Shown here piece after piece: positions 1 through 64,000 of a stretch of 64,000 nt of DNA. The translations under genes were made by a program, and so were the position numbers. How positions within the stretch are numbered: position 1 is the stretch's first letter; each line of letters begins with the position of its first letter. The notes under the pieces were generated by a model. It had not been told where the DNA came from. It searched no databases and saw only the letters and a program-made list of their open reading frames with translations. Source of the stretch: Ditylenchus dipsaci (Eukaryota > Nematoda > Chromadorea > Rhabditida > Anguinidae); assembly GCA_004194705.1 (NCBI GenBank), contig SADC01000061.1, positions 242,139 to 306,138 of the forward strand. The letters are read 5' to 3'.

Positions 1-887
1 AGAAGAGTGAGACTAGGAAGTAGTAGTTAATGAACATAAATCGCCCTTTAATTTTTTTGTTATTTAATGGAAAGATTATTAATTTGGACAAAATAGTAGT
101 TGGATTTAGTAAAGAACTTTCAGAATTTGAGCCAGATGGTTAATGTAACAAAAATAACAAAATACAATATGATATGCATTCTAGAGAATTAATGAATTCT
201 AATAAAGCTTTACAGTTATTCTTGCCCACTATTTACCTAGTTTAATTTACCTAGTTTAGAATTTAGTATTCCTAGCATTGCTGAGAGTAAAATGTCCGGG
301 AGTGGAAAACTCATCTTTTTGACAATTGGGCGGGAAAAAATAATTTCAGCTTAAAATTTGTTTTTGTACTCCCGAGCTAAATTTTTGTCTGTTTAGGTTA
401 CTCACTTGTTTTATACTTATTTCATTGTCTATTCGATAAAAATTTGTCTGTGTTTGTCGGGGATGGGTGTCATGTTGATATCTAGAGGAGGAACGCATAG
501 CTGATCGAAGAATTTTTGTGCTTCCATTGATAGGAAAGCAGAATAAATCCAGTGCCTTCAGAGATCTCACAAATTTGCAGTTGCCAGACAGAAGTCAGTC
601 AGGTCATAACTCAAAATTTTCACCATAAACCGGTGTTGCTATCTGTGAGCATATTGCTCGGCATTTAATTTGGAGTCGTTTAGTATATAACATATACGGT
701 AGAAAAAAGTCGAAAAAATCGCGTGCCGAAAACCTTCAAAATTACAGATTATGTCTCTTAACTACTCTCAATTTGAGAGTCTCAAATAAGTAGGCCCTGT
801 ATTGCCCCTTCGCCTCCTAATACAGCCCTCTCCACTTTTCAAATAACTTTTTCTGTTTTTTTTGCTTAAAAATGGTTATTGAGCAAT

Positions 888-1866
888 ACAGGGTGTCACA
901 AAAAAAATCCCTACGCTTCAAAGGCACCGCGCGACAATTTTTCATTTCACTTTTTTTAAACAATATGTCATTTTGTAGCCCTGGAATTTTTCTATCGAAT
1001 GGTATATAATCTTTTTGTTACTGAAAAAAAATTATTTATAAATTGACAGGACAAAATTTAAAATCTCGATTTCAAATCCGGTAATTTTCAGTTTTTGTCA
1101 AACTAAAGAATTCGTAACTTATTTTTAGGCTGCTTATTTATAGCGAATTTTTTTTCGCAGATATGTCTCGAACACATGATTTTGTAGCTCTTGCTCTTCT
1201 CTTTCGATTGGTACATAACGATTTGTGAACTTGTTCCAAAAAATTGTTATTTGGATCTTAACACATTTTAGGTTATTTTAGAAGTTGATAGGCATTTTCG
1301 AAAAATGCATTTTTTCATTCTGACGTTTTGTTTTCAACCGACCATATCTTAACACTCAGATTTCAATTTTTTTTTTGTTAAATGGATTTTGTAGCTCTTG
1401 ATATGCGCTACATCATGAAGTTCGCAGCTTTTAAAAATTTTTGAAATTTTTTTGAAATTTCATTCTTTAACAAAAACTGAAAATTCCCGGATTTGAAATC
1501 GAGATTTTAAATTTTGTCTAGTGAATTTGTAAATAATATTTTTATTCAGTAATAAAATGTTCTAGAGTTGTAGAAATTCCCGGAAATATAGAAAACCCGG
1601 AATATTCCCGGGAACATTATGAATATTCCCGGGAATATTCCCAATATAGGGAAATTACCGGAAACCCGGGAATATTCCCAATGTTCCCGGGAATATTCCC
1701 GGAAATATTCCGGGAATATTCCCATTGTACAACCCTAAAATGTTCATACACCATTCGATATAGAAATTCCAGGGCTACAAAATAACATATTGTTTAAAAA
1801 AAAGTGAAATAAAAAATTGTCGGTCGGTGCTTTTGAAGCGTAGGGATTTTTTTTAGGACACCCTGT
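888..1866. mobile_element. TA-flanked inverted-repeat element, CAGGGTGTC termini, copy 1
   Basis: Left end TA-CAGGGTGTCACAAAAA and right end GGACACCCTG-TA are inverted repeats flanked by TA, as in Tc1/mariner-type elements. The inversion runs on inward: the words around CCCTACGCTTCAAAGG reappear inverted near the right end, and the block near 1080 reappears inverted near 1490. No transposase reading frame is visible. Non-autonomous. Confidence 0.8.
1563..1737. mobile_element. hAT-like MITE with 8-bp target duplication
   Basis: A 175-bp insertion with termini TAGAGTTGTA and TACAACCCTA (inverted, one mismatch) flanked on both sides by AAATGTTC (1555-1562 and 1738-1745). The paralogous copy at 7466-7473 holds the single uninterrupted AAATGTTC, that is, the empty site. 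Inside are repeated palindromes on the theme CCCGGGAATATTCCCGGG. TAG-type ends and an 8-bp duplication are the hAT pattern. Confidence 0.9.
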
Positions 1867-2217
1867 ATTAAAAAAGTTGGTTTTCGTGTGGTGGAGAGGC
1901 GAGTTATGCATTGCCGAGTTCTCGTTAGTGAGTTTCGCCGTTCGCGGTTTTTGTTAGCGAGTTTTTTAGTGTTGGCGAGTTATGTCGTTGGCAAGTCGGT
2001 TGCGTCCCGTCGCGTACTCCCGAAAACCCACGAATTTTTTTTATTCACTACTTTTGTAGTTTTTACGACATACCATATTTTTCTCTAATAGAAGTTTCTT
2101 CCCCCCCCCATCTCAAATTTGAGGGTCTGTATCTCTGAGCACATTTGATATTTTGAATTTATTAGAATAGAAATTTGAATTTGTTAGAATAGAAATTCGT
2201 TTTGGCTAAAGTTTAGA

Positions 2218-3045
2218 ATGTGACCTTTTTCTAAAAATGGTCAAAATCAGTTTTTTTTAGTTGTGTAACATTGTAAAAATGCTCAGCATTCATTTTTATT
2301 GTTGGGAAAGCCAATTTTTCAAAAAAAAAATTTTTTTACATTTCCTCTTTTTCACATTTTTACCTGCCTGCTTCGGCAGGCACCCTAATTCAATAGGAAG
2401 CCCTTTGGGGGTACATTGTTCGGGCCAAGGGCTGACCTTTATACACACCTGCCTGCCTTCGGCAGGCACCCTAATTCAATAGGAAGCCCCTTTGGGTACA
2501 TTGTTCGGCCAAGGGCTGACCCTTTATAAACACCTGCCTGCCTTCGGCAGGCACCCTAATTCAATAGGAAGCCCTTAATTTCGATATGGGGGGGGGGGAA
2601 CCGCATAAGTACCGACTAAGCACTTCACATAAACGAATTATATCGTAGAAAGGGGATGACTTTTTCTTAAACAAAATCTCTCCGATAGAGAGGACTGAGC
2701 AAACAAAATAAAGTAGTGCAAATAAGTAGCCCCTTTGAACACACTATTGCTGTTACTGAAATTCCGGACGAAGATATAAGTGAATATAGCAGAAGACTTA
2801 CACCAATAAACATTTCTGTATGTGCATCTCAAAATACATTGAAAAAGCTAAAAGGTAACCAACACTTAGAGTAATTACCAAAATAGATTTTTCACCAACA
2901 ATGATGGTATAACGTTTTTGACAATTTTCGACAAAAATTTTTTTTTTTTGAAAAATTGGCTTTCCCACAATAAAAATGAATGCTGAGCATTTTTTACAAT
3001 GTTACACAACTAAAAAACTGATTTTGACCATTTTTCAAAAAAAAA
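2218..3045. mobile_element. inverted-repeat element, AATGTGACC arms
   Basis: Left arm 2218-2335 (TAGAATGTGACCTTTTTC, then AAAATGCTCAGCATTC) returns inverted at 2940-3045. The same arms occur at 53405-53528 and 54105-54225 around a completely different centre, so the arms define a family with interchangeable interiors. The interior here carries a three-unit tandem repeat (2363-2577). No coding potential seen. Confidence 0.75.
2363..2577 (+). repeat. 85-bp tandem repeat, about 2.5-3 units
   Basis: Units begin at about 2363, 2448 and 2533 with CCTGCCTGCCTTCGGCAGG, a perfect hairpin-forming palindrome, followed by CACCCTAATTCAATAGGAAG and a G-rich stretch. The last unit is truncated. Confidence 0.85.
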
Positions 3046-3298
3046 AAAAAAAAAAAACTTTTTTTGACCATTATTTCAACAACTTTACTAGATGTTATAA
3101 AGAATAATTTCAGCGTTTCTTTCCAACGTGGACAGTGGGACTGGCGTGTCTCTAAACCCCTCTCTAGGCACTTCTCCTTGTTCTCCCTGCTTTAAGCCTT
3201 ATAGACGAGCCTATTGAATCAAGCACACAACGGACAAAGAAGAAATGGTTACTTTTATATTCTCACTTCTCAAAAAATAATAATTTCCTATTTTGCAG

Positions 3299-5747
3299 AC
3301 TCCAACCACCGAAGAAATCTCGACTGCAATACAAAAGGACAAGGCACTGGAGCAGGAATTGTTGGCTGGTACAGATGAGCACGCTTCAACACCAAGGACA
3401 ATAGAAGCTGCGGAAGTGGAGGCTGGCAACACTGCTGTGGACTTAGCCAAAGAAAGAGGTGGTAGCGAGACTCCAATTGCCAATGCGGGGTGCTGCTGAA
3501 AAGACTGACCAAAATAAAAAGACGCTACGACAGTGGAAATTCAGCGTTGTCCTCAGCTAGTGATTTGTGAGTCATTTCTTTAATTTTTGTGTGCTGAATA
3601 TGGTTAATTGCAGCTATTGTTTTAGTGCTCTGAGTGACGAGAAAATGGCTTCTAATTGAGATGGTGACCGCTGAATACAAACGATCTTTGAGGCTGTCCA
3701 GTGACCAGCTGAAGTCTTTAAGGTTGCAATATGGCTCTAATGAAGCTAGATTCAGTATTACAACCAAATTTCAGGTAAGAATCTGTTTATAATAATGAAA
3801 AGGTGGTAAGTGCATACTGAATGGGTTTTCGGGACGAAATGACTGACACGATAACCTTGCGAGTTTGTATTTCACTCGCTAAGAAATTTCGTTTCCTTTG
3901 GATAGGCAATATGCGATTACTGATAAAATTCATTGAGATCTCGGGCCCAAAGACCAACAAAGGTATTAAAATATTAAAAAACCTTGAAAATCATGGAATT
4001 CAAAAAATGCCTTGGTCTAACTGTGCTTTGAAAGACTTTATTAGCTTTTTATCCTAAGTATTAAGTGTATGGTTAAATTCCTTTTTCATTACTCATTTCG
4101 TTTATTTTAGGACAGCCTGGTGTTCTGCCACATATATTTGCTGAAAGTGGGACGAGCAAATAGTCATATCAGACATAGATGGAACCATAACCAAGAGTGA
4201 TGTGTTGGGCCATGTGATCCCGCTATTGGAGGCACTTGGGCGCACACTGGAGTGGCTTGAACTGTCACTATCACTACAATGGCTACCGCATGATCTATCT
4301 GTCATCCAGAGCTATTGGGCTGTCTCACCACACAAACTACTTGAAGAATGTTAAGCAGGGCACCAAAAAGTTGCCTGACGGCCCAGTTCTTCTATCACCC
4401 ACTTCAGTTTTGATGGCTCTTAGAAAGTTAGTTACTTTCTAATTTGTTGAAAAAATGTGTAAAAATTGTTACCTATTGAGAAGTGATCGAAAGGCGTCAG
4501 ATGAGTTCAAAATTGCCTGTTTAAGTGATTTGAAGCCCTCTTCCCTGCCAAACAACCCTTCTTTGCTGGATTTGGAAATAGACCTACTGTAAGTTAACTA
4601 TTATTTTTTTAAATGTTTCTCAAATTTTTTACTATGTAAATAACGAAAGGCTTACAAGGCTTTATCTTTCACTCGGAAAAATTAATAAACATTTGAAAAC
4701 ATTAAAAGCCTTGTAACAAAGCTAAGACTCAGAACTACGAATTCATGTGTCAACGAGAAGAGTATGAAATCAAAAAAATTGCAAATTAGATTATGCGCCT
4801 AAAAAGAGTTTTTTCGTACTAGAAAGAAGTAACAGCGTCTAGAAACGGGCAGGAGTAAGATGCGGCAAATCACATTGCGACAAATCAAATTGCGGCAAAA
4901 TCAACAGTGACCACTTTCGATTGGTCTAAGACCGAAACTATGAGTGTTCTTCCCCGTTATTGTCCATCTCCCACTTAGGAAATTTACTAAAGTTTGCTAA
5001 AGTTTCGCTACATCCGAACACAGTTCTCATTGCAATAGTTGTCGCAATAGATCTTGCCGCAATTTGATTTTGGCGCAGTTTGGATTGTCGCAATTTGAAT
5101 TGTCATAATTTATTTGCGGCAATTTGATTTAAGACGCTATTCGTTTTGTCGCGATGTCATTTGCCGCATCTTACTCCTGCCTCTAGAAACTATATATTTG
5201 AAACTTTTAAATCAAAAATTTTAATTTTTTTTGAAAGAATGACAATAAAGAAAGGAGACAAAAATATTCTTCACCACTGCGCCATACAAACACGTCTACA
5301 AACCTGATAAAAAAGTTTCGGGCGTTAAAAAAAAAACCGTCAAAATGCAAAGACAACAGGCGCTGCGCTGTTTTTGAAATTCGAAACTTCAAATGGCTGA
5401 CAAAAATCAGAACGCAGGAAAAAGGCTAATTTATTATTTAACCTAGTTTTTCCTATCTTCCCTTCCAAAAAATCGTTTGATGTGAGGTTATACGAAAACT
5501 TAATCGTCACTGTAAAGTATAGGAAACACAAACTCAATTAAACTAAATCTCACTCTCATAACAGGATGTCAAATCTTACATGGCAGTGGGCATTCCCCAG
5601 AGAGAATCCTGATTAATCAACCCATCGGAATAGTGTCCAGAGCGGACAGAATTGGCTCACTCCTCCGACTACGCTTCTATGGCAATAACATTTGGACTAC
5701 TATTTCACCTCTATGGCTCCATGAACACATTAACAACACCAGTTTGA
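3299..5747 (+). CDS. LPIN: lipin (phosphatidate phosphatase), C-terminal exons
   Basis: Lipins dephosphorylate phosphatidate to diacylglycerol at the ER and can act as nuclear co-regulators. Exons read about 3299-3566 (acidic linker, not diagnostic), 3625-3774, 4111-4426, 4481-4588 and 5565-5747, with AG acceptors and GT donors. Seen directly: SLRLSSDQ and FSITTKFQ (lipin_C entry), [16 protein letters not shown] with the DxDGT catalytic motif, [34 protein letters not shown], and GNRPT joined across an intron to [11 protein letters not shown]. The end (SSDYASM then DYYF in another frame) resembles the lipin tail. Frame changes occur near 3498, 4230-4260, 4490, 4560 and 5590, and a TGA falls just before the catalytic aspartates. 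Such clean motifs with single-base slips suggest sequencing errors or a very young pseudogene. The N-terminal NLIP half is not in the window. The introns carry a foldback element. Confidence 0.88.
4847..5181. mobile_element. foldback element with TGCGGCAAAT arm repeats, 9-bp target duplication
   Basis: Inverted ends GGGCAGGAGTAAGATGC and GCATCTTACTCCTGCC are flanked by an exact 9-bp direct repeat TCTAGAAAC (4838-4846, 5182-5190). The arms are spaced copies of a TTGCGGCAAATC-like word, more copies on the right than on the left. It lies in the last lipin intron. The 9-bp duplication fits Mutator-like (MULE) transposition. No ORF. Confidence 0.88.
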
Positions 5748-5920
5748 GGATAGGTAGTAATTTGCCATAATCGCAGTTCATTTATAATTTCGATGATTTG
5801 TTCTAGTTTGATAACGCCATGGGGCATATCTGAAATGCATGCAGTAAAACTAGTAGATGAGGACTAGATGAGTATATCCGCAAGAAAGTGAAGTAAGGAA
5901 GAAGAGCCAGGAGGTGAGGA

Positions 5921-7830
5921 AAAGAGTGAGACTAGAAGTAGTAGTTAATGAACATAAATCGCCCTTTAATTTTTTTTGTTATTTAATGGAAAGATTATTA
6001 ATTTGGACCAAAAAGTAGTTGGATTTAGTAAAGGACTTTCAGAATTTGAGCCAGATGGTTAATGTAACAAAAAATAACAAATACAATATGATATGCATTC
6101 TAGAGAATTAATGAATTCTATAACAGCTTTAACAGTTATTCTTGCCCACTATTTACCTAGTTTTTATTTACCTAGTTTAGAATTTGTATTCCTAGCATTG
6201 CTGAGAGTAAAAATGTCGGGAGTGGAAAACTCATCTTTTTGACAATTGGGCGGAAAAAATAATTTCAGCTTAAAATTTGTTTTTGTACTCCCGAGCTAAA
6301 TTTTTATCTGTTTAGGTTACTCACTTGTTTTATACTTATTTTATTGTCTATTCGATAAAAATTTGTCTGTGTTTGTCGGGGATGGGTGTCATGTGATATC
6401 TAGAGAAGGGACGCATAGCTGATTGAAGAATTTTTGTGCTTCCATTGATAGGAAAGCAGAATAAATCCAGTGCCTTCAGAGATCTCACAAATTCGCAGTT
6501 GCCACACAGAATTCAGTCAGATCATAAATCAAAATTTTCACCATAAACCGGTGTTGCTATCTGAGAGCATATTGCTCGGCATTTAATTTGGAGTGGTTTA
6601 GTATATAACATATACGGTAGAGAAAAAGTCGAAAAAATCGCGGTGCCACGAAAACCTTCAAAATTACAGATTATGTCTCTTAACTGCTCTCAATTTGAGA
6701 GTCTCAAAATAGTAGGCCCTTATTGTCCCTTCGCCTCCTAATACAGCCCTCTCCACTTTTCAAATCACTTTTTCTGTTTTTTTTTTGCTTAAAAATGGTT
6801 ATTGAGCAGTACAGGGTGTCACAAAAAAAATCCCCACACTTCAAGGGCACCGTACGACCATTTTTTTATATCACTTTTTTTTAAACAATATGTCATTTTG
6901 TAGCCCTGGAATTTTTCTATCGAATGGTATATAATATTTTTATTACTGAAAAAAATATTATAAATTGACAGGACAAATTTAAAATCTCGATTTCAAATCC
7001 AGGAATTTTCAGTTTTTGTCAAACTAAAGAATTCGTAACTTATTTTTAGGCTGCTTATTTATAGCGAATTTTTTTCGCAGATATGTCTCGAACACATGCT
7101 TTTGTAGCTCTTGCTCTTCTCTTTCGATTAGTACATATCGATTTTGTGAACTTGTTCCAAAAAATTGTTATTTGGATCTTAACACATTTTAGGTTATTTT
7201 AGAAGTTGATAGGCATTTTCGAAAAATGCATTTTTTCATTCTGACGTTTTGTTTTCAAACGACCATATCTTAACACTCAGATTTCAATTTTTTCTGTTAA
7301 ATGGATTTTGTAGCTCTTGATATGCGCTACATCATGAAGTTCGCAAATTTTTGAATTTTTTTTGAAAATTTCATTCTTTAACAAAAACTGAAAATTCCCG
7401 GATTTGAAATCGAGATTTTAAATTCTGTCTTGTGAATTTATAAATAATTTTTTATTCAGGATAATAAATGTTCATATACCATTCGATAGAGAAATTCAAG
7501 GGCTACAAAATAACATATTGTTTAAAAAAAATTAAATAAAAAATTGTCGGGCGGTGCTTTTGAAGCGTAGGGATTTTTTTTGGACATCCTGTATTAAAAA
7601 AGTTGGTTTTCGTGTGGGTGGGGAGCGAGTTATGCATTGCCGAGTTTCTCGTTAGTGAGTTTCGCCGTTCGCGAGTTTTTGGTTGGCGAGTTTTTTAGTG
7701 TTGGCGAGTTATGTCGTTGGCAAGTCGGTTGCGTCTCGTCGCGTACTCCCGAAAACCACGAATTTTTTTATTCACTACTTTTGTAGTTTTTACGACATAC
7801 CATATTTTCTCTAATAGAAGTTCCTTCCCC
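5921..7830 (+). repeat. long direct repeat, copy 2
   Basis: Second copy of 1-2103 in the same orientation, starting at GAGTGAGACTAGAAG. It lacks the hAT-like insertion of copy 1 and has shorter homopolymers. No gene seen. Confidence 0.92.
6811..7592. mobile_element. TA-flanked inverted-repeat element, CAGGGTGTC termini, copy 2
   Basis: Same element as 888-1866, with the right end decayed to GGACATCCTG. It is about 200 bp shorter, chiefly because the 175-bp hAT-like insertion is missing. Confidence 0.8.
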
Positions 7831-7854
7831 GGCACTTGTGCACTTGGGGGCCCC

Positions 7855-8235
7855 TTTTTTAGTCGACTGTGAACAGGGTTCGAACGCCTCTTAAGTATTT
7901 CTTATACGCTAAAAACGATAAAAAAGTACTTTCCAAACAATTTCCGCACTAAAAAGTTCGATTTTTGAAAAAAATTTGGTTACCAAAGGTCAACCGATTG
8001 CCTTGGTCCCCCAAGCTAATTATACCATAAAGGGTACCTAGATATTTTTAAAAAGACCGAAAAGATGGGATTGAACATAGTTTTGAATACTGGGGCCTAC
8101 CGCATAAATAAACTCTGGTATGCATGCTTTTTCATGCATCCAGAGTCACTTTCGAGTGATTTGTATCTAAGGTATGTGGGTGTGCGCATCTCAACTCCAA
8201 GCCCCCAGCGCCTCCGAAGAGGGCTTGGGGCTTGA
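7855..8235 (+). repeat. half of a palindromic element with structured core
   Basis: Contains the arm also seen at 45105-45300 (AAAACGATAA..., then TTGCCTTGGTCCCC) and the left half of the recurrent core: CTACCGCATAAA, a hairpin from TATGCATGC/GCATGCA, hairpin TCACTTTCGAGTGA, and CTAAGGTATGTGGGTGTGCG. The inverted right half is missing and a retrotransposon fragment follows. Confidence 0.65.
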
Positions 8236-8240
8236 GAGTT

Positions 8241-8731
8241 TGAGAGCATCTATTTCTAATAGAAAGTGTGAAACAACTCCAGAAACAGTTCAATCACATG
8301 TCTACGAATGTTGTCACTCCCTACAGACCTGCCAAATACCAGCCTAGAAATCCTATTAAGCCAGCAGGTACTAAATCTAAAGCGTATACACAGACTAGGC
8401 ATTATCAATACCGAGTGGGTTCTCTCTGTCATGGATGTGGAGTGAATCAAAGCAAACCTACTTGCCCATACAAGAATTCTATTTGTCCTCAATGTAATAG
8501 AGGGGACATATCAGAGCGGTGTGTTATGCTCCACCTCAAAATCGACCGAAATCCAATACCAACTGTGTGCAATTAGTAGAGTCTCAACCATCTCTTGATA
8601 TTGATATGGACATTTCGAACGTCTCTTTCAATACCGTGCAAGCTAGCATCACCGATCCCTGGTATACAACTCTAAAAGTGGAACAATCTCCTGTTAAAGG
8701 TCGCAGTATAGAATCCCCCCACGTGGAGTGA
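8241..8731 (+). pseudogene. Ty3/gypsy-type Gag remnant with zinc knuckles
   Basis: Two overlapping open frames (8268-8576 and 8519-8731) form one broken coding segment. The first contains a zinc-knuckle-like stretch: CHGCGV, then CPYKNSICPQCNRGD and a final C, which matches the C-x2-C ... C ... C-x2-C-x4-(H/D)-x4-C layout at the Gag end of Ty3/gypsy and related invertebrate LTR elements. The second frame is an acidic linker like that preceding the protease. No protease, reverse transcriptase, integrase or LTR is visible nearby; a fragment only. Confidence 0.6.
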
Positions 8732-8985
8732 TCAGATCGAGGAGATAACATCATATTCGTGTTTTTCGACCCCGATTTCATGAGAAAGCCGGCTGTTTTT
8801 TGAATTCTGATAAGAAAAAAAATTTCAATTCACAGGGGGAGGGGGGTTATCATGGTTTTTTAGTCAAAATTTAAAATTTTGAATTGGCGCCTTTTGAATT
8901 TAAAAAGGATTAAGGGCTGTATTGGGAGGGAAGGGAAAAAAGGGGCCACTTTTATGGCAGAACATTAAAAAGATAATTTTTTGTA
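8715..8985 (+). repeat. dispersed repeat, copy of 17985-18215
   Basis: From CCCCCCACGTGGAGTG through GAGAAAGCCGGCTG to GGGCTGTATTGGGAGGG the text matches 17985-18215; its last part also matches 53525-53630 and, inverted, 53995-54100. A palindromic-element arm without coding support. Confidence 0.8.
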
Positions 8986-8989
8986 TTCT

Positions 8990-9186
8990 TCGATTGCCTC
9001 ACCATGTTTTTCAACTGGGCCGTGGCAAAAGAGACTCTATATGCAGTCTTGATCAAGAGTGCTTCTCGGAATTATGTCTAAGGTAAGTGAGTGCGCGCAT
9101 CTCTAACTCTCAGAGGGCTTGGGACTTGGAGTTGAGATGCGCACACCCACATACCTTAGATACAAATCACTCGAAAGTGACTCTCG
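8990..9186. repeat. structured-core element copy, right-left junction
   Basis: Holds TATGTCTAAGGTAAGTGAG, then, around CTTGGGACTTGGAGTTGAG, the inverted CACATACCTTAGATAC with CACTCGAAAGTGA. It is an imperfect palindrome of the core family. The GC-rich centre is reduced here. Confidence 0.7.
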
Positions 9187-9188
9187 GC

Positions 9189-9408
9189 GGGGGCCACCGA
9201 TTTTTTCAACTTTTTCAAAAAAAGTTTTTTAGACTTTTTAATTGTAAAATTTTCTAATTAGCAAAGTTTTTAATAAAAAATGTATTCTATAAACTCATTA
9301 TATCTTAAAATAAGTTTTTTTTCAGTAAGCTTTTTTTGAAAAATAAAGGATATCGTAAAAAGTCTAAAAAACTTTTTTTGAAAAAGTTGAAAAAATCGGT
9401 GTCCCCCA
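9189..9408. repeat. inverted repeat (about 220 bp)
   Basis: CACCGATTTTTTCAAC and AAAAAAGTTTTTTAGAC on the left return inverted as GTCTAAAAAACTTTTTT and GTTGAAAAAATCGGTG on the right. No coding content. Confidence 0.8.
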
Positions 9409-9483
9409 AGTAAATAAGTTCCGGGTCTGTATCTCTGAGCACATTTAATATTTTGAATTGTTAGAATAGAAATTCGTTTTCTT

Positions 9484-9880
9484 AAAGGGGAAAGCTTTTA
9501 CGGCTACCCTTTGACATCGACTATTTTTACCTTTTTTCTCAAATTTTGTTTTCTCATCTCAGATGTTTTTCACCGTTTTGTAGTTGAGATTTTTCTCTAT
9601 TGATTGAGTGTAATTCTAATTGAAAATATTTTTGGGAAAATCACACCAACTTTTCACTAAAAAAACAAGTCTGAGGCTGAATTTGGTTTTTTTAGTGAAA
9701 AGTTGGTGGGATTTTGCAAAAATTATTTTCAATAAGAGTGTTTTGACCACTCAATCGATAGAGAAAAATCTCAGCTACAAAACGTATAAAAACATCTGAG
9801 ATAAAAAAAAAAAAATTAAAGAAAAAAGGTAAAAATAGTTGATGTCAAAAGGTAGCCGTAAAAGTTACGCCGCCCCTTTA
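9484..9880. mobile_element. inverted-repeat element, AAAGGGG termini
   Basis: AAAGGGGAAAGCTTTTACGG on the left and CGTAAAAGTTACGC then CCCCTTT on the right are ends of a ~400-bp imperfect palindrome that also repeats CCACCAACTTTTCACTAAAA-like words inverted near its centre. It interrupts the older TACCGTATT-family element whose remaining half lies at 9888-10019. Confidence 0.75.
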
Positions 9881-9887
9881 ACTCCCA

Positions 9888-10019
9888 CGAGCTCTACTGA
9901 TTCCGCTTTTCGGATTTTGGATGAGTACACAAAAGTCTCGAGATCGACCTAAAATTTTCCCGATTTCTGGGTGATCGAGAAATAGAAGCCCGGGGCTTCT
10001 ATTATAGAAAATACGGTAC
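9888..10019 (-). mobile_element. half of a TACCGTATT-family MITE
   Basis: Reads in reverse the conserved family core (AAAATC...GAGCTCGTGGGAGTT) and ends at TATAGAAAATACGGTA after an internal palindrome GAAGCCCGGGGCTTC. The other half is missing next to the 9484-9880 insertion. Confidence 0.7.
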
Positions 10020-10074
10020 CCCGATTCACTAACCTTGACGTTGAAGATTTACATCTCATCCAAGAGATAACATT

Positions 10075-10338
10075 TACCGTATTTTCTCTATTAATTACCC
10101 CGGGGTAATTATTTTTCAACCCCTGAAAAATCGAAAAAAAATATTTCGATTTTGAGATTTTGGGTGCTCAACCAAAATCTAAAAAGTGGAATCAACTAAG
10201 TTCGTGGTGATTAAGAAAACGCAAAAAACAGATTTGCAAAATAATTATTTTGAGCTGAGATACAGGGTGCCTATGGGGGGTAATTAATAGAGAGGGGGTA
10301 ATTATTAGAGAGGGGTAATAAATAGAGAAAATACGGTA
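10075..10338. mobile_element. TACCGTATT-family MITE
   Basis: Termini TACCGTATTTTCTCTATTAA and TAGAGAAAATACGGTA. The subterminal palindrome is TTACCCCGGGGTAA on the left, and the half-word GGGGTAAT recurs twice at the right end. The centre (TCGATTTTGAGATTTTGGG, then AAAAGTGGAATC) is shared with copies at 20861-21113 and 24613-24863, whose palindromic words differ entirely. Confidence 0.88.
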
Positions 10339-10524
10339 ACTGCTCTTTTTTGCATTGTTTAACTCCCATGAGCTTTACCAACGTAAGATTTTTGATCCGA
10401 AGAAGCAATTGTATCATTTTTTCCAAACTGTTTGGGGTACTTGGATATGGATATTTCAGATGGTTTCCCTATGCACCCTGAAGCTTACGGTTCCGTTCAA
10501 AGCTATTTTAGTCAGGAAAAAATA

Positions 10525-10625
10525 TTTTGCCACGACCGGGATTCGAACCTGTAACCTATTAGAGACTTAATTTACGAAGGACCAATCTCATGCTGCAGTG
10601 ACCAAAGGCCAATAAAATCTGGGTT
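10525..10625 (-). other. tRNA-like B-box sequence, probably SINE-derived
   Basis: On the minus strand ACAGGTTCGAATCCCGG is a perfect RNA-polymerase-III B box in a T-arm setting. No complete cloverleaf can be folded: the 5' half does not pair as a tRNA acceptor or D arm. A similar sequence lies at 36063-36115 (ACAGGTTCGAATACCGG), also beside a hairpin of the 10640-10885 family. Probably tRNA-derived. Confidence 0.5.
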
Positions 10626-10639
10626 TGGGGTTTTACTTA

Positions 10640-10885
10640 AGGGGGGACAAAATTTTTGCAAAAAAACGATTCAGCGAATAAGAATCGCAATGTGATCGGA
10701 TGAAACGCTCAGAATCTCACCATCGAACATCACAAACCACCCTAAACAGTGTTTTCGAGTCGCTGGAGTGGTTTGAGATAGTTTTTGATGTTCGTGGTGT
10801 AATTCTGAGTGATTCACCCGATCGCATTGCGATTCTGATTCGCTCTATCGTTTTTTCGCAAAAATGTTGTCCCCCTTTAGTAAAC
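10640..10885. repeat. long hairpin, AAAAAACGATTCAGCG family, copy 1
   Basis: Near-perfect palindrome: GGGGGACAAAATTTTTGC, then CGATCGGATGAAACGCTCAG on the left and the inverse on the right. Copies at 35575-35795 and 40195-40400 keep the order (CTAAAGGGG, TTTTTGCGAAAAA, CGATTxAxCGGATC, CGCTCAGAATC) but have different internal words that stay complementary. Confidence 0.85.
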
Positions 10886-10989
10886 CCCCTAAAAACCAAA
10901 TTTTTATCAGCTTTCGATCACTCTGGCACGGGTTTCTGAACCGTTGAAGTTATTCTGTGATCGTAAAAATCGTTTTCCCACAAAATTTC

Positions 10990-11175
10990 GACTTGGAATT
11001 CAAATTTGGACGAATTGAATTTTGGACGAATTGCATTTTGGGCGAATTGTATTTTGGACAAATTGACTTTTGGACGAATTAGCTTTTGGACGAATTGGCT
11101 TTTGGACGAACTGAATTTTGGACGAATTGTCTTTGGACGAATTGACTTTGAATGAACTGAATTTTGACGAAATGT
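10990..11175 (+). repeat. spaced tandem array, TTTTGGACGAATTG
   Basis: About ten irregular copies of (TTTT)GGACGAATTG with small changes in spacing and filler. It looks like one arm of a foldback element; no inverted partner is present in the window. Confidence 0.8.
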
Positions 11176-11337
11176 CATGGCACCGACCGAAAAGCGGTCA
11201 ATTGTAAATATAAGTTTGAATAATTATTGTCTCAGGAGTAATTCAAATTTTGACGATGACTTTTAATTTTTAAGAGCAGTTCACATAGCAAATCAAGAAT
11301 GCTGAACACGAATTCGGTGTCAGAATTTCAGGTTAGT

Positions 11338-11462
11338 CTAGCCGGTCCGTGACAATTCGTCACTTCGGCCGATTCGTGACTCGGGACGATTCGTCACCTC
11401 CTACTAAAATGGGACGATTTGTCACCTACCAATAAAATGGGACAATTCGTTACCTATTTCTA
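11338..11462 (+). repeat. spaced tandem array, GGGACGATTCGTCACC
   Basis: Five to six copies of a self-complementary word around GACGATTCGTCACC with variable filler. It sits about 450 bp beyond the C-terminal end of a MULE-type transposase remnant (11916-12105), as an element arm would. Confidence 0.75.
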
Positions 11463-11577
11463 ATTAGCATATAACTGTGCGATTTACAACAGTTACACAT
11501 CAATAATGGTCTAATAGATGTTACATCGTCAAAAATTGCCACCTCGTGCTTTTATTTATCAAAAATACAGGGTGGCC

Positions 11578-11875
11578 CATCCTTAGCGGACGGTTGGTTT
11601 CGGCCATAACTTTTGTTTTAAATATCCGATTTCGCTCATCTTTTTTTAAAGACTCGTGACATTGGGGTCAACAATATTCTGCCTAACTTGTGGTAGGAAA
11701 CATGCTTGTGAGCTTCAATTCCTGTAGAGCTGCATTTTGTATGGATGAAATTTTTGCTCCTAAAAAGGATTGTTCATTGTGCAGATATTCCAAACTTGAA
11801 AACGTTTACCTTGAGAATCCGCTGGATCTTGGCCAATGGCCAAAACCAACCGTCCGATAAGGATGGGCCACCCTG
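11578..11875. mobile_element. TA-flanked MITE, CAGGGTGGCCCATCC termini
   Basis: TA-CAGGGTGGCCCATCC and GGATGGGCCACCCTG-TA are perfect inverted ends with TA on both sides; GCGGACGGTTGGTTT also returns inverted. About 300 bp, no ORF of its own. Tc1/mariner-type by ends and target. Confidence 0.85.
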
Positions 11876-11915
11876 TATATTAACAAAACTAAACATCAAA
11901 CAAATAACAACTCAA

Positions 11916-12105
11916 TCATTGATCCATAATGAAGTTATAGGCCAGTCCTCGAAGATATTCCAGGAGGTCTAGGTCTTCTGGATCAGTTCTTGCATATTGC
12001 TGCACCTTCTTTAGAATTCTGTCATCGGCATCATAGTACTTATTTCTTTTCTTTTCAGGCTGAAGTCCTGTCAAGTAATGTTAGTAGTGCTTGTCGTGGA
12101 GCTGG
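11916..12105 (-). pseudogene. MULE-type transposase, C-terminal fragment
   Basis: On the minus strand an open stretch ends PEDLDLLEYLRGLAYNFIMD-stop, preceded by KKRNKYYDADDRILKKVQQ and HYLTGLQPEKK with one in-frame TAA upstream. The order 'basic segment, Y-D-x-R-I-x-K-x-V, then E-Y-L-R-G-x-A-x-N near the stop' recalls the tail of FLYWCH/MULE transposases of invertebrates (from memory of the family). No catalytic residues are included. Confidence 0.45.
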
Positions 12106-12527
12106 ATAATTTGCCCCCATACCTAATTAAGAGCCTGGGCACTTGGCTACCTCATTTTCCACCTTAATCACCACCGAAATGCTAGATGACTAATTTGGTC
12201 ATTTGCCACTGAATCTAAATGACTGGTCGATATTAGCGGGTTCGACCAGTCTTTCGCCCTTATACCTAATTAAGACCCTTGGTATTTGACTACCTTACAT
12301 TCTGCCTTATTCATCACTTTCATTTTACAAGACTCGATCAGTCTTTCACACCTAAACCTATACGACTGATTGATACTAGACGATATAAAACGGTCCGTGA
12401 CAATATTTCATGCATCCATTGAAAATGATAAGAAAATAATTAATGGAAATAATATTAACAGAGAGAAAAATTTAAGACCAAGAAATACAAAGAAAACTGA
12501 GACGATGAATGAAGATCTTTCAATTAA

Positions 12528-12922
12528 AGGGGCATACCAGCGCGTTGCACCACGAATTAAGGCGAGGGGACCAGCAAGTTCTCAAAAATCTTCCTTTTTT
12601 TCACTCGTTCGAACTCAAATCTGATATTATGACCTTATCCTATTTCTAAAAGCAGCAGAGTAGTTAACCACACAGATTTGTATCATTGATTGATTTACGA
12701 CCCCCCTGTCAATTTTGATTGTGCGGGAAATCAACTGATACAAATTCATGTGTGGTTCTACTAGGCAGCAAATCAAGATTGACATCGTAAATCAATCATG
12801 ATACAAATCTGGTATAGGCAAAAACTTTCGTCGGTCAGGTAGAACGCTTATAGAAAACGGTCATGAGAGAAAAAATTGATGGTCCCCGCCTTAATTGCAG
12901 TGTAACTCGCTGGTATGCCTTT
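12528..12922. mobile_element. TTAA-flanked MITE
   Basis: TTAA-AGGGGCATACCAGCG and CGCTGGTATGCCTTT-TTAA are inverted ends; ATTAAGGCG/CGCCTTAAT and AAATTCATGTG-type words are inverted inside. TTAA on both sides is the piggyBac-type target. Ends resemble 24295-24520 and 27511-27890. Confidence 0.75.
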
Positions 12923-12989
12923 TTAAGTTAGGAAAAGGATGAACGACGATCATTTGAAATTAAATTTGAAAATAGGTGACGAAGGCGTT

Positions 12990-13582
12990 AAGTGAATTCA
13001 TCAACACCGAATTCATCAACACATGAATTCATCAACACATGAATTCATCAACACATGAATTCATCAACACATGAATTCATCAACACATGAATTCATCAAC
13101 ATATGAATTCATCAACACATGAATTCATCAACACATGAATTCATCAATACACGAATTCATCAACACATGAATTCATCAACACATGAATTCATCAACACAT
13201 GAATTCATCAACACATGAATTCATCAACACATGAATTCATCAACACATGAATTCATCAACACATGAATTCATCAACACATGAATTCATCAACACATGAAT
13301 TCATCAATACACGAATTCATCAACACATGAATTCATCAACACATGAATTCATCAACACATGAATTCATCAATACACGAATTCATCAACACATGAATTCAT
13401 CAACACATGAATTCATCAACACATGAATTCATCAACACATGAATTCATCAATACACGAATTCATCAACACATGAATTCATCAACACATGAATTCATCAAC
13501 ACATGAATTCATCAACACATGAATTCATCAACACATGAATTCATCAACACATGAATTCATCAATACACGAATTCATCAACAA
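12990..13582 (+). repeat. 16-bp satellite GAATTCATCAACACAT, about 37 units
   Basis: A regular array with unit GAATTCATCAACACAT; a minority variant GAATTCATCAATACAC recurs at roughly regular larger intervals, which points to higher-order duplication. Each unit contains an EcoRI site. The period is not a multiple of three and all frames change, so it is not coding. Confidence 0.98.
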
Positions 13583-13689
13583 AATTCAAGTTTATTTGTC
13601 TTGACACAAAATTCGGCCTAGCGTATAGAAATGTAAAGGTTTTAAGCATGCGAGGAAAGTAATTCTGTAAAAATATCCGACCCTACCGG

Positions 13690-14060
13690 AGTAAGGGGAA
13701 ATGCAGTCGATGTGAAAACAAGCTTCCTCGCTGAAGGTGAAATAGCACAGTTCAGTAAGTGGTCACAGGACTTCTTTGCCTGTCTAAAGTGAGCGTTTGC
13801 ATGTCATTATTTGGCTGAAATATATTTGTTGGATTTAGCAACATTTACCAAATGTTTCGATCACTCCAAAGTCTCATATGCTGTGTTCTCATGTTTTGGA
13901 ATTTATGAAGCTGCACAACTTTCGGGGCCTGCTGTCGGAGCAATCGATCGAGTCATTGCATCGGACGGTAAATGGAGATGAGCGAAGGTTTGCGTCCCTT
14001 GGAAGAAGAGAGGATATATTGAGGAAAATAGTTGAAGAAAGTTGGAACAGTTTCGGAACA
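13690..14060 (+). pseudogene. transposase-like fragment (SEQSIESLHRTVN)
   Basis: Two exon-like pieces: about 13690-13788 (ending before a GTGAGC donor) and 13878-14060. The second reads HVLEFMKLHNFRGLLSEQ and SIESLHRTVN, then a charged helix. The 'L-S-E-Q-x-I-E-S-x-H-x-x-x-N' motif recalls the tail of repetitive transposase-derived proteins in invertebrate genomes. I cannot name the superfamily. It is interrupted by the inverted repeat that follows. Confidence 0.4.
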
Positions 14061-14330
14061 TCCACCCCAGTCAATTTCGGTAAACCCACCCAGTCAAAAA
14101 TCAGCTTTGGGGACCAAGGCAACTTTTTTTTCAAATTTTTTCATAAAAAAAATATATAAATTTTTCTTTAAAAAATATTTTTTGAAAAATCAAAAAAAAT
14201 TTAATTTTTATAAAAAAAATTTAAAAAAAAAAGTTGCCTTGGACCCCAAGCTGATTTTTGACTGGGGTGGGTATACCGAAATTGACTGGGGTGGGTATAC
14301 CGAAATTGAATGGGGTGGGTGTTCCGAAAT
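14045..14330. repeat. inverted repeat with GGGGACCAAGGCAAC word
   Basis: AAATCAGCTTTGGGGACC on the left returns as GGACCCCAAGCTGATTTT on the right, with CACCCCAGTCAATTTCGG words outside. The centre is nearly pure A/T. Confidence 0.8.
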
Positions 14331-14526
14331 TTAGTCAGAAAGTTATGTTAGATGAATAAGTTATGTTAGAAAAAGTTATGTTAGCTGGCAATGAAATTAC
14401 ATAACTGAAGTCAATGATAGACCTCGGTTCGTTTCAAAACATGTGAAAAAGTGACATTTCCAAGAAATCTTTTTGAATTTCTTGGCGTTTTGTTAATTTT
14501 TTAACCGAGGGCAATTGGGGAGGAGA

Positions 14527-14812
14527 AGAATGGGCCATTTCAAATTGGGCCAGTTCAATTTGGGCCACTTTCAAATTGGGCCATTTCAAATTGAGCCAAT
14601 GCAAATTGGGCCAACTTCAAATTGGGTCAATTCAAATTGCGCCAATTTATTGGCAATTTTTTAACTGTTGTTTGATTCAAAATCGTGGCCCATTTTGAAA
14701 TTGGGCCAATTGGAAAATGGCCCAATGCGAAATAGCGCATTGGCGCAATTTGAAATGGCCAAATTTGAAAATGGCTCAAATTGAATCGTCCCAATTCGAA
14801 ATGGCCCATTCT
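14527..14812. mobile_element. foldback element with AATTGGGCCA arm repeats
   Basis: Left arm 14527-14645 has seven or so copies of (TTTCA)AATTGGGCCA; the right arm 14690-14812 is the inverse. Ends GAAGAATGGGCCATTTC and AATGGCCCATTCTTC are inverted. Flanking GGGCAAT on both sides (14511 and 14823) may be the target duplication. No ORF. Confidence 0.85.
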
Positions 14813-15519
14813 TCATCTCCATGGGCAATCATAGCTCAATAGGCCCCTTGAATAGGCGCTTGCTGCGGGGACCAAGGTAACTCAACCTAAAAGGGTACGT
14901 GAACATCTCTAAAAGACCGTAATTATGATTTCGAATTTTGGGGGCTGTGTACTCGAAACAACTAAAATTTTCAGGTAACTTTATTTTGAAACAGCTCACT
15001 GCTACATACGAAGCAAGAATGTAAGAATGATATAAGAATGATCGAGTCGGGAAATTCTTTTCGTAGCTTGTTCTTCTGGCATCCGTTTGCTGGCACCTAA
15101 AAAACAAGAAACAAAAAGCAAAAAACGGCTGAAAGTATAAGAAAAACTGACCCTACCGGAGTATACACCCCCCCCCCTCCCAAATGAAATTTTTTTAAAG
15201 TGTTTTCAAACATCCTATATCGACCTAAAATTGCCTCAGGAGTTCAAAAAAAGACATAATTTTTGAGTTCTGGTTAATTAAAAAATGAGTTTTGGACATT
15301 TTGAAATTTCGACCATTCGCCTGTTTTGGTCATTGGAGCTGGGCAAAAAGAGCCTCTAAATGCATTTTTGTTCAAGAGTCTTGCTCGGTATTATGTCTAA
15401 GGTAATGCGCCTTCGGGGGCGCAGGGGGCTTGGTTGCTTGGGTTGAGATACGCACACCCACATACCTTAGACGCAAATCACTCGAAAGGGACTTTGGATG
15501 CATATAAAATGTATGCATA

Positions 15520-16203
15520 CACTCGGACCTCGCTATAGTGCGACCCCTTGGGGTCAACCCAAACTCGCACTATAGTGGGAGTCGCACTATATCGAGGGTC
15601 TCCAAACCATTTTAAAACAATGTTCGCACTACAGTCAAATCTCCCATTAACATAACGCCAAGGGACCGGCAAAACCATTATGTTAATGGGAGGTAAATTA
15701 TATAGAAGATCAATTGAAAGGGACCGACACCAGCGTTATGTTAATGAGAGATTTATGTTAATTGGGGAGTATGTTAATGGGAGATTCCACTGTATATCGA
15801 GCTTATGATTCAAAACGCTGCATTAAATCAAAGTTTCATTCGTAAAACAACCATAACAAGAACAAATTAACAAAATGAACAATAAACAATCAAAGGACTG
15901 TTAAGAAATCTGAAGAAAAAGAAGAATGAGTATCTTAGTAGTTGTTTGCGACTGTACCAATAATTGATTTTTCGGCGGGAATTCAAAATCCTGTAATTTT
16001 TAACATAAATTTTTATGAATCGCACTATATCGAGGGTCATTTTATTTGTCGGGACCGCGTCATGTTCGCACTATAGTGGAAGTCGCACTATATTGGAGGT
16101 CTAGTCAGCCCTATTTGGGGCAAAACCAACCAAACTGGTCCTGAACTCGCACTATAGTGGAAGTCGCACTATAGTGCGGTCGCACTATAGCGAGGTCCGA
16201 CTG
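15520..16203. mobile_element. CAGTC-type element with CTCGCTATAGTGCG words
   Basis: Left end CACTCGGACCTCGC and right end GCGAGGTCCGACTG. The word CGCACTATAG repeats in both orientations through the element. It interrupts the phrase GCATA/CCAGAGTTTC, which is intact in other core copies (for example 16650-16680), so insertion occurred next to TA. Confidence 0.85.
15632..15792. mobile_element. CAGTC-type MITE nested in 15520-16203
   Basis: TA-CAGTCAAATCTCCCATTAAC and GTTAATGGGAGATTCCACTG-TA. Taking out the element and one TA gives CGCACTATATCGAG, exactly the word that the host element carries at about 15584 and 16021. A clear TA target duplication and third nesting level. Confidence 0.92.
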
Positions 16204-17444
16204 TGCCAGAGTTTCTTTATGCGGTAGGCCCCAGTCAACAAAACTATGTTCAACATTTTCCTTTTCACACTAAATTGGCCACTTTTTGGTCTATTTCCAT
16301 CGAATTTGAAATTCAAATCTCTGGCGTGCCTGGTACCCGCGAATTTGAAACGGAAGAATGATTCCATTCACTCTTCCTGGTCCAGATCGATCTTGAAAGG
16401 AGGGGAAAAGCCATTTAGGTTTGAAAAAGTGGCTTCCATAGCGCAGTGCGTAAGCATTTACGTTTTTGGCCCAAAATAGTGTTGTTTTTTGTTTTTGTTC
16501 AAGAGTCTTGCTCGGAATTATGTCTAAGGTAATTGAGTGCGCGCATCTCTAACCAACCAAGCCCCCTGCGCCGGGGCTTGGTTGCTTGGGGTTGAGATGC
16601 ACACACCCACATACCTTAGACGCAAAGCACTCGAAAGGACTCTGGATGCATAAAAACATATGCATACCAGAGTTTCTTTATGCGGTAGGCCCCAGTCAAC
16701 AAAACTATGTTCAACATCTTCCTTTTCACACTAAATTGTCCCTTTTTGGTCCTTTCCCACCCTAATATGGCCCTAAATCCCTTCAAAAATGGTCAAAATA
16801 GGTGTTTTTGGGTGGTCCCAAAGCTCAATTTTTTATTAACCAGAACTTAAAAATAATGTCTTTTTTGAACTCCTGAGGTGATTTTAGGTCGATATAGGGT
16901 GTTTGGAAACACTTTTAAAAAAATTTCATTTGGGGGGGGGGGATATACTCCGGTAGGGTCGGATATCCTAATTTTTTCTTTCGGTCAAAAATTTTACACT
17001 TAGTTATCATAAAGCCTACAACAATATGTCATAAAAAAGCTGATTTGTCATTAGAAAGGATGAATCCCAGTTTTATTTATTTCTAATGTGGTTGCAGAGC
17101 CATATTTTCTTCACAATTCGGTGTTTCAATCTCAGAAAAAATTGTGCAGAATGAAAAGTAGGATTGACATCATGAATAATATAATTTCTGAATACCTTCA
17201 AAAAATGCCCTAAAAATCGAAATGGAAAAAAGTTTGATTACTCTAGACTCTAGAGCACCTACTTGCAAAAAGGATGACGAGGGATATTTCCTGGATCTGT
17301 ACAAAAGCCATAGGTGGCCACTGGCGTACGCTTACTTAACACCTTATTGACGTAAACCCCTCATTCACGGATGTCCAGCCGTGCTGTGGTAAGTGGGCGG
17401 TGAGTACACAAATCAACTCTCGTTTGTCGACTCTTTTATTAGCA

Positions 17445-17800
17445 TTATTGGGAGAGTTAACTTTTATGATCATTTACTGTATGCGATCGTTGACTGTATT
17501 GCGACCATTGACTGTACTGGAAGCGTTGACTGAGAGGATAGTTGACTGTATTGGGAATCCCAATTTGCGATAATTGACAATAGCCCGGTTTCTGGAGCGT
17601 TCGTTAGTGGGAGATTTTTGCATTACTCATCCATTTTACGTGATGAAACGGAATAAAATGAAGCAAAAGTAAAAAAGATGCCGTAAAAAAATTCATGAAT
17701 AGCGGGGAACAATTGACCGATTTCTTATCGAGCGGTCAATTAATATTAATTGACCGGTCAATTGATTGGTCAATTGACCATTAGTCAACCATCTGCAACA
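17445..17800. repeat. spaced arrays: GTTGACTGTATTG then GGTCAATTGACC
   Basis: 17450-17570 repeats a GTTGACTGTATTG-like word five times with fillers such as GGGA or GCGACC. 17700-17800 repeats the palindrome GGTCAATTGACC. The pair resembles the arms of the foldback elements elsewhere, but no clean ends are visible. Confidence 0.6.
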
Positions 17801-17984
17801 AAAGGATTCTCAGACATTGGGAGATTCGAACATATTGGGGACTCACACAAAGTCTGTTCAAACAATGGAGATTCGAGCAAAATCCGTTCAAACAACACCT
17901 AATAACTTTTTAATATTTTAATCCGTGGTCTCTTAATATTGTTAGTTTAGAAAAAAACTATGGAAATTCATCGGTTGCAGTTTA

Positions 17985-18215
17985 CAATACCCTCCCCCCA
18001 CGGAGAGTGGTCAGATGGAGGAGATAACCTCATATTCGTGTTTCTCGACCACGATTTCATGAGAAAGCCGGCTGCTTTTTTTATTCTGAAACAAAAAAAA
18101 TCGAACCACAGGGGTATCATGGTTTTTAGTCAAAATTTGAAAAATTTAAATTGGCGCTTTTTGAATTTTAAAGGGATTAAGGGCTGTATTGGGAGGGAAA
18201 GGGAATAAAAAAAGG
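17985..18215 (+). repeat. dispersed repeat, copy of 8715-8950
   Basis: Same text as 8715-8950 with point differences (CCCCCCACGGAGAGTG, GAGAAAGCCGGCTGC, GGGCTGTATTGGGAGGG). Confidence 0.8.
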
Positions 18216-18536
18216 GCCAATAATCACACAGGACCCACGAACTTGCTAAAGGGATAATGTGCTAAAGGGGGGGGCTAAATCCATACTGTGATCTGGGGAA
18301 ATCGCGGAAAAGGGTTGACGAAAAAAAGGAAAAAAGATGCGCTTTGAATAAAAAAACGCAAAATGCCTTTCAATTTTTTGAAAAAAAATTATGGCCACTT
18401 GTTTCATAACTTATTTACATTTATGGCCTGTAAAAAACTAGCAAGAAAGTAGGCATGCATTTAGAAAGATTATTTTGGTCATGGAATATCTGATCTTGGC
18501 TGGCACATTCTTGCTTAAATTTTCTTTTAATTGCAG

Positions 18537-20830
18537 CATTTTCATTGACATCTTCGGCACAGAGTATGATGTCGACAAGTTTCGTCGTGTGGAGTTTGAA
18601 GCCTCTTGCAGCAGTTCATTTGAGCAAGTAGAAGACATTATTGCCAGAGGCTTGTCACCCCACTCTCACCAAATCTCAAGTCTTCTCCTGGTTGGTGGTG
18701 CTTCTCGGATGCCTAAAATCAAACACATAGTTGCCAAATACATCTCCTCGGAATGCCAGCTGGTTACTGTGATAGTGGCTGAAGAAGCCGCAGTTATTGG
18801 GACTGCAGTCCAGGCTTCTCTGTTGACTGGTCACCCCACGCTGGCACATGCTTTTGTTCATGACTTTGGTGGGCTTCTTTTATTATGGTTAAAAATTAAC
18901 TTTTTTCATTATTAGCTTACAAGTCTGTATTCGCGGTTTTGCCAGAATTAAGAATTAAAGTTCTGGATCGATGCAATCCAATCCCAACTATTCGCACCAG
19001 ACAGCCTAATATTTGCACTGCTGAGCGACAAGAACTGCCAGTACAGGTTGGTTTTTTATTTTATCAATATTGTCTTTTCATTGACATAAATCTGGGCTCT
19101 CAACTCAAATTTTTTTAATAAGTACAATTGTTCAAAACAAGTACATTTAAGGCATTTAAAAAAATATGTTATTTTATTCATTAGTTATTTTATCCAATTA
19201 GATCGGTTGGGGCGTTACTAGGAGCAAGGAAATATTTAGAGTAAATTTTAGTAAATAACCAAAATTAATATTTAGTTGATCACAGACACCAACGAAATGC
19301 TAGGTACTCTGTCTCTGAAAACAAAATCGTCTTTATGGGTCAATCTGGATAGCAATGGGATCAACTTTATCAACTTCATCCAGCCTCATTCACAGCCTCA
19401 GCTTGCTCAATATCCCAGCTTGTTTAAGCCTAACAGTTCAGACTTACAGCAAGCTAAGTTGAAGATCCAACAATATAGGGAAGGAATATCTAACACCAAA
19501 AGTGACTTTGCGCCCAAACAAATATGTCCCAAAGAAGGGGTGGAACACAAGAAACCTTCTATTCTTGAGCAATTGGAACAAAAAAGAAAGGAAAAGGAGA
19601 AGGAGAAGGATCGAAAAGATGCCATACAAGCCATAGCGGACCAGCAAATGGAGGAATTTGAAGAGCAGACTAAAGCGCGACGTCAAAAGCAAGCCATTGA
19701 CAAGTGGGAACAGGAACACTCTGCTATGCAAACTAAAAAAGCATATGGAAGCTATGCCGCTGCTGTTGCTGTATCCATGGTCAGGCTGCCCCATGAAATT
19801 GAGATGTCTGAACCGAAGAGAATTGAGGAAATAATGAACCGCCAAACCAGCACTGCCATTGAGATTGAGGAAGACGGGGACAGTGATGAAGACTTTGCTA
19901 TAATCGACGCTGAAGAGTGCGTACCTAGCAAAGTGACACAGGTCAGTCATGCGATAAAGACTAATTGACGCCACTGGAATATACGGGTATAGACGTTTGG
20001 CTACAAATGTAACATTTTTGGCGTTCTGCCCTATGTTCTGTTTAAGCCACTTAGGCCTACTTAGGCTTAGGCCTTAGGCTTAGGCCTTAGGCTTAGGTTT
20101 AGGCTTAGGGACCAAAAAAATGTCTTACGAACTACAAAATGGCTGAAAAAATAAGCCTAAGTGGCTTAAACAGAACATAGGGCAGAACGCCGAAAATGTT
20201 ACATTTGTAGCCAAACGTCTACTCACCGAATATACCCCCTCCTCCAATAATTTTTCAGGTACCCCAAAACCATATTTTTTTTTGAAAAATGCTGAAATTA
20301 GTACGGGTTGTCCCTGAGCCTAATGCCTAGGCCCCAAAGCCTAAGGGCTAAGCCTAATTCCTAAGCCTAAAAATTATTGGGGGGGGGGGGGGTGGTTGGT
20401 ATATTGCAGTAGCGTTTTTTTAGGGGGGGGGGTATATTCCAGCAGTGCCGTCTAATTTATTAATTAAAATTGTTTTAATCGGCAGAGAAAAGACAATGAT
20501 AAAGGTGTGGTGGAGAACACTAAACTGCAGGGTCATCAACATGTGGACCACTACGGTGGTACCAAAGAAAGTGCAAACACTCAGCAGCAGGTTGGAATTT
20601 TTATTGAAAATTTGAGTGAATAAGCATAGCCTGTCAGCATAGAAAGGTAAATCGAAAAAAAAAACAAGTTGTATAGAATTTAAAAAATAAAGAATCAAAC
20701 TTTTTCAAGTTGAAATTCACTTTCAGACCGAAATCCTACCCCTTTTACTTTGTAATTTGGCATCTTTTTTACGCAGAATCAGTCACACGGTACCACAATA
20801 ATCGCAATGGAAAATTTGAAAACAATTGTA
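18537..20830 (+). CDS. HSP70-family protein, C-terminal half
   Basis: Exons 18537-18868, 18916-19046, 19276-19941, 20486-20590 and a possible last one from 20777 join in phase at GT-AG sites. The first encodes the end of the HSP70 ATPase domain: ISSLLLVGGASRMPKIKHIV (canonical L-V-G-G-x-S-R-x-P) and EEAAVIGTAVQAS, where the family has E-A-V-A-x-G-A-A. Then follow the start of the substrate domain (HDFAYKSVF, VLDRCNPIPTIRTRQ), NEMLGTLSLK, and a long charged KEKEKEKDRKD-type helix and acidic tail. Canonical HSP70 does not have this basic/acidic tail, so it is an atypical, HSPA14- or HSP110-like member. The N-terminal two thirds of the ATPase domain is not found upstream to 13 kb; it may lie across large repeat-filled introns or be missing. 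No frameshift in the main exon. Confidence 0.8.
19965..20462. mobile_element. palindromic element with TTAGGC-like runs, in HSP70 intron
   Basis: Outer inverted words TAATTGACGCCACTGG and CCAGCAGTGCCGTCTAATT; inner inverted words AGACGTTTGGCTACAAATG and GGGCAGAACGCC. The centre (20045-20110) is made of alternating CTTAGGC/CCTTAGG, and more CCTAAGC words occur at 20315-20370. Confidence 0.8.
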
Positions 20831-20860
20831 TTGCTTTTTTATATTCCATTGAGACCCGAC

Positions 20861-21113
20861 TACCGTATTTCCTCTAATAAGCGCGCCGGCGCGCTTATTA
20901 TTCAAACCCCCAAAATCGAAAAATTTGGAATTCGATTTCGAGATTTTCGGGTGCTCAACTAAAATCTAAAAAGTGGAATCGGTAGAGCTCGTGGGAGTTA
21001 AGAAAACGTATCAAACAGCTTTGGAATAAAAATTCTCTGAGCTGAGATATAGGCCCTCAAAGTAGGGGTGCGCGCTTATTAGAGCATGCGCGCTTATTAG
21101 AGGAAATACGGTA
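20861..21113. mobile_element. TACCGTATT-family MITE, GCGCGC palindrome
   Basis: Termini TACCGTATTTCCTCTAATA and TTAGAGGAAATACGGTA; subterminal palindrome AAGCGCGCCGGCGCGCTT, with the half-word GCGCGCTTATTAGAG twice at the right. The core, including AAAAGTGGAATCGG and AGCTCGTGGGAGTTAAG, is as in 10075-10338. Confidence 0.92.
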
Positions 21114-21115
21114 GT

Positions 21116-21200
21116 TACAAATGTTAGTGTTAGTGTTAGGTTAGTTTCAGATGTTAGTGTTAGTGTTAGGTTAGTTTCAGGTGTAACTGTCAGTGTTCGG
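21116..21200 (+). repeat. short tandem repeat TTAGTGTTAGTGTTAGG
   Basis: Two and a half units of ATGTTAGTGTTAGTGTTAGG plus TTAGTTTCAG, directly after the MITE and before the hAT gene. Confidence 0.85.
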
Positions 21201-21275
21201 GTTATTGGCTAATCTTGTACAAACTATACCATCTAAAGACTGTTCATTTTTTTTCTCAATGATATAATTTTAGCT

Positions 21276-23185
21276 ATGTCTATCGAAGAAAGCCCGTCTT
21301 CCATTCAAGAAATACAGCCAAATTCTCGAAAACGCTTGCGAAGTACAATATGGGACAATAACGCCGAGGAAAAGGATATCCATGGAAACAAGCTGATGAA
21401 ATGCAAGGAGTGTTCAACGGTAAATATTTTTAGAAGCAAGGCCCTGTGTTGACTTCATTTGTATAGAAGCTATCCGCATACAAAAATGTTCTCGACAGGC
21501 ACTGGCAGAATGCACACAGGGATAAGATGCAGACACCGAAGAAAATCTTAGCTGCTGTTGATCCGGAAAAGAAGGAGCCAGTCACAAGGTTAGTTCTAGA
21601 TAGAATTCGGGATGTGCGATACGTGCGGACACAGAATTCATTCTGCAGGAATTCGGCCTCCAAGTTGAAAGCATGTTCAAAGTTGTGACCGATGAAGCCA
21701 TTAATATGTCGAAAGCCTTTAAAGACATCTTTGAAGGTTTCTTAATTATTTTTTAAATTTTGTGTCTCTCATAGCTTCTTTTAGTTGATGTAAACCTACG
21801 ATTCTTGGATGATGAAGATGATCGAAATTTTCATGATGAATCAGACGATGAAGAATTGCCGGAGGCAGAGTTGGTCGTCGAGTTGGTTCCATCGCTTTTT
21901 TCAGATCAAAATAAGAAGTTTAGATCCGCATTCCCATTGCGCCTCAAGTGTTTCGCTCATTCTCTACAGCTGGTGATTGTCGACATGTATAAGAAGTACG
22001 CCATGCCAAACTCGGCCTACTCAAAGATGACCACGCTGATTAATCATTTTGGAAAATCACCACTTGCCTCACAGGTAATTTTATGGAATTTTGAAGATCT
22101 TTATTAGATAGAATTAGGAGCTAAAAGCAGCAACAAGAGTTGTATTCTCGTCAACCGCGAAAACCCGTTGGTCTTCACAAATCGTACTGCTGAAACAATT
22201 TCTAGAAGCAGAACAGACCGTGGTGGCAATTGCAAGGGCAAAGGGTATTGATCTACCAACGCGACGTGAATTCCAGGTTCGTGAAACTACTTTTGACCCC
22301 GTACACAAATTTATATCTCATTTATTTTAAGTTTCTACACCAGATCTATAGTCTGATGAAAATTTTCATTGATGTTCTTCAAAGAGTGCAAGCAGAAAAG
22401 ACAGTGACAATCTCTCTTGGATATGGCTATTTGAAAATATTCTCCAAATCGATATTAAATTTCAAGGTATTTTTTTATTTTTAGTATACTCTACGAGGCA
22501 CCTTCAGGAAAAGTTCCCGACTTCCTGTGAGCTTGCGAATGGTCTACAAGAAATCATGGATAAGCGATTCCAGTGCTTCATGAACGCTAACTGTCTTGAG
22601 TTCGATCCAATTTTCATGGTCGCTGCTATGCTCGATCCAAACACTGCTTTCCAGCTTACCGATGAAGATTACCTCATTGCTCTCAGCTCTGTTAAGATTA
22701 TGGTGACGATTTTTTGCGTTTGGAGCTAATAATTAAGAAACATGAATCTAGATTCGAATTCGACAGCCAGAATCAAACGAAAATCTTCCTGAGAACAGAT
22801 TGCTTGATGCGACTCTGGACCAGCTAATGACTGAATATGCAATGGAGCAAACAAGTCTGAGAAAACAGAAAGAACCGGACGGATGCCATGCCTGGTTGTC
22901 ACAAATTTTCCAAAGAGTGGTCGCATGAACCCATTTGGCAAGTCAAAAATCGACGCTCTGAAGTATTGGTCCAGCCTAATTGATCGGTTCGTTCTGACAT
23001 CTTGTGTTATTTAAAATTCTATATATATTGCTTGTTTTGGTAGCGACCTGTACTAAGCAGGGTAAGTCTGTCTGTATTGTTTCAAGCGCACCGGTTTCTC
23101 ACAGGCTGGATGAACTGCAAGTCATCGAAAACAGACCAGGATTGTTGAATCGCAATTGTTTATTATTGCGTTCAAAAATAAATTA
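21276..23185 (+). CDS. hAT-superfamily transposase (BED finger), multi-exon
   Basis: DNA transposase. Start ATG at 21276 follows a TTTTAG acceptor-like site. Exons: 21276-21419, 21467-21588, about 21645-21735, 21800-22073, 22123-22275, about 22495-22700, 22750-22830 and 22930-22985. Seen: a BED zinc finger split by an intron (KCKECS, then KLSAYKNVLDRHWQNAH), VVTDEAINMSKAF (the V-T-D-x-x-x-N-M hAT catalytic region), PLRLKCFAHSLQLVI (C-F-A-H-x-L-Q-L-V, typical of hAT), KTRWSSQIVLLKQF, AAMLDP and KIDALKYWSSLI (dimerisation entry). Small frame problems occur after 22830, and the E-R-x-F-S motif is not clear. I do not see terminal inverted repeats, so it could be a domesticated or decayed copy. 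Confidence 0.8.
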
Positions 23186-23199
23186 ACCCTGCTCGTAAT

Positions 23200-24290
23200 A
23201 AATTTGGTTTAGCAAGTCACTCCGAAACTGTGGGGAGAATCTCAGATTGCCTTTTTATCGCCGCGATTAGAAACACGAGTGAGCTTGATTTGAAGGATGT
23301 TGAGTCATTCAAGAGAAAAAAAATCGTAAAAAATCGGCTAAAAACCATCGTTTTTGGAATAATCGCAGGCGCCTTAAAAGGCCTGGCGCTAGAGCTCCGC
23401 CGGCGAAAATTTAAGCGCGCGCGGTTAAATAATCCTGGTGTCAGATCAAGACCTTGGCAGTTACGATCGACGAAGATCAGATCGCGATCTGTGCCCACCT
23501 CTGGTTGTTGTTAGAGGTTTCTTAGCTTTGCAGTTATTCCGATATCTTTTGATTCTCTTTTAAAACTATCGTTTATTATTATTTTGTTAGACTTCAACTT
23601 TATCTTGTTGAGGTATTCCGATTTTCATCACTTAAATTTTAGTGCTTATTTTCACCAAAAACTATCCCCCATCTATGTTCGATCCGTTAAGCTCGATAAA
23701 ATTCATTTTCCTTCCTCATCACTGTCCTGAAGCTCGATCTATAGTTTTTCTCAATGCAAAATAAAAGCATTATTATTTGGGGAAGTATAACAAAACATAT
23801 CTTGTTCTCTCAATTCATAGAGAAGAATTGAGTGAGAGATTGTATGAATAACAAATGCCTCAGGCCTCTCTTCTTTCGGTGCTGTATTGCTGGTTCAACG
23901 AGATTTTGTTCATTCCCAATGATTCCCTATTTCTTCTCTCATTTCACTGAAGGATTGATGATGCTGACCGCAATGCGAAACAAAGCAATCAATCCAACAC
24001 AACTCCTACTTCTAACTATCCACTCATAATAGGTGGATCGCCCACAGTCTTCATTTTTAATGCTACCAGATTTATCAGTTACGACGATTATCTTTATTAA
24101 ATCACCAATGACGCCTTTATTCTGTCAATGTTTATTCTAGTTGTGTAATATTATATAAGCCGTTTAGCTTAGATTCTTCCTCCACCCATTTATCATAGTT
24201 GTTTTTAACATATGTGATCCAATTAATTTTCTTCAAGTGTGTCACTGCACTACCTCGATTAAAACATGAGAGACCACTATTTTAAGCTTC
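23200..24290. other. no supported gene
   Basis: An open frame at 23230-23514 (94 codons, basic, C-terminal CC) is the only longer one and is overlapped by an equally long frame on the minus strand. It is locally richer in G+C (GGCGCCTTAAAAGGCCTGG) than its surroundings. 23515-24290 is AT-rich without a recognisable gene or repeat. Confidence 0.5.
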
Positions 24291-24294
24291 TTAA

Positions 24295-24520
24295 AGGTCA
24301 TACCCACGCTAATAAGAGGTGATACCCGGGAATTCAAAATTTTTCCTAATCATTAATCTTCTGTTCGAATTTATTAAACCTTAATTTCTAACAAACTAAC
24401 CCTAAAATTAAATTCTAGGTCTTTTTTTATTGATAACCAAGTTGAAAATTTGTACAGAAGTTTAAAGAGGAAAATTTTTTGAATTCCGGGCACCACCTCT
24501 ATTAGCGTGGGCATGCCCCT
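24295..24520. mobile_element. TTAA-type MITE with GCCCACGC words
   Basis: TTAA-AGGTCATACCCACGCTAA on the left and TTAGCGTGGGCATGCCCCT-TGAA on the right; inner GAGGTG...CCCGGGAATTCAAAA is inverted as TTTTTTGAATTCCGGGCACC. The right TTAA has decayed to TGAA. Confidence 0.78.
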
Positions 24521-24612
24521 TGAAAGTCAAGATTGTTGACTTCCTTCTGTCTGCTTTCATGAACGTTTTGTGGTTAAAATTGAAAATTTACAATGCAATG
24601 ATAAAGACTATC

Positions 24613-24863
24613 ATACCGTATTTCCTGTAATAAGGCGGCATGCCGCCTTATTTTTCAAACCTCTGAAAATCCGAAAAATTCGAATGCGATCTCGAGATTT
24701 TGGGTGCTCAACCAAAATATAAAAATTAGAATCGGTGAGCTCGTGGAGTTAAGAAAACGCATCAAACAGATAAGCAAACTATTTAATCTGCTCCGAGATA
24801 TAGACCCTCGAATTCGGGGGTGCCGCATTATTAGAGGTGCCACCTTATTACAGGAATACGGTA
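24613..24863. mobile_element. TACCGTATT-family MITE, GGCGGCATGCCGCC palindrome
   Basis: Termini TACCGTATTTCCTGTAATA and TTACAGGAATACGGTA; note the G in CTGTAA is matched by C in TTACAG. Internal palindrome AAGGCGGCATGCCGCCTT. Core as in the two other full copies. Confidence 0.9.
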
Positions 24864-25107
24864 AATGTTTAATTCAATCATATATAACTGTGATTTGGAA
24901 CTCTTTTTTGGAAAACGGGAAATGTTAATACACTTTCGCCAGTTTTGACATAAAACTCGGGGCTTTAGTTGAAGTGACAGAGTTACTTTCTGCATCAATT
25001 TGCTGTTACTTTAAGATAGAAGCAATAAATTTTGCGTAGAACTTTTTTTCATACTGCATTATTGTTTATATTACAAACCACTTGTATTTACTCTCATGGA
25101 GTTGCAG

Positions 25108-28100
25108 GGTCAAACAATGTTTGCCTCAAAAATTTTGGTGTGGCAGCCGTTCTAGGGTAACTTTTTCAATAATTTATACTTTTCGAAAAGTTCATTTATA
25201 TTTTTAGTTTTCGGAATATTGTCGGGCACAATGCGACACAAAACAATTGATGGGCAACTATTGGTGTGTTTGAAGGGAGAGTTGGACAGGAACTACGGTG
25301 CTTTGAGGAAGAAATTAAGTCGCACACAAGGTACACATCTTCCTTTGCTTGTAAAGGCTTTTTAGGTCCCCCTTTATAACGTTCACGATGATTATTTGTG
25401 TCGCTCATGAGAATTGAGGTCATCCTCTTCTTTATTAATCACTTACGCATTGCACATAAAACTAAATGTCTGGCAAATGTACTTAATTCCAACCCTTTGG
25501 GGTTTTGTATTGCATTTCGTCTAAAAACAAACTACATTTCAGACGTGCTGCTGACTCTTGCTTCTCCCAGACCATAGGAGATGCTAACCGAAATGAGAAA
25601 TGTGTGTTGGTTGGTACTGATCTAGAAGCCAAGGTTAGTTAATTGGTCAGACTGTAGGAGTTAACAATAGAAAACATTCAAGGCCAAATATAGGCCCTAT
25701 AGTTAAAAAAATTTGGCATTGACCAAATTTCAGGCATGGGATCGTAACGGTAACTAATTTACAAATGTTTTGGTTTTATTCAAAAGATTGTTGATTTTTA
25801 GGACCATTGAGGGACTGCTCCATCTGCAGAACGGTAACAGAAATTTTAAAGGGGGGGGGACTTCCTATACGCATCGCTTAGGTCAGAGGTTCGACTACCA
25901 CTGGCTGTAAAACATATTTTTTCTCCTTTATTTTTAAGTTTAGTGTCAAAATGATCCTCACACTCTTGGCTATCCAATAAGACTATCAGCACAGGCTTTT
26001 ACACATGCCGGAGCTTGTAACCAGGCTAAAATAGGCCAAATTTCCAAAAATCGATAGTTTTCGGGGGTTTCTTTGACTGGTTTCACTGAAAATTTCTGAC
26101 TTTTTTCTACAAGTCACAAGTTTCATGCACCAAAATGTAGCCAAGACTCTAGGCTTTCATTTGAGCTATCAAACAGAGAAAAAGTAGTATAAAGTTGGAG
26201 CTAGATTTCTAAAAACATCCACCTGTGTCATTATAGGCGATGCGTATAGGAAGTCCCCCTTTAATTTTTTTCGTCTATACAATATAACAAAAAAATTATT
26301 TAGTTTGCTGCTGTGCCATCAAAGCGGTTGATTTTGCAAATTTTGACATTTTTTTCTGTTTTTCAGTGTAATTTTTCAAGGTTCTCTCTACCCCAGCCGA
26401 AGATCAAAAATGTATTCGAGCACAAATAACCAAAGCTATTGCTCTGGAGGCAGACTACTGTTTGAGAAAAAAGATACCCAACTTTGCTGGCATCCCTGAA
26501 ATTCCTGACTTGGAGGAAGGTATACATAACCACGAGCAATTTTCAAAAAATAAACTTCATTTTTTCCTTTAGGCTCCTTTAACATTCGTGAGGATGTGTA
26601 TGTTCACCTTTCAGTGAGGAATTTGTCTCACCCATTTATTATGATTTAGAATCAACTCCATTTCTGACTACATTCTCATCCATAGTCGGCTTTCCTTCTG
26701 CGGAGAGTAAGTGACTATTTTTCGGGCTTCAAGAACTTAAATTTTGCACTAGAACAAATTACCGTATTCTCCCTAAGAGACGGCACTCTCCAATAGAAGC
26801 GCACACCTTGACGCCAAAACTAGGAGGCGGGGGAGGGTCAGAGAACTGCATTTGGGCACAAGTCCTTACTAAATAGTGCTAATTTAGTGCTTTTTTAGCA
26901 CTTGAAAAAGCACTATTTATTGTAGGCACTAATTTAGTGCCATTGGCACTAATACAGTGCTAGCACAAACTTTGTGTAATGAGCACAGCATAAATGGCGC
27001 TAATTTAGTGCTAAGCATGCTTTAGTGCTAAATCACGTCTCCTTATTATAAAGAATCTTCTAATTCTGATACTGGATTCGTGTCCAGCATACAGTCAAAA
27101 CTCGATTTAACGAAACTCGATACAACGAATATTAGGGTCGGAAGTTCGTTCCCACCTAGGGTCCGACACTTTTTTTACCGTCATTTTTTTAAGCTTTGAC
27201 AAATTTGTTTTGACAGTCTTGTCACAAATATCACAAGAATTTAGATTTCACCGATTATTTTTCGAAAATCCAAATTTTTTAAAGCAAAAACTCGATTTAA
27301 CGAATTTCGATTTAACGAAAACCTGTTTTTTCATCGAGTTTTTGCTTTTTTAGAGAAAATATTATAGGTTTGTAAAAAACGATCGGCAAAATTGGAATCC
27401 TTGTGATATTTGGGACAAGACTGTCAAAACAGAACTGTCAAAAGCTTGAAAAAATGGGCGTAAAGAGGTTTCGAACACGGTAACTTGGCTGGTCACTTGA
27501 ATTTCGTTAAAGGACCCTGTCTCTTCCTTATCATGGCAATTTCAAAGGTTTGAATGCGCGCGGGACCACCTAGATTTTGTCAATAATGTTTTCGAATTAT
27601 TTTTTTGTTTGCATTTGAATTTTAAACGTTATGTTCTAGTGATTATAAATCACATGACAACAGTGAAAGATATGGAGCAGTGAAAGTCGTTTAAGCTTTC
27701 CGATCTGTCATTGTCAAGCAAAGTTGGGCTCGACTAGTGATTGGTTCTAAATTTTGAAAAAATTTACTGAATTTATTTTCTAAACAATAAGCAGAAATAA
27801 AAACAATTTGAAACTATTATTGACAAATGTGTGTGGTCCCGCGCGCATTCAAACCTTACAAATTCCCATGATAAGAAGAGACAGGGTCCTTTAAATCGAT
27901 TTTCAACTGCAGTCGATTTGCATACAAAAATGTTCTCCGAATCCGGGTACTAAACGCTTGACCGTCACCATTTTGACCGTCACCATTTTGACCGTCAGCA
28001 TAATTTGACCGTCACCATTTTGACCGTCACCAATTTGACCGTCAGGAATTTTGACCGTCGTTTATATTTGACCGTCGTTTAAATTGACCGTCACCATTTT

Positions 28101-30155
28101 GACCGTCAGCATAATTTGACCGTTGCCATTTTGACCGTCGTTTGAATGTGACCGTCACTATTTTGTCTTTGGTTTTGTTTAAGATATTTATTTCGTGAAG
28201 CTTTACTTATTATTTCGTCTTCAGGCTACAAGATGAACAACGATTTCGATAGCTACGATGAAGCGGAAAATATATCCGAGTCTGAGAATGGTGAAAGCAG
28301 TGATCTCGAAAGAGAAGATGTGCAAAGCGTGCTGCGAGTCGAACCAGAAGTCGAGCTTAAATGGGTCAATTCTACTCGTAGTGACAAAAGCAAGCCGGTC
28401 TATGAAGGAGCGCTCTCTCATTCGATGCATATTCCAAAGATGAAAAGCTTGCTTTTATAAATGCGATCAGTGGAAGCAAAATGTGTCTATATCTCGTCAA
28501 AGCAAGCAATAAGTTATGTTCCGTTTTGGGTTTCATGTGGGTCATTCTGCTTCTCCTTGGCGTCCTACGAATGCTATGGTGCGTGATGAGCAAGTTCGAC
28601 TTATTACAGCATTCGCTGATATGGTAACCTTTGCCGAATTTATATTCCTTCAGGACTGGGTGAACGGTGTCATTAAACCAAGGAGGGTTGAAGATGTGAA
28701 GCGGACGGACGAATATTGCTCCAAGGTAATCGGTGGTCGGATGTCGATCCAAATAGACTGAGTAAGAAAGAATGGTGTCAGGGAGTTGTGTTGGCGTTGA
28801 AAGATGTTTGAAATGTTGTTAAACGGTTCAATAAAGTTACGGTGTTAGTCAAGTTTTATCGTCTTATTTAGTAATTGTTAGCCTGCGTTGCAAAAATGCA
28901 TCAAGATGTGTGATTCGATCGTTATCTGTTCAAAATTCCTGACGGTCAAAATGGTGACGGTCAAAATAGTGACGGTCACATTCAAACGACGGTCAAAATG
29001 GCGACGGTCAAATCATACTGACGGTCAAAGTGGCAACGGTCAAATTTAAATGACGGTCAGTTTAAACGACGGTCAAATATAAACGACGGTCAAAATTCCT
29101 GACGGTCAAATTGGTGACGGTTAAAATGGTGACGGTCAAATATGCTGACGGTCAAAATGGTGACGGTCAAGCGTTTAGTACCCCGAATCCAAAACTCCAC
29201 AAAATTTCAATTTCCTCTCAAGACAACAAACATTCAAATTCGAATTTAATAAAATTTTATGGAAAAAACGAAAATTGCGCAGATTTGGGGAAAAAGTGCC
29301 CAGTGTATGCGAAAAAATGGCCACTTCTTTGGTTTTGTGGCCAGTTTTCGTGAAAAAGGCCTCAGTTTTTAAAAAATTTGTCCAGTTTTAGTGAAGATAT
29401 GCACAGTTTTTGGCACATGTGTCGACTTCTGGATATACTGTGCTCAATAGAGTATGATGTATTTCTTTTGCCTAAGATGAAGCGTACTGTCTAAAGCTGA
29501 AACAGAAGCAGATTGATGTTCTATCATACGGTAGCCAAAATATGCAGACTTAGTCTTTAATCTAGATAATTATCACCGAACTGGACACATTTTGAAAAAC
29601 TGGGACCTTTTTCACGAAAAATGGCCACAAAACCAAAAAGTGGCCATTTTTTCGCATACACTGGCACTAACAATTTTATTGCATTTTTAACCTTAATTCA
29701 GAAAAATTTCGGGGTTCAAAAGATAGACGAGACTTGGTACCTAGAGCCGATTGGGCCAATTTTAGAGGTTATTTTTTTGTCTAAAAATTCTAAAGATGTG
29801 TTTACATACAGTCACAACTCGATATCGTATACATCCTGGGGAACGGCTTCAGGTGTAAACTATATCGAATTATACACTATATCGGATGTACACTATACCG
29901 AGTTTCGACTGTAGTCTCACAAATAAGTTCATGAAAATTTTTCGTGAAAACCAATTCGCCAAAGCAGTTTTTTAAATTTGGCTGATGTATAGCAATTCAA
30001 GCTTTTTGCATATTATTTTCATTGAAAATTCAACATGTTAAACAATGTTCATTATTTTCAACAGAAAATTTGTAGACGCAAGCCAGAGCGAGCTATTAGC
30101 ACCAGACAGTGTTTGAAGACCCCTTTCAATGGATTTATGCAAAAACATTGCTCAG
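25108..30155 (+). CDS. Cys-rich, probably secreted protein gene (unrecognised)
   Basis: Exon-like pieces 25108-25156, 25208-25332, 25543-25634, 26367-26519 and 26573-26706, possibly 30065-30155, join at GT-AG borders with matching phase. Reading gives a Cys-dense N-terminal part (QCLPQKFWC, EYCRAQC, NYWC, RCFEEEIK), then RAADSCFSQTIGDANRNEKC, a helical KAIALEADYCLRKKIPNF segment, and SPIYYDLESTP. One extra T near 25270 and one slip near 26605 are needed to keep frame. A small piece at 25802-25833 has exon borders but a stop in the expected phase. No start codon with signal peptide is visible; it may lie upstream. The Cys spacing suggests disulphides and export, but no family is recognised. 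Confidence 0.5.
25846..26272 (+). repeat. dispersed repeat (inverted partner 56030-56430)
   Basis: Begins near GGGGGGGGGACTTCCTATAC and carries GATTTTGGAAATTTGG-type words and CACAGGCTTTTACACATGCC. The same block runs in reverse at 56030-56430. It lies in an intron of the Cys-rich gene. No coding. Confidence 0.7.
26762..27035. repeat. TACCGTATT solo end and GCACTAATTTAGTGC palindrome cluster
   Basis: 26760-26800 begins like a TACCGTATT family terminus (TACCGTATTCTCCCTAAGAG) without a partner. 26870-27030 is built of the palindrome GCACTAATTTAGTGC and variants (GCACTATTT, GCACTAATACAGTGC), six to seven times. Confidence 0.75.
27092..27909. mobile_element. CAGTC-type (pogo/Tigger-like) element, interrupted
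   Basis: Left end TA-CAGTCAAAACTCGATTTAACG; right end CGTTAAATCGATTTTCAACTG appears only after the 27511-27890 insertion is taken out. The inner word GTTCGTTCCCACCTAGGGTC and GTCCGACACTTTTTT are shared with 34190-34375 and 60290-60712. Confidence 0.85.
27511..27890. mobile_element. TTAA-flanked MITE nested in the CAGTC element
   Basis: AGGACCCTGTCTCTTCCTTA and its near-perfect inverse are the ends, with TTAA at 27507-27510 and 27891-27894. Inner words GGTTTGAATGCGCGCGGGAC are inverted too. 380 bp, no ORF. piggyBac-type target. Confidence 0.92.
27945..29183. mobile_element. foldback element with TTTTGACCGTCA arm repeats
   Basis: Ends GGGTACTAAACGCTTGACC and GGTCAAGCGTTTAGTACCC are inverted and flanked by CGAATCC (27938-27944; 29184-29190), a probable 7-8-bp target duplication. 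Each arm holds 12-14 copies of the fixed word GACCGTC with fillers ACCATTTT, AGCATAATTT, GTTTATATTT. The centre (28190-28860) carries an apparently expressed short gene. Confidence 0.9.
28233..28761 (+). CDS. small acidic protein carried by the foldback element (unrecognised)
   Basis: ATG at 28233 opens MNNDFDSYDEAENISESENG and an acidic N-terminus, then WVNSTRSDKSKPVYEGAL. After a shift near 28420 the frame continues FDAYSKDEKLAFINAIS; a further overlapping frame is 28516-28761. The acidic 'M-N-x(5)-Y-x-x-x-D-E-A' start resembles that inside another foldback element (50613, MNLEDRYSSPDEASS). Function unknown; possibly the remains of an element protein. No catalytic motif seen. Confidence 0.35.
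29195..29800. other. no supported gene
   Basis: AT-rich. Two stretches (29270-29400, 29580-29660) are inverted relative to each other around CACAAAACCAAA and GGCCA words (AAAATGGCCACTT), so this is another loose palindrome. The open frames here are not convincing. Confidence 0.5.
29809..29911. mobile_element. CAGTC-type MITE, 103 bp
   Basis: TA-CAGTCACAACTCGATATCG and TATACCGAGTTTCGACTG-TA. The inner word ATATCGTATACA and its complement replace the ATTTAACG word of sister copies. Confidence 0.88.
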
Positions 30156-30199
30156 GTTTGTGCTGTTTATTGGCTTGAAGGGTAAGAGATGCGCTAACG

Positions 30200-30660
30200 A
30201 ACTTGCCTGCACATAAAGGTATACCAACAACTGGATAAACTTACGACTGGATACAACGGCTAGATACACAAAAAATGTTTATGTGGGATAAGTCCCAGTG
30301 ACGCGCGAATTCTGGCAAAACATATTAAAAAAATATTTCAGACGATACTTGGGCATGCCCACTTGATTGTTTTTTGAAATATTTGCTCAAACCTAATTTA
30401 GAGACCTAAATTTGGTCAAAATAACTGAAAATGATTTACAACTATATACGGGCGCAGGGTAGCCCAGCGTATGTTCGGACGAGCTCAAATATGTTTCCCA
30501 AACTAAGAGGCATCTTTAAGTCTGTTTTGCATCTAAGCAGAATATGTATGAAAAAGTGTATCCAGTCGTTGTATCGAGTCGTAATTGTATCTGGTCGTTG
30601 TATTCAATCGTAAGTTGTATCTAATCGGAGGGTAGTCGCACATAAACCCGTATCAATCAA
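30200..30660. mobile_element. foldback element with TGTATCxxGTCGT arm repeats
   Basis: Left arm 30220-30265 (ACTGGATAAACTTACGACTG, GGATACAACGGCTAG) is inverse to the longer right arm 30545-30640 (GTATCCAGTCGTTGTATCG, then AGTCGTAATTGTATCTGG). Ends are less clear than in the other foldback elements. Confidence 0.65.
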
Positions 30661-30870
30661 AAATGCATTTCGAGAGTCTTTTTGCCCAGTTCCTGCAGGA
30701 AAACATAGTGGAATCCGGGGTGTGTAGTCTTTGCTTTTTTGTTATTTCATTGTTTAGTTTTTACGACTATAAGCAAGTTCGATGTGTTTGAGCTCCGAAC
30801 TAGGATTCTGCTATTTTTTGTTAGTGAAGCTGGTTTAAAAATTCGGCTGGAAAGTGAGGCAGGTCCCTAC

Positions 30871-30927
30871 CGGTTTAAACCGAAGGCTGAAAAAAAGAAC
30901 AAAGGAGAGAAGATACCTAAGGCATAC
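30871..30927 (+). repeat. 50-bp dispersed word TTTAAACCGAGGGCTGAAAA
   Basis: The stretch from TTTAAACCG(A)AGGCTG to GAGAAGATACCTAAGGC recurs at 31565-31622, 31667-31702 (partial), 32586-32641 and 38256-38300, and inverted as TTTCAGCCTCGGTTTAAA at 31001. Always plus-oriented except the last. No known function. Confidence 0.8.
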
Positions 30928-31318
30928 TAGGACTAACCCAGAGCTGGTGAATGGTCGTACATGTAGCCATGACCTAACCTTCCTCAAACTCAGAGATTGC
31001 ATTTTCAGCCTCGGTTTAAAGGGAGATTTGTGATTTTACCGGCGAGCTTTCGATTGCGGATTTCCATATGCGGATTCCACATTTGCGGATTTCACATTTG
31101 CAGAATCCACTTTAGAGACTCCAGAATTGCGTATCCACATTTGCGGATTTTCGCATTTGCGGATTTCACATTTGCGGATTTCCAAGTGCTGATTTTTATT
31201 TGCGGTTTACATATTTGCGGATCTTTTTTTGCGGTTTCAGCATTTGCGGATTTTCTTCTGCGGATTTCCACTATTTTCGGATTTTTATTTGCAGATAGCA
31301 AATTTTTGGTAAAGGGAC

Positions 31319-31522
31319 GTTTCAGCACTTTTTTCAAATGAAAAAAGTGCTGAAAGGCAAAAAGTGATTTTTTTGAAAAAAATTGCCTTGGTCCCCCTGT
31401 TGTTTTGAAACCTTGCTTATTGGTGGTTTCAAAACCACAGGGGGACCAAGGCAATTTTTTTCAAAAAAATCACTTTTTGCCTTTCAGCACTTTTTTCATT
31501 TGAAAAAAGTGCTGAAACGTTC
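31319..31522. repeat. long perfect hairpin
   Basis: TTCAGCACTTTTTTCA, GCAAAAAGTGATTTTTTTG, then TTGCCTTGGTCCCCCTG and GTTTTGAAACC, returning inverted. Arms ~95 bp are essentially identical, so it is recent or maintained. Confidence 0.9.
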
Positions 31523-31894
31523 ACGCACCCAAATTTTCACACATTTACATAGAAATTACATAGAAATATTAAACCGAGGGCTGAAAAAAAAGAACGAAAG
31601 AGAGAAGATACCTAGGGCCAGAGCGAAGGATGACAGCACCAACAGAGAAGAGAGCCAGAATTTTTTAAACCGAGGGCTGAAAAAAAGGAACAAAAGAATT
31701 ATTTTGAAATAAAATTTGTTGAGTACAATCCTGGCAACAAGTGATGAAAACAATTCCATCATCTAGAACCACATGTGTTCTATTTTTCAACCCCCTTGGG
31801 GCTGTAGTTCTATTAGAGAGTGTGGTTCTATTTTTCAACCCTCTGAACATATTCAATTGTTGCAGCATATGCGCCTAAATTCTTCATTTCGGAC

Positions 31895-32122
31895 CTGCTC
31901 TGGTTTAGGGGGACGCTCATTTATACTATACTTTTGATTTATTTTTGTCGCTTATGGCAGTTATGGTTATATCGATAACTTATATGAATAGTTTAATAAA
32001 TAATTTTGTTGATTAAGGTGATTATTGTCACCCCGGCCACCATAATCAACTTGATCAACCTGAAAAATAAAATATATATAGTAAAAATAGGCGTCCCCTA
32101 AACCAGAACAGGTCCCAAAACT
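31895..32122. repeat. inverted repeat GGACCTGCTCTGGTTTAGG
   Basis: GGACCTGCTCTGGTTTAGG then GGGACGC on the left, GCGTCCCCTAAACCAGAACA then GGTCC on the right; about 230 bp. Possibly a MITE in the larger element. Confidence 0.85.
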
Positions 32123-32151
32123 CATTAACACTCTAGAGTATATCTTTATTA

Positions 32152-32412
32152 CTATAAACAAATTTTCTTGCGCTTCCTCAAGATCGATTTTTGTATCTGC
32201 TCAGCCAACTTCTTCTCATCTTGCGCGAGCTTCACCTTGCCTTGACCACTCGGAACCGGCCCAACTTTCTTGAAGCAGTGAATGGCGTCGTCCCACATCT
32301 ATCGGTGGCATTGAGAACTCCGCACGATTTAAATGACTCAACGATAAGCTCCTACAAGAGATTCTCCCAGGCTTCGACAATCCATTGGAATTAGACGGCC
32401 GTTGGCGCAGCT
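32152..32412 (-). pseudogene. Tigger/pogo-type transposase, C-terminal end
   Basis: Minus strand. First part: QWIVEAWENLL, an in-frame stop, then ELIVESFKSCGVLNATD, the 'W-x-x-x-A-W ... I-x-x-S-F-x-x-C-G-I' signature that closes the DDE_1 domain of pogo/Tigger/Jerky transposases. After a one-base shift: DDAIHCFKKVGPVPSG and a basic tail ILRKRKKICL-stop. The upstream catalytic domain is missing. Many CAGTC-ended MITEs in the window have the terminus type of this superfamily. Confidence 0.72.
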
Positions 32413-32996
32413 TGAGAGTCTTAAGGGGTGTGGTTCTATTAGAGGGTGTGGTTCTAATAGAGAGTGTGGTTCTATTTCACAACCCCCTTGGGGGGTGGTT
32501 CAAATAGAGAGTGTGGTTCTATTAGAGAGAATACGGTAGCTGAATTAGCTGATATTTTTTTTCAAATTTTACATTTTGCTCTTTTAGTTAAACCAAAGGC
32601 TGAAACAAAGGAACAAAAAAGAGAAAATACCTAAGGCATTAAAATTTACAGTCAATACTCCTTTAAACACGAGGTCAATTAGCCTTACAGGCGCTTGGTT
32701 GAAATATATCAATCTTTTTGAACACTTTAAAGAAAAACTGCAGTGTATCTTCCAGGCGTGTCGGGTAATGACCAGGTAACTAAAACTAAACTAAAATCTA
32801 CCATCTCCAATGAAGAACGAAACGAAAACGTTTTTTTAACAAGTTTAATTCGAAGTGTTTGTGCTTAAAAGAAAGGCAAGATGTTATAATTGAGGGTTCC
32901 TCAGAGATATCCGACATGGGTTTACGAAAAATGGCAGAAAATTGGGCTTCGACACAAAAGTGTGACACACGCCACCATCCCCCCCCCCCGTATCAA

Positions 32997-33372
32997 ATAC
33001 TACCAGTGTGTGCCATAACTCTTCGTGTTTTTTTTTCAAATTTTTAGTCAGAATCGATTTTTTTTTCTTTTTCGCTTATTTCTTCATTTCTTTCATAGAA
33101 AATCATTTCCAAATACCAGTGAAATCTTTATTGAAGGCAACGCATAACATATTTCATCACAGTAACTACCATTCATCAAAATAATTTCCCTCTTTCCTGA
33201 TTTCTGGCTTAATTCCTTGGCCTCGAGGCATCTAAAACATGCTTAATTTGAGCAGAAATCACATTTCAATGAAAAATGAAGAATTTCATGAAGAAATATG
33301 CGAAAAAGAATAAAAATCTATTCTGACTAAAAATTTGAAAAAAAACGCGAGTTATGACACATACTGGTATAT
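32997..33372. repeat. inverted repeat, AATTTTTAGTCAGAAT arms
   Basis: ATACTACCAGTGTGTGCCAT and TTTTTAGTCAGAATCGATTT on the left; AATCTATTCTGACTAAAAA and ATGACACATACTGGTAT on the right. The centre contains unrelated AT-rich DNA. Confidence 0.8.
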
Positions 33373-34189
33373 AGAGATCCCAGTTATCAAATCCTTTGTT
33401 CATTAGGCGGAATCGGAGGGATTTCAAATGGGACAGGGTTTCGCTTGCGGTAGGTGTAAGAATAGCGTCATACGTCAATATTAGGTCTCTGATCGCTTAA
33501 TCTGTTGCTTGAGCTCGATTAGAGCGTAGACGGACCAACAAGCCTTCAGTTAGATCAATATCATATTCTCACAACTTCGTTTCAGCAATTTGTTCTTCTT
33601 TTTAAATAATTCCAATAGATCTAAAAATAAGTAACTTATGGCGAAGGAAGGTAGAATTGAGTAAGCATATGTAAATCCGCAAATGCAGAGTACGCGTGTA
33701 AAAAATCCGCAAAATTTGAAACTAGAGTCCGCAAGTGAATAATTTGCATCTGTGCAATCCGCATTTAAAAATCCGCGAATGTACAGCCCGCAAACGTGGA
33801 ATACGTCAAAAAAATTCGCAAATGTGCAATGTGCAAGTGTAAGATCCGCAAGTGTATATCCGCATATGACAATCCGTAAATGTGGAATCCGCATGAAAAA
33901 TCCGCAATCGAAAGCTTGCCTTTTTCTCATTGATAGTCCAAATTCTTGGCTTAAAAATGAATTTTAAATTGCCCATGGTCGAATATTGAATTGAAGATCA
34001 AAGAAAAGCGGATAAATAAAGGCGCAAAAAAGACCATTGCGAAACCCTGAGTAAAATATATTGAAAGAAAAAAATTACGTCGCACCTCCTTCAGGAAAAA
34101 GTCAAATTTGGCGAGTGAAATAATAATATGAAATAATCGACCGTCACAAATAAACTATTTGGTTATAAAAAAAGTAATGAATGCTAATA

Positions 34190-34375
34190 CAGTCAACCCT
34201 CGATTTAACGTCAAACGTCAAGGATTTTAATCGGCAAAATTAAAATCCTTGCGATATTTGCGATTAGACTGACCGAAGACAACTGGCAAAAGATTTCAAA
34301 AATTAGGTTAAAAAAGTGTCGGACCCTAGGTGGGAACGAACTTGAGGGGGGTGACGTTAAATCGAGGGTTGACTG
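34190..34375. mobile_element. CAGTC-type (pogo/Tigger-like) MITE
   Basis: TA-CAGTCAACCCTCGATTTAACG and CGTTAAATCGAGGGTTGACTG-TA, perfect 20-bp inverted ends. It carries GTCGGACCCTAGGTGGGAAC near the right end, shared with 27092 and 60290. Confidence 0.95.
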
Positions 34376-34420
34376 TAATCATTCCAGCGTTTTTTTAAAT
34401 TCCCATAAGTTTGAGTTTAG

Positions 34421-36855
34421 CCCTGAGTCAGTGTGATCAAGGAGCTGGAGGTGCCTGTTTGCAAGCCCTGCGCTCCTCCAAAGCAGCTATCTGCGAGTGC
34501 ATCGATGAAGCGAGGGATGACCTGAAAAAAAGAATTGCTGGTATTGCTGATGCTATAAACGATGCAGTGTCTGGAAGTGGACGGGGAGCACCCACCATTG
34601 GCGGATCTGGTTAGTAACTGAAAATTAATTTACGATCTTGATGTAATTTTTTGCTTCTAGGGTCCAAAGTAGACACCTGTGTCAATAACATCAAGAAACA
34701 GCTGTAAGAATTAAATTTGTGCACATAAATTTCTCAGTGGTGACCAGGCAAGTGGTATCCTCAGCCGGCTGAAGGCTGAGGTAAAATCTTTGACCCGGCT
34801 GAGGAGAATTTTGGCGTTTTTTTTTCATGTTTTTCTGACGATTTCGAAGTGTTCAGTTAATAAAAAATTCAGTGATTAGATTTCCTTCTAGGCTATCACT
34901 AATTATTGAATTTTAGTCAGCCGGCTGAGTTTGAACTCAGCCGGCTGAGGTCTGAAAATTTAACTCTGCCGGCTGAGGCTGAGGATAAGGCTGAGGTAAA
35001 ATTTTTGAGTCGGCTGAGGAAAATTTTCAGACCTTAGCCGACTGAGGCTGATAGCTGAGGTAATTATGAAGTATACCACCCTGGTGGTGACTTTAGTTAA
35101 CTAACTTCAATTTTTCTATTCTTTTTTTTGGAGGGGCGGTGCTTTTTAAAATTTGGACTTTCAAACGTAGGTATAGTAAAGTAAAGGAAGATAAAAAAGA
35201 CCCGCTGGAAGTCACTTTTGAAAAATTAAAATTTAAAATAAATGTGCATAATGTGCAGTTGACAAGCGAATAAGATTCGAACAGATCAAAAAGATAATAG
35301 AAAATTTCAACTTTTGGTAATGAGTATGCAATCCAAATAGATTTATCTCAATGATAATTTAACCCTTTTTGCCTATGTGTATGAAAATTAACATGAAAAT
35401 TTTCAAATTTTTATAGATTTCCCTCAGTAAATTTTGTATTTCCCCCTATAAATTTGGTGATTTTTGCAATTTAGCTCGAAATTTTACGGGAAAACAAAAT
35501 TTTCGGTCAAAAATTACGCTCAACTGGTCAGAACTCCGCTCTGGAGTGACCACAAGCCCTTGAAAGTTGGTTTTTCTGGGGGTTAACTAAAGGGATGAAC
35601 TTTCTGCGAAAAAAGCGATTTAGCGGATCAAAATTACAGTCCGATTCGTTTAATCGCTCAGAATATATCCTAAACTCCCACAAACTATGCCAAACCACAA
35701 TTTTCTGAACGATTAAGCCCATCGAACTGGAATTCTGATCCACTAGATCGCTTTTTCGCAAAAGGTCTATCCCACTTTAGTAAACCCCTAGAAAAACCAA
35801 CTGTCAGGGGCTTCTGGCCACTCTGGAGCGGAGTCCTAACCAGTTGAGCGTGATTTTTTTTATTAAAAAATTCGTTTTTCCCGCAAAATTTTGACTTAAA
35901 TTGCACAAATCACCAAATTTACTGGGGAAATACAAAATTTACTAGGGGAATCAGTAATTTACTGGAGGAAATTAGTATTTTGTTTGAAATTCAAATATAC
36001 TGAGGGAAGTAAGTATTTTGGTGTGTAAGTCAAATTTTAGCCAACATATTTTAGTCAAAAAAATATAATTTTTGCTGCCACCGGTATTCGAACCTGTAAG
36101 CCTACCAAATTTGATGATCAATTCACCGGGTCCAACAAAAAATTTCGTGTCGGGACAAATGTTTATGGATGAAATCGTGTGTGGTCCGTTATGCCAAGCG
36201 TTGAATTTAGGGTTGACCAATGAAAACTGTCCATGACAATTGTGCGACGAAATTGCAATTGTGGGACAATTGACCAACCATGTTTCAATATTTCTCAATT
36301 TATCCGACAATCGTCCAATGAATGAGTGAAAATGTCGGAGCCTAAAAGGTTGCAGACTGCAACTCGCAGCTGTCCGTCTATTGGACAATATTCGGACAAT
36401 TGTGCACGTCTGCAATTGTCTGAAAATTGCCCAAACCTAGTTTAATTGTCATTTTGTAGTAGCACCATGAAAATCTGGTTATTAATTAATGGCCAATATC
36501 AGCCACCAAACCGCTCTCAATCGTAACCTATTTTGTTGCAGAATCACCCCCAACAACGACTGGGCCGGCGTTATTGACACTGCTCTGAACTCCTGCATCA
36601 AGAACAAGCCATCTTCCCAATCTCTTGGTATTGACTCTCTGCTAAATGTTGGCTGCAGAAAGGTTGGGCGTTTTTTTTAAGACGAGGAAGTTTTGAATGG
36701 ATTAGGATTTAATGCAATTGCAGATCATAGCCGATACTACTGGAACTGCTTCCACACAGATCAAAACCGGCTTTGACTTTGTAAATAACCTTATCGACGC
36801 TATGGTTGAACGCTCAAGGCGATTCTGTGGAGGAGCTCATTGTTCTGCTGCCTAA
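34421..36855 (+). CDS. helical Cys-containing protein gene, probably secreted (unrecognised)
   Basis: Exons 34421-34609, 34661-34703, 36542-36662 and 36724-36855 (TAA) are joined by GT-AG introns of 51, 1838 and 61 bp, and all phases agree without correction, so this is a real gene. The protein part (about 160 residues) has Cys at regular helical spacing: SQCDQGAGGACLQALRSSK, ICECIDEARDDLKKRI, VDTCVNNIKK, DTALNSCIKNKP, NVGCRK and finally FCGGAHCSAA. Gly/Ser-rich loop GSGRGAPTIGGSGS. Lacks a start codon: exon 1 with ATG and perhaps a signal peptide must be upstream of the AG at 34420, across repeats. The style (short, Cys-paired, amphipathic) suggests a secreted protein, but no family is recognised. 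The large intron contains several palindromes. Confidence 0.7.
34735..35085. repeat. CAGCCGGCTGAGG palindromic cluster
   Basis: CTCAGCCGGCTGAGG and shorter variants occur about eight times in both orientations, with GGTGACCAGG and CCTGGTGGTGAC words inverted near the ends. Likely a foldback-type element inside the intron. No ORF. Confidence 0.8.
35440..35960. mobile_element. palindromic element containing hairpin family copy 2
   Basis: Arms AAATTTGGTGATTTTTGCA, AACTGGTCAGAACTCCGCTC and CTCTGGAGTGACCA invert on the right. The centre 35575-35795 is copy 2 of the hairpin family seen at 10640-10885 (AAAAAAGCGATTTAGCGGATC, CGCTCAGAAT). A tRNA-like B box lies just outside (36063-36115, minus). Confidence 0.82.
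36207..36440. mobile_element. small element with GGACAATTG repeats
   Basis: TTTAGGGTTGACCAATG on the left and CAATTGTC...AATTGCCCAAACCTA on the right. The interior repeats GACAATTGTG and its complement (GGGACAATTG, GGACAATATTCG). Foldback-like, in the large intron of the 34421-36855 gene. Confidence 0.65.
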
Positions 36856-37228
36856 ACAAATACACTTAAGAGCATCTCTGCTACTATCTGCTAAATTTAT
36901 TGTCATCAAAGTTGTGTGCGTGAACACACATACCATTTTGTGATTAATGCAATTTTATTTTGTTTGAATTTCGTGTGCAATTAAACATAATATTTGTAAT
37001 TGGGAGGAGAAAATTGGTGAAATTCAAATTGGTGCAAAAATAGTCGGTCATATTCGGCTATTGCAAATATTGCCGAATATTTTTGCACCAATTTGAATTG
37101 CACCAATTTTATCCTTTCCTTGTAATTGTCCTTTTTGGTTTTGTCTTTTTTACAAAAATAAATTTTTGGTGGCATGTAAGCGGAAGGCTAAGAGACAGAC
37201 ACTTCAAACAAATTTTAAAGATAAAATA

Positions 37229-37381
37229 CAGTCAACTCTCCTAATAACTAATGTTCTCGGGACCGGGATCACCCGTTCGTTAGAAGAGAGTTGGATATTG
37301 GTAGAAGCCTATTCCCTCAATGTTATTGATGAAATACCAAACTGACTTAATTGGTAAGTTCGTAATTGGGAAAGTCGACTG
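37229..37381. mobile_element. CAGTC-type MITE with CTCCTAATAACT word
   Basis: TA-CAGTCAACTCTCCTAATAAC and TAATTGGGAAAGTCGACTG-TA; the ends agree for the first ten bases and then diverge. Confidence 0.75.
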
Positions 37382-37720
37382 TAAGTGGTGAAAATATATC
37401 TTCGAAAAAAATGGCTTTAGGTGAAAAAACGCACAAAAATAGTGATTTCTCGCAGTAAATTGCTGATTTCCCGCAGTAAATAAACAAACAAGAGCATTTC
37501 TAAATGTTTTTACGACCGTAAAATTTATTTTTAGATCAACTTCTAGCCCTGATTCTCTAGTTTCTACTGAGCTATTAGCTGGCTTCATCTGATATGGAAA
37601 AGTGAGAGAACAAATGGTTTTGAAAAACGTGAAGTAGTTTCATAAAAACATTTTTTCCTCAAATTTTGCGAACACGCTGAGACAATTGATAGCTCATCAG
37701 AAACTAGAGATTCAGGCCTA

Positions 37721-37825
37721 CAGTCGACTCTCGATTTAACATACACCCGGGGACCGACCCACTGGAGACCGACCGACCCAGCCGTATGTTAAATCGGCGG
37801 TGTATGTTGAATCGAGAGTCGACTG
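37721..37825. mobile_element. CAGTC-type MITE, 105 bp
   Basis: TA-CAGTCGACTCTCGATTTAAC and TTGAATCGAGAGTCGACTG-TA; internal GTATGTTAAATCGGCGG and GGGGACCGACCC. Confidence 0.92.
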
Positions 37826-38503
37826 TATATGTTAATCTAAAAAAATAAATTTTACGATTGTAAAAACACCGAAAAATACTCTTGTTTATGTATTTACTGC
37901 GGGAAATCAGTATTTTGGTGCGTGAAATCAATTTTAGCCGAAAAAAATACCGCATTGATAAGTGGACTATGATTTCAAATAGTGTCGCTGGTCTTCCAAA
38001 CGCAAGAAAATTAACTTGTAACTTGATTTTTTGTTGTCAAAGTACAGCGAAGATATGATTTTCGTTTTTTATTTCTGCATCTTGTGCCATATTTTGTTTT
38101 GGGCTGATTGAAGTGAAAAGGCCATGTACAACCAGTCTTCCATCATACCTCGTAAATTCACTAAAAAACACATACTTACTTAAAAGTTGACATCTGATCT
38201 GGTGCAGTTTTCTACGCTGTATCATATGATATTTTATTTCCTGAAATGCTGTACTTAACCGAAAGCTGAAAAAAGTCAAAAAGAGAAGATACTTAGGTGA
38301 CTCAATCACTGTTTAACACCCATACTCCTAAATGTGAAGTTTTTACAACCCACCGTTCTTGTGTTAAACTTTTAGCTAGAATTCAAAACAGATTGAACCA
38401 TGGGCAACATATTATAATAGCTAAGTTAAAACTTGTAAATATTTTGTATTTTCGTAAAAATAGGTTTTCTGTATTTATGCCACAATATGTAAAAGTAAGT
38501 TAA

Positions 38504-38668
38504 GGCACGTTCACAATGACCCAAAATCCGCACCCACACTCAAACCCACAATAAAATTTAAACTAGTAAAAAGTGATGAGTGTGGGGTAGGTGCGGGTTT
38601 GAGTGTGGGATTTGAGTGTTCACATAACGAGTGTGGGAGTGGGTCCCAGTGCTATTGTGAAAGTGCCT
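38504..38668. mobile_element. TTAA-flanked MITE with GTGTGGGTGCGGG words
   Basis: TTAA-GGCACGTTCACAATGACCC and GGGTCCCAGTGCTATTGTG then AAAGTGCC-TTTAA. The interior has CACCCACACTCAAACCCAC and its inverse. It shares the right TTAA with the next element. Confidence 0.8.
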
Positions 38669-38672
38669 TTAA

Positions 38673-38934
38673 ATGATTATGCTCGCGCGTTCTGAATAGT
38701 CTCCCGCCAATTCAAAAAATTTCATAATCATTCATTTTCTGTACGAATTTTTCAGTTATTCTTCTTATGTTAATTCGGTTAATTTTTCATCTTGGTTTCT
38801 AACAAAAATGGCATAGAATTTAATTTTAGGTAGAGTTCTGTTAAAAGCCCAATCAAAATTCGTATGTAAATCCAACGATTAGGAAATTATTTGGAAATGG
38901 CGGGGGTCCATTTAGAACGCGTGAGCATGGTCCT
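38673..38934. mobile_element. TTAA-flanked MITE with GCTCACGCGTTC words
   Basis: Left ...TTAA-ATGATTATGCTCGCGCG, right CGCGTGAGCATGGTCCT-TTAA; GAACGCG and CCCGCCA/GGCGGG are inverted. The inner block (ATTCAAAAAATTTC, CTAACAA, AATTTAATTTTAGG) is like the inner block of 24295-24520 although the GC-rich words differ. Confidence 0.78.
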
Positions 38935-39777
38935 TTAAAGTTGTAAAATCATATGTTTGCTTTTGATTTAAATTTGACACCGAAAAGTCAAACGAAACCT
39001 TTTTATTGTCACCGAAAAACCTATTCTTAACGCCGATTTTATTTTTGTGAAATTTTGTCTTTAAAAGGAAAACATTAAAAAAAATTGTTTAAGGGAAAAC
39101 AAAAAGCTTGTCGGCGAGAAAAGTTTTGTCCTAATAAGTTGATGAGAAATTAACTTTTTTATTTTATTCTGAATTTTTATATTTTCAAAACAGTCACTTT
39201 TTTGTTTTGTTCTATTGTACCAATATAAAAAGAACAAAACAACTAAAAATAAATCTTAGTCATTAAGAGATTAGTAACAAACAAAAGCACCTGACTACTG
39301 CTAAAGATCAGCATTTTTAAATGACAGATTTATTGTGGTTAGCAAAACATGTTAAAAATACTTGCTTTTAAATGCGGCAGCTGCAAACAGGAAACTTATT
39401 CTACATCCACCCATCTTTTTTCTATTCTTCTGAACTTATGCTTTTTTGGGTTCAACTCAAGCTCTTTTGTCGTTGCTTCATGCATAATAAGTGTGGGTGA
39501 ATCTGCGACAGAGGTCTCTTTTTGTCGGTTGCCCTCTCTTTTCTAGTCAATTCATGTCACTCAATTAAACTCTAATTAAATTGTCAAAAAATGCTCAATT
39601 TCTTGGGGAGGGATTCAGTGAAGTAACAAATTGGGGCATTTGTTAGAGCAGCAATGCTATTTTTTGCGAGTTATTTTTTCTTATGTCTATGAAAGGAGGG
39701 CGGGAGGTAAGGTTGACGGTTTGTTTGTTGTGCGTCTAAAATTTTAGCAAATTTTTCGCACAGTTGACTTTTTCGGT

Positions 39778-39822
39778 ACCGTATTTCCTCTAATAACTCC
39801 CCCGGGGAGAGTTATTCTTGGA
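39778..39822 (+). mobile_element. TACCGTATT-family solo end
   Basis: TACCGTATTTCCTCTAATAA followed by the palindrome CTCCCCCGGGGAGAG; the partner end is not found. A foldback element follows at once. Confidence 0.7.
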
Positions 39823-39829
39823 CGAGACT

Positions 39830-40582
39830 TTTTTCTGCCCGCTTTTAACTTTTTCTGCCCGCTTTTTTGAGTTTATGTTAGAAAAGGTTTTTTCTGCCCG
39901 CTTTTGGCTTTTTTCTGCCCGCTTTTATTTGAAAGTGCCCGCTTTCGCTAAAAAGTGACCGTTTTTGTTTAAATGTGAATGTTTCTCAGTTTCGAAACAG
40001 GGAAAACTTATTATTGTTGCCGAAAGAGTGATTATTGTAACCGAAAAACTTATTTTTGTCGCCGAAAGTTGTTCTCGACACGAAATCAGCAATTTTTTAA
40101 TTTTTTTTGGTTATTTTCGTGTGAAATTCAGGGGTGGGCAAAGACCAGATGGCTGGAGACCCACTCCGGAATGGCCAAAAGGCCAAAATTATTGGTTTTG
40201 CGGGGGTATGCTAAAGGGGAGTAAACTTTTCGAGAAAAATCGATTAAACGGATCAGATTTTGGGTCGGATCGGCTTAATCGCTCAGAATCCTAGGATTAT
40301 GGTGGTTTTGAGCGGTTCAGGGTGGATTTATGGGCGATTAAATCCGGTCGGACCGGAAATCTGATTTGCTCAATCAATTTTTCTCGAAAAGTTTACTCCC
40401 CCAAATAAAAATAAAATAAAAAAGCGGGCATATTTAAACAAAAGCGGGCACTTTCGTGAAAAAGCGGGCAGAAAAAAGCCAAAAACGGGCACTTTCGAGC
40501 AAAAGCGGGCAGAAAAAATCTTTTCTAACATAAACTCAAAAAAGCGGGCAGAAAAAAGCTAAAAGCGGGCAGAAAAAAATTC
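39830..40582. mobile_element. foldback element with TTTTCTGCCCGC arm repeats
   Basis: Left arm 39830-39965: TTTTTTCTGCCCGCTTTT repeated with an AGTTTATGTTAGAAAAG spacer; right arm 40425-40582 is its inverse including the same spacer. The centre contains hairpin family copy 3 (40195-40400), with CGATTAAACGGATCAGATTT and a shared GCTCAGAATC. Confidence 0.92.
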
Positions 40583-40947
40583 TATCTGAGTATATTTATC
40601 CGTGAACTATTTGAAAAATTCTCAATGAAGAACAACGGGTCACAGGTGTTCTGCTACTTTTCATTGCTGTTGGTTGTATTTTTTGGTGGATTTGACAATA
40701 GTTTTTTTCAATGTAAACTGCAAACATCATGAACCTGGCGGTTATTCCATAGAAAATAGACAGTTTTGTTAAATGTTGACAACTTTTGACGAACGAACAA
40801 CTTTTTCAACAAGAGCGAAAAAGTGAAACTTTTGAATGCGCAGCAGAGGGATAACATTTGCTCTGTTACCCTCAGCTAGTTTCATTGTTCGTAAACAATG
40901 ACTGCATATTAATTACATTTAAATTTAAGGTGAAGAAAACCAGTAAA

Positions 40948-43900
40948 ATGAACAATTTGTATCATGGTATTTTCCTATTAATTGTGTCGACACTACTGCT
41001 TGTGTCAAATGTCAATTGTCAACAAAAGCCAACTGGTGGATTAGAGCCAGCAGTCAGGGTGGCTCGATTTAGAATAGGTTGGCTAGAAAGCAAAATACTA
41101 TTATGATAACTTTTAATAGCAATATTTTTAGACTATCCCAAAGCAGATCTAACTCAAATCAACAAATTGCCCAATTGGCCTATAGTGATGCGCAAGAGTG
41201 TGCTTGCCTCCCTAAGTTTGTCAACAAGCACTGGCTCATCTGTGGAGAAGCCGACAACTTAGACAAGTAGGATTATGTCAACTTTGAACCAGAAAAGTAT
41301 TAGTAATGTGTGCATGACAAGTCATTTCCGAAAATACGGAGTTTACATCCTGTTTAAACCAACAAATTATTCTCAACTTTCAAGAGTTAACACTAGAAAG
41401 GCTGTGTGTACCAAACTAAGCGTTTTGTACAGAATTTAACGCTAAACAAAATGGCTGAAAAACATTTTGGAAAGAGGAGTCATTCCGACGGGTGAAACAG
41501 CATTTGAAAATAAGTACTTTTCACCTATTCCCAACCACATAGAATTTGAGCAAAATATGGTGGTACTTGCTCAAATTTATGTACCACTTGGAAATTTAAT
41601 ATCTTAAAATGCATAGCGTAATCAGGGCTGTACATTGCGCCCAAACTTGTGTCTGAGTAATCCCAATTTCATAGAAATTTTTTTCCTTTTTTTCTGTAAA
41701 AGCAGGGTTCGTAATGAAAAATTTCGAAAAAAGGACATTTGGATGAAAAAAAAGATTTTATTTTATATTATCCAGTGCTTATTGCTACTTTGGAGCGAAA
41801 AAAAAAGATTTTGACTAAAAACTTCAAAAATAAAAAAGATTTGGGTCTCGAAAACAGGACAAATCTTTTTAAAAAGGACGATTACGGACCCTGTGTAAAA
41901 GCCATTTTCAGACACACCGTATTTTCTCAATTAAATCCCCCAGGGAGTTATTGTTCAACCCTCCTGGGAGAGGAGGGAGTTATTAGAGAGGGGGAGTTAT
42001 TGGAGAGGGAGGGGTTATTTTTCTAAAAGAATTTTCGGTACTTCTTTAGTTCCACTCCCCCCCCCTCATACTCGGATTTTTTGAAAAGTGACCCAAAATC
42101 ACCCCCCAAACTCATTTTTTCTGCACAACAAGATACGAGAAGCATTTCTAAACACTTTTGAATAAAAAAAAATTAAATTTTATCGAAAAAATTTGCCACC
42201 CAACCTTAAGGGTAGATGGTCTTTTTCGGGTATTTTAGGGTCATTTTTGGGTGATTTATCACATTTTTCAACATGGGACTGGGCAAAAAGTACCTCTAAA
42301 TGCCTTTTTGATCAAGAGTCTTGCTCGGAATCATGTCTAAGGTAAGTCTGTGCGCGCATCTCTAACCAACCAAGCCCCTGCGCCCCGAAGGGGGCGCAGG
42401 GGGCTTGGTTGCTTGGGGTTCAGATGCGCACACACACATACCTGAGACACAAATCACTCGAAATGACTTTGGATGCATAAAAACATACGCATACCAGAGT
42501 TTATTTATGCGGTAGGCACCAGAAAGTAAAAACCTGTTCACAATCTAGCATTTTTACCTATATTTTGCTTAAAAAAGGTTAAAATTTGGTCAAAAATACT
42601 CTAAAAAGACCATCTACCCTTAAGGGTTGGGTGGCAAATTTTTTCGATATAATTCAATTTTTATTCAGAAAGCGTTTAGAAATGCTTCTCGTACCTTGTT
42701 GTGCAGAAAAAATGAGTTCGGGGGTGATTATGGGTCACTTTTCAAAAAATCCGAGTATGGGGGGGAACTAAAGAAGTGCCGAATTTTCGACGCTACTCGG
42801 TAATGGTTTTTATCCACTTTTTGTGATTTTTTTGAAAATCTGTAATGTGCATCTGATTGTTTGCGAAAAGTCGGTATAAGGTCATAGATATTAGATTTCG
42901 CAGTTTTACTGATTAAAAACGAGAAAAATGAAGTGTTAGTTTGCTAAACTAACAGTCAGGTTAGTGTTAATGTTAGGAGTTAGTATTAATTATGAAAACA
43001 CTGGTCGGGACCTAGAAAGATCTTTCAAATTAAGTCATAATCGAATCGTTAAAAGACCAGAATTTTGTAATTTCGAATTTGATTGATTGGAAATCAATTG
43101 GGCTTTGCCCGCGTAGGTTCGAATCCTGCCGACTGCGCCAAATTTGTTGTATCGGTAATGAATAGAATAGTAATGCCTAGAGACAGTACCGACAACAAGA
43201 ATAGTTTTCAAGCTTTATAACAGAACAGACTATACAGCAATGCGACACAAACAATTACTTAGATAAGCTGGGAAAACAACCACAGCACAAATAGATTTCC
43301 GCTCAAGACCAAGAGAGCAATTCAAATATGTGGTCATCACAACAAATTTGTCAAATTCTCATTTGCATCAACAAGTATAGTCCTTTAAGTTCCCTACACA
43401 GGTATGATCAAAGCCCTCGTTCTGCCACTTCAAAATTTGTACGTACGTACTAGTTTTACTTGGTAAATGGACCAATGTGTAGGAAATGAAAAAATAAAAA
43501 ATGATTAAATGTTATCAGAGAGGGGGATTTAATAGAGAAAATAAGGTACTTAATTTTGCCCATAAAGTGACAATAACTTTGTGTAGAAATGATATTCAGC
43601 TGAATTCCAAAGTAAAAAAAGGAAAAAAACTTCAAGTGGTACATAACTTTGAACAAGTACCACCCATGTTTGCTCAATAGGCTCGAATAGGTGAAAAGCT
43701 ATTAAATTAAAGCGGGGACGACCAATTTTCTTAATTGTCACTGTTTTTACTTATTTCATGTTAAATCTGACATCGATGACCTTATACTACTTTTAAAAAT
43801 AAGGCAGAAACGCTTCCTTGGATCAGGTAGAACGCTTGTAGAAAATTTCTAAAAGAAAGATTCTGCCCCGCCTTTTTTGCACTGTAAGCTATGGTATGCC

Positions 43901-46900
43901 CATTTATTTATTTTTAATAAATTATCACAGTCAACTTATTTGAAAAACAAGCAACGAGTCAGTGTGTTTCGCCCGACTAATTTTTGCCCGACAAATCGGC
44001 CTTGATGATGAGGAAGTTAGCATCCATTTGCTTTGCCAGATGACACCTCAAAATGTTAGCGAAAAATGCTGATTTTACAAAATTGCTTTTTTCTCGCCGC
44101 GCTTGAAAGAGAAATGCCCCCTCTCAATAAAAACTCAAATTATTAGAGTCTTCCAGTTTTTTTTTGAGTTAAATTCTACTCGACAACCCTTTTTTAAATG
44201 TTATAACTTTGTAACTTGTGAAATTTTGCCTGTATTTCAGCTTACAGTAGACCTCGATTTAATAAAATAAATAGGTCCAGAGGGTTCGTTAAATCGAGGT
44301 TTGACTGTGTGTGCAAAGCCAAACAAATTAATAGCCATTCTAAATTAGAACAGTTTTCTATGTTTTTGCAATTTCAAATTTTGGTGAGGGCCTGAAAATT
44401 CGATTTTAATTTTTGGATGACGAACCCCTCGATAAAAATAAAAAAAACAATACTTTGGAATAAAGATTGAATAAAACGTTTTTTTAGAACAGCGAATGAC
44501 TGTGGCAAACTGCAAGTGACTGGGAGACTGTCAAAGAAAACTACTATAGAATCAATGCTACTTTTATTGCAAATAGGTATACTCAAACTTTTATTAATAT
44601 AATTTCTTTTTCAATTCCAGAGATCCAGTGAAGAACACCAAAGTAGATGCCACCTCCACTGTTTATGGAGTGGTGCAGATTGGACTAAGGGGAGGCATTT
44701 TCCAGTACACTAACGCTATGAAGGTTTTGGGTGAGCAATCCAATTTTTCACAGCTTTTTTTTTTCAATTTTAACGAAATTTTAATTATATTCGCTAAAAG
44801 TAAGGTTGCTGGACAGTACGTTTTGACAAATGTCTTGGAACATTTGGAATATTTTTCGCTGTATCATATTTGCCACATCTTGATCCGGGATTGATAATGA
44901 AAATCAAAAATATATTTGGCTAAAATTACATTTTTAAATAAAAGTAGCATTTTATCAAGTATTGTTAAAAATTAAACAAATTGACATGAAATTTAAAAAA
45001 TTTGGAGTACAAAGAAACGACCATCATTCTTTCTTTAACCCTAAAAAAGCCGTCGATCCTTAAAGGGCATGCCCGTGCCCGATGTTTTTTACTAATTTTT
45101 TCATTTTTTACTAATTTGTAAATCATGTTTAAACGACTTTATGTGCTTAAAACGATAAGAAAGTCATTTTCTGACACTTTTCCACACAAAATCGTTAAAA
45201 AAATTTTTTTTGACTAAAATTTGACTTTTTGCCTTGGTCCCCAAGGCAATCCAACCTGAAAGGGTACCTGGATACCACAAAAGATGGAATTTGAACATAG
45301 TTTTGTTGACTGGGCCTACCGCATAAAGAAACTCTGGTATGCATGTTTTTTCATGCATCCAGAGTCACTTTCAAGTGATTTGCGTCTAAGGTATGTGGGT
45401 GTGCGCATCTCAACCCAAGCAACCAAGCCCCCTGCGCCCCCGAAGGGGCGCAGGGGCTTTGTTGGTTAGAGATGCGCGCGCGCACTTACCTTAGACATAA
45501 TTCCGAGCAAGAATCTTGATTAAAAATGCATATAGTGACTCTTTTTGCCCAGCTTCAGTGACCAAAACGCGGTAGAATCCTTAATACAAGGTGTTTGCCT
45601 TGGTCCCCCAAGGCAATAAGTCTTATTTTGGTCAAAGAATTTTTTTTCAAAAAATCTATTTTTCACGTGAAAAGTGTCAGAAAACAACTTTTTAATCGTT
45701 TTAAGCATATAAAAATTACTTAGAAGTCGTTTAAACATGATTTACAAATGTGCAAAAAATGCGCACAGACTTACCTTAGACATGATTCCGAGCAAGACTC
45801 TTAATCAAAATTGCATGAAGAGACTCGTTTCGCCAAGCTCCATTGACCGAAATAGACAAGAATACCACGTTTAAGAGCATTTTTTAAAAATCGTACAATA
45901 CTATGGTAGAACACCATGTTCGGAATTTTTTCAGAGCAAAACTTAATGACCGTATTTAAGGGTGTTATACCTCACCCCCCCCCTGCGCCCCCTTCGGAGG
46001 CGCAGGGGGCTTGGTTGCTTGGGGTTGAGATGCGCAAACCCACATACATCATACACAAATCACTCGAAAGTGACTCTGGACGCATAAATAATGTATGCAT
46101 AACAGAGTTTCTTTATGCGGTGGGCCCCACACCAAAGCATTTTTTCCCCAGAGATGCAAATGCATATAGAGACCAATTTTCGGTACCAATTTGGTACCAG
46201 TGCGCATCAATGGCTTAAAGCTCGAAGTTAAAGTTTATAGTTAAAGTTAAGAGCTCAAAGATAAAGTTTTAACTGCAAAGCTAAAGTTAGAGTTCATTGA
46301 AATTTACAAATATAGGATTGAAGTTCATATCAACATCAGATCGCCATGAAAAATTAGCCAAATTATTAGTTTAAGTCAAATTTTTATCTGATTAACATGT
46401 TAATTCATGCCTTCATCTGATTCAGGTGTCTATGTGATTCAGGTGTGAATTCAGGCATCTAATCTATTCACATGAGAATTCAAGGAGGCGTGAATTGACA
46501 TGTAAATCAGGTTGAGATGTGAATTCACACGTGAATCAGATTGAAGTAGGTCAAACCTCGGTTATCCGGCATCCCTGCGGACCGGCCTTAGGGTGCGGAT
46601 AAAAGAGGTGCCGGATAACTGGAGTGCCGGATAACGAAGGGTTCTTATCTTTTTTGAGACTAAGGTGCTAGTTAATCGAGGTTTTCATATATCCAGGTAA
46701 AAAACGAGCACTGATAAGCAATTTGTCAATTAACAACACAATTCATAACAATTAATGAAATAGTTCATGAAAATTAGTGAAAATAGTTGGTTTCTTTTGA
46801 GTTTGTTTTTCGACCGGATGCTATTATGAAACCCCCGCAGCACCCAAGTCCTTCTTAGGAAAGGGGCTTCGTTGCCTGCGGTTGAGAGGCGCACAAACAC

Positions 46901-49079
46901 ATACCTTATACACAAATCACTCGAAAGTGACTTCGGATGCATGGAGGGGGTTGGAGTTGAGATGCGCACACCCACGTACCTTAGACATAAATAACTCGAA
47001 AATGACTCTGGGTGCATAAAAAAAACATGCACACCAGAGTTTATATATGCGGTAAGCTGAGAGGGGCGTGTGTTAAAAAAATGTGTTAAAAATCCATGAT
47101 TTTTATGACATTATTTTTTACCATGATTTGTATGCCATGACTTAAAAAAGGCTGAAATTTAGTTAAAAATACTTAAAAATGACCGCTTACCCTAAGGGGT
47201 CCCTTACCACCACCACCAGAAAATTGACAAAAATGAGCGAAAAAATGATAAATTATCAGTAAATTTTTGAGACCATGGGACTGCCGGTTAATCGAGGTTA
47301 AATCATATTGTGGGAACCGACTTGGGGAGAGGGGGCGGATAACCGAGGTGCCGGATAAGTGAGGTGCCGGATAATTGGAGGTAATTTTTCCTTTATTCTT
47401 CTGCCGGCCAACCAAATCGGGCTCATGGTGCCGGATAACCGAGGTTGGATTGTAGGAGGATTTGGCGCTACTTGGATACAAACCTCCCTAATCAATTTTT
47501 TAAATTGTTTCTAAACACCTTATATCGACCTATGGCCTCAGGAGTTCAAAAAAGACATTATTTTGTGTTCTGGTCAATACAAAATTGAGTTTGTTGACCC
47601 TTTTTGACCATTTTTTAAAAGGGATTCAGGGCTGTATTGGGGTGGGAATAGACCAAAAAGTGGCTAATTTTAGACAAAAAGGAAGATGTTGAACACAGTT
47701 TTGAATAGAGAATCGGAAGCTGCGATACATCGCAGCGTACGCAGCAAATTCGGGCCAAAAACATCGCAGCGCAACAGCGTACGCAAATTTTTGAAAACAG
47801 CGCATATCGCAGCGCAACCACGAATGGCCGAAAAACATCGAGGCGCAACATCGCAAAAAACAAAACCGATACTCTAGTTTTGAATACTGAGGCCTACTGC
47901 GTAAAAAACTCCGATGAGCATGCTTTTTCATGCATCCAGAGTCACTTTCGAGTGATTTGTGTCTAACGTATGTGGATGTGCGCATTTCAACTCTAAGCTA
48001 CCAAGGAGCCGCAGAAGGCTTGGTTAGAGTTGCGCGCACTCACTTACCTTAGACATAATTCCGAGCAATACTTTTGATCCAAAAGGCATTTAGAGGCTTT
48101 TTCGCCAAGTCCCATGTTGAAAAACATGGTGAAACAGGTAAAAAGTGAGATCGAACCCATCGGAGTGAGTATCTACTACCTACCCAGGTTGAAGCAAATT
48201 GAAAAAGTAAGGGACGGGTCAGGGCTGCATCGGATAACCGATACCCGGCACTTTTTGACTTCTGATATCCGGTACCCAAAAAAAATCCTGACTTTTGGAT
48301 ATTTTTTTTGAATTTTTTTCTTTGAAAAAAATTTAACATTTTGTTAATAAAATTTTGAAAAAAATATCTGAAATCCGATAATCAATAACCGATATCCGGC
48401 ACTCTTTGTCATTCGATGTCCGATATCGGATCCGATATTTTTTATATCCTTGCAGCCGTGGTACAAGTACTCAAAAATTTAACTTTAAACTAACTCAAAA
48501 GTTAGTTCAAGGTTTAATTTTAAAGTTTAGCCCTAATGCACCTTTTTGAACTTTTTCATGGTGGGGTGGGAGGGGGCTGGATAGGGGTGTAATATATGAC
48601 AGTTAGCGTCACTTTACTATATAATTAATGCACACAAATACTCTTAACTTTAACATTATCTTCAACGCTAACTTTAACCGTGCATCAATTTGAACAATAA
48701 CTTTAACTTTAAAGTTTAACTTTATAATGGTGCATTCCTTCATTAATGACTTAAAAAAATATGGGAAATGCGCCTCTGGATTAAATCAGTTCCAACAGGG
48801 CTTCATGCTTCAGTTTGTAGCTACTGCCTCTAGAAACTCTAATATACTCAAACTTTTATTGCTATACTAGACAAGTACCAACTTGTGCATTGTCTTAAAT
48901 TATATCTTAAAGATTGGCTATATTGTCCAAACTTAAGTTTATTTATTGTAGGAAAACCGACTTCTCAGTTGGACTTTGAAGAGGCCTTTTTCTGCTATCC
49001 CGGCTACGAACTGGTCCAACAGGACAAGTGCCAGAAGCTCAGAAATTTGCGTCAACACAGAAGTCCAGTGTTATCTTAA
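40948..49079 (+). CDS. secreted Cys-containing protein with signal peptide (unrecognised)
   Basis: Exon 1 (40948-41077) starts at ATG with a clear signal peptide: FLLIVSTLLLVSNVNC, then mature QQKPTGGLEPAVRVARF. Exon 2 41132-41266, exon 3 44621-44730, exon 4 48952-49079 (TAA). Donors and acceptors are GT-AG, and phases agree at all junctions if one base slip in exon 2 (near 41180) is allowed; after it the frame gives AQECACLPKFVNKHWLIC. Exon 3: TSTVYGVVQIGLRGGIFQY. Exon 4: FFCYPGYELVQQDKCQKL. The product has about 165 residues with six or so Cys, exported. Introns of 3.35 and 4.22 kb are almost wholly mobile DNA. No family recognised. Confidence 0.68.
41917..42022 (+). mobile_element. TACCGTATT-family left half, CCCCCAGGG word
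   Basis: ACCGTATTTTCTCAATTAAAT then CCCCCAGGGAGTTATT and GAGGGAGTTATTAGAGAGG; the right half GGGGGATTTAATAGAGAAAA lies at 43510-43548. The DNA between may be insertions (a palindrome and a tRNA pseudogene) or two separate fragments. Confidence 0.6.
42022..42792. mobile_element. palindromic element with structured core
   Basis: Arms TTCGGTACTTCTTTAGTTCC, CACAACAAG...GAAGCATTTCTAAAC and CCCAACCTTAAGGGTAGATG return inverted by 42792. The centre 42285-42515 is a full core: TGTCTAAGGTAAGTCTG, the GC hairpin GCGCCCCGAAGGGGGCGC, then CACATACCTGAGACAC. Confidence 0.82.
43084..43142 (+). pseudogene. tRNA-Ser-like 3' half
   Basis: An anticodon arm ATTGA-TTGGAAA-TCAAT (anticodon GGA, Ser), a long variable arm GGGCTTTGCCC as in class II tRNA-Ser, T arm GTAGGTTCGAATCCTGC and a 3' acceptor strand CGACTGCGCCA. 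The 5' acceptor and D arm cannot be matched (weak CGAATCGTTAAAAG resemblance only), so it is a truncated or 5'-mutated copy. A genomic CCA-like end would hint at retroposition. Confidence 0.72.
44245..44307. mobile_element. CAGTC-type MITE, 63 bp (shortest copy)
   Basis: TA-CAGTAGACCTCGATTTAAT and GTTAAATCGAGGTTTGACTG. Practically two ends joined. Confidence 0.88.
45105..45755. mobile_element. palindromic element with structured core
   Basis: Arms AATCATGTTTAAACGACTT, AAAACGATAAGAAAG and TTGCCTTGGTCCCC, then the complete core 45290-45560: TTCATGCATCCAGAG, TCACTTTCAAGTGA, CTAAGGTATGTGGGTG, GC hairpin CGCCCCCGAAGGGGCG, CACTTACCTTAGACATAA; then the inverted arm. Same arms as 7855-8090. Confidence 0.85.
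45765..46130. repeat. structured-core copies, rearranged
   Basis: CACAGACTTACCTTAGACAT at 45762, then GCGCCCCCTTCGGAGGCGC at 45985 with TTGAGATGCGCAAACCCAC and CACTCGAAAGTGACTCTGG. The order differs from full cores, so two pieces were joined. Confidence 0.6.
46195..46550 (+). repeat. AAAGTTAAAG and TGATTCAGGTGTGAATTC word repeats
   Basis: 46205-46295 repeats AGTTAAAGTT with small changes. 46430-46545 repeats (A)TGTGAATTCA and GATTCAGGTGT. A related array in reverse sense (CTAACTTTAACCGTGC) lies at 48480-48735. Confidence 0.6.
46550..47453. mobile_element. CAGTC-type element with CGGTTATCCGGC words
   Basis: Left GTCAAACCTCGGTTATCCGG, right GGATAACCGAGGTTGGATTG-TA. The module GTGCCGGATAAC recurs at both ends. 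A core copy (46840-47060) lies inside, probably inserted. Confidence 0.75.
47460..48120. repeat. palindromic-element pieces with core and CGCAGCGCAAC array
   Basis: 47505-47600 repeats text of 15200-15300 (TATATCGACCTATGGCC-like). 47705-47850 is a spaced array of ATCGCAGCGCAAC/CGTACGCA words. 47885-48120 is a core copy: TTTTTCATGCATCCAGAG, TCACTTTCGAGTGA, then CACTTACCTTAGACATAA. Confidence 0.65.
48222..48465. mobile_element. inverted-repeat element with ATCGGATAACCGATA words
   Basis: GGGCTGCATCGGATAACCG and CGGATCCGATAT...CTTGCAGCC mark the ends; GATATCCGG and CCGATATCCGGCAC words appear inside in both orientations, AT-rich centre. About 240 bp, no ORF. Confidence 0.7.
48470..48740 (-). repeat. 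AACTTTAAACTAAC word array
   Basis: Irregular copies of AACTTTAA in both orientations around a G-rich GGTGGGGTGGGAGGGGGC stretch; reverse sense of 46195-46295. Confidence 0.6.
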
Positions 49080-49084
49080 AAAAC

Positions 49085-50210
49085 TAAAGAAATGTACTAC
49101 CATTCATTGCAATATGAATAATGAAGCTTTTCTAGTTTTCTCAATGCTTTATCATTTGTAGTTTTCGATGACTAATTTTTATATGAAAGTTTATACTGAA
49201 AATATTACTGTATCTGAATCACTCATATTAACATCAACATTATCGGGTTTGTATTTTTACATCCCATTAAAATTGAAAGCTGATTTTTCGACTAAATTTT
49301 TATTACCAATCTGGTTGGGCGCATGCAAGTCCGAAAATTTCAGGTCCATGGCAGGCCTGGTCGGCCCATGAAAATAAAATTTTTTTGATTTCAGTTTTTT
49401 CGTACTTTTTTCATGTTTTCTAACAAGTACACTAATGTTAAAGCAACCATCTTCAGTGTCATTCGAAAGCTGAGTTAAAACTGCACATTCTTGTTGTCTT
49501 ATTTTTTGTTTTGGCTTTTATGTTTTTCCCAGCATGTTAATTTTTGTTTGAATTACCACTTTCAGATATGATTTGGCGCATTTCAAATCGTCATAACTTC
49601 CATATTCCCTGGTAAAAAAATTATGAGCCTATTCATTCGATAGCCACAGTGTTTCAAAAAGCTAATTGCTTTTTAGATAAACGCCAAGCTTTTTGAAAGC
49701 CTCTTATTCAAAATTTTTGGGGTTTTTCAATTTTTTTGGTTTCCAATATATTTTTTGCAAAAAAAATAACATTTTAAACAGAATTATGCCCTCTCAATCG
49801 TCTACAACACATACCACATGAAGCTGATACAGTAACAAACGCAATAAAATTGTCAAAAAGTCGAATTTCACAGCATAAACAACAATTTATTTAAAACTCA
49901 AATCAATAAAATCCTCTACATCAAAACATCTTACTTACGCATCGTACAATGTATTCCGCACATAAGAGTTCTCAATGGTTCTCAAGGATCTAAATCTCGT
50001 TCACTATCACACAATTGTGCCAATCCACTTGACTAGCTAACCTGACAATACGGAGAAAGTAAGAATACGAATCCGAAAACTAGAGAACAAATGCGTTTAT
50101 TCAGAACAACTTATGACAGAACAAAAACAAAGTGGTTCTTAGAAGAACCTTTGGACTATTGATAACGAGTATGACTGTGTAACGATTGTGTTACAATTTC
50201 TTCCAAAGCC
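49085..50210. other. no supported gene
   Basis: AT-rich sequence after the last exon of the 40948-49079 gene, before the 3' flank of the histone H3 exon. Poly(A)-like signals AATAAA are common by composition. No repeat matching the rest of the window was noticed. Confidence 0.5.
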
Positions 50211-50214
50211 TCAA

Positions 50215-50362
50215 GCATAACGTTGACCACGAAGATGACGAGCCAGCTGAAGATCCTCGCACATGAGGGTGACCCGCTTGGCATGGATGGCACACAAATC
50301 ACTGTTTTTGAAGAGGCCTGTCAAATACGTTTTCACGGCTTCCTGAATCCCAATTTGGCTAT
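50215..50362 (-). CDS. divergent histone H3, last exon
   Basis: On the minus strand an open stretch ends in TGA at 50216-50218 and encodes [20 protein letters not shown], followed by [20 protein letters not shown] and RGQRYA. This is the C-terminal third of the H3 fold (end of alpha 2, loop 2, alpha 3). Canonical H3 has [10 protein letters not shown] and Q-L-A-R-R-I-R-G-E-R-A; the match is obvious but substitutions are too many for replication-dependent H3. An H3 variant is the likely identity; CENP-A cannot be excluded from this part. The upstream exons would lie beyond 52.8 kb on the plus map but are not recognised; a foldback element and a palindrome are inserted directly upstream of the exon. 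Confidence 0.85.
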
Positions 50363-50612
50363 ACTATAGAATGGCGCTACGACGGTTCATAAAAAATTGA
50401 TTCATTTTAAAGGAATTCGTAAAAAACGGGTTTCATAAAAAATAGAATTCTTCGAAAACCGGATTTCGAAAAAAATTAATTTGTTTCAAAACGGTTTGGC
50501 AAAATGAAACTTTACGATATTTTGATTTCATGAATAATTGTTTAAATACGTATTTTTGATTGCTTCCTGATCGACATTTCTATTATTATTTTCATTGAAT
50601 TAAGCGCTCCCG

Positions 50613-50740
50613 ATGAATCTCGAAGACCGATACAGCAGCCCTGATGAAGCGAGCAGCTGTGATGCGAGTGAGCAAGGATCATTGGAGGAAGAGGAAATGA
50701 GGGCTGTACCCCGAAATTTAAGCGGCATTTTGCTAAGTGG
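50613..50740 (+). CDS. small acidic ORF start in foldback element (unrecognised)
   Basis: ATG opens MNLEDRYSSPDEASSCDASE, then an EEEE stretch, and runs into the TTTGCTAAG array, which supplies meaningless codons. The start resembles that at 28233 in another foldback family (acidic, M-N..., D-E-A). May be the remnant of an element-encoded protein whose body was replaced by the array. Confidence 0.3.
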
Positions 50741-51504
50741 TCGATTTGCTAAGCGGTCGTTTTGCCAAGAATTTTTTTTGTTAAGCGACAAATTGCTAAG
50801 AATTTTGTTGTTGAGGCGCCCATTTGCTAAGAATATATTTGCTAAGGCATTCTTTTCTTAAATCCCGATTTGTTAAGAACTTTTCTGCCTTTTTGTACTT
50901 TTCCTTTTTCTCAATGTTCTGGTAGGGGATTAGAGATTTTTCCGACGGTCATTTTTCGGCCAATTTTTTTTTGTTTTTTACTGATTTGAATATGGGATCT
51001 AGGTAAATTGATATTTTCAGATTGTGTCCAAAGTACCACAAACCATTCTAAACCACCTCAAGTACCCTAAAACCACCTAAATACCCAAACCAAACCAAAC
51101 CTGAAAGATTAAAATTTCTTAAAAATAAAAAATAAGCCATTTTTTCTAACTTAAAATTGTGTGGGAATTGGGTTTGTCAAGCCCAAAGTTGCGATTTTAC
51201 ACACTCCAACTTCAATACCTGGTGTAGGTATCACCTGACCAGGTGGATGCCCACCTGGATGTCTTAAAAATCAAAAAGTTCATTTGAATAAAAAAATCTA
51301 TTTTCCCAACCAAAAAAATTTGTGAATAATTGGACTTGATGAGACCAAAGGTGCGATTTCACCTACCCGATCCAAATCTAGGGTTGAGTACCACCTGGAC
51401 AGGTTGTTATCCAGGCAACTCAAAAGTAGGGGTATATTCACCCAAATGACCTGAAAGGTCAAACGTTAGTCTTTTTATATCTGAAATTACGGTAAAAAAT
51501 AAAG

Positions 51505-51905
51505 TGTGCACCCAGGTGGATTCGAACCAGCATCCTCGGCGGTGGCTATCCAAGTGGTCGTCCACTTGGATCAAAATTTTTTTTACGTTTTCGGTTTCCA
51601 AATCATTTTTTCTGCACTAATTCGAGCACCCTGAAAATGGTTTGACAGTGGTAAAATCACGTTTTATCAAGAAATTTTGAGTTATCGTGAATTCTTGATT
51701 TTGATAAATCAATCGTTAGCAATAACTCTAAATTTATCGATAAAACGTGATTTTACCACTGTCAAACCATCTTCAGCATGCTCGAATTAGTGCAGAAAAA
51801 TTGTTTTGGAAACCGGAAACGTAAAAAAAAATTTTGATCCAAGTGGACGACCACTTGGATAGCCACCGCCGAGGATGCTGGTTCGAATCCCTCTGGGTGC
51901 AATCA
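51505..51905. repeat. palindrome with tRNA-like B boxes in both arms
   Basis: Arms contain GGTTCGAATCCAC (minus at 51520-51535) and GGTTCGAATCCCT (plus at 51880), GCCACCGCCGAGGATGC, then CCAAGTGGTCGTCCACTTGG, and in the centre TTGACAGTGGTAAAATCACG. 54285-54620 is a related copy. Confidence 0.8.
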
Positions 51906-52242
51906 GTCCAGAGTAGGAGACCCGATTCAATTAAAACCGTTTTTAGAACATGATTTTGGATTGAATCGTTTGGGTTTTAAGGTCTGTACCCCGAAATTAA
52001 GCCGAACTAAAGAAGATGTAGAAGATGTATAAATTTGTCGAGAAATCTGGATAAACCTATTTATTGATGAATTAAATATTGATAAAACTATATATTTTTT
52101 AAAACTTCATTCTGCCAAACCGTTTTGAAACAAATTAATTTTTTTTCGAAATCCGGTTTTCGAAGAATTCTATTTTTTATGAAACCCGTTTTTTACGAAT
52201 TCCCTTTAAAATGAATCAATTTTTTATGAACCGTCGTAGCGC

Positions 52243-52815
52243 CTATAGAATGCCCCCCCCCAGCTAGCGAAAAATTTACTTTTCCTGAAGGGGAAAGGAC
52301 CCGTCTAACTCTCAAGCCCCTCTCAAGCTCTAACTCTCAAGCCCCCTGCGCCCCCGAAGAGGGCGCAGGGGCTTGAGAGTTAGAGATGCGCGCACTCACT
52401 TACCTTAGACATGATTCCGAGAAGTACTCTTGACCATAAAATGTATATAGAGTCTCTTTTTGCCACGGCCCAGTTGAAAAACATGGCAGGACATCCGAAG
52501 TAGTCCAAAATTCACTTTTTATAATTTTGCCATGAAGGTGGCCCTTTTTATTCCCTTCCCTCCCAATACAGCCCTAAATCCCATAAAAAAAAGTTTTGGC
52601 GGGAATTCAAAAAAATATTTTTTTGAATTTTCTTAAATTTTTTACCTTGGGGACCAAGGCAAATCGAAAAAAAAAATTTTTCGATTTTTCGGAAACCAAA
52701 GTGTTTCCGTGCCTATTCAGAGCACGAGAATCAAAATGAGACGGGTCCTTTCCCCTTCAGGAAAAGTAAATTTTTCGCTAGCCGGGGGGGTGGGGGGGCA
52801 TTCTATAGTGTTACC
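52243..52815. mobile_element. palindromic element with structured core
   Basis: Ends CTATAGAATGCCCCCCCC and GGGGGGGCATTCTATAG; arms CTAGCGAAAAATTTACTTTT and AAAGGACCCGTC, inverted. The core at 52320-52470 has the GC hairpin GCGCCCCCGAAGAGGGCGC and CACTTACCTTAGACATG, one side only. The foldback element 50374-52242 inserted into its left end, duplicating CTATAGAATG. Confidence 0.85.
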
Positions 52816-53397
52816 CCAATTTTTTTAGGATATTGATTTTTTTGGTGCAAATCGAATCTTTTTTTGGTGTAAATTAGATCTTTTTTGGTGCGAATATTTT
52901 TTAGGATTTCGGTTTTGCGTTTTTCTATTAACTTTTTCAACAAGTGATAACTAGGGACCCAAATTCTATGCACTAAAAAATGCGAAATATGCGCATAAAA
53001 TATGCGCTAAAAATGCTTAAATATGCGCTAAAAACGTAAAATATGCAATATAATTTTTAGACTAAACCTTTTAAATGTACCGCATAAAATTTGTGAAGAA
53101 TCACTATGACCAAAATTGGACATATGGCTTTGCTGAAGCAAGGTGTTTTAACCTAGGGATTAATTTATTTGACTTCAGTATTTAATTTATTTGACGTCCA
53201 TTTGGGCTCTAGGTGAATTCGTCCACGGTGAATTCGTCCACAGGTGAATTCGTCCACAGGTGAATTCGTCCACAGGTGAATTCGTCCACAAAAATAAAAT
53301 TATATTTTTCGGCTGTACCGAAAAAGGTAAAGGAATATTTGGTAAAAGGCACATTTGGTAAAGACACATTTGGTAAAGGCACATTTGGTAAAATTTC

Positions 53398-54225
53398 TGG
53401 CTAAAGTTTAGAATGTGACCTTTTTCTAAAAATGGTCAAAATCAGTTTTTTTAGTTGTGTAACATTGTAAAAAATGCTCAGCATTCATTTTTATTGTTGG
53501 GAAAGCCAATTTTTCAAAAAAAAAATCATGGTTTTTTAGTCAAAATTTGAAAAATTTAAATTGGCGCCTTTTGAATTTAAAAGGGAATAAGGGCTGTATT
53601 GGGAGGGGAGGGAATAAAAGGGGCCACTGATCACACAGGGCCCACTAACAAGAAGATGTTGAACATAGTTTTGAATACTGGGGCCTACCGCATAAATAAA
53701 CTCTGGTATGCATGCTTTTTCATGCATCCAGAGTCACTTTCGAGTGATTTGTGTCTAAGGTATGTGGGTGTGCGCATCTCAACTCCAAGCCCCAAGCCCC
53801 TGCGCCCCCGAAGGGGCGCAGGGGGCTTGAGAGTTAGAGATGCGCGCACTCACTTACCTTAGACATGATTCCAAGAAGTACTCTTGATCAAAAAATGCGT
53901 ATAGAGTCTCTTTTTGCCACGGCCCAGTTGAAAAACATGGTGAGGCAGTCGAAGAATATAGATATTCAAATTTATAATGTTCTGCCATAAAAGTGGCCCG
54001 TTTTATTCCCTTCCCCTCCCAATACAGCCCTTATTACCTTTTAAATTCAAAAGGCGCCAATTTAAATTTTTCAAATTTTGACTAAAAAACCATGATTTTT
54101 TTTTTTGAAAAATTGGCTTTCCCAACAATAAAAATGAATGCTGAGCATTTTTTACAATGTTACACAACTAAAAAAACTGATTTTGACCATTTTTAGAAAA
54201 GGTCACATTCTAAACTCCAGCCAAA
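53398..54225. mobile_element. 830-bp nested palindrome with structured core at its centre
   Basis: From outside in, both arms carry AGAATGTGACCTTTTTC, AAAATGCTCAGCATTC, then CATGGTTTTTTAGTC, GGGCTGTATTGGGAGGG, and core words CTAAGGTATGTGGGTG / CACTTACCTTAGACATG, with the GC hairpin CGCCCCCGAAGGGGCG at about 53812. Centre positions of all pairs agree within a few bases, so it is one palindrome. Confidence 0.9.
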
Positions 54226-54284
54226 TTTCTTTTGGTAAAGGCACATTTGGTGTTATGCTTTTTTCACGTTTTCGGGTTCCAAAA

Positions 54285-54620
54285 CCACTTTTCTGCACTA
54301 ATTCGAGCATCCTGAAGATGGTTTGACAGTGGTAAAATCACGTTTTACCAAGAAATTTTTAAGATATTGCTAATTGTTGATTTATCAAAATCAATCGTTA
54401 GCAATAACTCAAAATTTCTCGGTAAAACGTAATTTTACCACTGTCAAACCATCTTCAGGATGCTCGAATTAGTGCAGAAAAGTGGTTTTGGAACCCGAAA
54501 ACGTGAAAAAGAATTTTTGATCCAAGTGGACGGCCACTTGGTTTGGTCACACTGCATGATGGGGTTGTTAGTAATTCTAAGGGTTGATTTAGGTCGCTGG
54601 TTCGAATCCACCTGAGCGCA
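54285..54620. repeat. inverted repeat with GACAGTGGTAAAATCACG and tRNA-like B box
   Basis: CGAGCATCCTGAAGATGG on the left and CCATCTTCAGGATGCTCG on the right, arms ~95 bp; GGTTCGAATCCACCTG at 54599. Related to 51505-51905. Confidence 0.8.
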
Positions 54621-54989
54621 TACCTTTTTTTTACCATAATGAAAGATATAAAAGCAGGCGTTTGACTTTTCAGGTCGTTTGGGTGAATTTACCACTACTC
54701 TGGAGTTACCTGGATATCAACCTGTCCAGGTAGTAGCCACCCCAGGTTTGGAGTTGGGTAGGTAAAATCGCAAAAACAGTTAGCCATAAAATTCACAGAA
54801 TGAAAAGCATATATACGCTAAAAAAAATTTGAACAATCAAATTGGAGAAATAACGCCAAATTTTATTTTGTGGACGAATTCACCTGTGGACGAATTCACC
54901 TGTGGACGAATTCACCTGTGGACGAATTCACCGTGGACGAATTCACCGTGGACGAATTCACCGTGGACGAATTCACCGTCGCCCCCCAT

Positions 54990-56025
54990 TTGACCTAGGA
55001 TTTGAACATAGCTTTAAAAAAACTATTCTGCTCCCATGAAGATGCCGCAGGATTTCAGTCGAAAAAGATTTTTGAAAACTGTTGACCGCCATTTACTAGC
55101 TAAGTTGCAAAAAAAATATTTTGTAAAGCAATTTCGAGACATTTAGGGGTTCTGTACTCCTGCCACTTCTTCGCATCTTCTCGCAAATATAAACAATGTG
55201 CATTTTGCGATTTTCGAAATTAATATCTTTTACAAACCAAATCGGTGCTTTGCACTGTTATTTTGCTACTTTAACTGAAAATATGAATCGCACGGTACTG
55301 AAACGTTAGCTATCTCAATAGAGGTTATTTAGTGAAAAAATCTCTTTCTTACACGCTTGACAATAAAGTATCCTGGTTTTGGAAACTAAGATATTGACTT
55401 ATTTATACACAAAAGACGAGATTTGGCATGCTGCAACATCTTTTAACCCAAAAATTTCTGAGATTTTCTACAATATGCATAAAATATGCGTCAAAATTGC
55501 AAAATATGCACTAAAAATGGAAAATATGCAAAACATGCTGCATAAAAGTACGAAAAAAGTACTCAAACAGGGCTAAAGTATGTTTTTTGTGCATAACTGT
55601 TGCTTGCATATTCGCAGAAAAATATGCATTTGCATAGAATTTGGGTCCCTAGTGATAACACCATCAGGTAGCCCTGCGATTCTAGTTTCTTACGAGATAT
55701 CATTCGCTGCAATATCTTTGTAAAATGTGACGCAAAAAAGTCAAAGTATCAACCAAATTTTTTTTCTGACCTGTTTCATACTTTTATCTTTATGTGATAT
55801 ATTTTGCAAAGATTTTTTGGTTCTACTGCAGAGTCCGTTGCCAAAAAAAGCTTGGTCCCCGCTGTTGTTTTTTGTAAAAATTAGCTTGGTCCCCTGTTGT
55901 TTAATTTGTATAGTTCGAACCTCTACGAATTTTATTCATTTATTCACCAACGCGTTCACTGACTTTCTAGAGCTATAATTTCATGGTGAATCAGATAAAA
56001 TTTTAACAAACCAAAATCACCACCA
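54990..56025. other. no supported gene
   Basis: AT-rich, with ATATGCA-type words at 55470-55640 that also occur at 52975-53060 (a loose inverted pair around the foldback element: ATGCGCATAAAATATGCGC). 55850-55900 has TTGGTCCCC twice. Confidence 0.5.
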
Positions 56026-56029
56026 AAAA

Positions 56030-56430
56030 AAACAAGGTGGCTAGCGTTTGACCAAGGAAGGATTTGAATTTTAGCTTTAACTTCATACTAACTTCTTTCT
56101 GTTTATTAGCTCAAATGAAAGCCTAGATTCTTGACCACATTTTGGTATATAAAAGTGTGACTTGTAAAAAAAAGTCAGAAAATTTCAATGTAACTAATCA
56201 GAGAAAACCCTGAAAACAGTCGATTTCAGGAAATTTAGCCTACTTCAGCCTGAAGACAAGCTTCAGTAGGTGTAAAAGCCTGCTCTGAAATTCTTGTTTT
56301 TTAGTCAAGAGTGTGAGGATAATTTTGACACTAAACTTGTAAATAAAAGGAGAGAAAAAAGGTGTAAACCAGTGGTAGTCAAACCTATGACTTAGGCAAT
56401 GCGTACTGGAAGTATACCTCACCCTTTAAA
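56030..56430 (-). repeat. dispersed repeat (partner 25846-26272)
   Basis: Inverse copy of 25846-26272: AGTCAAACCTATGACTTAGG and GAAAGCCTAGA words match in reverse. Ends next to the large palindrome. Confidence 0.7.
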
Positions 56431-56469
56431 ACCATTACCAACTAGTATTTAGGTACCCTGAACCCTCTA

Positions 56470-57623
56470 CAGTACGTTTCATAATTTTACAGGCACCCCC
56501 TTTTTAGGTGTTTAGTGACATTTTTAAAGAAAATAAAAAATCTGTCTTTACAGAAAGGATAAGCATAGTCGATAACCTAGTAATTATGCAAAAATATTTG
56601 GGGTGTTGGGTTATGAAAAAAAATATGACAGAAAATTCAAATTTCCACCGTTTCACAATTTTACAGGCAGTTAGAGTAAGAAGATTTATTTATAACATAA
56701 TTCTCGTGTAATCTCAATTTCAAGTTATTTATTTGTAAGCCCTCTTCCTTAGCTACAACTCGGTAGGTAAAACTTATTTGTTCGATCATTCCTGAAAAAG
56801 TTATGACCATCAACATAAAAGCGTCGATTTCCAGTCAAATAAAGGAAAATCTAAGAAAAATGACTGTTTAGCCACATAAATACTAGCTTTTTCAAAAAAA
56901 TGTCGATGAAAAGATAACATCTAATACACCATTCGAAAGCTCTTTGATTTCTCTACATAATGTCATGTTGACTGTTTTTTTATAAAAATACAGGGCTGAG
57001 AAACGGGCGGTTGAATTTCGATAAGACAAAACAGGCTAAAAATAAGGCAAAAAAAGGGGTTTTTTATTTTCTTAACTTCAACCGTCCGTTTCTCAGCCCT
57101 GTATTTTTATAAAAAAACAGTCAACATGACATTATGTAGAGAAATCAAAGAGCTTTCGAATGGTGTATTAGATGTTATCTTTTCATCGACATTTTTTTGA
57201 AAAAGCTAGTATTTATGTGGCTAAACAGTCATTTTTCTTAGATTTTCCTTTATTTTGACTGGAAATCGACGGTTTATGTTGATGGTCATAACTTTTTCAG
57301 GAATGATCGAACAAATAAGTTTTACCTACCGAGTTGTAGCTAAGGAAGAGGGCTTACAAATAAATAACTTGAAATTGAGATTACACGAGAATTATGTTAA
57401 ATAAATCTTCTTACTCTAACTGCCTGTAAAATGTGAAACGGTGGAAATTTGAATTTTCTTTCATATTTTTTTTCATAACCCAACACCCCCAATATTTTTG
57501 CATAATTACTAGGTTATCGACTATGCTTATCCTTTCTGTAAAGACAGATTTTTTATTTTCTTTAAAAAATGTCACTAAACACCTAAAAGGGGGGGGGTGC
57601 CTGTAAAATTATGAAACGTACTG
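56470..57623. mobile_element. 1.15-kb near-perfect palindrome with TA-flanked ends
   Basis: Ends TA-CAGTACGTTTCATAATT and AATTATGAAACGTACTG-TA. Arms of about 540 bp are nearly identical inverted copies around a ~75-bp centre; inner arm words CAGGGCTGAGAAACGGGCGG and CCGTCCGTTTCTCAGCCCTG. Differences are a few substitutions and homopolymer changes. TA target and CAGT ends suggest Tc1/mariner-type mobilisation. No ORF of note. Confidence 0.93.
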
Positions 57624-57854
57624 TATTTCTCGGCAGTTTTTGACCCTAGAAGTCAGTAAACTTAATATAGAAAAAATAAGATGTGCGCCTAGCGGAATGA
57701 AAACTGTCGATTTAGGGCGATGCGTTTATAAAGTGTAACTCCCCCATTGAGTGCTTCTAAATGGTAGAATTCGGATTCTGAGAGATTGAGCCAATCGAGA
57801 AGGGATTCTGATGCGCGCAATTGAATTTTCGCAATAAGTTTACTCCGCATTCAA

Positions 57855-58095
57855 TAAACTCCAGTGATGCCAATAAGTGCAAAAAAGTGCACGTGCAATT
57901 TCAAAAGTGCACGTGCACTTTTACATTGCACATGCACTTTTGAAACTGCATGTGCAATTTCAAAAGTGCATGTGCAATTTGAAAATGCACGTGCATTTTT
58001 GAAAATGCACGTGCATTTTTGAAACTGCACGTGCATTTTTTGAACTGCACGTGCACTTTTAAAGGTGAATGTGCATTTCTAGTAATTTTTTGTGC
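57855..58095. repeat. AAAGTGCACGTGCA spaced array
   Basis: About 14 copies of TGCACGTGCA or TGCATGTGCA separated by A/T fillers, in both orientations. Each full copy contains the palindrome CACGTG (E-box type). Same architecture as foldback arms. Confidence 0.85.
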
Positions 58096-58344
58096 AATTC
58101 GATGACTCATTGTGAATCTTTGTATTTTGAAGATGGTGAAAGTCCTTTTGCTTCTTCACTGACTTGAACAATTAGTTTTTCATGTTTAGAACATTTTTGA
58201 ACTTCACAAAATAATTTCATTACCCTTTTTATATTCTATTCATCTCTTTTTAGTTTACTCTTTCGATAAGTTGTTTATAAACAATTTCCATAATGATTTT
58301 TATTCGGTAAGAATTTATATACTACAACAGTGACCGCAAAAGTT

Positions 58345-59065
58345 TTAACTATTTTCATAACAGTAAATGACCAACTGTGAGTTTAACAAGAGAATTTCTG
58401 TTCTACTTCGATGTCGACTGGTAGCTAGGCCAGCTTGTGAGAATACTCGCTCAATCGGAGCACTGGTAGCTGGTATAGCCAATATCTCCATAGCCAGAGT
58501 TGCCAAAGAACGAAAAATCTTAAACCTCTATTATAATTTATGCATAAATTGAGTTCAGTCTTACTTCAAAGCTGAGTCCCAGTAACCAATGGGTTTTGCA
58601 GTTCTAATTGTTCACGGACTGCCTTCAAATTAGCTTTGATTGATTCGATATTTAGTGCACAATTGTTACTTTTTGCGGCTCGCATATTAGACCCATTGTC
58701 AGTAACGACTTGCAAAACCTGCTCTGGTCGAATATTGAACTCAAGAAGTAGCTTAGAAACTTCCGATCGGATAAGGTCAGCGGTGTGAGATTCCTTCAGT
58801 TCAACAAGCCCCAAAAATACACGTGTTAACCGACCTCCTTTTTGTAATATAGGAAGTGTTATTCCTTAAAACTTTAAATTATAGAAACGTATCAAACTGA
58901 TCAACCTAACCGAGGTAAGCATGCAATAAACTAGAATCTGACCAGATGTCGCAAGTGATTGAAACGCGACGATTGATATTCCCCAATTCAATGATTATCT
59001 TTGCTTTTACGTCACTGTATTCATCCACTAGAATTGTTTTCAGAGTGCTGCGGCTTCTTGGAACC
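58345..59065 (-). pseudogene. hAT transposase with large internal deletion
   Basis: Minus strand, three pieces. (1) 58910-59060: VPRSRSTLKTILVDEYSDV and RRVSITCDIWSDSS, the hAT entry to the catalytic domain (S-R-x-T-L, x-D-I-W-S). (2) 58560-58830: GLVELKESHTADL and VVTDNGSNMRAAKSN, with the T-D-N-x-x-N-M motif. (3) 58350-58530: EILAIPATSAPIERVFSQAG, the dimerisation region (P-A-T-S-A-x-x-E-R-x-F-S). Roughly 300 residues between (2) and (3) are missing and a stop splits (1) and (2). It is a different hAT lineage from 21276-23185. It lies just outside the foldback element 59219-61281. Confidence 0.82.
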
Positions 59066-60129
59066 TGTAATGAAGGTTAAAGAATGAAATTAAACTCCCG
59101 AAAAACCAACTTGGCCATTTCAGAGTGGGATTCTGAGCAAACCAAGTCCTTTTCTGACCATAAAATTTGAATTTCCGCAAAATTTTAAAAACTACAGGCA
59201 GAAAAAAAGGCTGTACGAAGTTTCGTAACAGGACAATTTCGTAACAGCGAATTTTCGTAACAGCGAACTTTCGTAACAAATTTTTTCGTAACAGACATTT
59301 TCGTAACAAACGTTTTCGTAACAGCGCATTTTCGTAACAAACATTTTCGTAACGGCGAATTTTCGTAACAAACTTTTTCGTAACAGCAATTTTTCGTAAG
59401 AAACTTCTCGTATACTTTTTCAGTTTTCAAATTTTCACTAACTATGCGGTCTCTTCTTTCTCTTAGTTCATTTTTGTAATCCACCCTCAATCTTCCCTAT
59501 ATGTTCTTAGTGGTCTTTATTTACCCTTAATGGTCTTTAATGGTCACGATCCGCCCTGAATGGTCCTGATCATCACTCAACAGTCTTGATCCATAATCAA
59601 CGGTCCTAATCAACTCTCAATGGCCTGATCCACGCTTAATAGTTCTGATCTCGCCTTCAATGTCTAAAATCTTTCAGATATTCTCTTCGCTTATGTGGGT
59701 GTCCAGTACGTGAAAATTTCTCCTGCTCTCAAAGCTATCTGAATCTTGGATATGTTAAATAACTCTATGAATAACATAACTTATCTGAAATTTGGGTGAT
59801 GATGGGCATTGTGAATTTTTTTGGCTTTTACACCCCAAGTAAACAAGAGGAGACCCACTTGGTCGGAATATATCAATAGAAACTTATAACTTATTAAAAA
59901 CCAAGCTGAAGATAACTAAGGGAAGATTCCGTCAAAACACGTCCAACAACTAACCTTCCTCATCAGATAATCTGATTTAACTTCGACTTTTCACAACACT
60001 ATTTACCACATTTACTCAACGGAATTCTTTATTTGAAAACAAGAAAGCACTAGAGAGTGCTTTTGGAGTAACAATAACGAAAGGCGTAAACAATAGAGAG
60101 TTACGAGAAATTCTGATTTCAGCAGCGAT

Positions 60130-61125
60130 TCACCCATCAAAGCCGTAGAGAATTCTGCCTTGGCGCTTCAGAGCATAGACCATATCCATAGCGGTGACCT
60201 AAAGTAAGACGATGAACCACTGAGATGAGAACTTTGGGTGAGTAATAGGCGGAAGTAACCGTTGTAATTAGCAACAGAACCTTGGAATACAGTCGATTCT
60301 CGATTTAAGGACACCCCAAAAGTTCGTTCTCCAGCTGGGTCCGACACTTTTTTTAGCTCGATTTTCGAAGCCTTTTTAAAATTCTGTTTTGACAGTCTAG
60401 TCGTAAATATAGCAAGGATGCCGATTTTGCCGATCGTTTTTCAAAATCCAAAAACTTTTTCTTCTAAAAAAGCAAAACCTCGATTTAAGGACAGGCTTTT
60501 TCTAAAATCCCTGTCCTTAAATGGAGGGTTTGCTTTTTTAGAAGAAAAAGTTTTTGGATTTTGAAAAACGATCGGCAAAATCGACATCCTTGCGATGTTT
60601 GCGACCAGACTGTCAAAACAGAATTTTAAAAAGCTTCGAAAATCGAGCTAAAAGAAGTGTCGGACCCAGCTGGAACGAACTTTTGGGGTGTCTTTAAATC
60701 GAGAGTCCACTGTATTGCCAAAACTTCAGGGGTCCTGGCAATTGTGGAGGCATAACAACGTGAATATAAGTGAAAACTGAAAAAAGGATCTTTCAGGTCA
60801 AGAAATGCCCGAGACCCTTAAGGTTCTGGACTGCAAAACTTCAGAGTATCCTAGTTGTATTCGAAAGAGGTTATTAAATAAGGCAATAAACATACTGTCT
60901 TGCGCTTGGTGCGCTGCGAGTTTCTTCGTAGATGAGGCCAGAGATGCGCTTGACTCCAGCTCGACCGGCAAGACGACGGATAGCAGGCTTCTTGACCCCA
61001 GAATGTTGTCGCGCAGAATCTAGAAGACAAACATCAGGATCAGTGGTGAAGAAAATGATAAGTCAATTACCTTGCGATGACGCTTGGATCGACCTTGCCG
61101 AGTCCTTTTCCACCGTTGCCACTTC
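60130..61125 (-). pseudogene. histone H4, intron-bearing and internally deleted
   Basis: Minus-strand exons 61071-61125, 60896-61019 and 60130-60198 with GT-AG borders. They encode GSGNGGKGLGK then KRHRK (after a 1-base deficit), [32 protein letters not shown], then directly KRKT, and in the last exon VTAMDMVYALKRQGRILYGF and DG-stop. Canonical H4 has about 21 residues (second half of alpha 2 and loop 2) between EETR and KRKT; these are absent, so a histone fold cannot form. The start codon is missing: the first exon is preceded by a TTCCAG acceptor 10-12 bp from the element arm. Substitutions (RLAGRAG, GFDG) show divergence from typical animal H4. Introns in H4 are unusual. A captured gene fragment is the best explanation. 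Confidence 0.85.
60290..60712. mobile_element. CAGTC-type MITE in the H4 intron
   Basis: TA-CAGTCGATTCTCGATTTAAG and TTTAAATCGAGAGTCCACTG-TA, about 420 bp. GTTCGTTCTCCAGCTGGGTC and CCGACACTTTTTTTAGC are shared with 27092 and 34190. The module ATTTAAGGACA replaces ATTTAACG. Confidence 0.93.
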
Positions 61126-61493
61126 CTGGAATAAGCTGTTACGGAAAATTTTGTTACGAAAATTTGCTGTTACGAAAATGTTCGTTACGAAAATGTTTGT
61201 TACGAAAATGTTTGTTACGAAAATGCTTGTTACGAAAATTCGCTGTTACGAAATTGTCCTGTTACGAAACTTCGTACAGCCGAAAAAAATAGAAAAAGAG
61301 AAATCTACGGGCAAAAACAAATATTCTACGGCCATTCAAAACCTACAGGCAAAAAAAACCGATCGGCAAAAACGAGTATTGTACGGGCAAAAAATATTAT
61401 CCAGAAAGAATTCGATTTGCACCAAAAAGAATACTATTTGCACCAAAAAAATTCAATTTGCACCAAGGCGATTTGCGGCTACCAGACAATTTC

Positions 61494-61600
61494 CAATATT
61501 TTTGGAATTTGTCGGCCGACATTTTCAATATTTTTGGAATTTGTCGGCCGACATTTTCCAATATTTTTGAATTTGTCGTGCGACATTTTCCAATATTTTG
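61494..61600 (+). repeat. 33-bp tandem repeat, about three units
   Basis: Units CAATATTTTTGGAATTTGTC followed by GGCCGACATTTTC; the third has CGTGCGAC. Next to the foldback right flank (GCACCAAAAA repeated at 61415-61465). Confidence 0.9.
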
Positions 61601-61765
61601 AAAAGTTATTCTATCAATGAAATCGACTATTCTCAACTAGAAAACTAAAACAATCCACGGGGATTTTAGATCTTGTGATTTTCAGTGGTAGATCATATCT
61701 AAATCACTGAATTGGAATACCTGTGGCGTTAAAACGATGTTTCACTTAAAAGTAGAGATTGAAGG

Positions 61766-61882
61766 AGGCCTTCGGGCGGGATTTCGAGACGGGATTTTCA
61801 GCCGAAAAAATTTCGGGATCGGGATTTTTGCTAAAAATTTTCGGGATCCCGTCGGATCCCGTTCAATTTCGGGATTCCGTCA
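61766..61882 (+). repeat. TTTCGGGATCGGGATT word cluster
   Basis: Irregular copies of CGGGATTT and TCGGGATCCCG, some palindromic. G-rich compared with the surroundings. No ORF. Confidence 0.75.
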
Positions 61883-62159
61883 TTTTTCGTTTTTACTAAA
61901 ATTCCACATGTAAATTGCTCTATGACTACAAATATACCTTCAGAAAATATTTATTTTGCTATGCTCCACATAATCGACATCTTCAATACAATAATTTGAT
62001 TTTTTCGTGAAACATTAAGAAGACAACTTTTTTTTTTACCCATTTTCAATAAATAATTTCTCGCCCTACTACATTCTTTATTCGCAAAAAAAAAATAACA
62101 AATATTATCAACAATTTCTCCTCTTCTGATTCTTCTTCGCTTTCTTTCGATATCTTCAA

Positions 62160-63700
62160 AATTTGGGTGCAATCCTTTTGCATACCACACGTTTTCTTGC
62201 ACAGACCGTAAAAGCAGACTATTTCATCAAAGCTTTAACTTCATCAGACGGCTTCTCTTCCCATTCCACCAGCAAGCATGTACCAACTCTTCGGAGATTT
62301 GCTGAGCGGCACGGACTGTACGGAACTGTTCTTCTGGTCTGTCCTCATGTTAAAGAGCTAGGTATTTATGTGAAATAGTTAGAGCTCACACAAGAAACCT
62401 CTCAATGGCGTGTCTAACTGCTTCTTCTTCTGCGACTTGAAACTGGATAACTTTGCTACGATCGGCTTTTCCTCCAGGCCCCAAAATGAGCTTTGTAATC
62501 TCGATTCCAAGATTACACTGAATTATTTGTTATGGGCAGCTGGCTTGCGGATAAATTCGTTGACGTTCCATTGGTCAATAGGAAAAAGGCCAGCCTGCAT
62601 CCTGTATCCAGAGCCTCGGAAAGGTATGTCTTTCCGAAAGTAATCCATGAAGGCTGAATAAGCGTCTATATCGAAAAACGAAGCACAAAATATCAATAAT
62701 ACCTTTTAGCGCAAATTTGATGTCCCGCGTCAGCAACTCCTGCATGAACGAGATCATCAAAGCATGTATAAGAGCGATGAAGCCTCGTATTACGTCTTTT
62801 CAGGCAAGTATCCCAGTTTTGAGAAGAGCACAATCCATCCTGGAGGTCATCTATTTTTGTGAAATTACTCATGCTGTGTCCACGGACCCACTTGCGGTTC
62901 GATTGACACAATGGAATGCACATTTGATTGGCAAAGCATCAGGAAACAAAGTTAGACAGTACATTTTGCCGGAGGCACGCTCAAATCTAAGAAATAAGGG
63001 TCACTAAAAACGTCAGATAGTAAAATACACCACCTGATAAGTAGTATTTAATGTTGAAGTTCTCCAAAGGCACAATTGAACACTTCGTGAAACACTCGCT
63101 GGTATGTCATACTGTCCTTTTCTTCATCCAAACAAAACCGACGGCAAGAAGCGATCATCGATAAAGGCGTGCAATGAAATACTACAAATAAATGAATCAT
63201 ACGATTTCACCAAGACAGCTATCCTGTAGAAATCCTTTAGTGACTTGTATATGTGGTCATCAAGGCAACAAGTATGTGCGTTGTAGTAGCTGCTCACCAA
63301 ATGAGACATCCAGCCATTATCCATGGCAGATCTGTATAGACAATGATAGTGAAGAACCAGAGATAGTGAAAGGTCAGCATACCAGGCGTCTTCAATCGCG
63401 AGTCATACCTCAGGAATGTTGATCATTTTCAGTCTTCTGCATTGATAAGGGTAACTTCCATTTCACGCGATTCTTTGTGTCGATCATAGTCGTATTGATC
63501 TTAAATTATGTCTAAACACATCTTCTGAAGTCAGAGTTACTTATACTTTCTGCGCTGAATTTGCCTAGCGATGCTTTTCATTTCTTCGGTATATGTTGCT
63601 CTTATCCGCCTGCTGGCACCCCTTTGATTGAACGGACGATGCACTTTGTCTCTTGAGGAGACGCTTCAGCTACACTATATGCTGCTCACACCTTCTTCCC
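62160..63700 (-). CDS. multi-exon minus-strand gene, membrane-segment protein (unrecognised)
   Basis: Exon-like blocks on the minus strand: about 63550-63680 (SRRIRATYTEEMKSIARQIQ), 63440-63490 (YDYDRHKESREMEVTLIN), 63320-63424 (FLRYDSRLKTPGMLTFHYLW, then a hydrophobic FFTIIVYTDLPWIMAGCLIW), 62708-62855 (CALLKTGILA, one in-frame TGA, then DVIRGFIALIHALMISFMQE), 62570-62670 (DAYSAFMDYFRKDIPFRGSG, MQAGLFPIDQWN), 62405-62528 (LGIEITKLILGPGGKADRSK, VAEEEAVRHAIERFL) and 62220-62345. The 37-bp intron 62671-62707 and the following junction keep phase, which supports the strand. Hydrophobic segments suggest a membrane protein. Equally long frames on the plus strand over 62717-63007 and 63192-63422 weaken the case. 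No family recognised. Confidence 0.4.
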
Positions 63701-64000
63701 GTATCCTAAGCAAATTAAAATATCAGCACTAAATTTCACTAGTTGATACTGACCTCGAATTATCTGACTTCGTCTATGACTGTGGCGCTTTGTGAAGATA
63801 GAAAAAGCGTCACCTACTTAGACAAACCCTTTTTCCTTTGCAATGGCTTATGGATACCTTGCTGATCTTGACTTTTTTCCAGCAATTAAAGAAGCTCGTA
63901 CCTTGACACTTGGTGCTTTCCTTAAAAATATACTGTTTAGGATCATTATTAAAGCATTTTCGAATACCCGAGCAAACCCGTAGCGATACCGTCAGCCCAA
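63700..64000. other. no supported gene
   Basis: Contains no diagnostic coding segment. It could hold 5' exons of the minus-strand gene (splice-like signals are present) but nothing is decisive. Confidence 0.4.

Follow-up and report, generated by a model that had tools for sequence, protein, structure and literature searches.

Word arrays in the arms of probable Mutator-like foldback transposons of Ditylenchus dipsaci

Two standing questions concern the reason for the long rows of short repeats at the ends of some transposons and the way in which a transposase avoids being used by its relatives or shut down with them; the elements described here bear on both. The 64-kb window of Ditylenchus dipsaci DNA (the whole stretch that was analysed) contains rows of short words, many of which form the inverted arms of foldback elements. 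What are these rows, and why does each element have a word of its own? Most probably, they are the ends of Mutator-like (MULE) foldback transposons and of their non-autonomous derivatives, with lineage-specific words. If true, this would explain why foldback elements lie as densely in the window as the first-pass annotation had noted.

Word arrays and inverted arms

Arrays were defined as chains of at least four exact 7-mers at steps of 13–18 bp (or double steps). By this definition, the window holds 14 arrays versus none in ten third-order Markov shuffles; at three units, 32 arrays compare with one in ten shuffles together. The arrays at 4847 and 39830 escape this definition through shortness, degeneracy or a longer period and are not counted in the 14. 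The features are as follows.

4847–5181 (4838–5190 with duplications), no strand: foldback element, word TTGCGGCAA
10996–11171, minus strand: single arm with period 16; the word is CAATTCGTCC in the inward reading and GGACGAATTG on the plus strand
14516–14822 (14509–14829 with flanks), no strand: foldback element, word AATTGGGCCA, period 15–16
27945–29182 (27937–29190 with duplications), no strand: foldback element, word GACCGTC
30243–30627, no strand: weak element with two arms, word GTATCxxGTCGT (three copies in one arm, one full copy in the other)
31041–33920, no strand: probable foldback element with arms at 31053–31296 (left) and 33675–33920 (right), word TTTGCGGAT
39830–40575, no strand: foldback element with a period of about 20, word TTTCTGCCCGC
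50729–50877, plus strand: single arm, word TTTGCTAAG
53205–54985, no strand: foldback element, word GAATTCGTCCAC, arms 53211–53290 and 54869–54979
53338–53392, plus strand: short array of TTTGGTAAAG
59209–61281 (59201–61289 with flanks), no strand: foldback element, word TTCGTAACA
60133–60987, minus strand: histone H4 gene fragment inside the preceding element, from comparison with PDB sequences

An architecture that had been proposed for at least ten elements or arms holds, with inverted arms of family-specific words, for six of the listed elements; the one near 30200 is weak, and the single arm at 11338 comprises only four degenerate words. As a seventh element comes that at 31043, the second arm of which (33.7–33.9 kb) had been missed; no reverse word occurs within 31043–31300. 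The word period is approximately 15–17 bp in the window elements and approximately 20 bp in one, and the words at 10990 and 53208 have the core AATTCGTCC in common. The array at 57855 is a 20-bp tandem repeat with a palindromic word, for which an inverted partner therefore has no meaning.

The element at 4847–5181 is bounded by the 9-bp target duplication TCTAGAAAC (4838–4846 and 5182–5190). Its word is near-identical to its own reverse complement, so that the word counts (four forward, three reverse) mean little, and the case for an element is carried by the matching ends and the duplication. For 14516–14822, the inverted words are confirmed and the flank repeat is the 7-bp GGGCAAT. The element at 27945–29182 has exact copies of its word in both senses (12 forward, 13 reverse), an 8-bp target duplication (CCGAATCC) and, in its interior, three protein pieces without a Pfam match. 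The element at 31041–33920 has the ends GGC(G/A)AGCTTTCGATTGCGGA, and no target duplication was seen there by eye; likewise, none was found at 39830–40575, which has four forward and three to four reverse words with one mismatch allowed. At 53205–54985 (five forward, seven reverse words), CCATTTG, read by eye, is possibly a 7-bp duplication; a ranking of flanks placed another 7-mer first. Finally, 59209–61281 combines 12 forward and nine reverse words with an 8-bp flank repeat of low complexity (GAAAAAAA). The longest shared flanks in the window are 9, 8 and 8 bp, with one of 7 bp and two unclear cases. Because shared flanks of at least 8 bp, as at three window elements, also occur in 72 of 462 mismatched pairs, it is their position at the element ends that counts. 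Searches of the window yielded no Rfam family at gathering scores and no match to four MULE and two FLYWCH queries.

Such rows could also be plain satellites or minisatellites dispersed by chance. In agreement with this, the tandem arrays at 12993–13581 and 57883–58075 have no partner found in the window, and many arrays stand alone genome-wide. Polarity speaks against it. Seven window words were searched genome-wide with strict two-word patterns, and neighbouring arrays of the same word within 5 kb were compared; 61 of 65 neighbour pairs are inverted among the matches listed. For GAATTCGTCCAC, this applies to 17/17 pairs, all of one polarity and including that at 53205–54985. Among the matches listed, the same is found in 19/19 pairs of TTCGTAACA (100 of 301 matches), 9/9 of GGACGAATTG (88 entered of 100, total 357) and 11/14 of AATTGGGCCA (100 of 199), and GACCGTC adds 3/3. 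The two-word pattern of AATTGGGCCA has 117 forward and 82 reverse matches in the genome, its reversed-pattern control 0 and 0. Numbers are too small to judge for TTGCGGCAA (1/1) and TTTGCGGAT (1/2; the one genomic neighbour pair, C1157, has the polarity opposite to that of the 31041–33920 element), while a further word, GACAWWWCACCGC, is inverted in 15/15 pairs among the matches listed (100 of 686).

The anticipated inverted partners thus exist for five of the seven words, with 3 to 19 pairs each; the satellite reading is contradicted for these five, was rejected for the main words, and is exceedingly improbable overall. Several words combine many copies with inverted partners and target duplications, as the first-pass annotation had expected of mobile elements. 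All 34 arrays of GAATTCGTCCAC are paired; elsewhere, arrays with an inverted neighbour within 5 kb number at most 38/66 for TTCGTAACA, 18/60 for GGACGAATTG and 22/58 for AATTGGGCCA (each among the matches listed), 6/18 for GACCGTC, 2/35 for TTGCGGCAA and 2/43 for TTTGCGGAT. The arrays without such a neighbour may have degenerate partners or be lone arms. Lone arrays, including 12993–13581 and 57883–58075, remain satellite candidates.

MULE genes between the arms

The suspected common transposase superfamily between the arms is MULE. With 150 of 504 MULE candidates scored, a matched inverted word pair flanks 19/30 MULE loci versus 0/30 control loci of Tc1-type DDE_3 transposases (Fisher P 5e-8). 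The other 11/30 are without a complete array pair in 3.2 kb; at one of the MULE loci (L029), no matched pair lies within 8 kb around the gene. In 11/16 paired MULE elements, GG ends adjoin target duplications of 8–10 bp, compared with 2/240 for mismatched flanks. These elements have the hallmarks of the MULE superfamily, namely a catalytic domain between terminal repeats and a target duplication of 8–10 bp, as well as those of foldback elements (composite TIRs), namely long inverted arms of short direct repeats in variable number. The filler, described earlier as variable A/T, is not free in the arrays of MULE loci, where 348/361 steps measure 14–17 bp and 140/361 exactly 15 bp.

The protein of locus L019 matches both FLYWCH (2.6e-10) and MULE (1.6e-10) in Pfam, and its hits include Ditylenchus MULE proteins and FLYWCH–MULE proteins of insects and a mite. 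A FLYWCH-like domain lies upstream of MULE in 19/33 loci, which are exactly the clade A loci; in the 14/33 loci without a match (two other clades), introns may split the domain or it may be absent.

Three window words are tied to a MULE gene. TTCGTAACA adjoins such genes at two loci, as a matched pair (L016) and as short arrays (L017); TTTGCTAAG stands on both sides of one gene (L090), and TTTGGTAAAG on one side only of another (L091). It may be asked whether repetitive arms arose by convergence in the short window elements, as in the P-type Galileo, so that these elements represent several unrelated transposon superfamilies and only some are MULE-linked. Among the 150/504 candidates scored, no MULE gene is tied to TTGCGGCAA, AATTGGGCCA, GACCGTC, TTTGCGGAT, TTTCTGCCCGC or GAATTCGTCC; moreover, a 7-bp flank repeat borders the AATTGGGCCA element, and TTTCTGCCCGC recurs every 20 bp. 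Against such convergence stand the similar period of most elements, their inverted polarity and G-rich ends, flank repeats of 8–9 bp in three elements of the window, and the lack of such flanks at the DDE_3 loci (0/30; the sole other superfamily searched). We regard it as unlikely, and the window words for which no MULE gene is known would presumably fall in the same superfamily.

The element at 59209–61281 carries a host-gene fragment. Residues 33–57 of histone H4 lie at 60910–60987 and residues 82–103 at 60133–60198, with a hairpin between the two pieces; Pfam gave no match for a 30-aa H4 piece, and the identity was settled by PDB sequences. In the genome, the probe is matched as far as base 251 at 17 loci, while other matches stop by base 219. 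The arm listing covers the contigs of six of these 17 loci, and all six are situated between inverted TTCGTAACA arrays. This is a Pack-MULE-like capture: the H4 fragment lies between TIRs and has been multiplied with the element.

In the MULE reading, each arm would be a tandem row of putative transposase-recognition words, mostly in a 14–17 bp register, and would end in GG adjoining the target duplication. Full elements encode the MULE transposase between their arms, with a FLYWCH zinc finger in one of three clades; short elements, as in the window, lack the transposase and could be mobilised in trans by an element that shares their word. The word may serve as the transposase binding site.

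Words, transposase lineages and word change

Read by eye, 31 MULE loci have 17 words, and each transposase lineage has, as had been supposed, its own: the words track the transposase tree. The mean cosine of word spectra is 0.76 within transposase clusters (26 pairs) versus 0.10 between them (470 pairs), and the Mantel correlation for 17 representatives is 0.50 (P 1e-4), a correlation that is expected from common descent because word and transposase sit on one element. The idea of a variable DNA-binding domain stands in part, in that FLYWCH is more diverged than MULE in 28/28 family pairs; its identity, in turn, is uncorrelated with word similarity (r 0.006; 28 pairs, clade A) and was rejected as a predictor of the word, with r 0.27 for MULE identity.

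Selection on the word had been proposed as well, as an alternative to homogenisation. A simple conservation test among close copies did not bear selection out, with changes in 62/918 word versus 56/1178 filler positions (Fisher P 0.056, in the direction opposite to word constraint), and strongly constrained words were rejected. From four rows of two pairs of close elements come 44 of the 62 word differences; with these pairs left out after the fact, the counts are 18/736 and 41/971.

In each of these two pairs, almost all units of both arms carry one and the same word change, with fillers and spacing largely retained. L011 and L036 are identical at 79/82 positions of the MULE core; the former has TTCTGTCC in 18/18 units found, the latter TTCTTTCC in 23/24, the remaining one being TTCCTTCC. 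L025 and L027 (77/81 identical) have A-words in 16/16 units (14 begin with AAAA, two with ATAA) and ATTT in 9/9, respectively; five consecutive fillers differ by two bases and the steps (16, 17, 16, 15, 17) are equal, with permutations as close in 6/2520 cases for filler and 24/2520 for step. In a tentative reading, what changes between lineages would be a central block of 1–3 bp, enclosed by otherwise constant flanks (CGTTT-NNN-CGAAAA, GACA-NNN-CACCGC, TTT-NN-TAA), with spacing and filler retained. Both pairs were noticed among 12 compared pairs and tested afterwards, and the filler-order tests are weak to moderate (single arms, P 0.11, 0.03 and 0.034; L011/L036 combined, 0.009). No description of such a word change between close elements was found in the open-access literature searched.

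Under neutral concerted evolution, the arms would be tandem repeats spread and homogenised by unequal exchange and gene conversion, and the word would be no more than the part that the units have in common, without a binding role. Unit number indeed varies strongly between arms (one side of L092 has 87 units of GACGGTC), and close copies differ by roughly as much in filler as in word. Furthermore, left and right arms have filler order in common in three elements (P 0.013, 0.0018 and 0.0022), so that the arms may convert each other. Yet, re-amplification of one unit would copy its filler too; the unit-specific fillers and steps largely kept in both pairs, where nearly all words differ, therefore count against neutral turnover, as do steps that hold at 14–17 bp though sequences differ. 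We consider this explanation rather improbable. A specificity shift in a lineage would apparently entail a new version of the word in the units throughout both arms, and selection may have driven this rewriting. One locus, L093, has a mixed arm that may represent such a change in progress. That lineages change the transposase "key" and rewrite the whole "lock", the word change being directional and selected instead of a by-product of repeat turnover, is put forward tentatively, as a possibility rated slightly below even.

Since related transposases lie beside their own presumed words, with close pairs whose words differ by 1–3 bases in nearly all units, a direct binding-site test is possible, and the same material could show which transposase residues set specificity. 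If the reading is true, the genome holds a natural series of mutually independent transposase–site pairs.

Comparison with known systems

Inverted arms that are long, differ in length and in some cases contain tandem repeats are familiar from the Drosophila FB elements. The Mutator/Foldback architecture is not a new class, being known from Tm1 (PMC3169594) and Muta (PMC5225508). Galileo likewise has long arms in inverted orientation, variable in length and partly with tandem repeats, but a P-type THAP transposase (PMC4168063), whereas the present arms surround MULE genes. Phantom clade MULEs are similar in having FLYWCH in some members, target duplications of 8–10 bp, TIRs of 18–613 bp and, in aphid members, minisatellites; in contrast, nematodes are not among the hosts listed there, and a Trichinella sequence is placed apart (PMC6446971).

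The Muta MULEs of Aedes aegypti comprise 14 families, 13 of them with FLYWCH, and Muta1 transposes in yeast. They share target duplications of 8–9 bp, subterminal tandem repeats of 9–15 bp in 10/12 long-TIR families (in Muta1, 12-bp repeats with 3–4 bp spacers, period 15–16) and derivatives that carry host-gene fragments; as far as that account extends, the repeats are not examined for a role in transposase binding and unit change across families is not followed (PMC5225508). Tm1 of Meloidogyne, also from a nematode host, has TIRs of variable numbers of a 13–15 bp unit, target duplications of 8–10 bp (mostly 9 bp, 45/53 elements), a FLYWCH and MULE transposase named Phantom-like, asymmetric outer ends, and non-autonomous members, one group with a histone hairpin motif. 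It is described as a single family with a single unit sequence, low in copy number and decaying (PMC3169594). Unlike Tm1, the present genome has 17 words linked to MULE genes and, in close elements, word differences that are near-uniform. The new points are the diversity of words, their tracking of the transposase tree, and the near-uniform word change in two close pairs.

Word arrays and foldback elements

The window contains 14 arrays in which four or more exact 7-mers follow one another at steps of 13–18 bp, compared with none in ten Markov shuffles. The first-pass annotation had proposed foldback elements whose inverted arms are arrays of a short GC-rich word, separated by A/T filler and specific to each family. 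Such arms are present as described in six of the listed elements, and for a seventh, probable one, at 31043, the second arm was located at 33675–33920; the element listed at 30200 is weak. At 4847 and 39830, inverted arms are found with few or degenerate units. Flank comparison revealed sequences common to both ends of four elements.

Flanks common to both ends of window elements (basis: flank comparison)
Element at 4847: 9 bp
Element at 14516: 7 bp
Element at 27945: 8 bp
Element at 59209: 8 bp, GAAAAAAA

Since common flanks of at least 8 bp occur anywhere in the same flank windows in 72 of 462 mismatched pairs, it is their position at the element ends that constitutes the evidence.

In the 227-Mb assembly (1359 contigs), 61 of 65 pairs of neighbouring same-word arrays no more than 5 kb apart are inverted (seven words, for three of them among the first 100 matches), the inverted pairs of each word keeping a single polarity. 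The polarity of a lone genomic TTTGCGGAT pair is the reverse of that in the window TTTGCGGAT element, which makes this word a tentative case, and the TTTGCGGAT pattern yielded 53 matches versus 8 for the reversed-pattern control. GACAWWWCACCGC was matched 686 times (control, 0), its neighbour pairs being inverted in 15/15 cases among the first 100 of these matches, and its step series 16,17,15 was found again at three loci. Strict-pattern arrays without a neighbour are many for every word except GAATTCGTCCAC. Arms can grow in unit number, as exemplified by the strongly asymmetric GACCGTC element at L092:699–2149, with 87 GACGGTC units in one arm and about 12 in the other.

Several further repeats were observed in the window. 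At 12993–13581, 37 near-perfect copies of the 16-bp unit TGAATTCATCAACACA, for which no inverted partner was found within the window, may be either an arm that has expanded excessively, in the manner of L092, or a satellite. A large palindrome at 56521–57568 (arms of 127–182 bp, 98–100% complementary), close to a palindromic-word array at 57883–58075, looks like a hairpin element of a different type and of recent origin. Several nested inverted repeats at 51352–54772 (80–98% complementary), including a hairpin at 54260–54510, lie partly within the GAATTCGTCCAC element.

MULE transposase genes between the arms

At least 115 MULE (PF10551) matches were found in the genome (150 of 504 candidates scored), and 30 of these loci were extracted. 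At 19 of the 30, a matched pair of inverted word arrays encloses the MULE gene within about 3.2 kb. In the Tc1-type DDE_3 control, a matched inverted pair was present at 0/30 loci, and some array, though no matched pair, at 9/30. Target duplications of 8–10 bp adjoin the GG ends in 11 of 16 paired MULE elements versus 2 of 240 mismatched flank pairs. The outer ends are slightly unlike on the two sides, being of GGGTACACG and GGGACACGG type.

The MULE-core tree of 33 loci splits into three groups: A with 19 loci (support 0.42), B with nine (0.88) and C with five (1.0). A FLYWCH-like domain precedes the MULE domain in all 19 group A loci, both domains being found by Pfam in L019, and was not found in the 14 loci outside this group. 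The top protein matches of transposase fragments, at 55% and 61% identity, belong to Ditylenchus dipsaci, and one window ORF corresponds to a D. dipsaci protein at 100% identity over 16% of its length; the host is thus probably this nematode or a close relative.

The window itself yielded no MULE gene. The word TTCGTAACA of the window element 59209–61281 flanks MULE in locus L016 and, in short arrays, in L017; the single arm at 50729 (TTTGCTAAG) matches L090, and the array at 53338 (TTTGGTAAAG) matches one arm of L091. Besides these three, no window word could be tied to a MULE gene, and the remaining ones are tentatively placed with the MULE elements by their architecture. Six MULE matches have equal score and open-frame length (C13:256941–257183, also on C281, C347, C1154, C1161 and C1162); the C13 copy sits between inverted GACAWWWCACCGC arrays, and it or its set is a candidate for recent activity.

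Words, transposase lineage and word change in close pairs

Among 31 MULE loci, 17 different inward words were read, with anchors picked by eye and some words based on 4–7 units. In a quantitative test on the 32 of 33 loci with arrays (L029, having none, was left out), word similarity was 0.76 within and 0.10 between transposase clusters, and words correlated with transposases (Mantel r 0.50, P 1e-4, 17 representatives), which could be explained by common descent alone. Within one clade, words can have flanks in common, namely CGTTT-GAT-CGAAAA (L009), CGTTT-GTT-CGAAAA (L010) and CATTT-CCC-CGAAAA (L018); a second series is TTT-CG-TAAC (L016), TTT-GC-TAAG (L090) and TTT-GG-TAAA (L091). L020 and L028 of clade A fit this frame poorly.

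Two close pairs out of 12 compared differ in word; both were noticed first and tested afterwards. Over most of the element, L011 shares about 90% identity with L036. With a search pattern admitting such variants only, all 18 words found in L011 are TTCTGTCC, while 23 of 24 in L036 are TTCTTTCC and one is TTCCTTCC; filler order is partly kept (P 0.11 for the left arm by itself, 0.009 combined). In the second pair, L025, probably a deletion derivative because it is only 1 kb long, has A-rich words in 16/16 units (14 starting AAAA, two ATAA), and L027 has ATTT in 9/9, three of them on its short right arm. Five consecutive left-arm fillers differ by two bases in total, and the steps are the same (16,17,16,15,17); permutations were as close in 6/2520 cases for fillers and 24/2520 for steps. 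As these two are sisters in the core tree (0.895) and group there with L026 and L035, both carriers of the A-word, the T-word of L027 is probably derived. The left arm of L093 contains two related words, TTTGCTAA and TTTGGTAAAG, and may be an array caught mid-change.

Had one unit simply been copied down the array, its filler would have travelled with it, so selection for a matching site, aided by arm-to-arm conversion, gives the better fit. Against this reading count the lack of correlation between FLYWCH identity and word, the failure to find a general excess of word conservation, and the small number of such pairs, two of 12, both tested once they had been noticed.

A captured histone fragment and comparison with known systems

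The 59209–61281 element holds histone H4 residues 33–57 and 82–103. A 251-base probe over this part gave at least 41 matches (40 of 54 candidates scored), of which 17 loci match to base 251 at 92–100% identity; the others stop by base 219 at no more than 90% and are probably H4 genes, except for one match that is a further piece of a locus already among the 17. All six of the 17 that fall on contigs in the arm listing have inverted TTCGTAACA arrays on either side, so the captured fragment has multiplied along with its element. Between its two H4 pieces lies a hairpin (60372–60633; 130-bp arms, 93% complementary).

By their architecture, which is that of Tm1 of Meloidogyne (PMC3169594) and the Muta families of Aedes aegypti (PMC5225508), the MULE-linked elements are classed as Mutator/Foldback elements. 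Period and target duplication agree with Tm1 (period 13–15 bp; PMC3169594) and Muta1 (15–16 bp; PMC5225508) as given there. The Tm1 report describes slightly unlike outer ends, resembling the asymmetry found here, and a histone hairpin group, a parallel to the H4 capture that may be coincidental. What is new is the number of different words within a single genome, together with the near-uniform word change between close elements.
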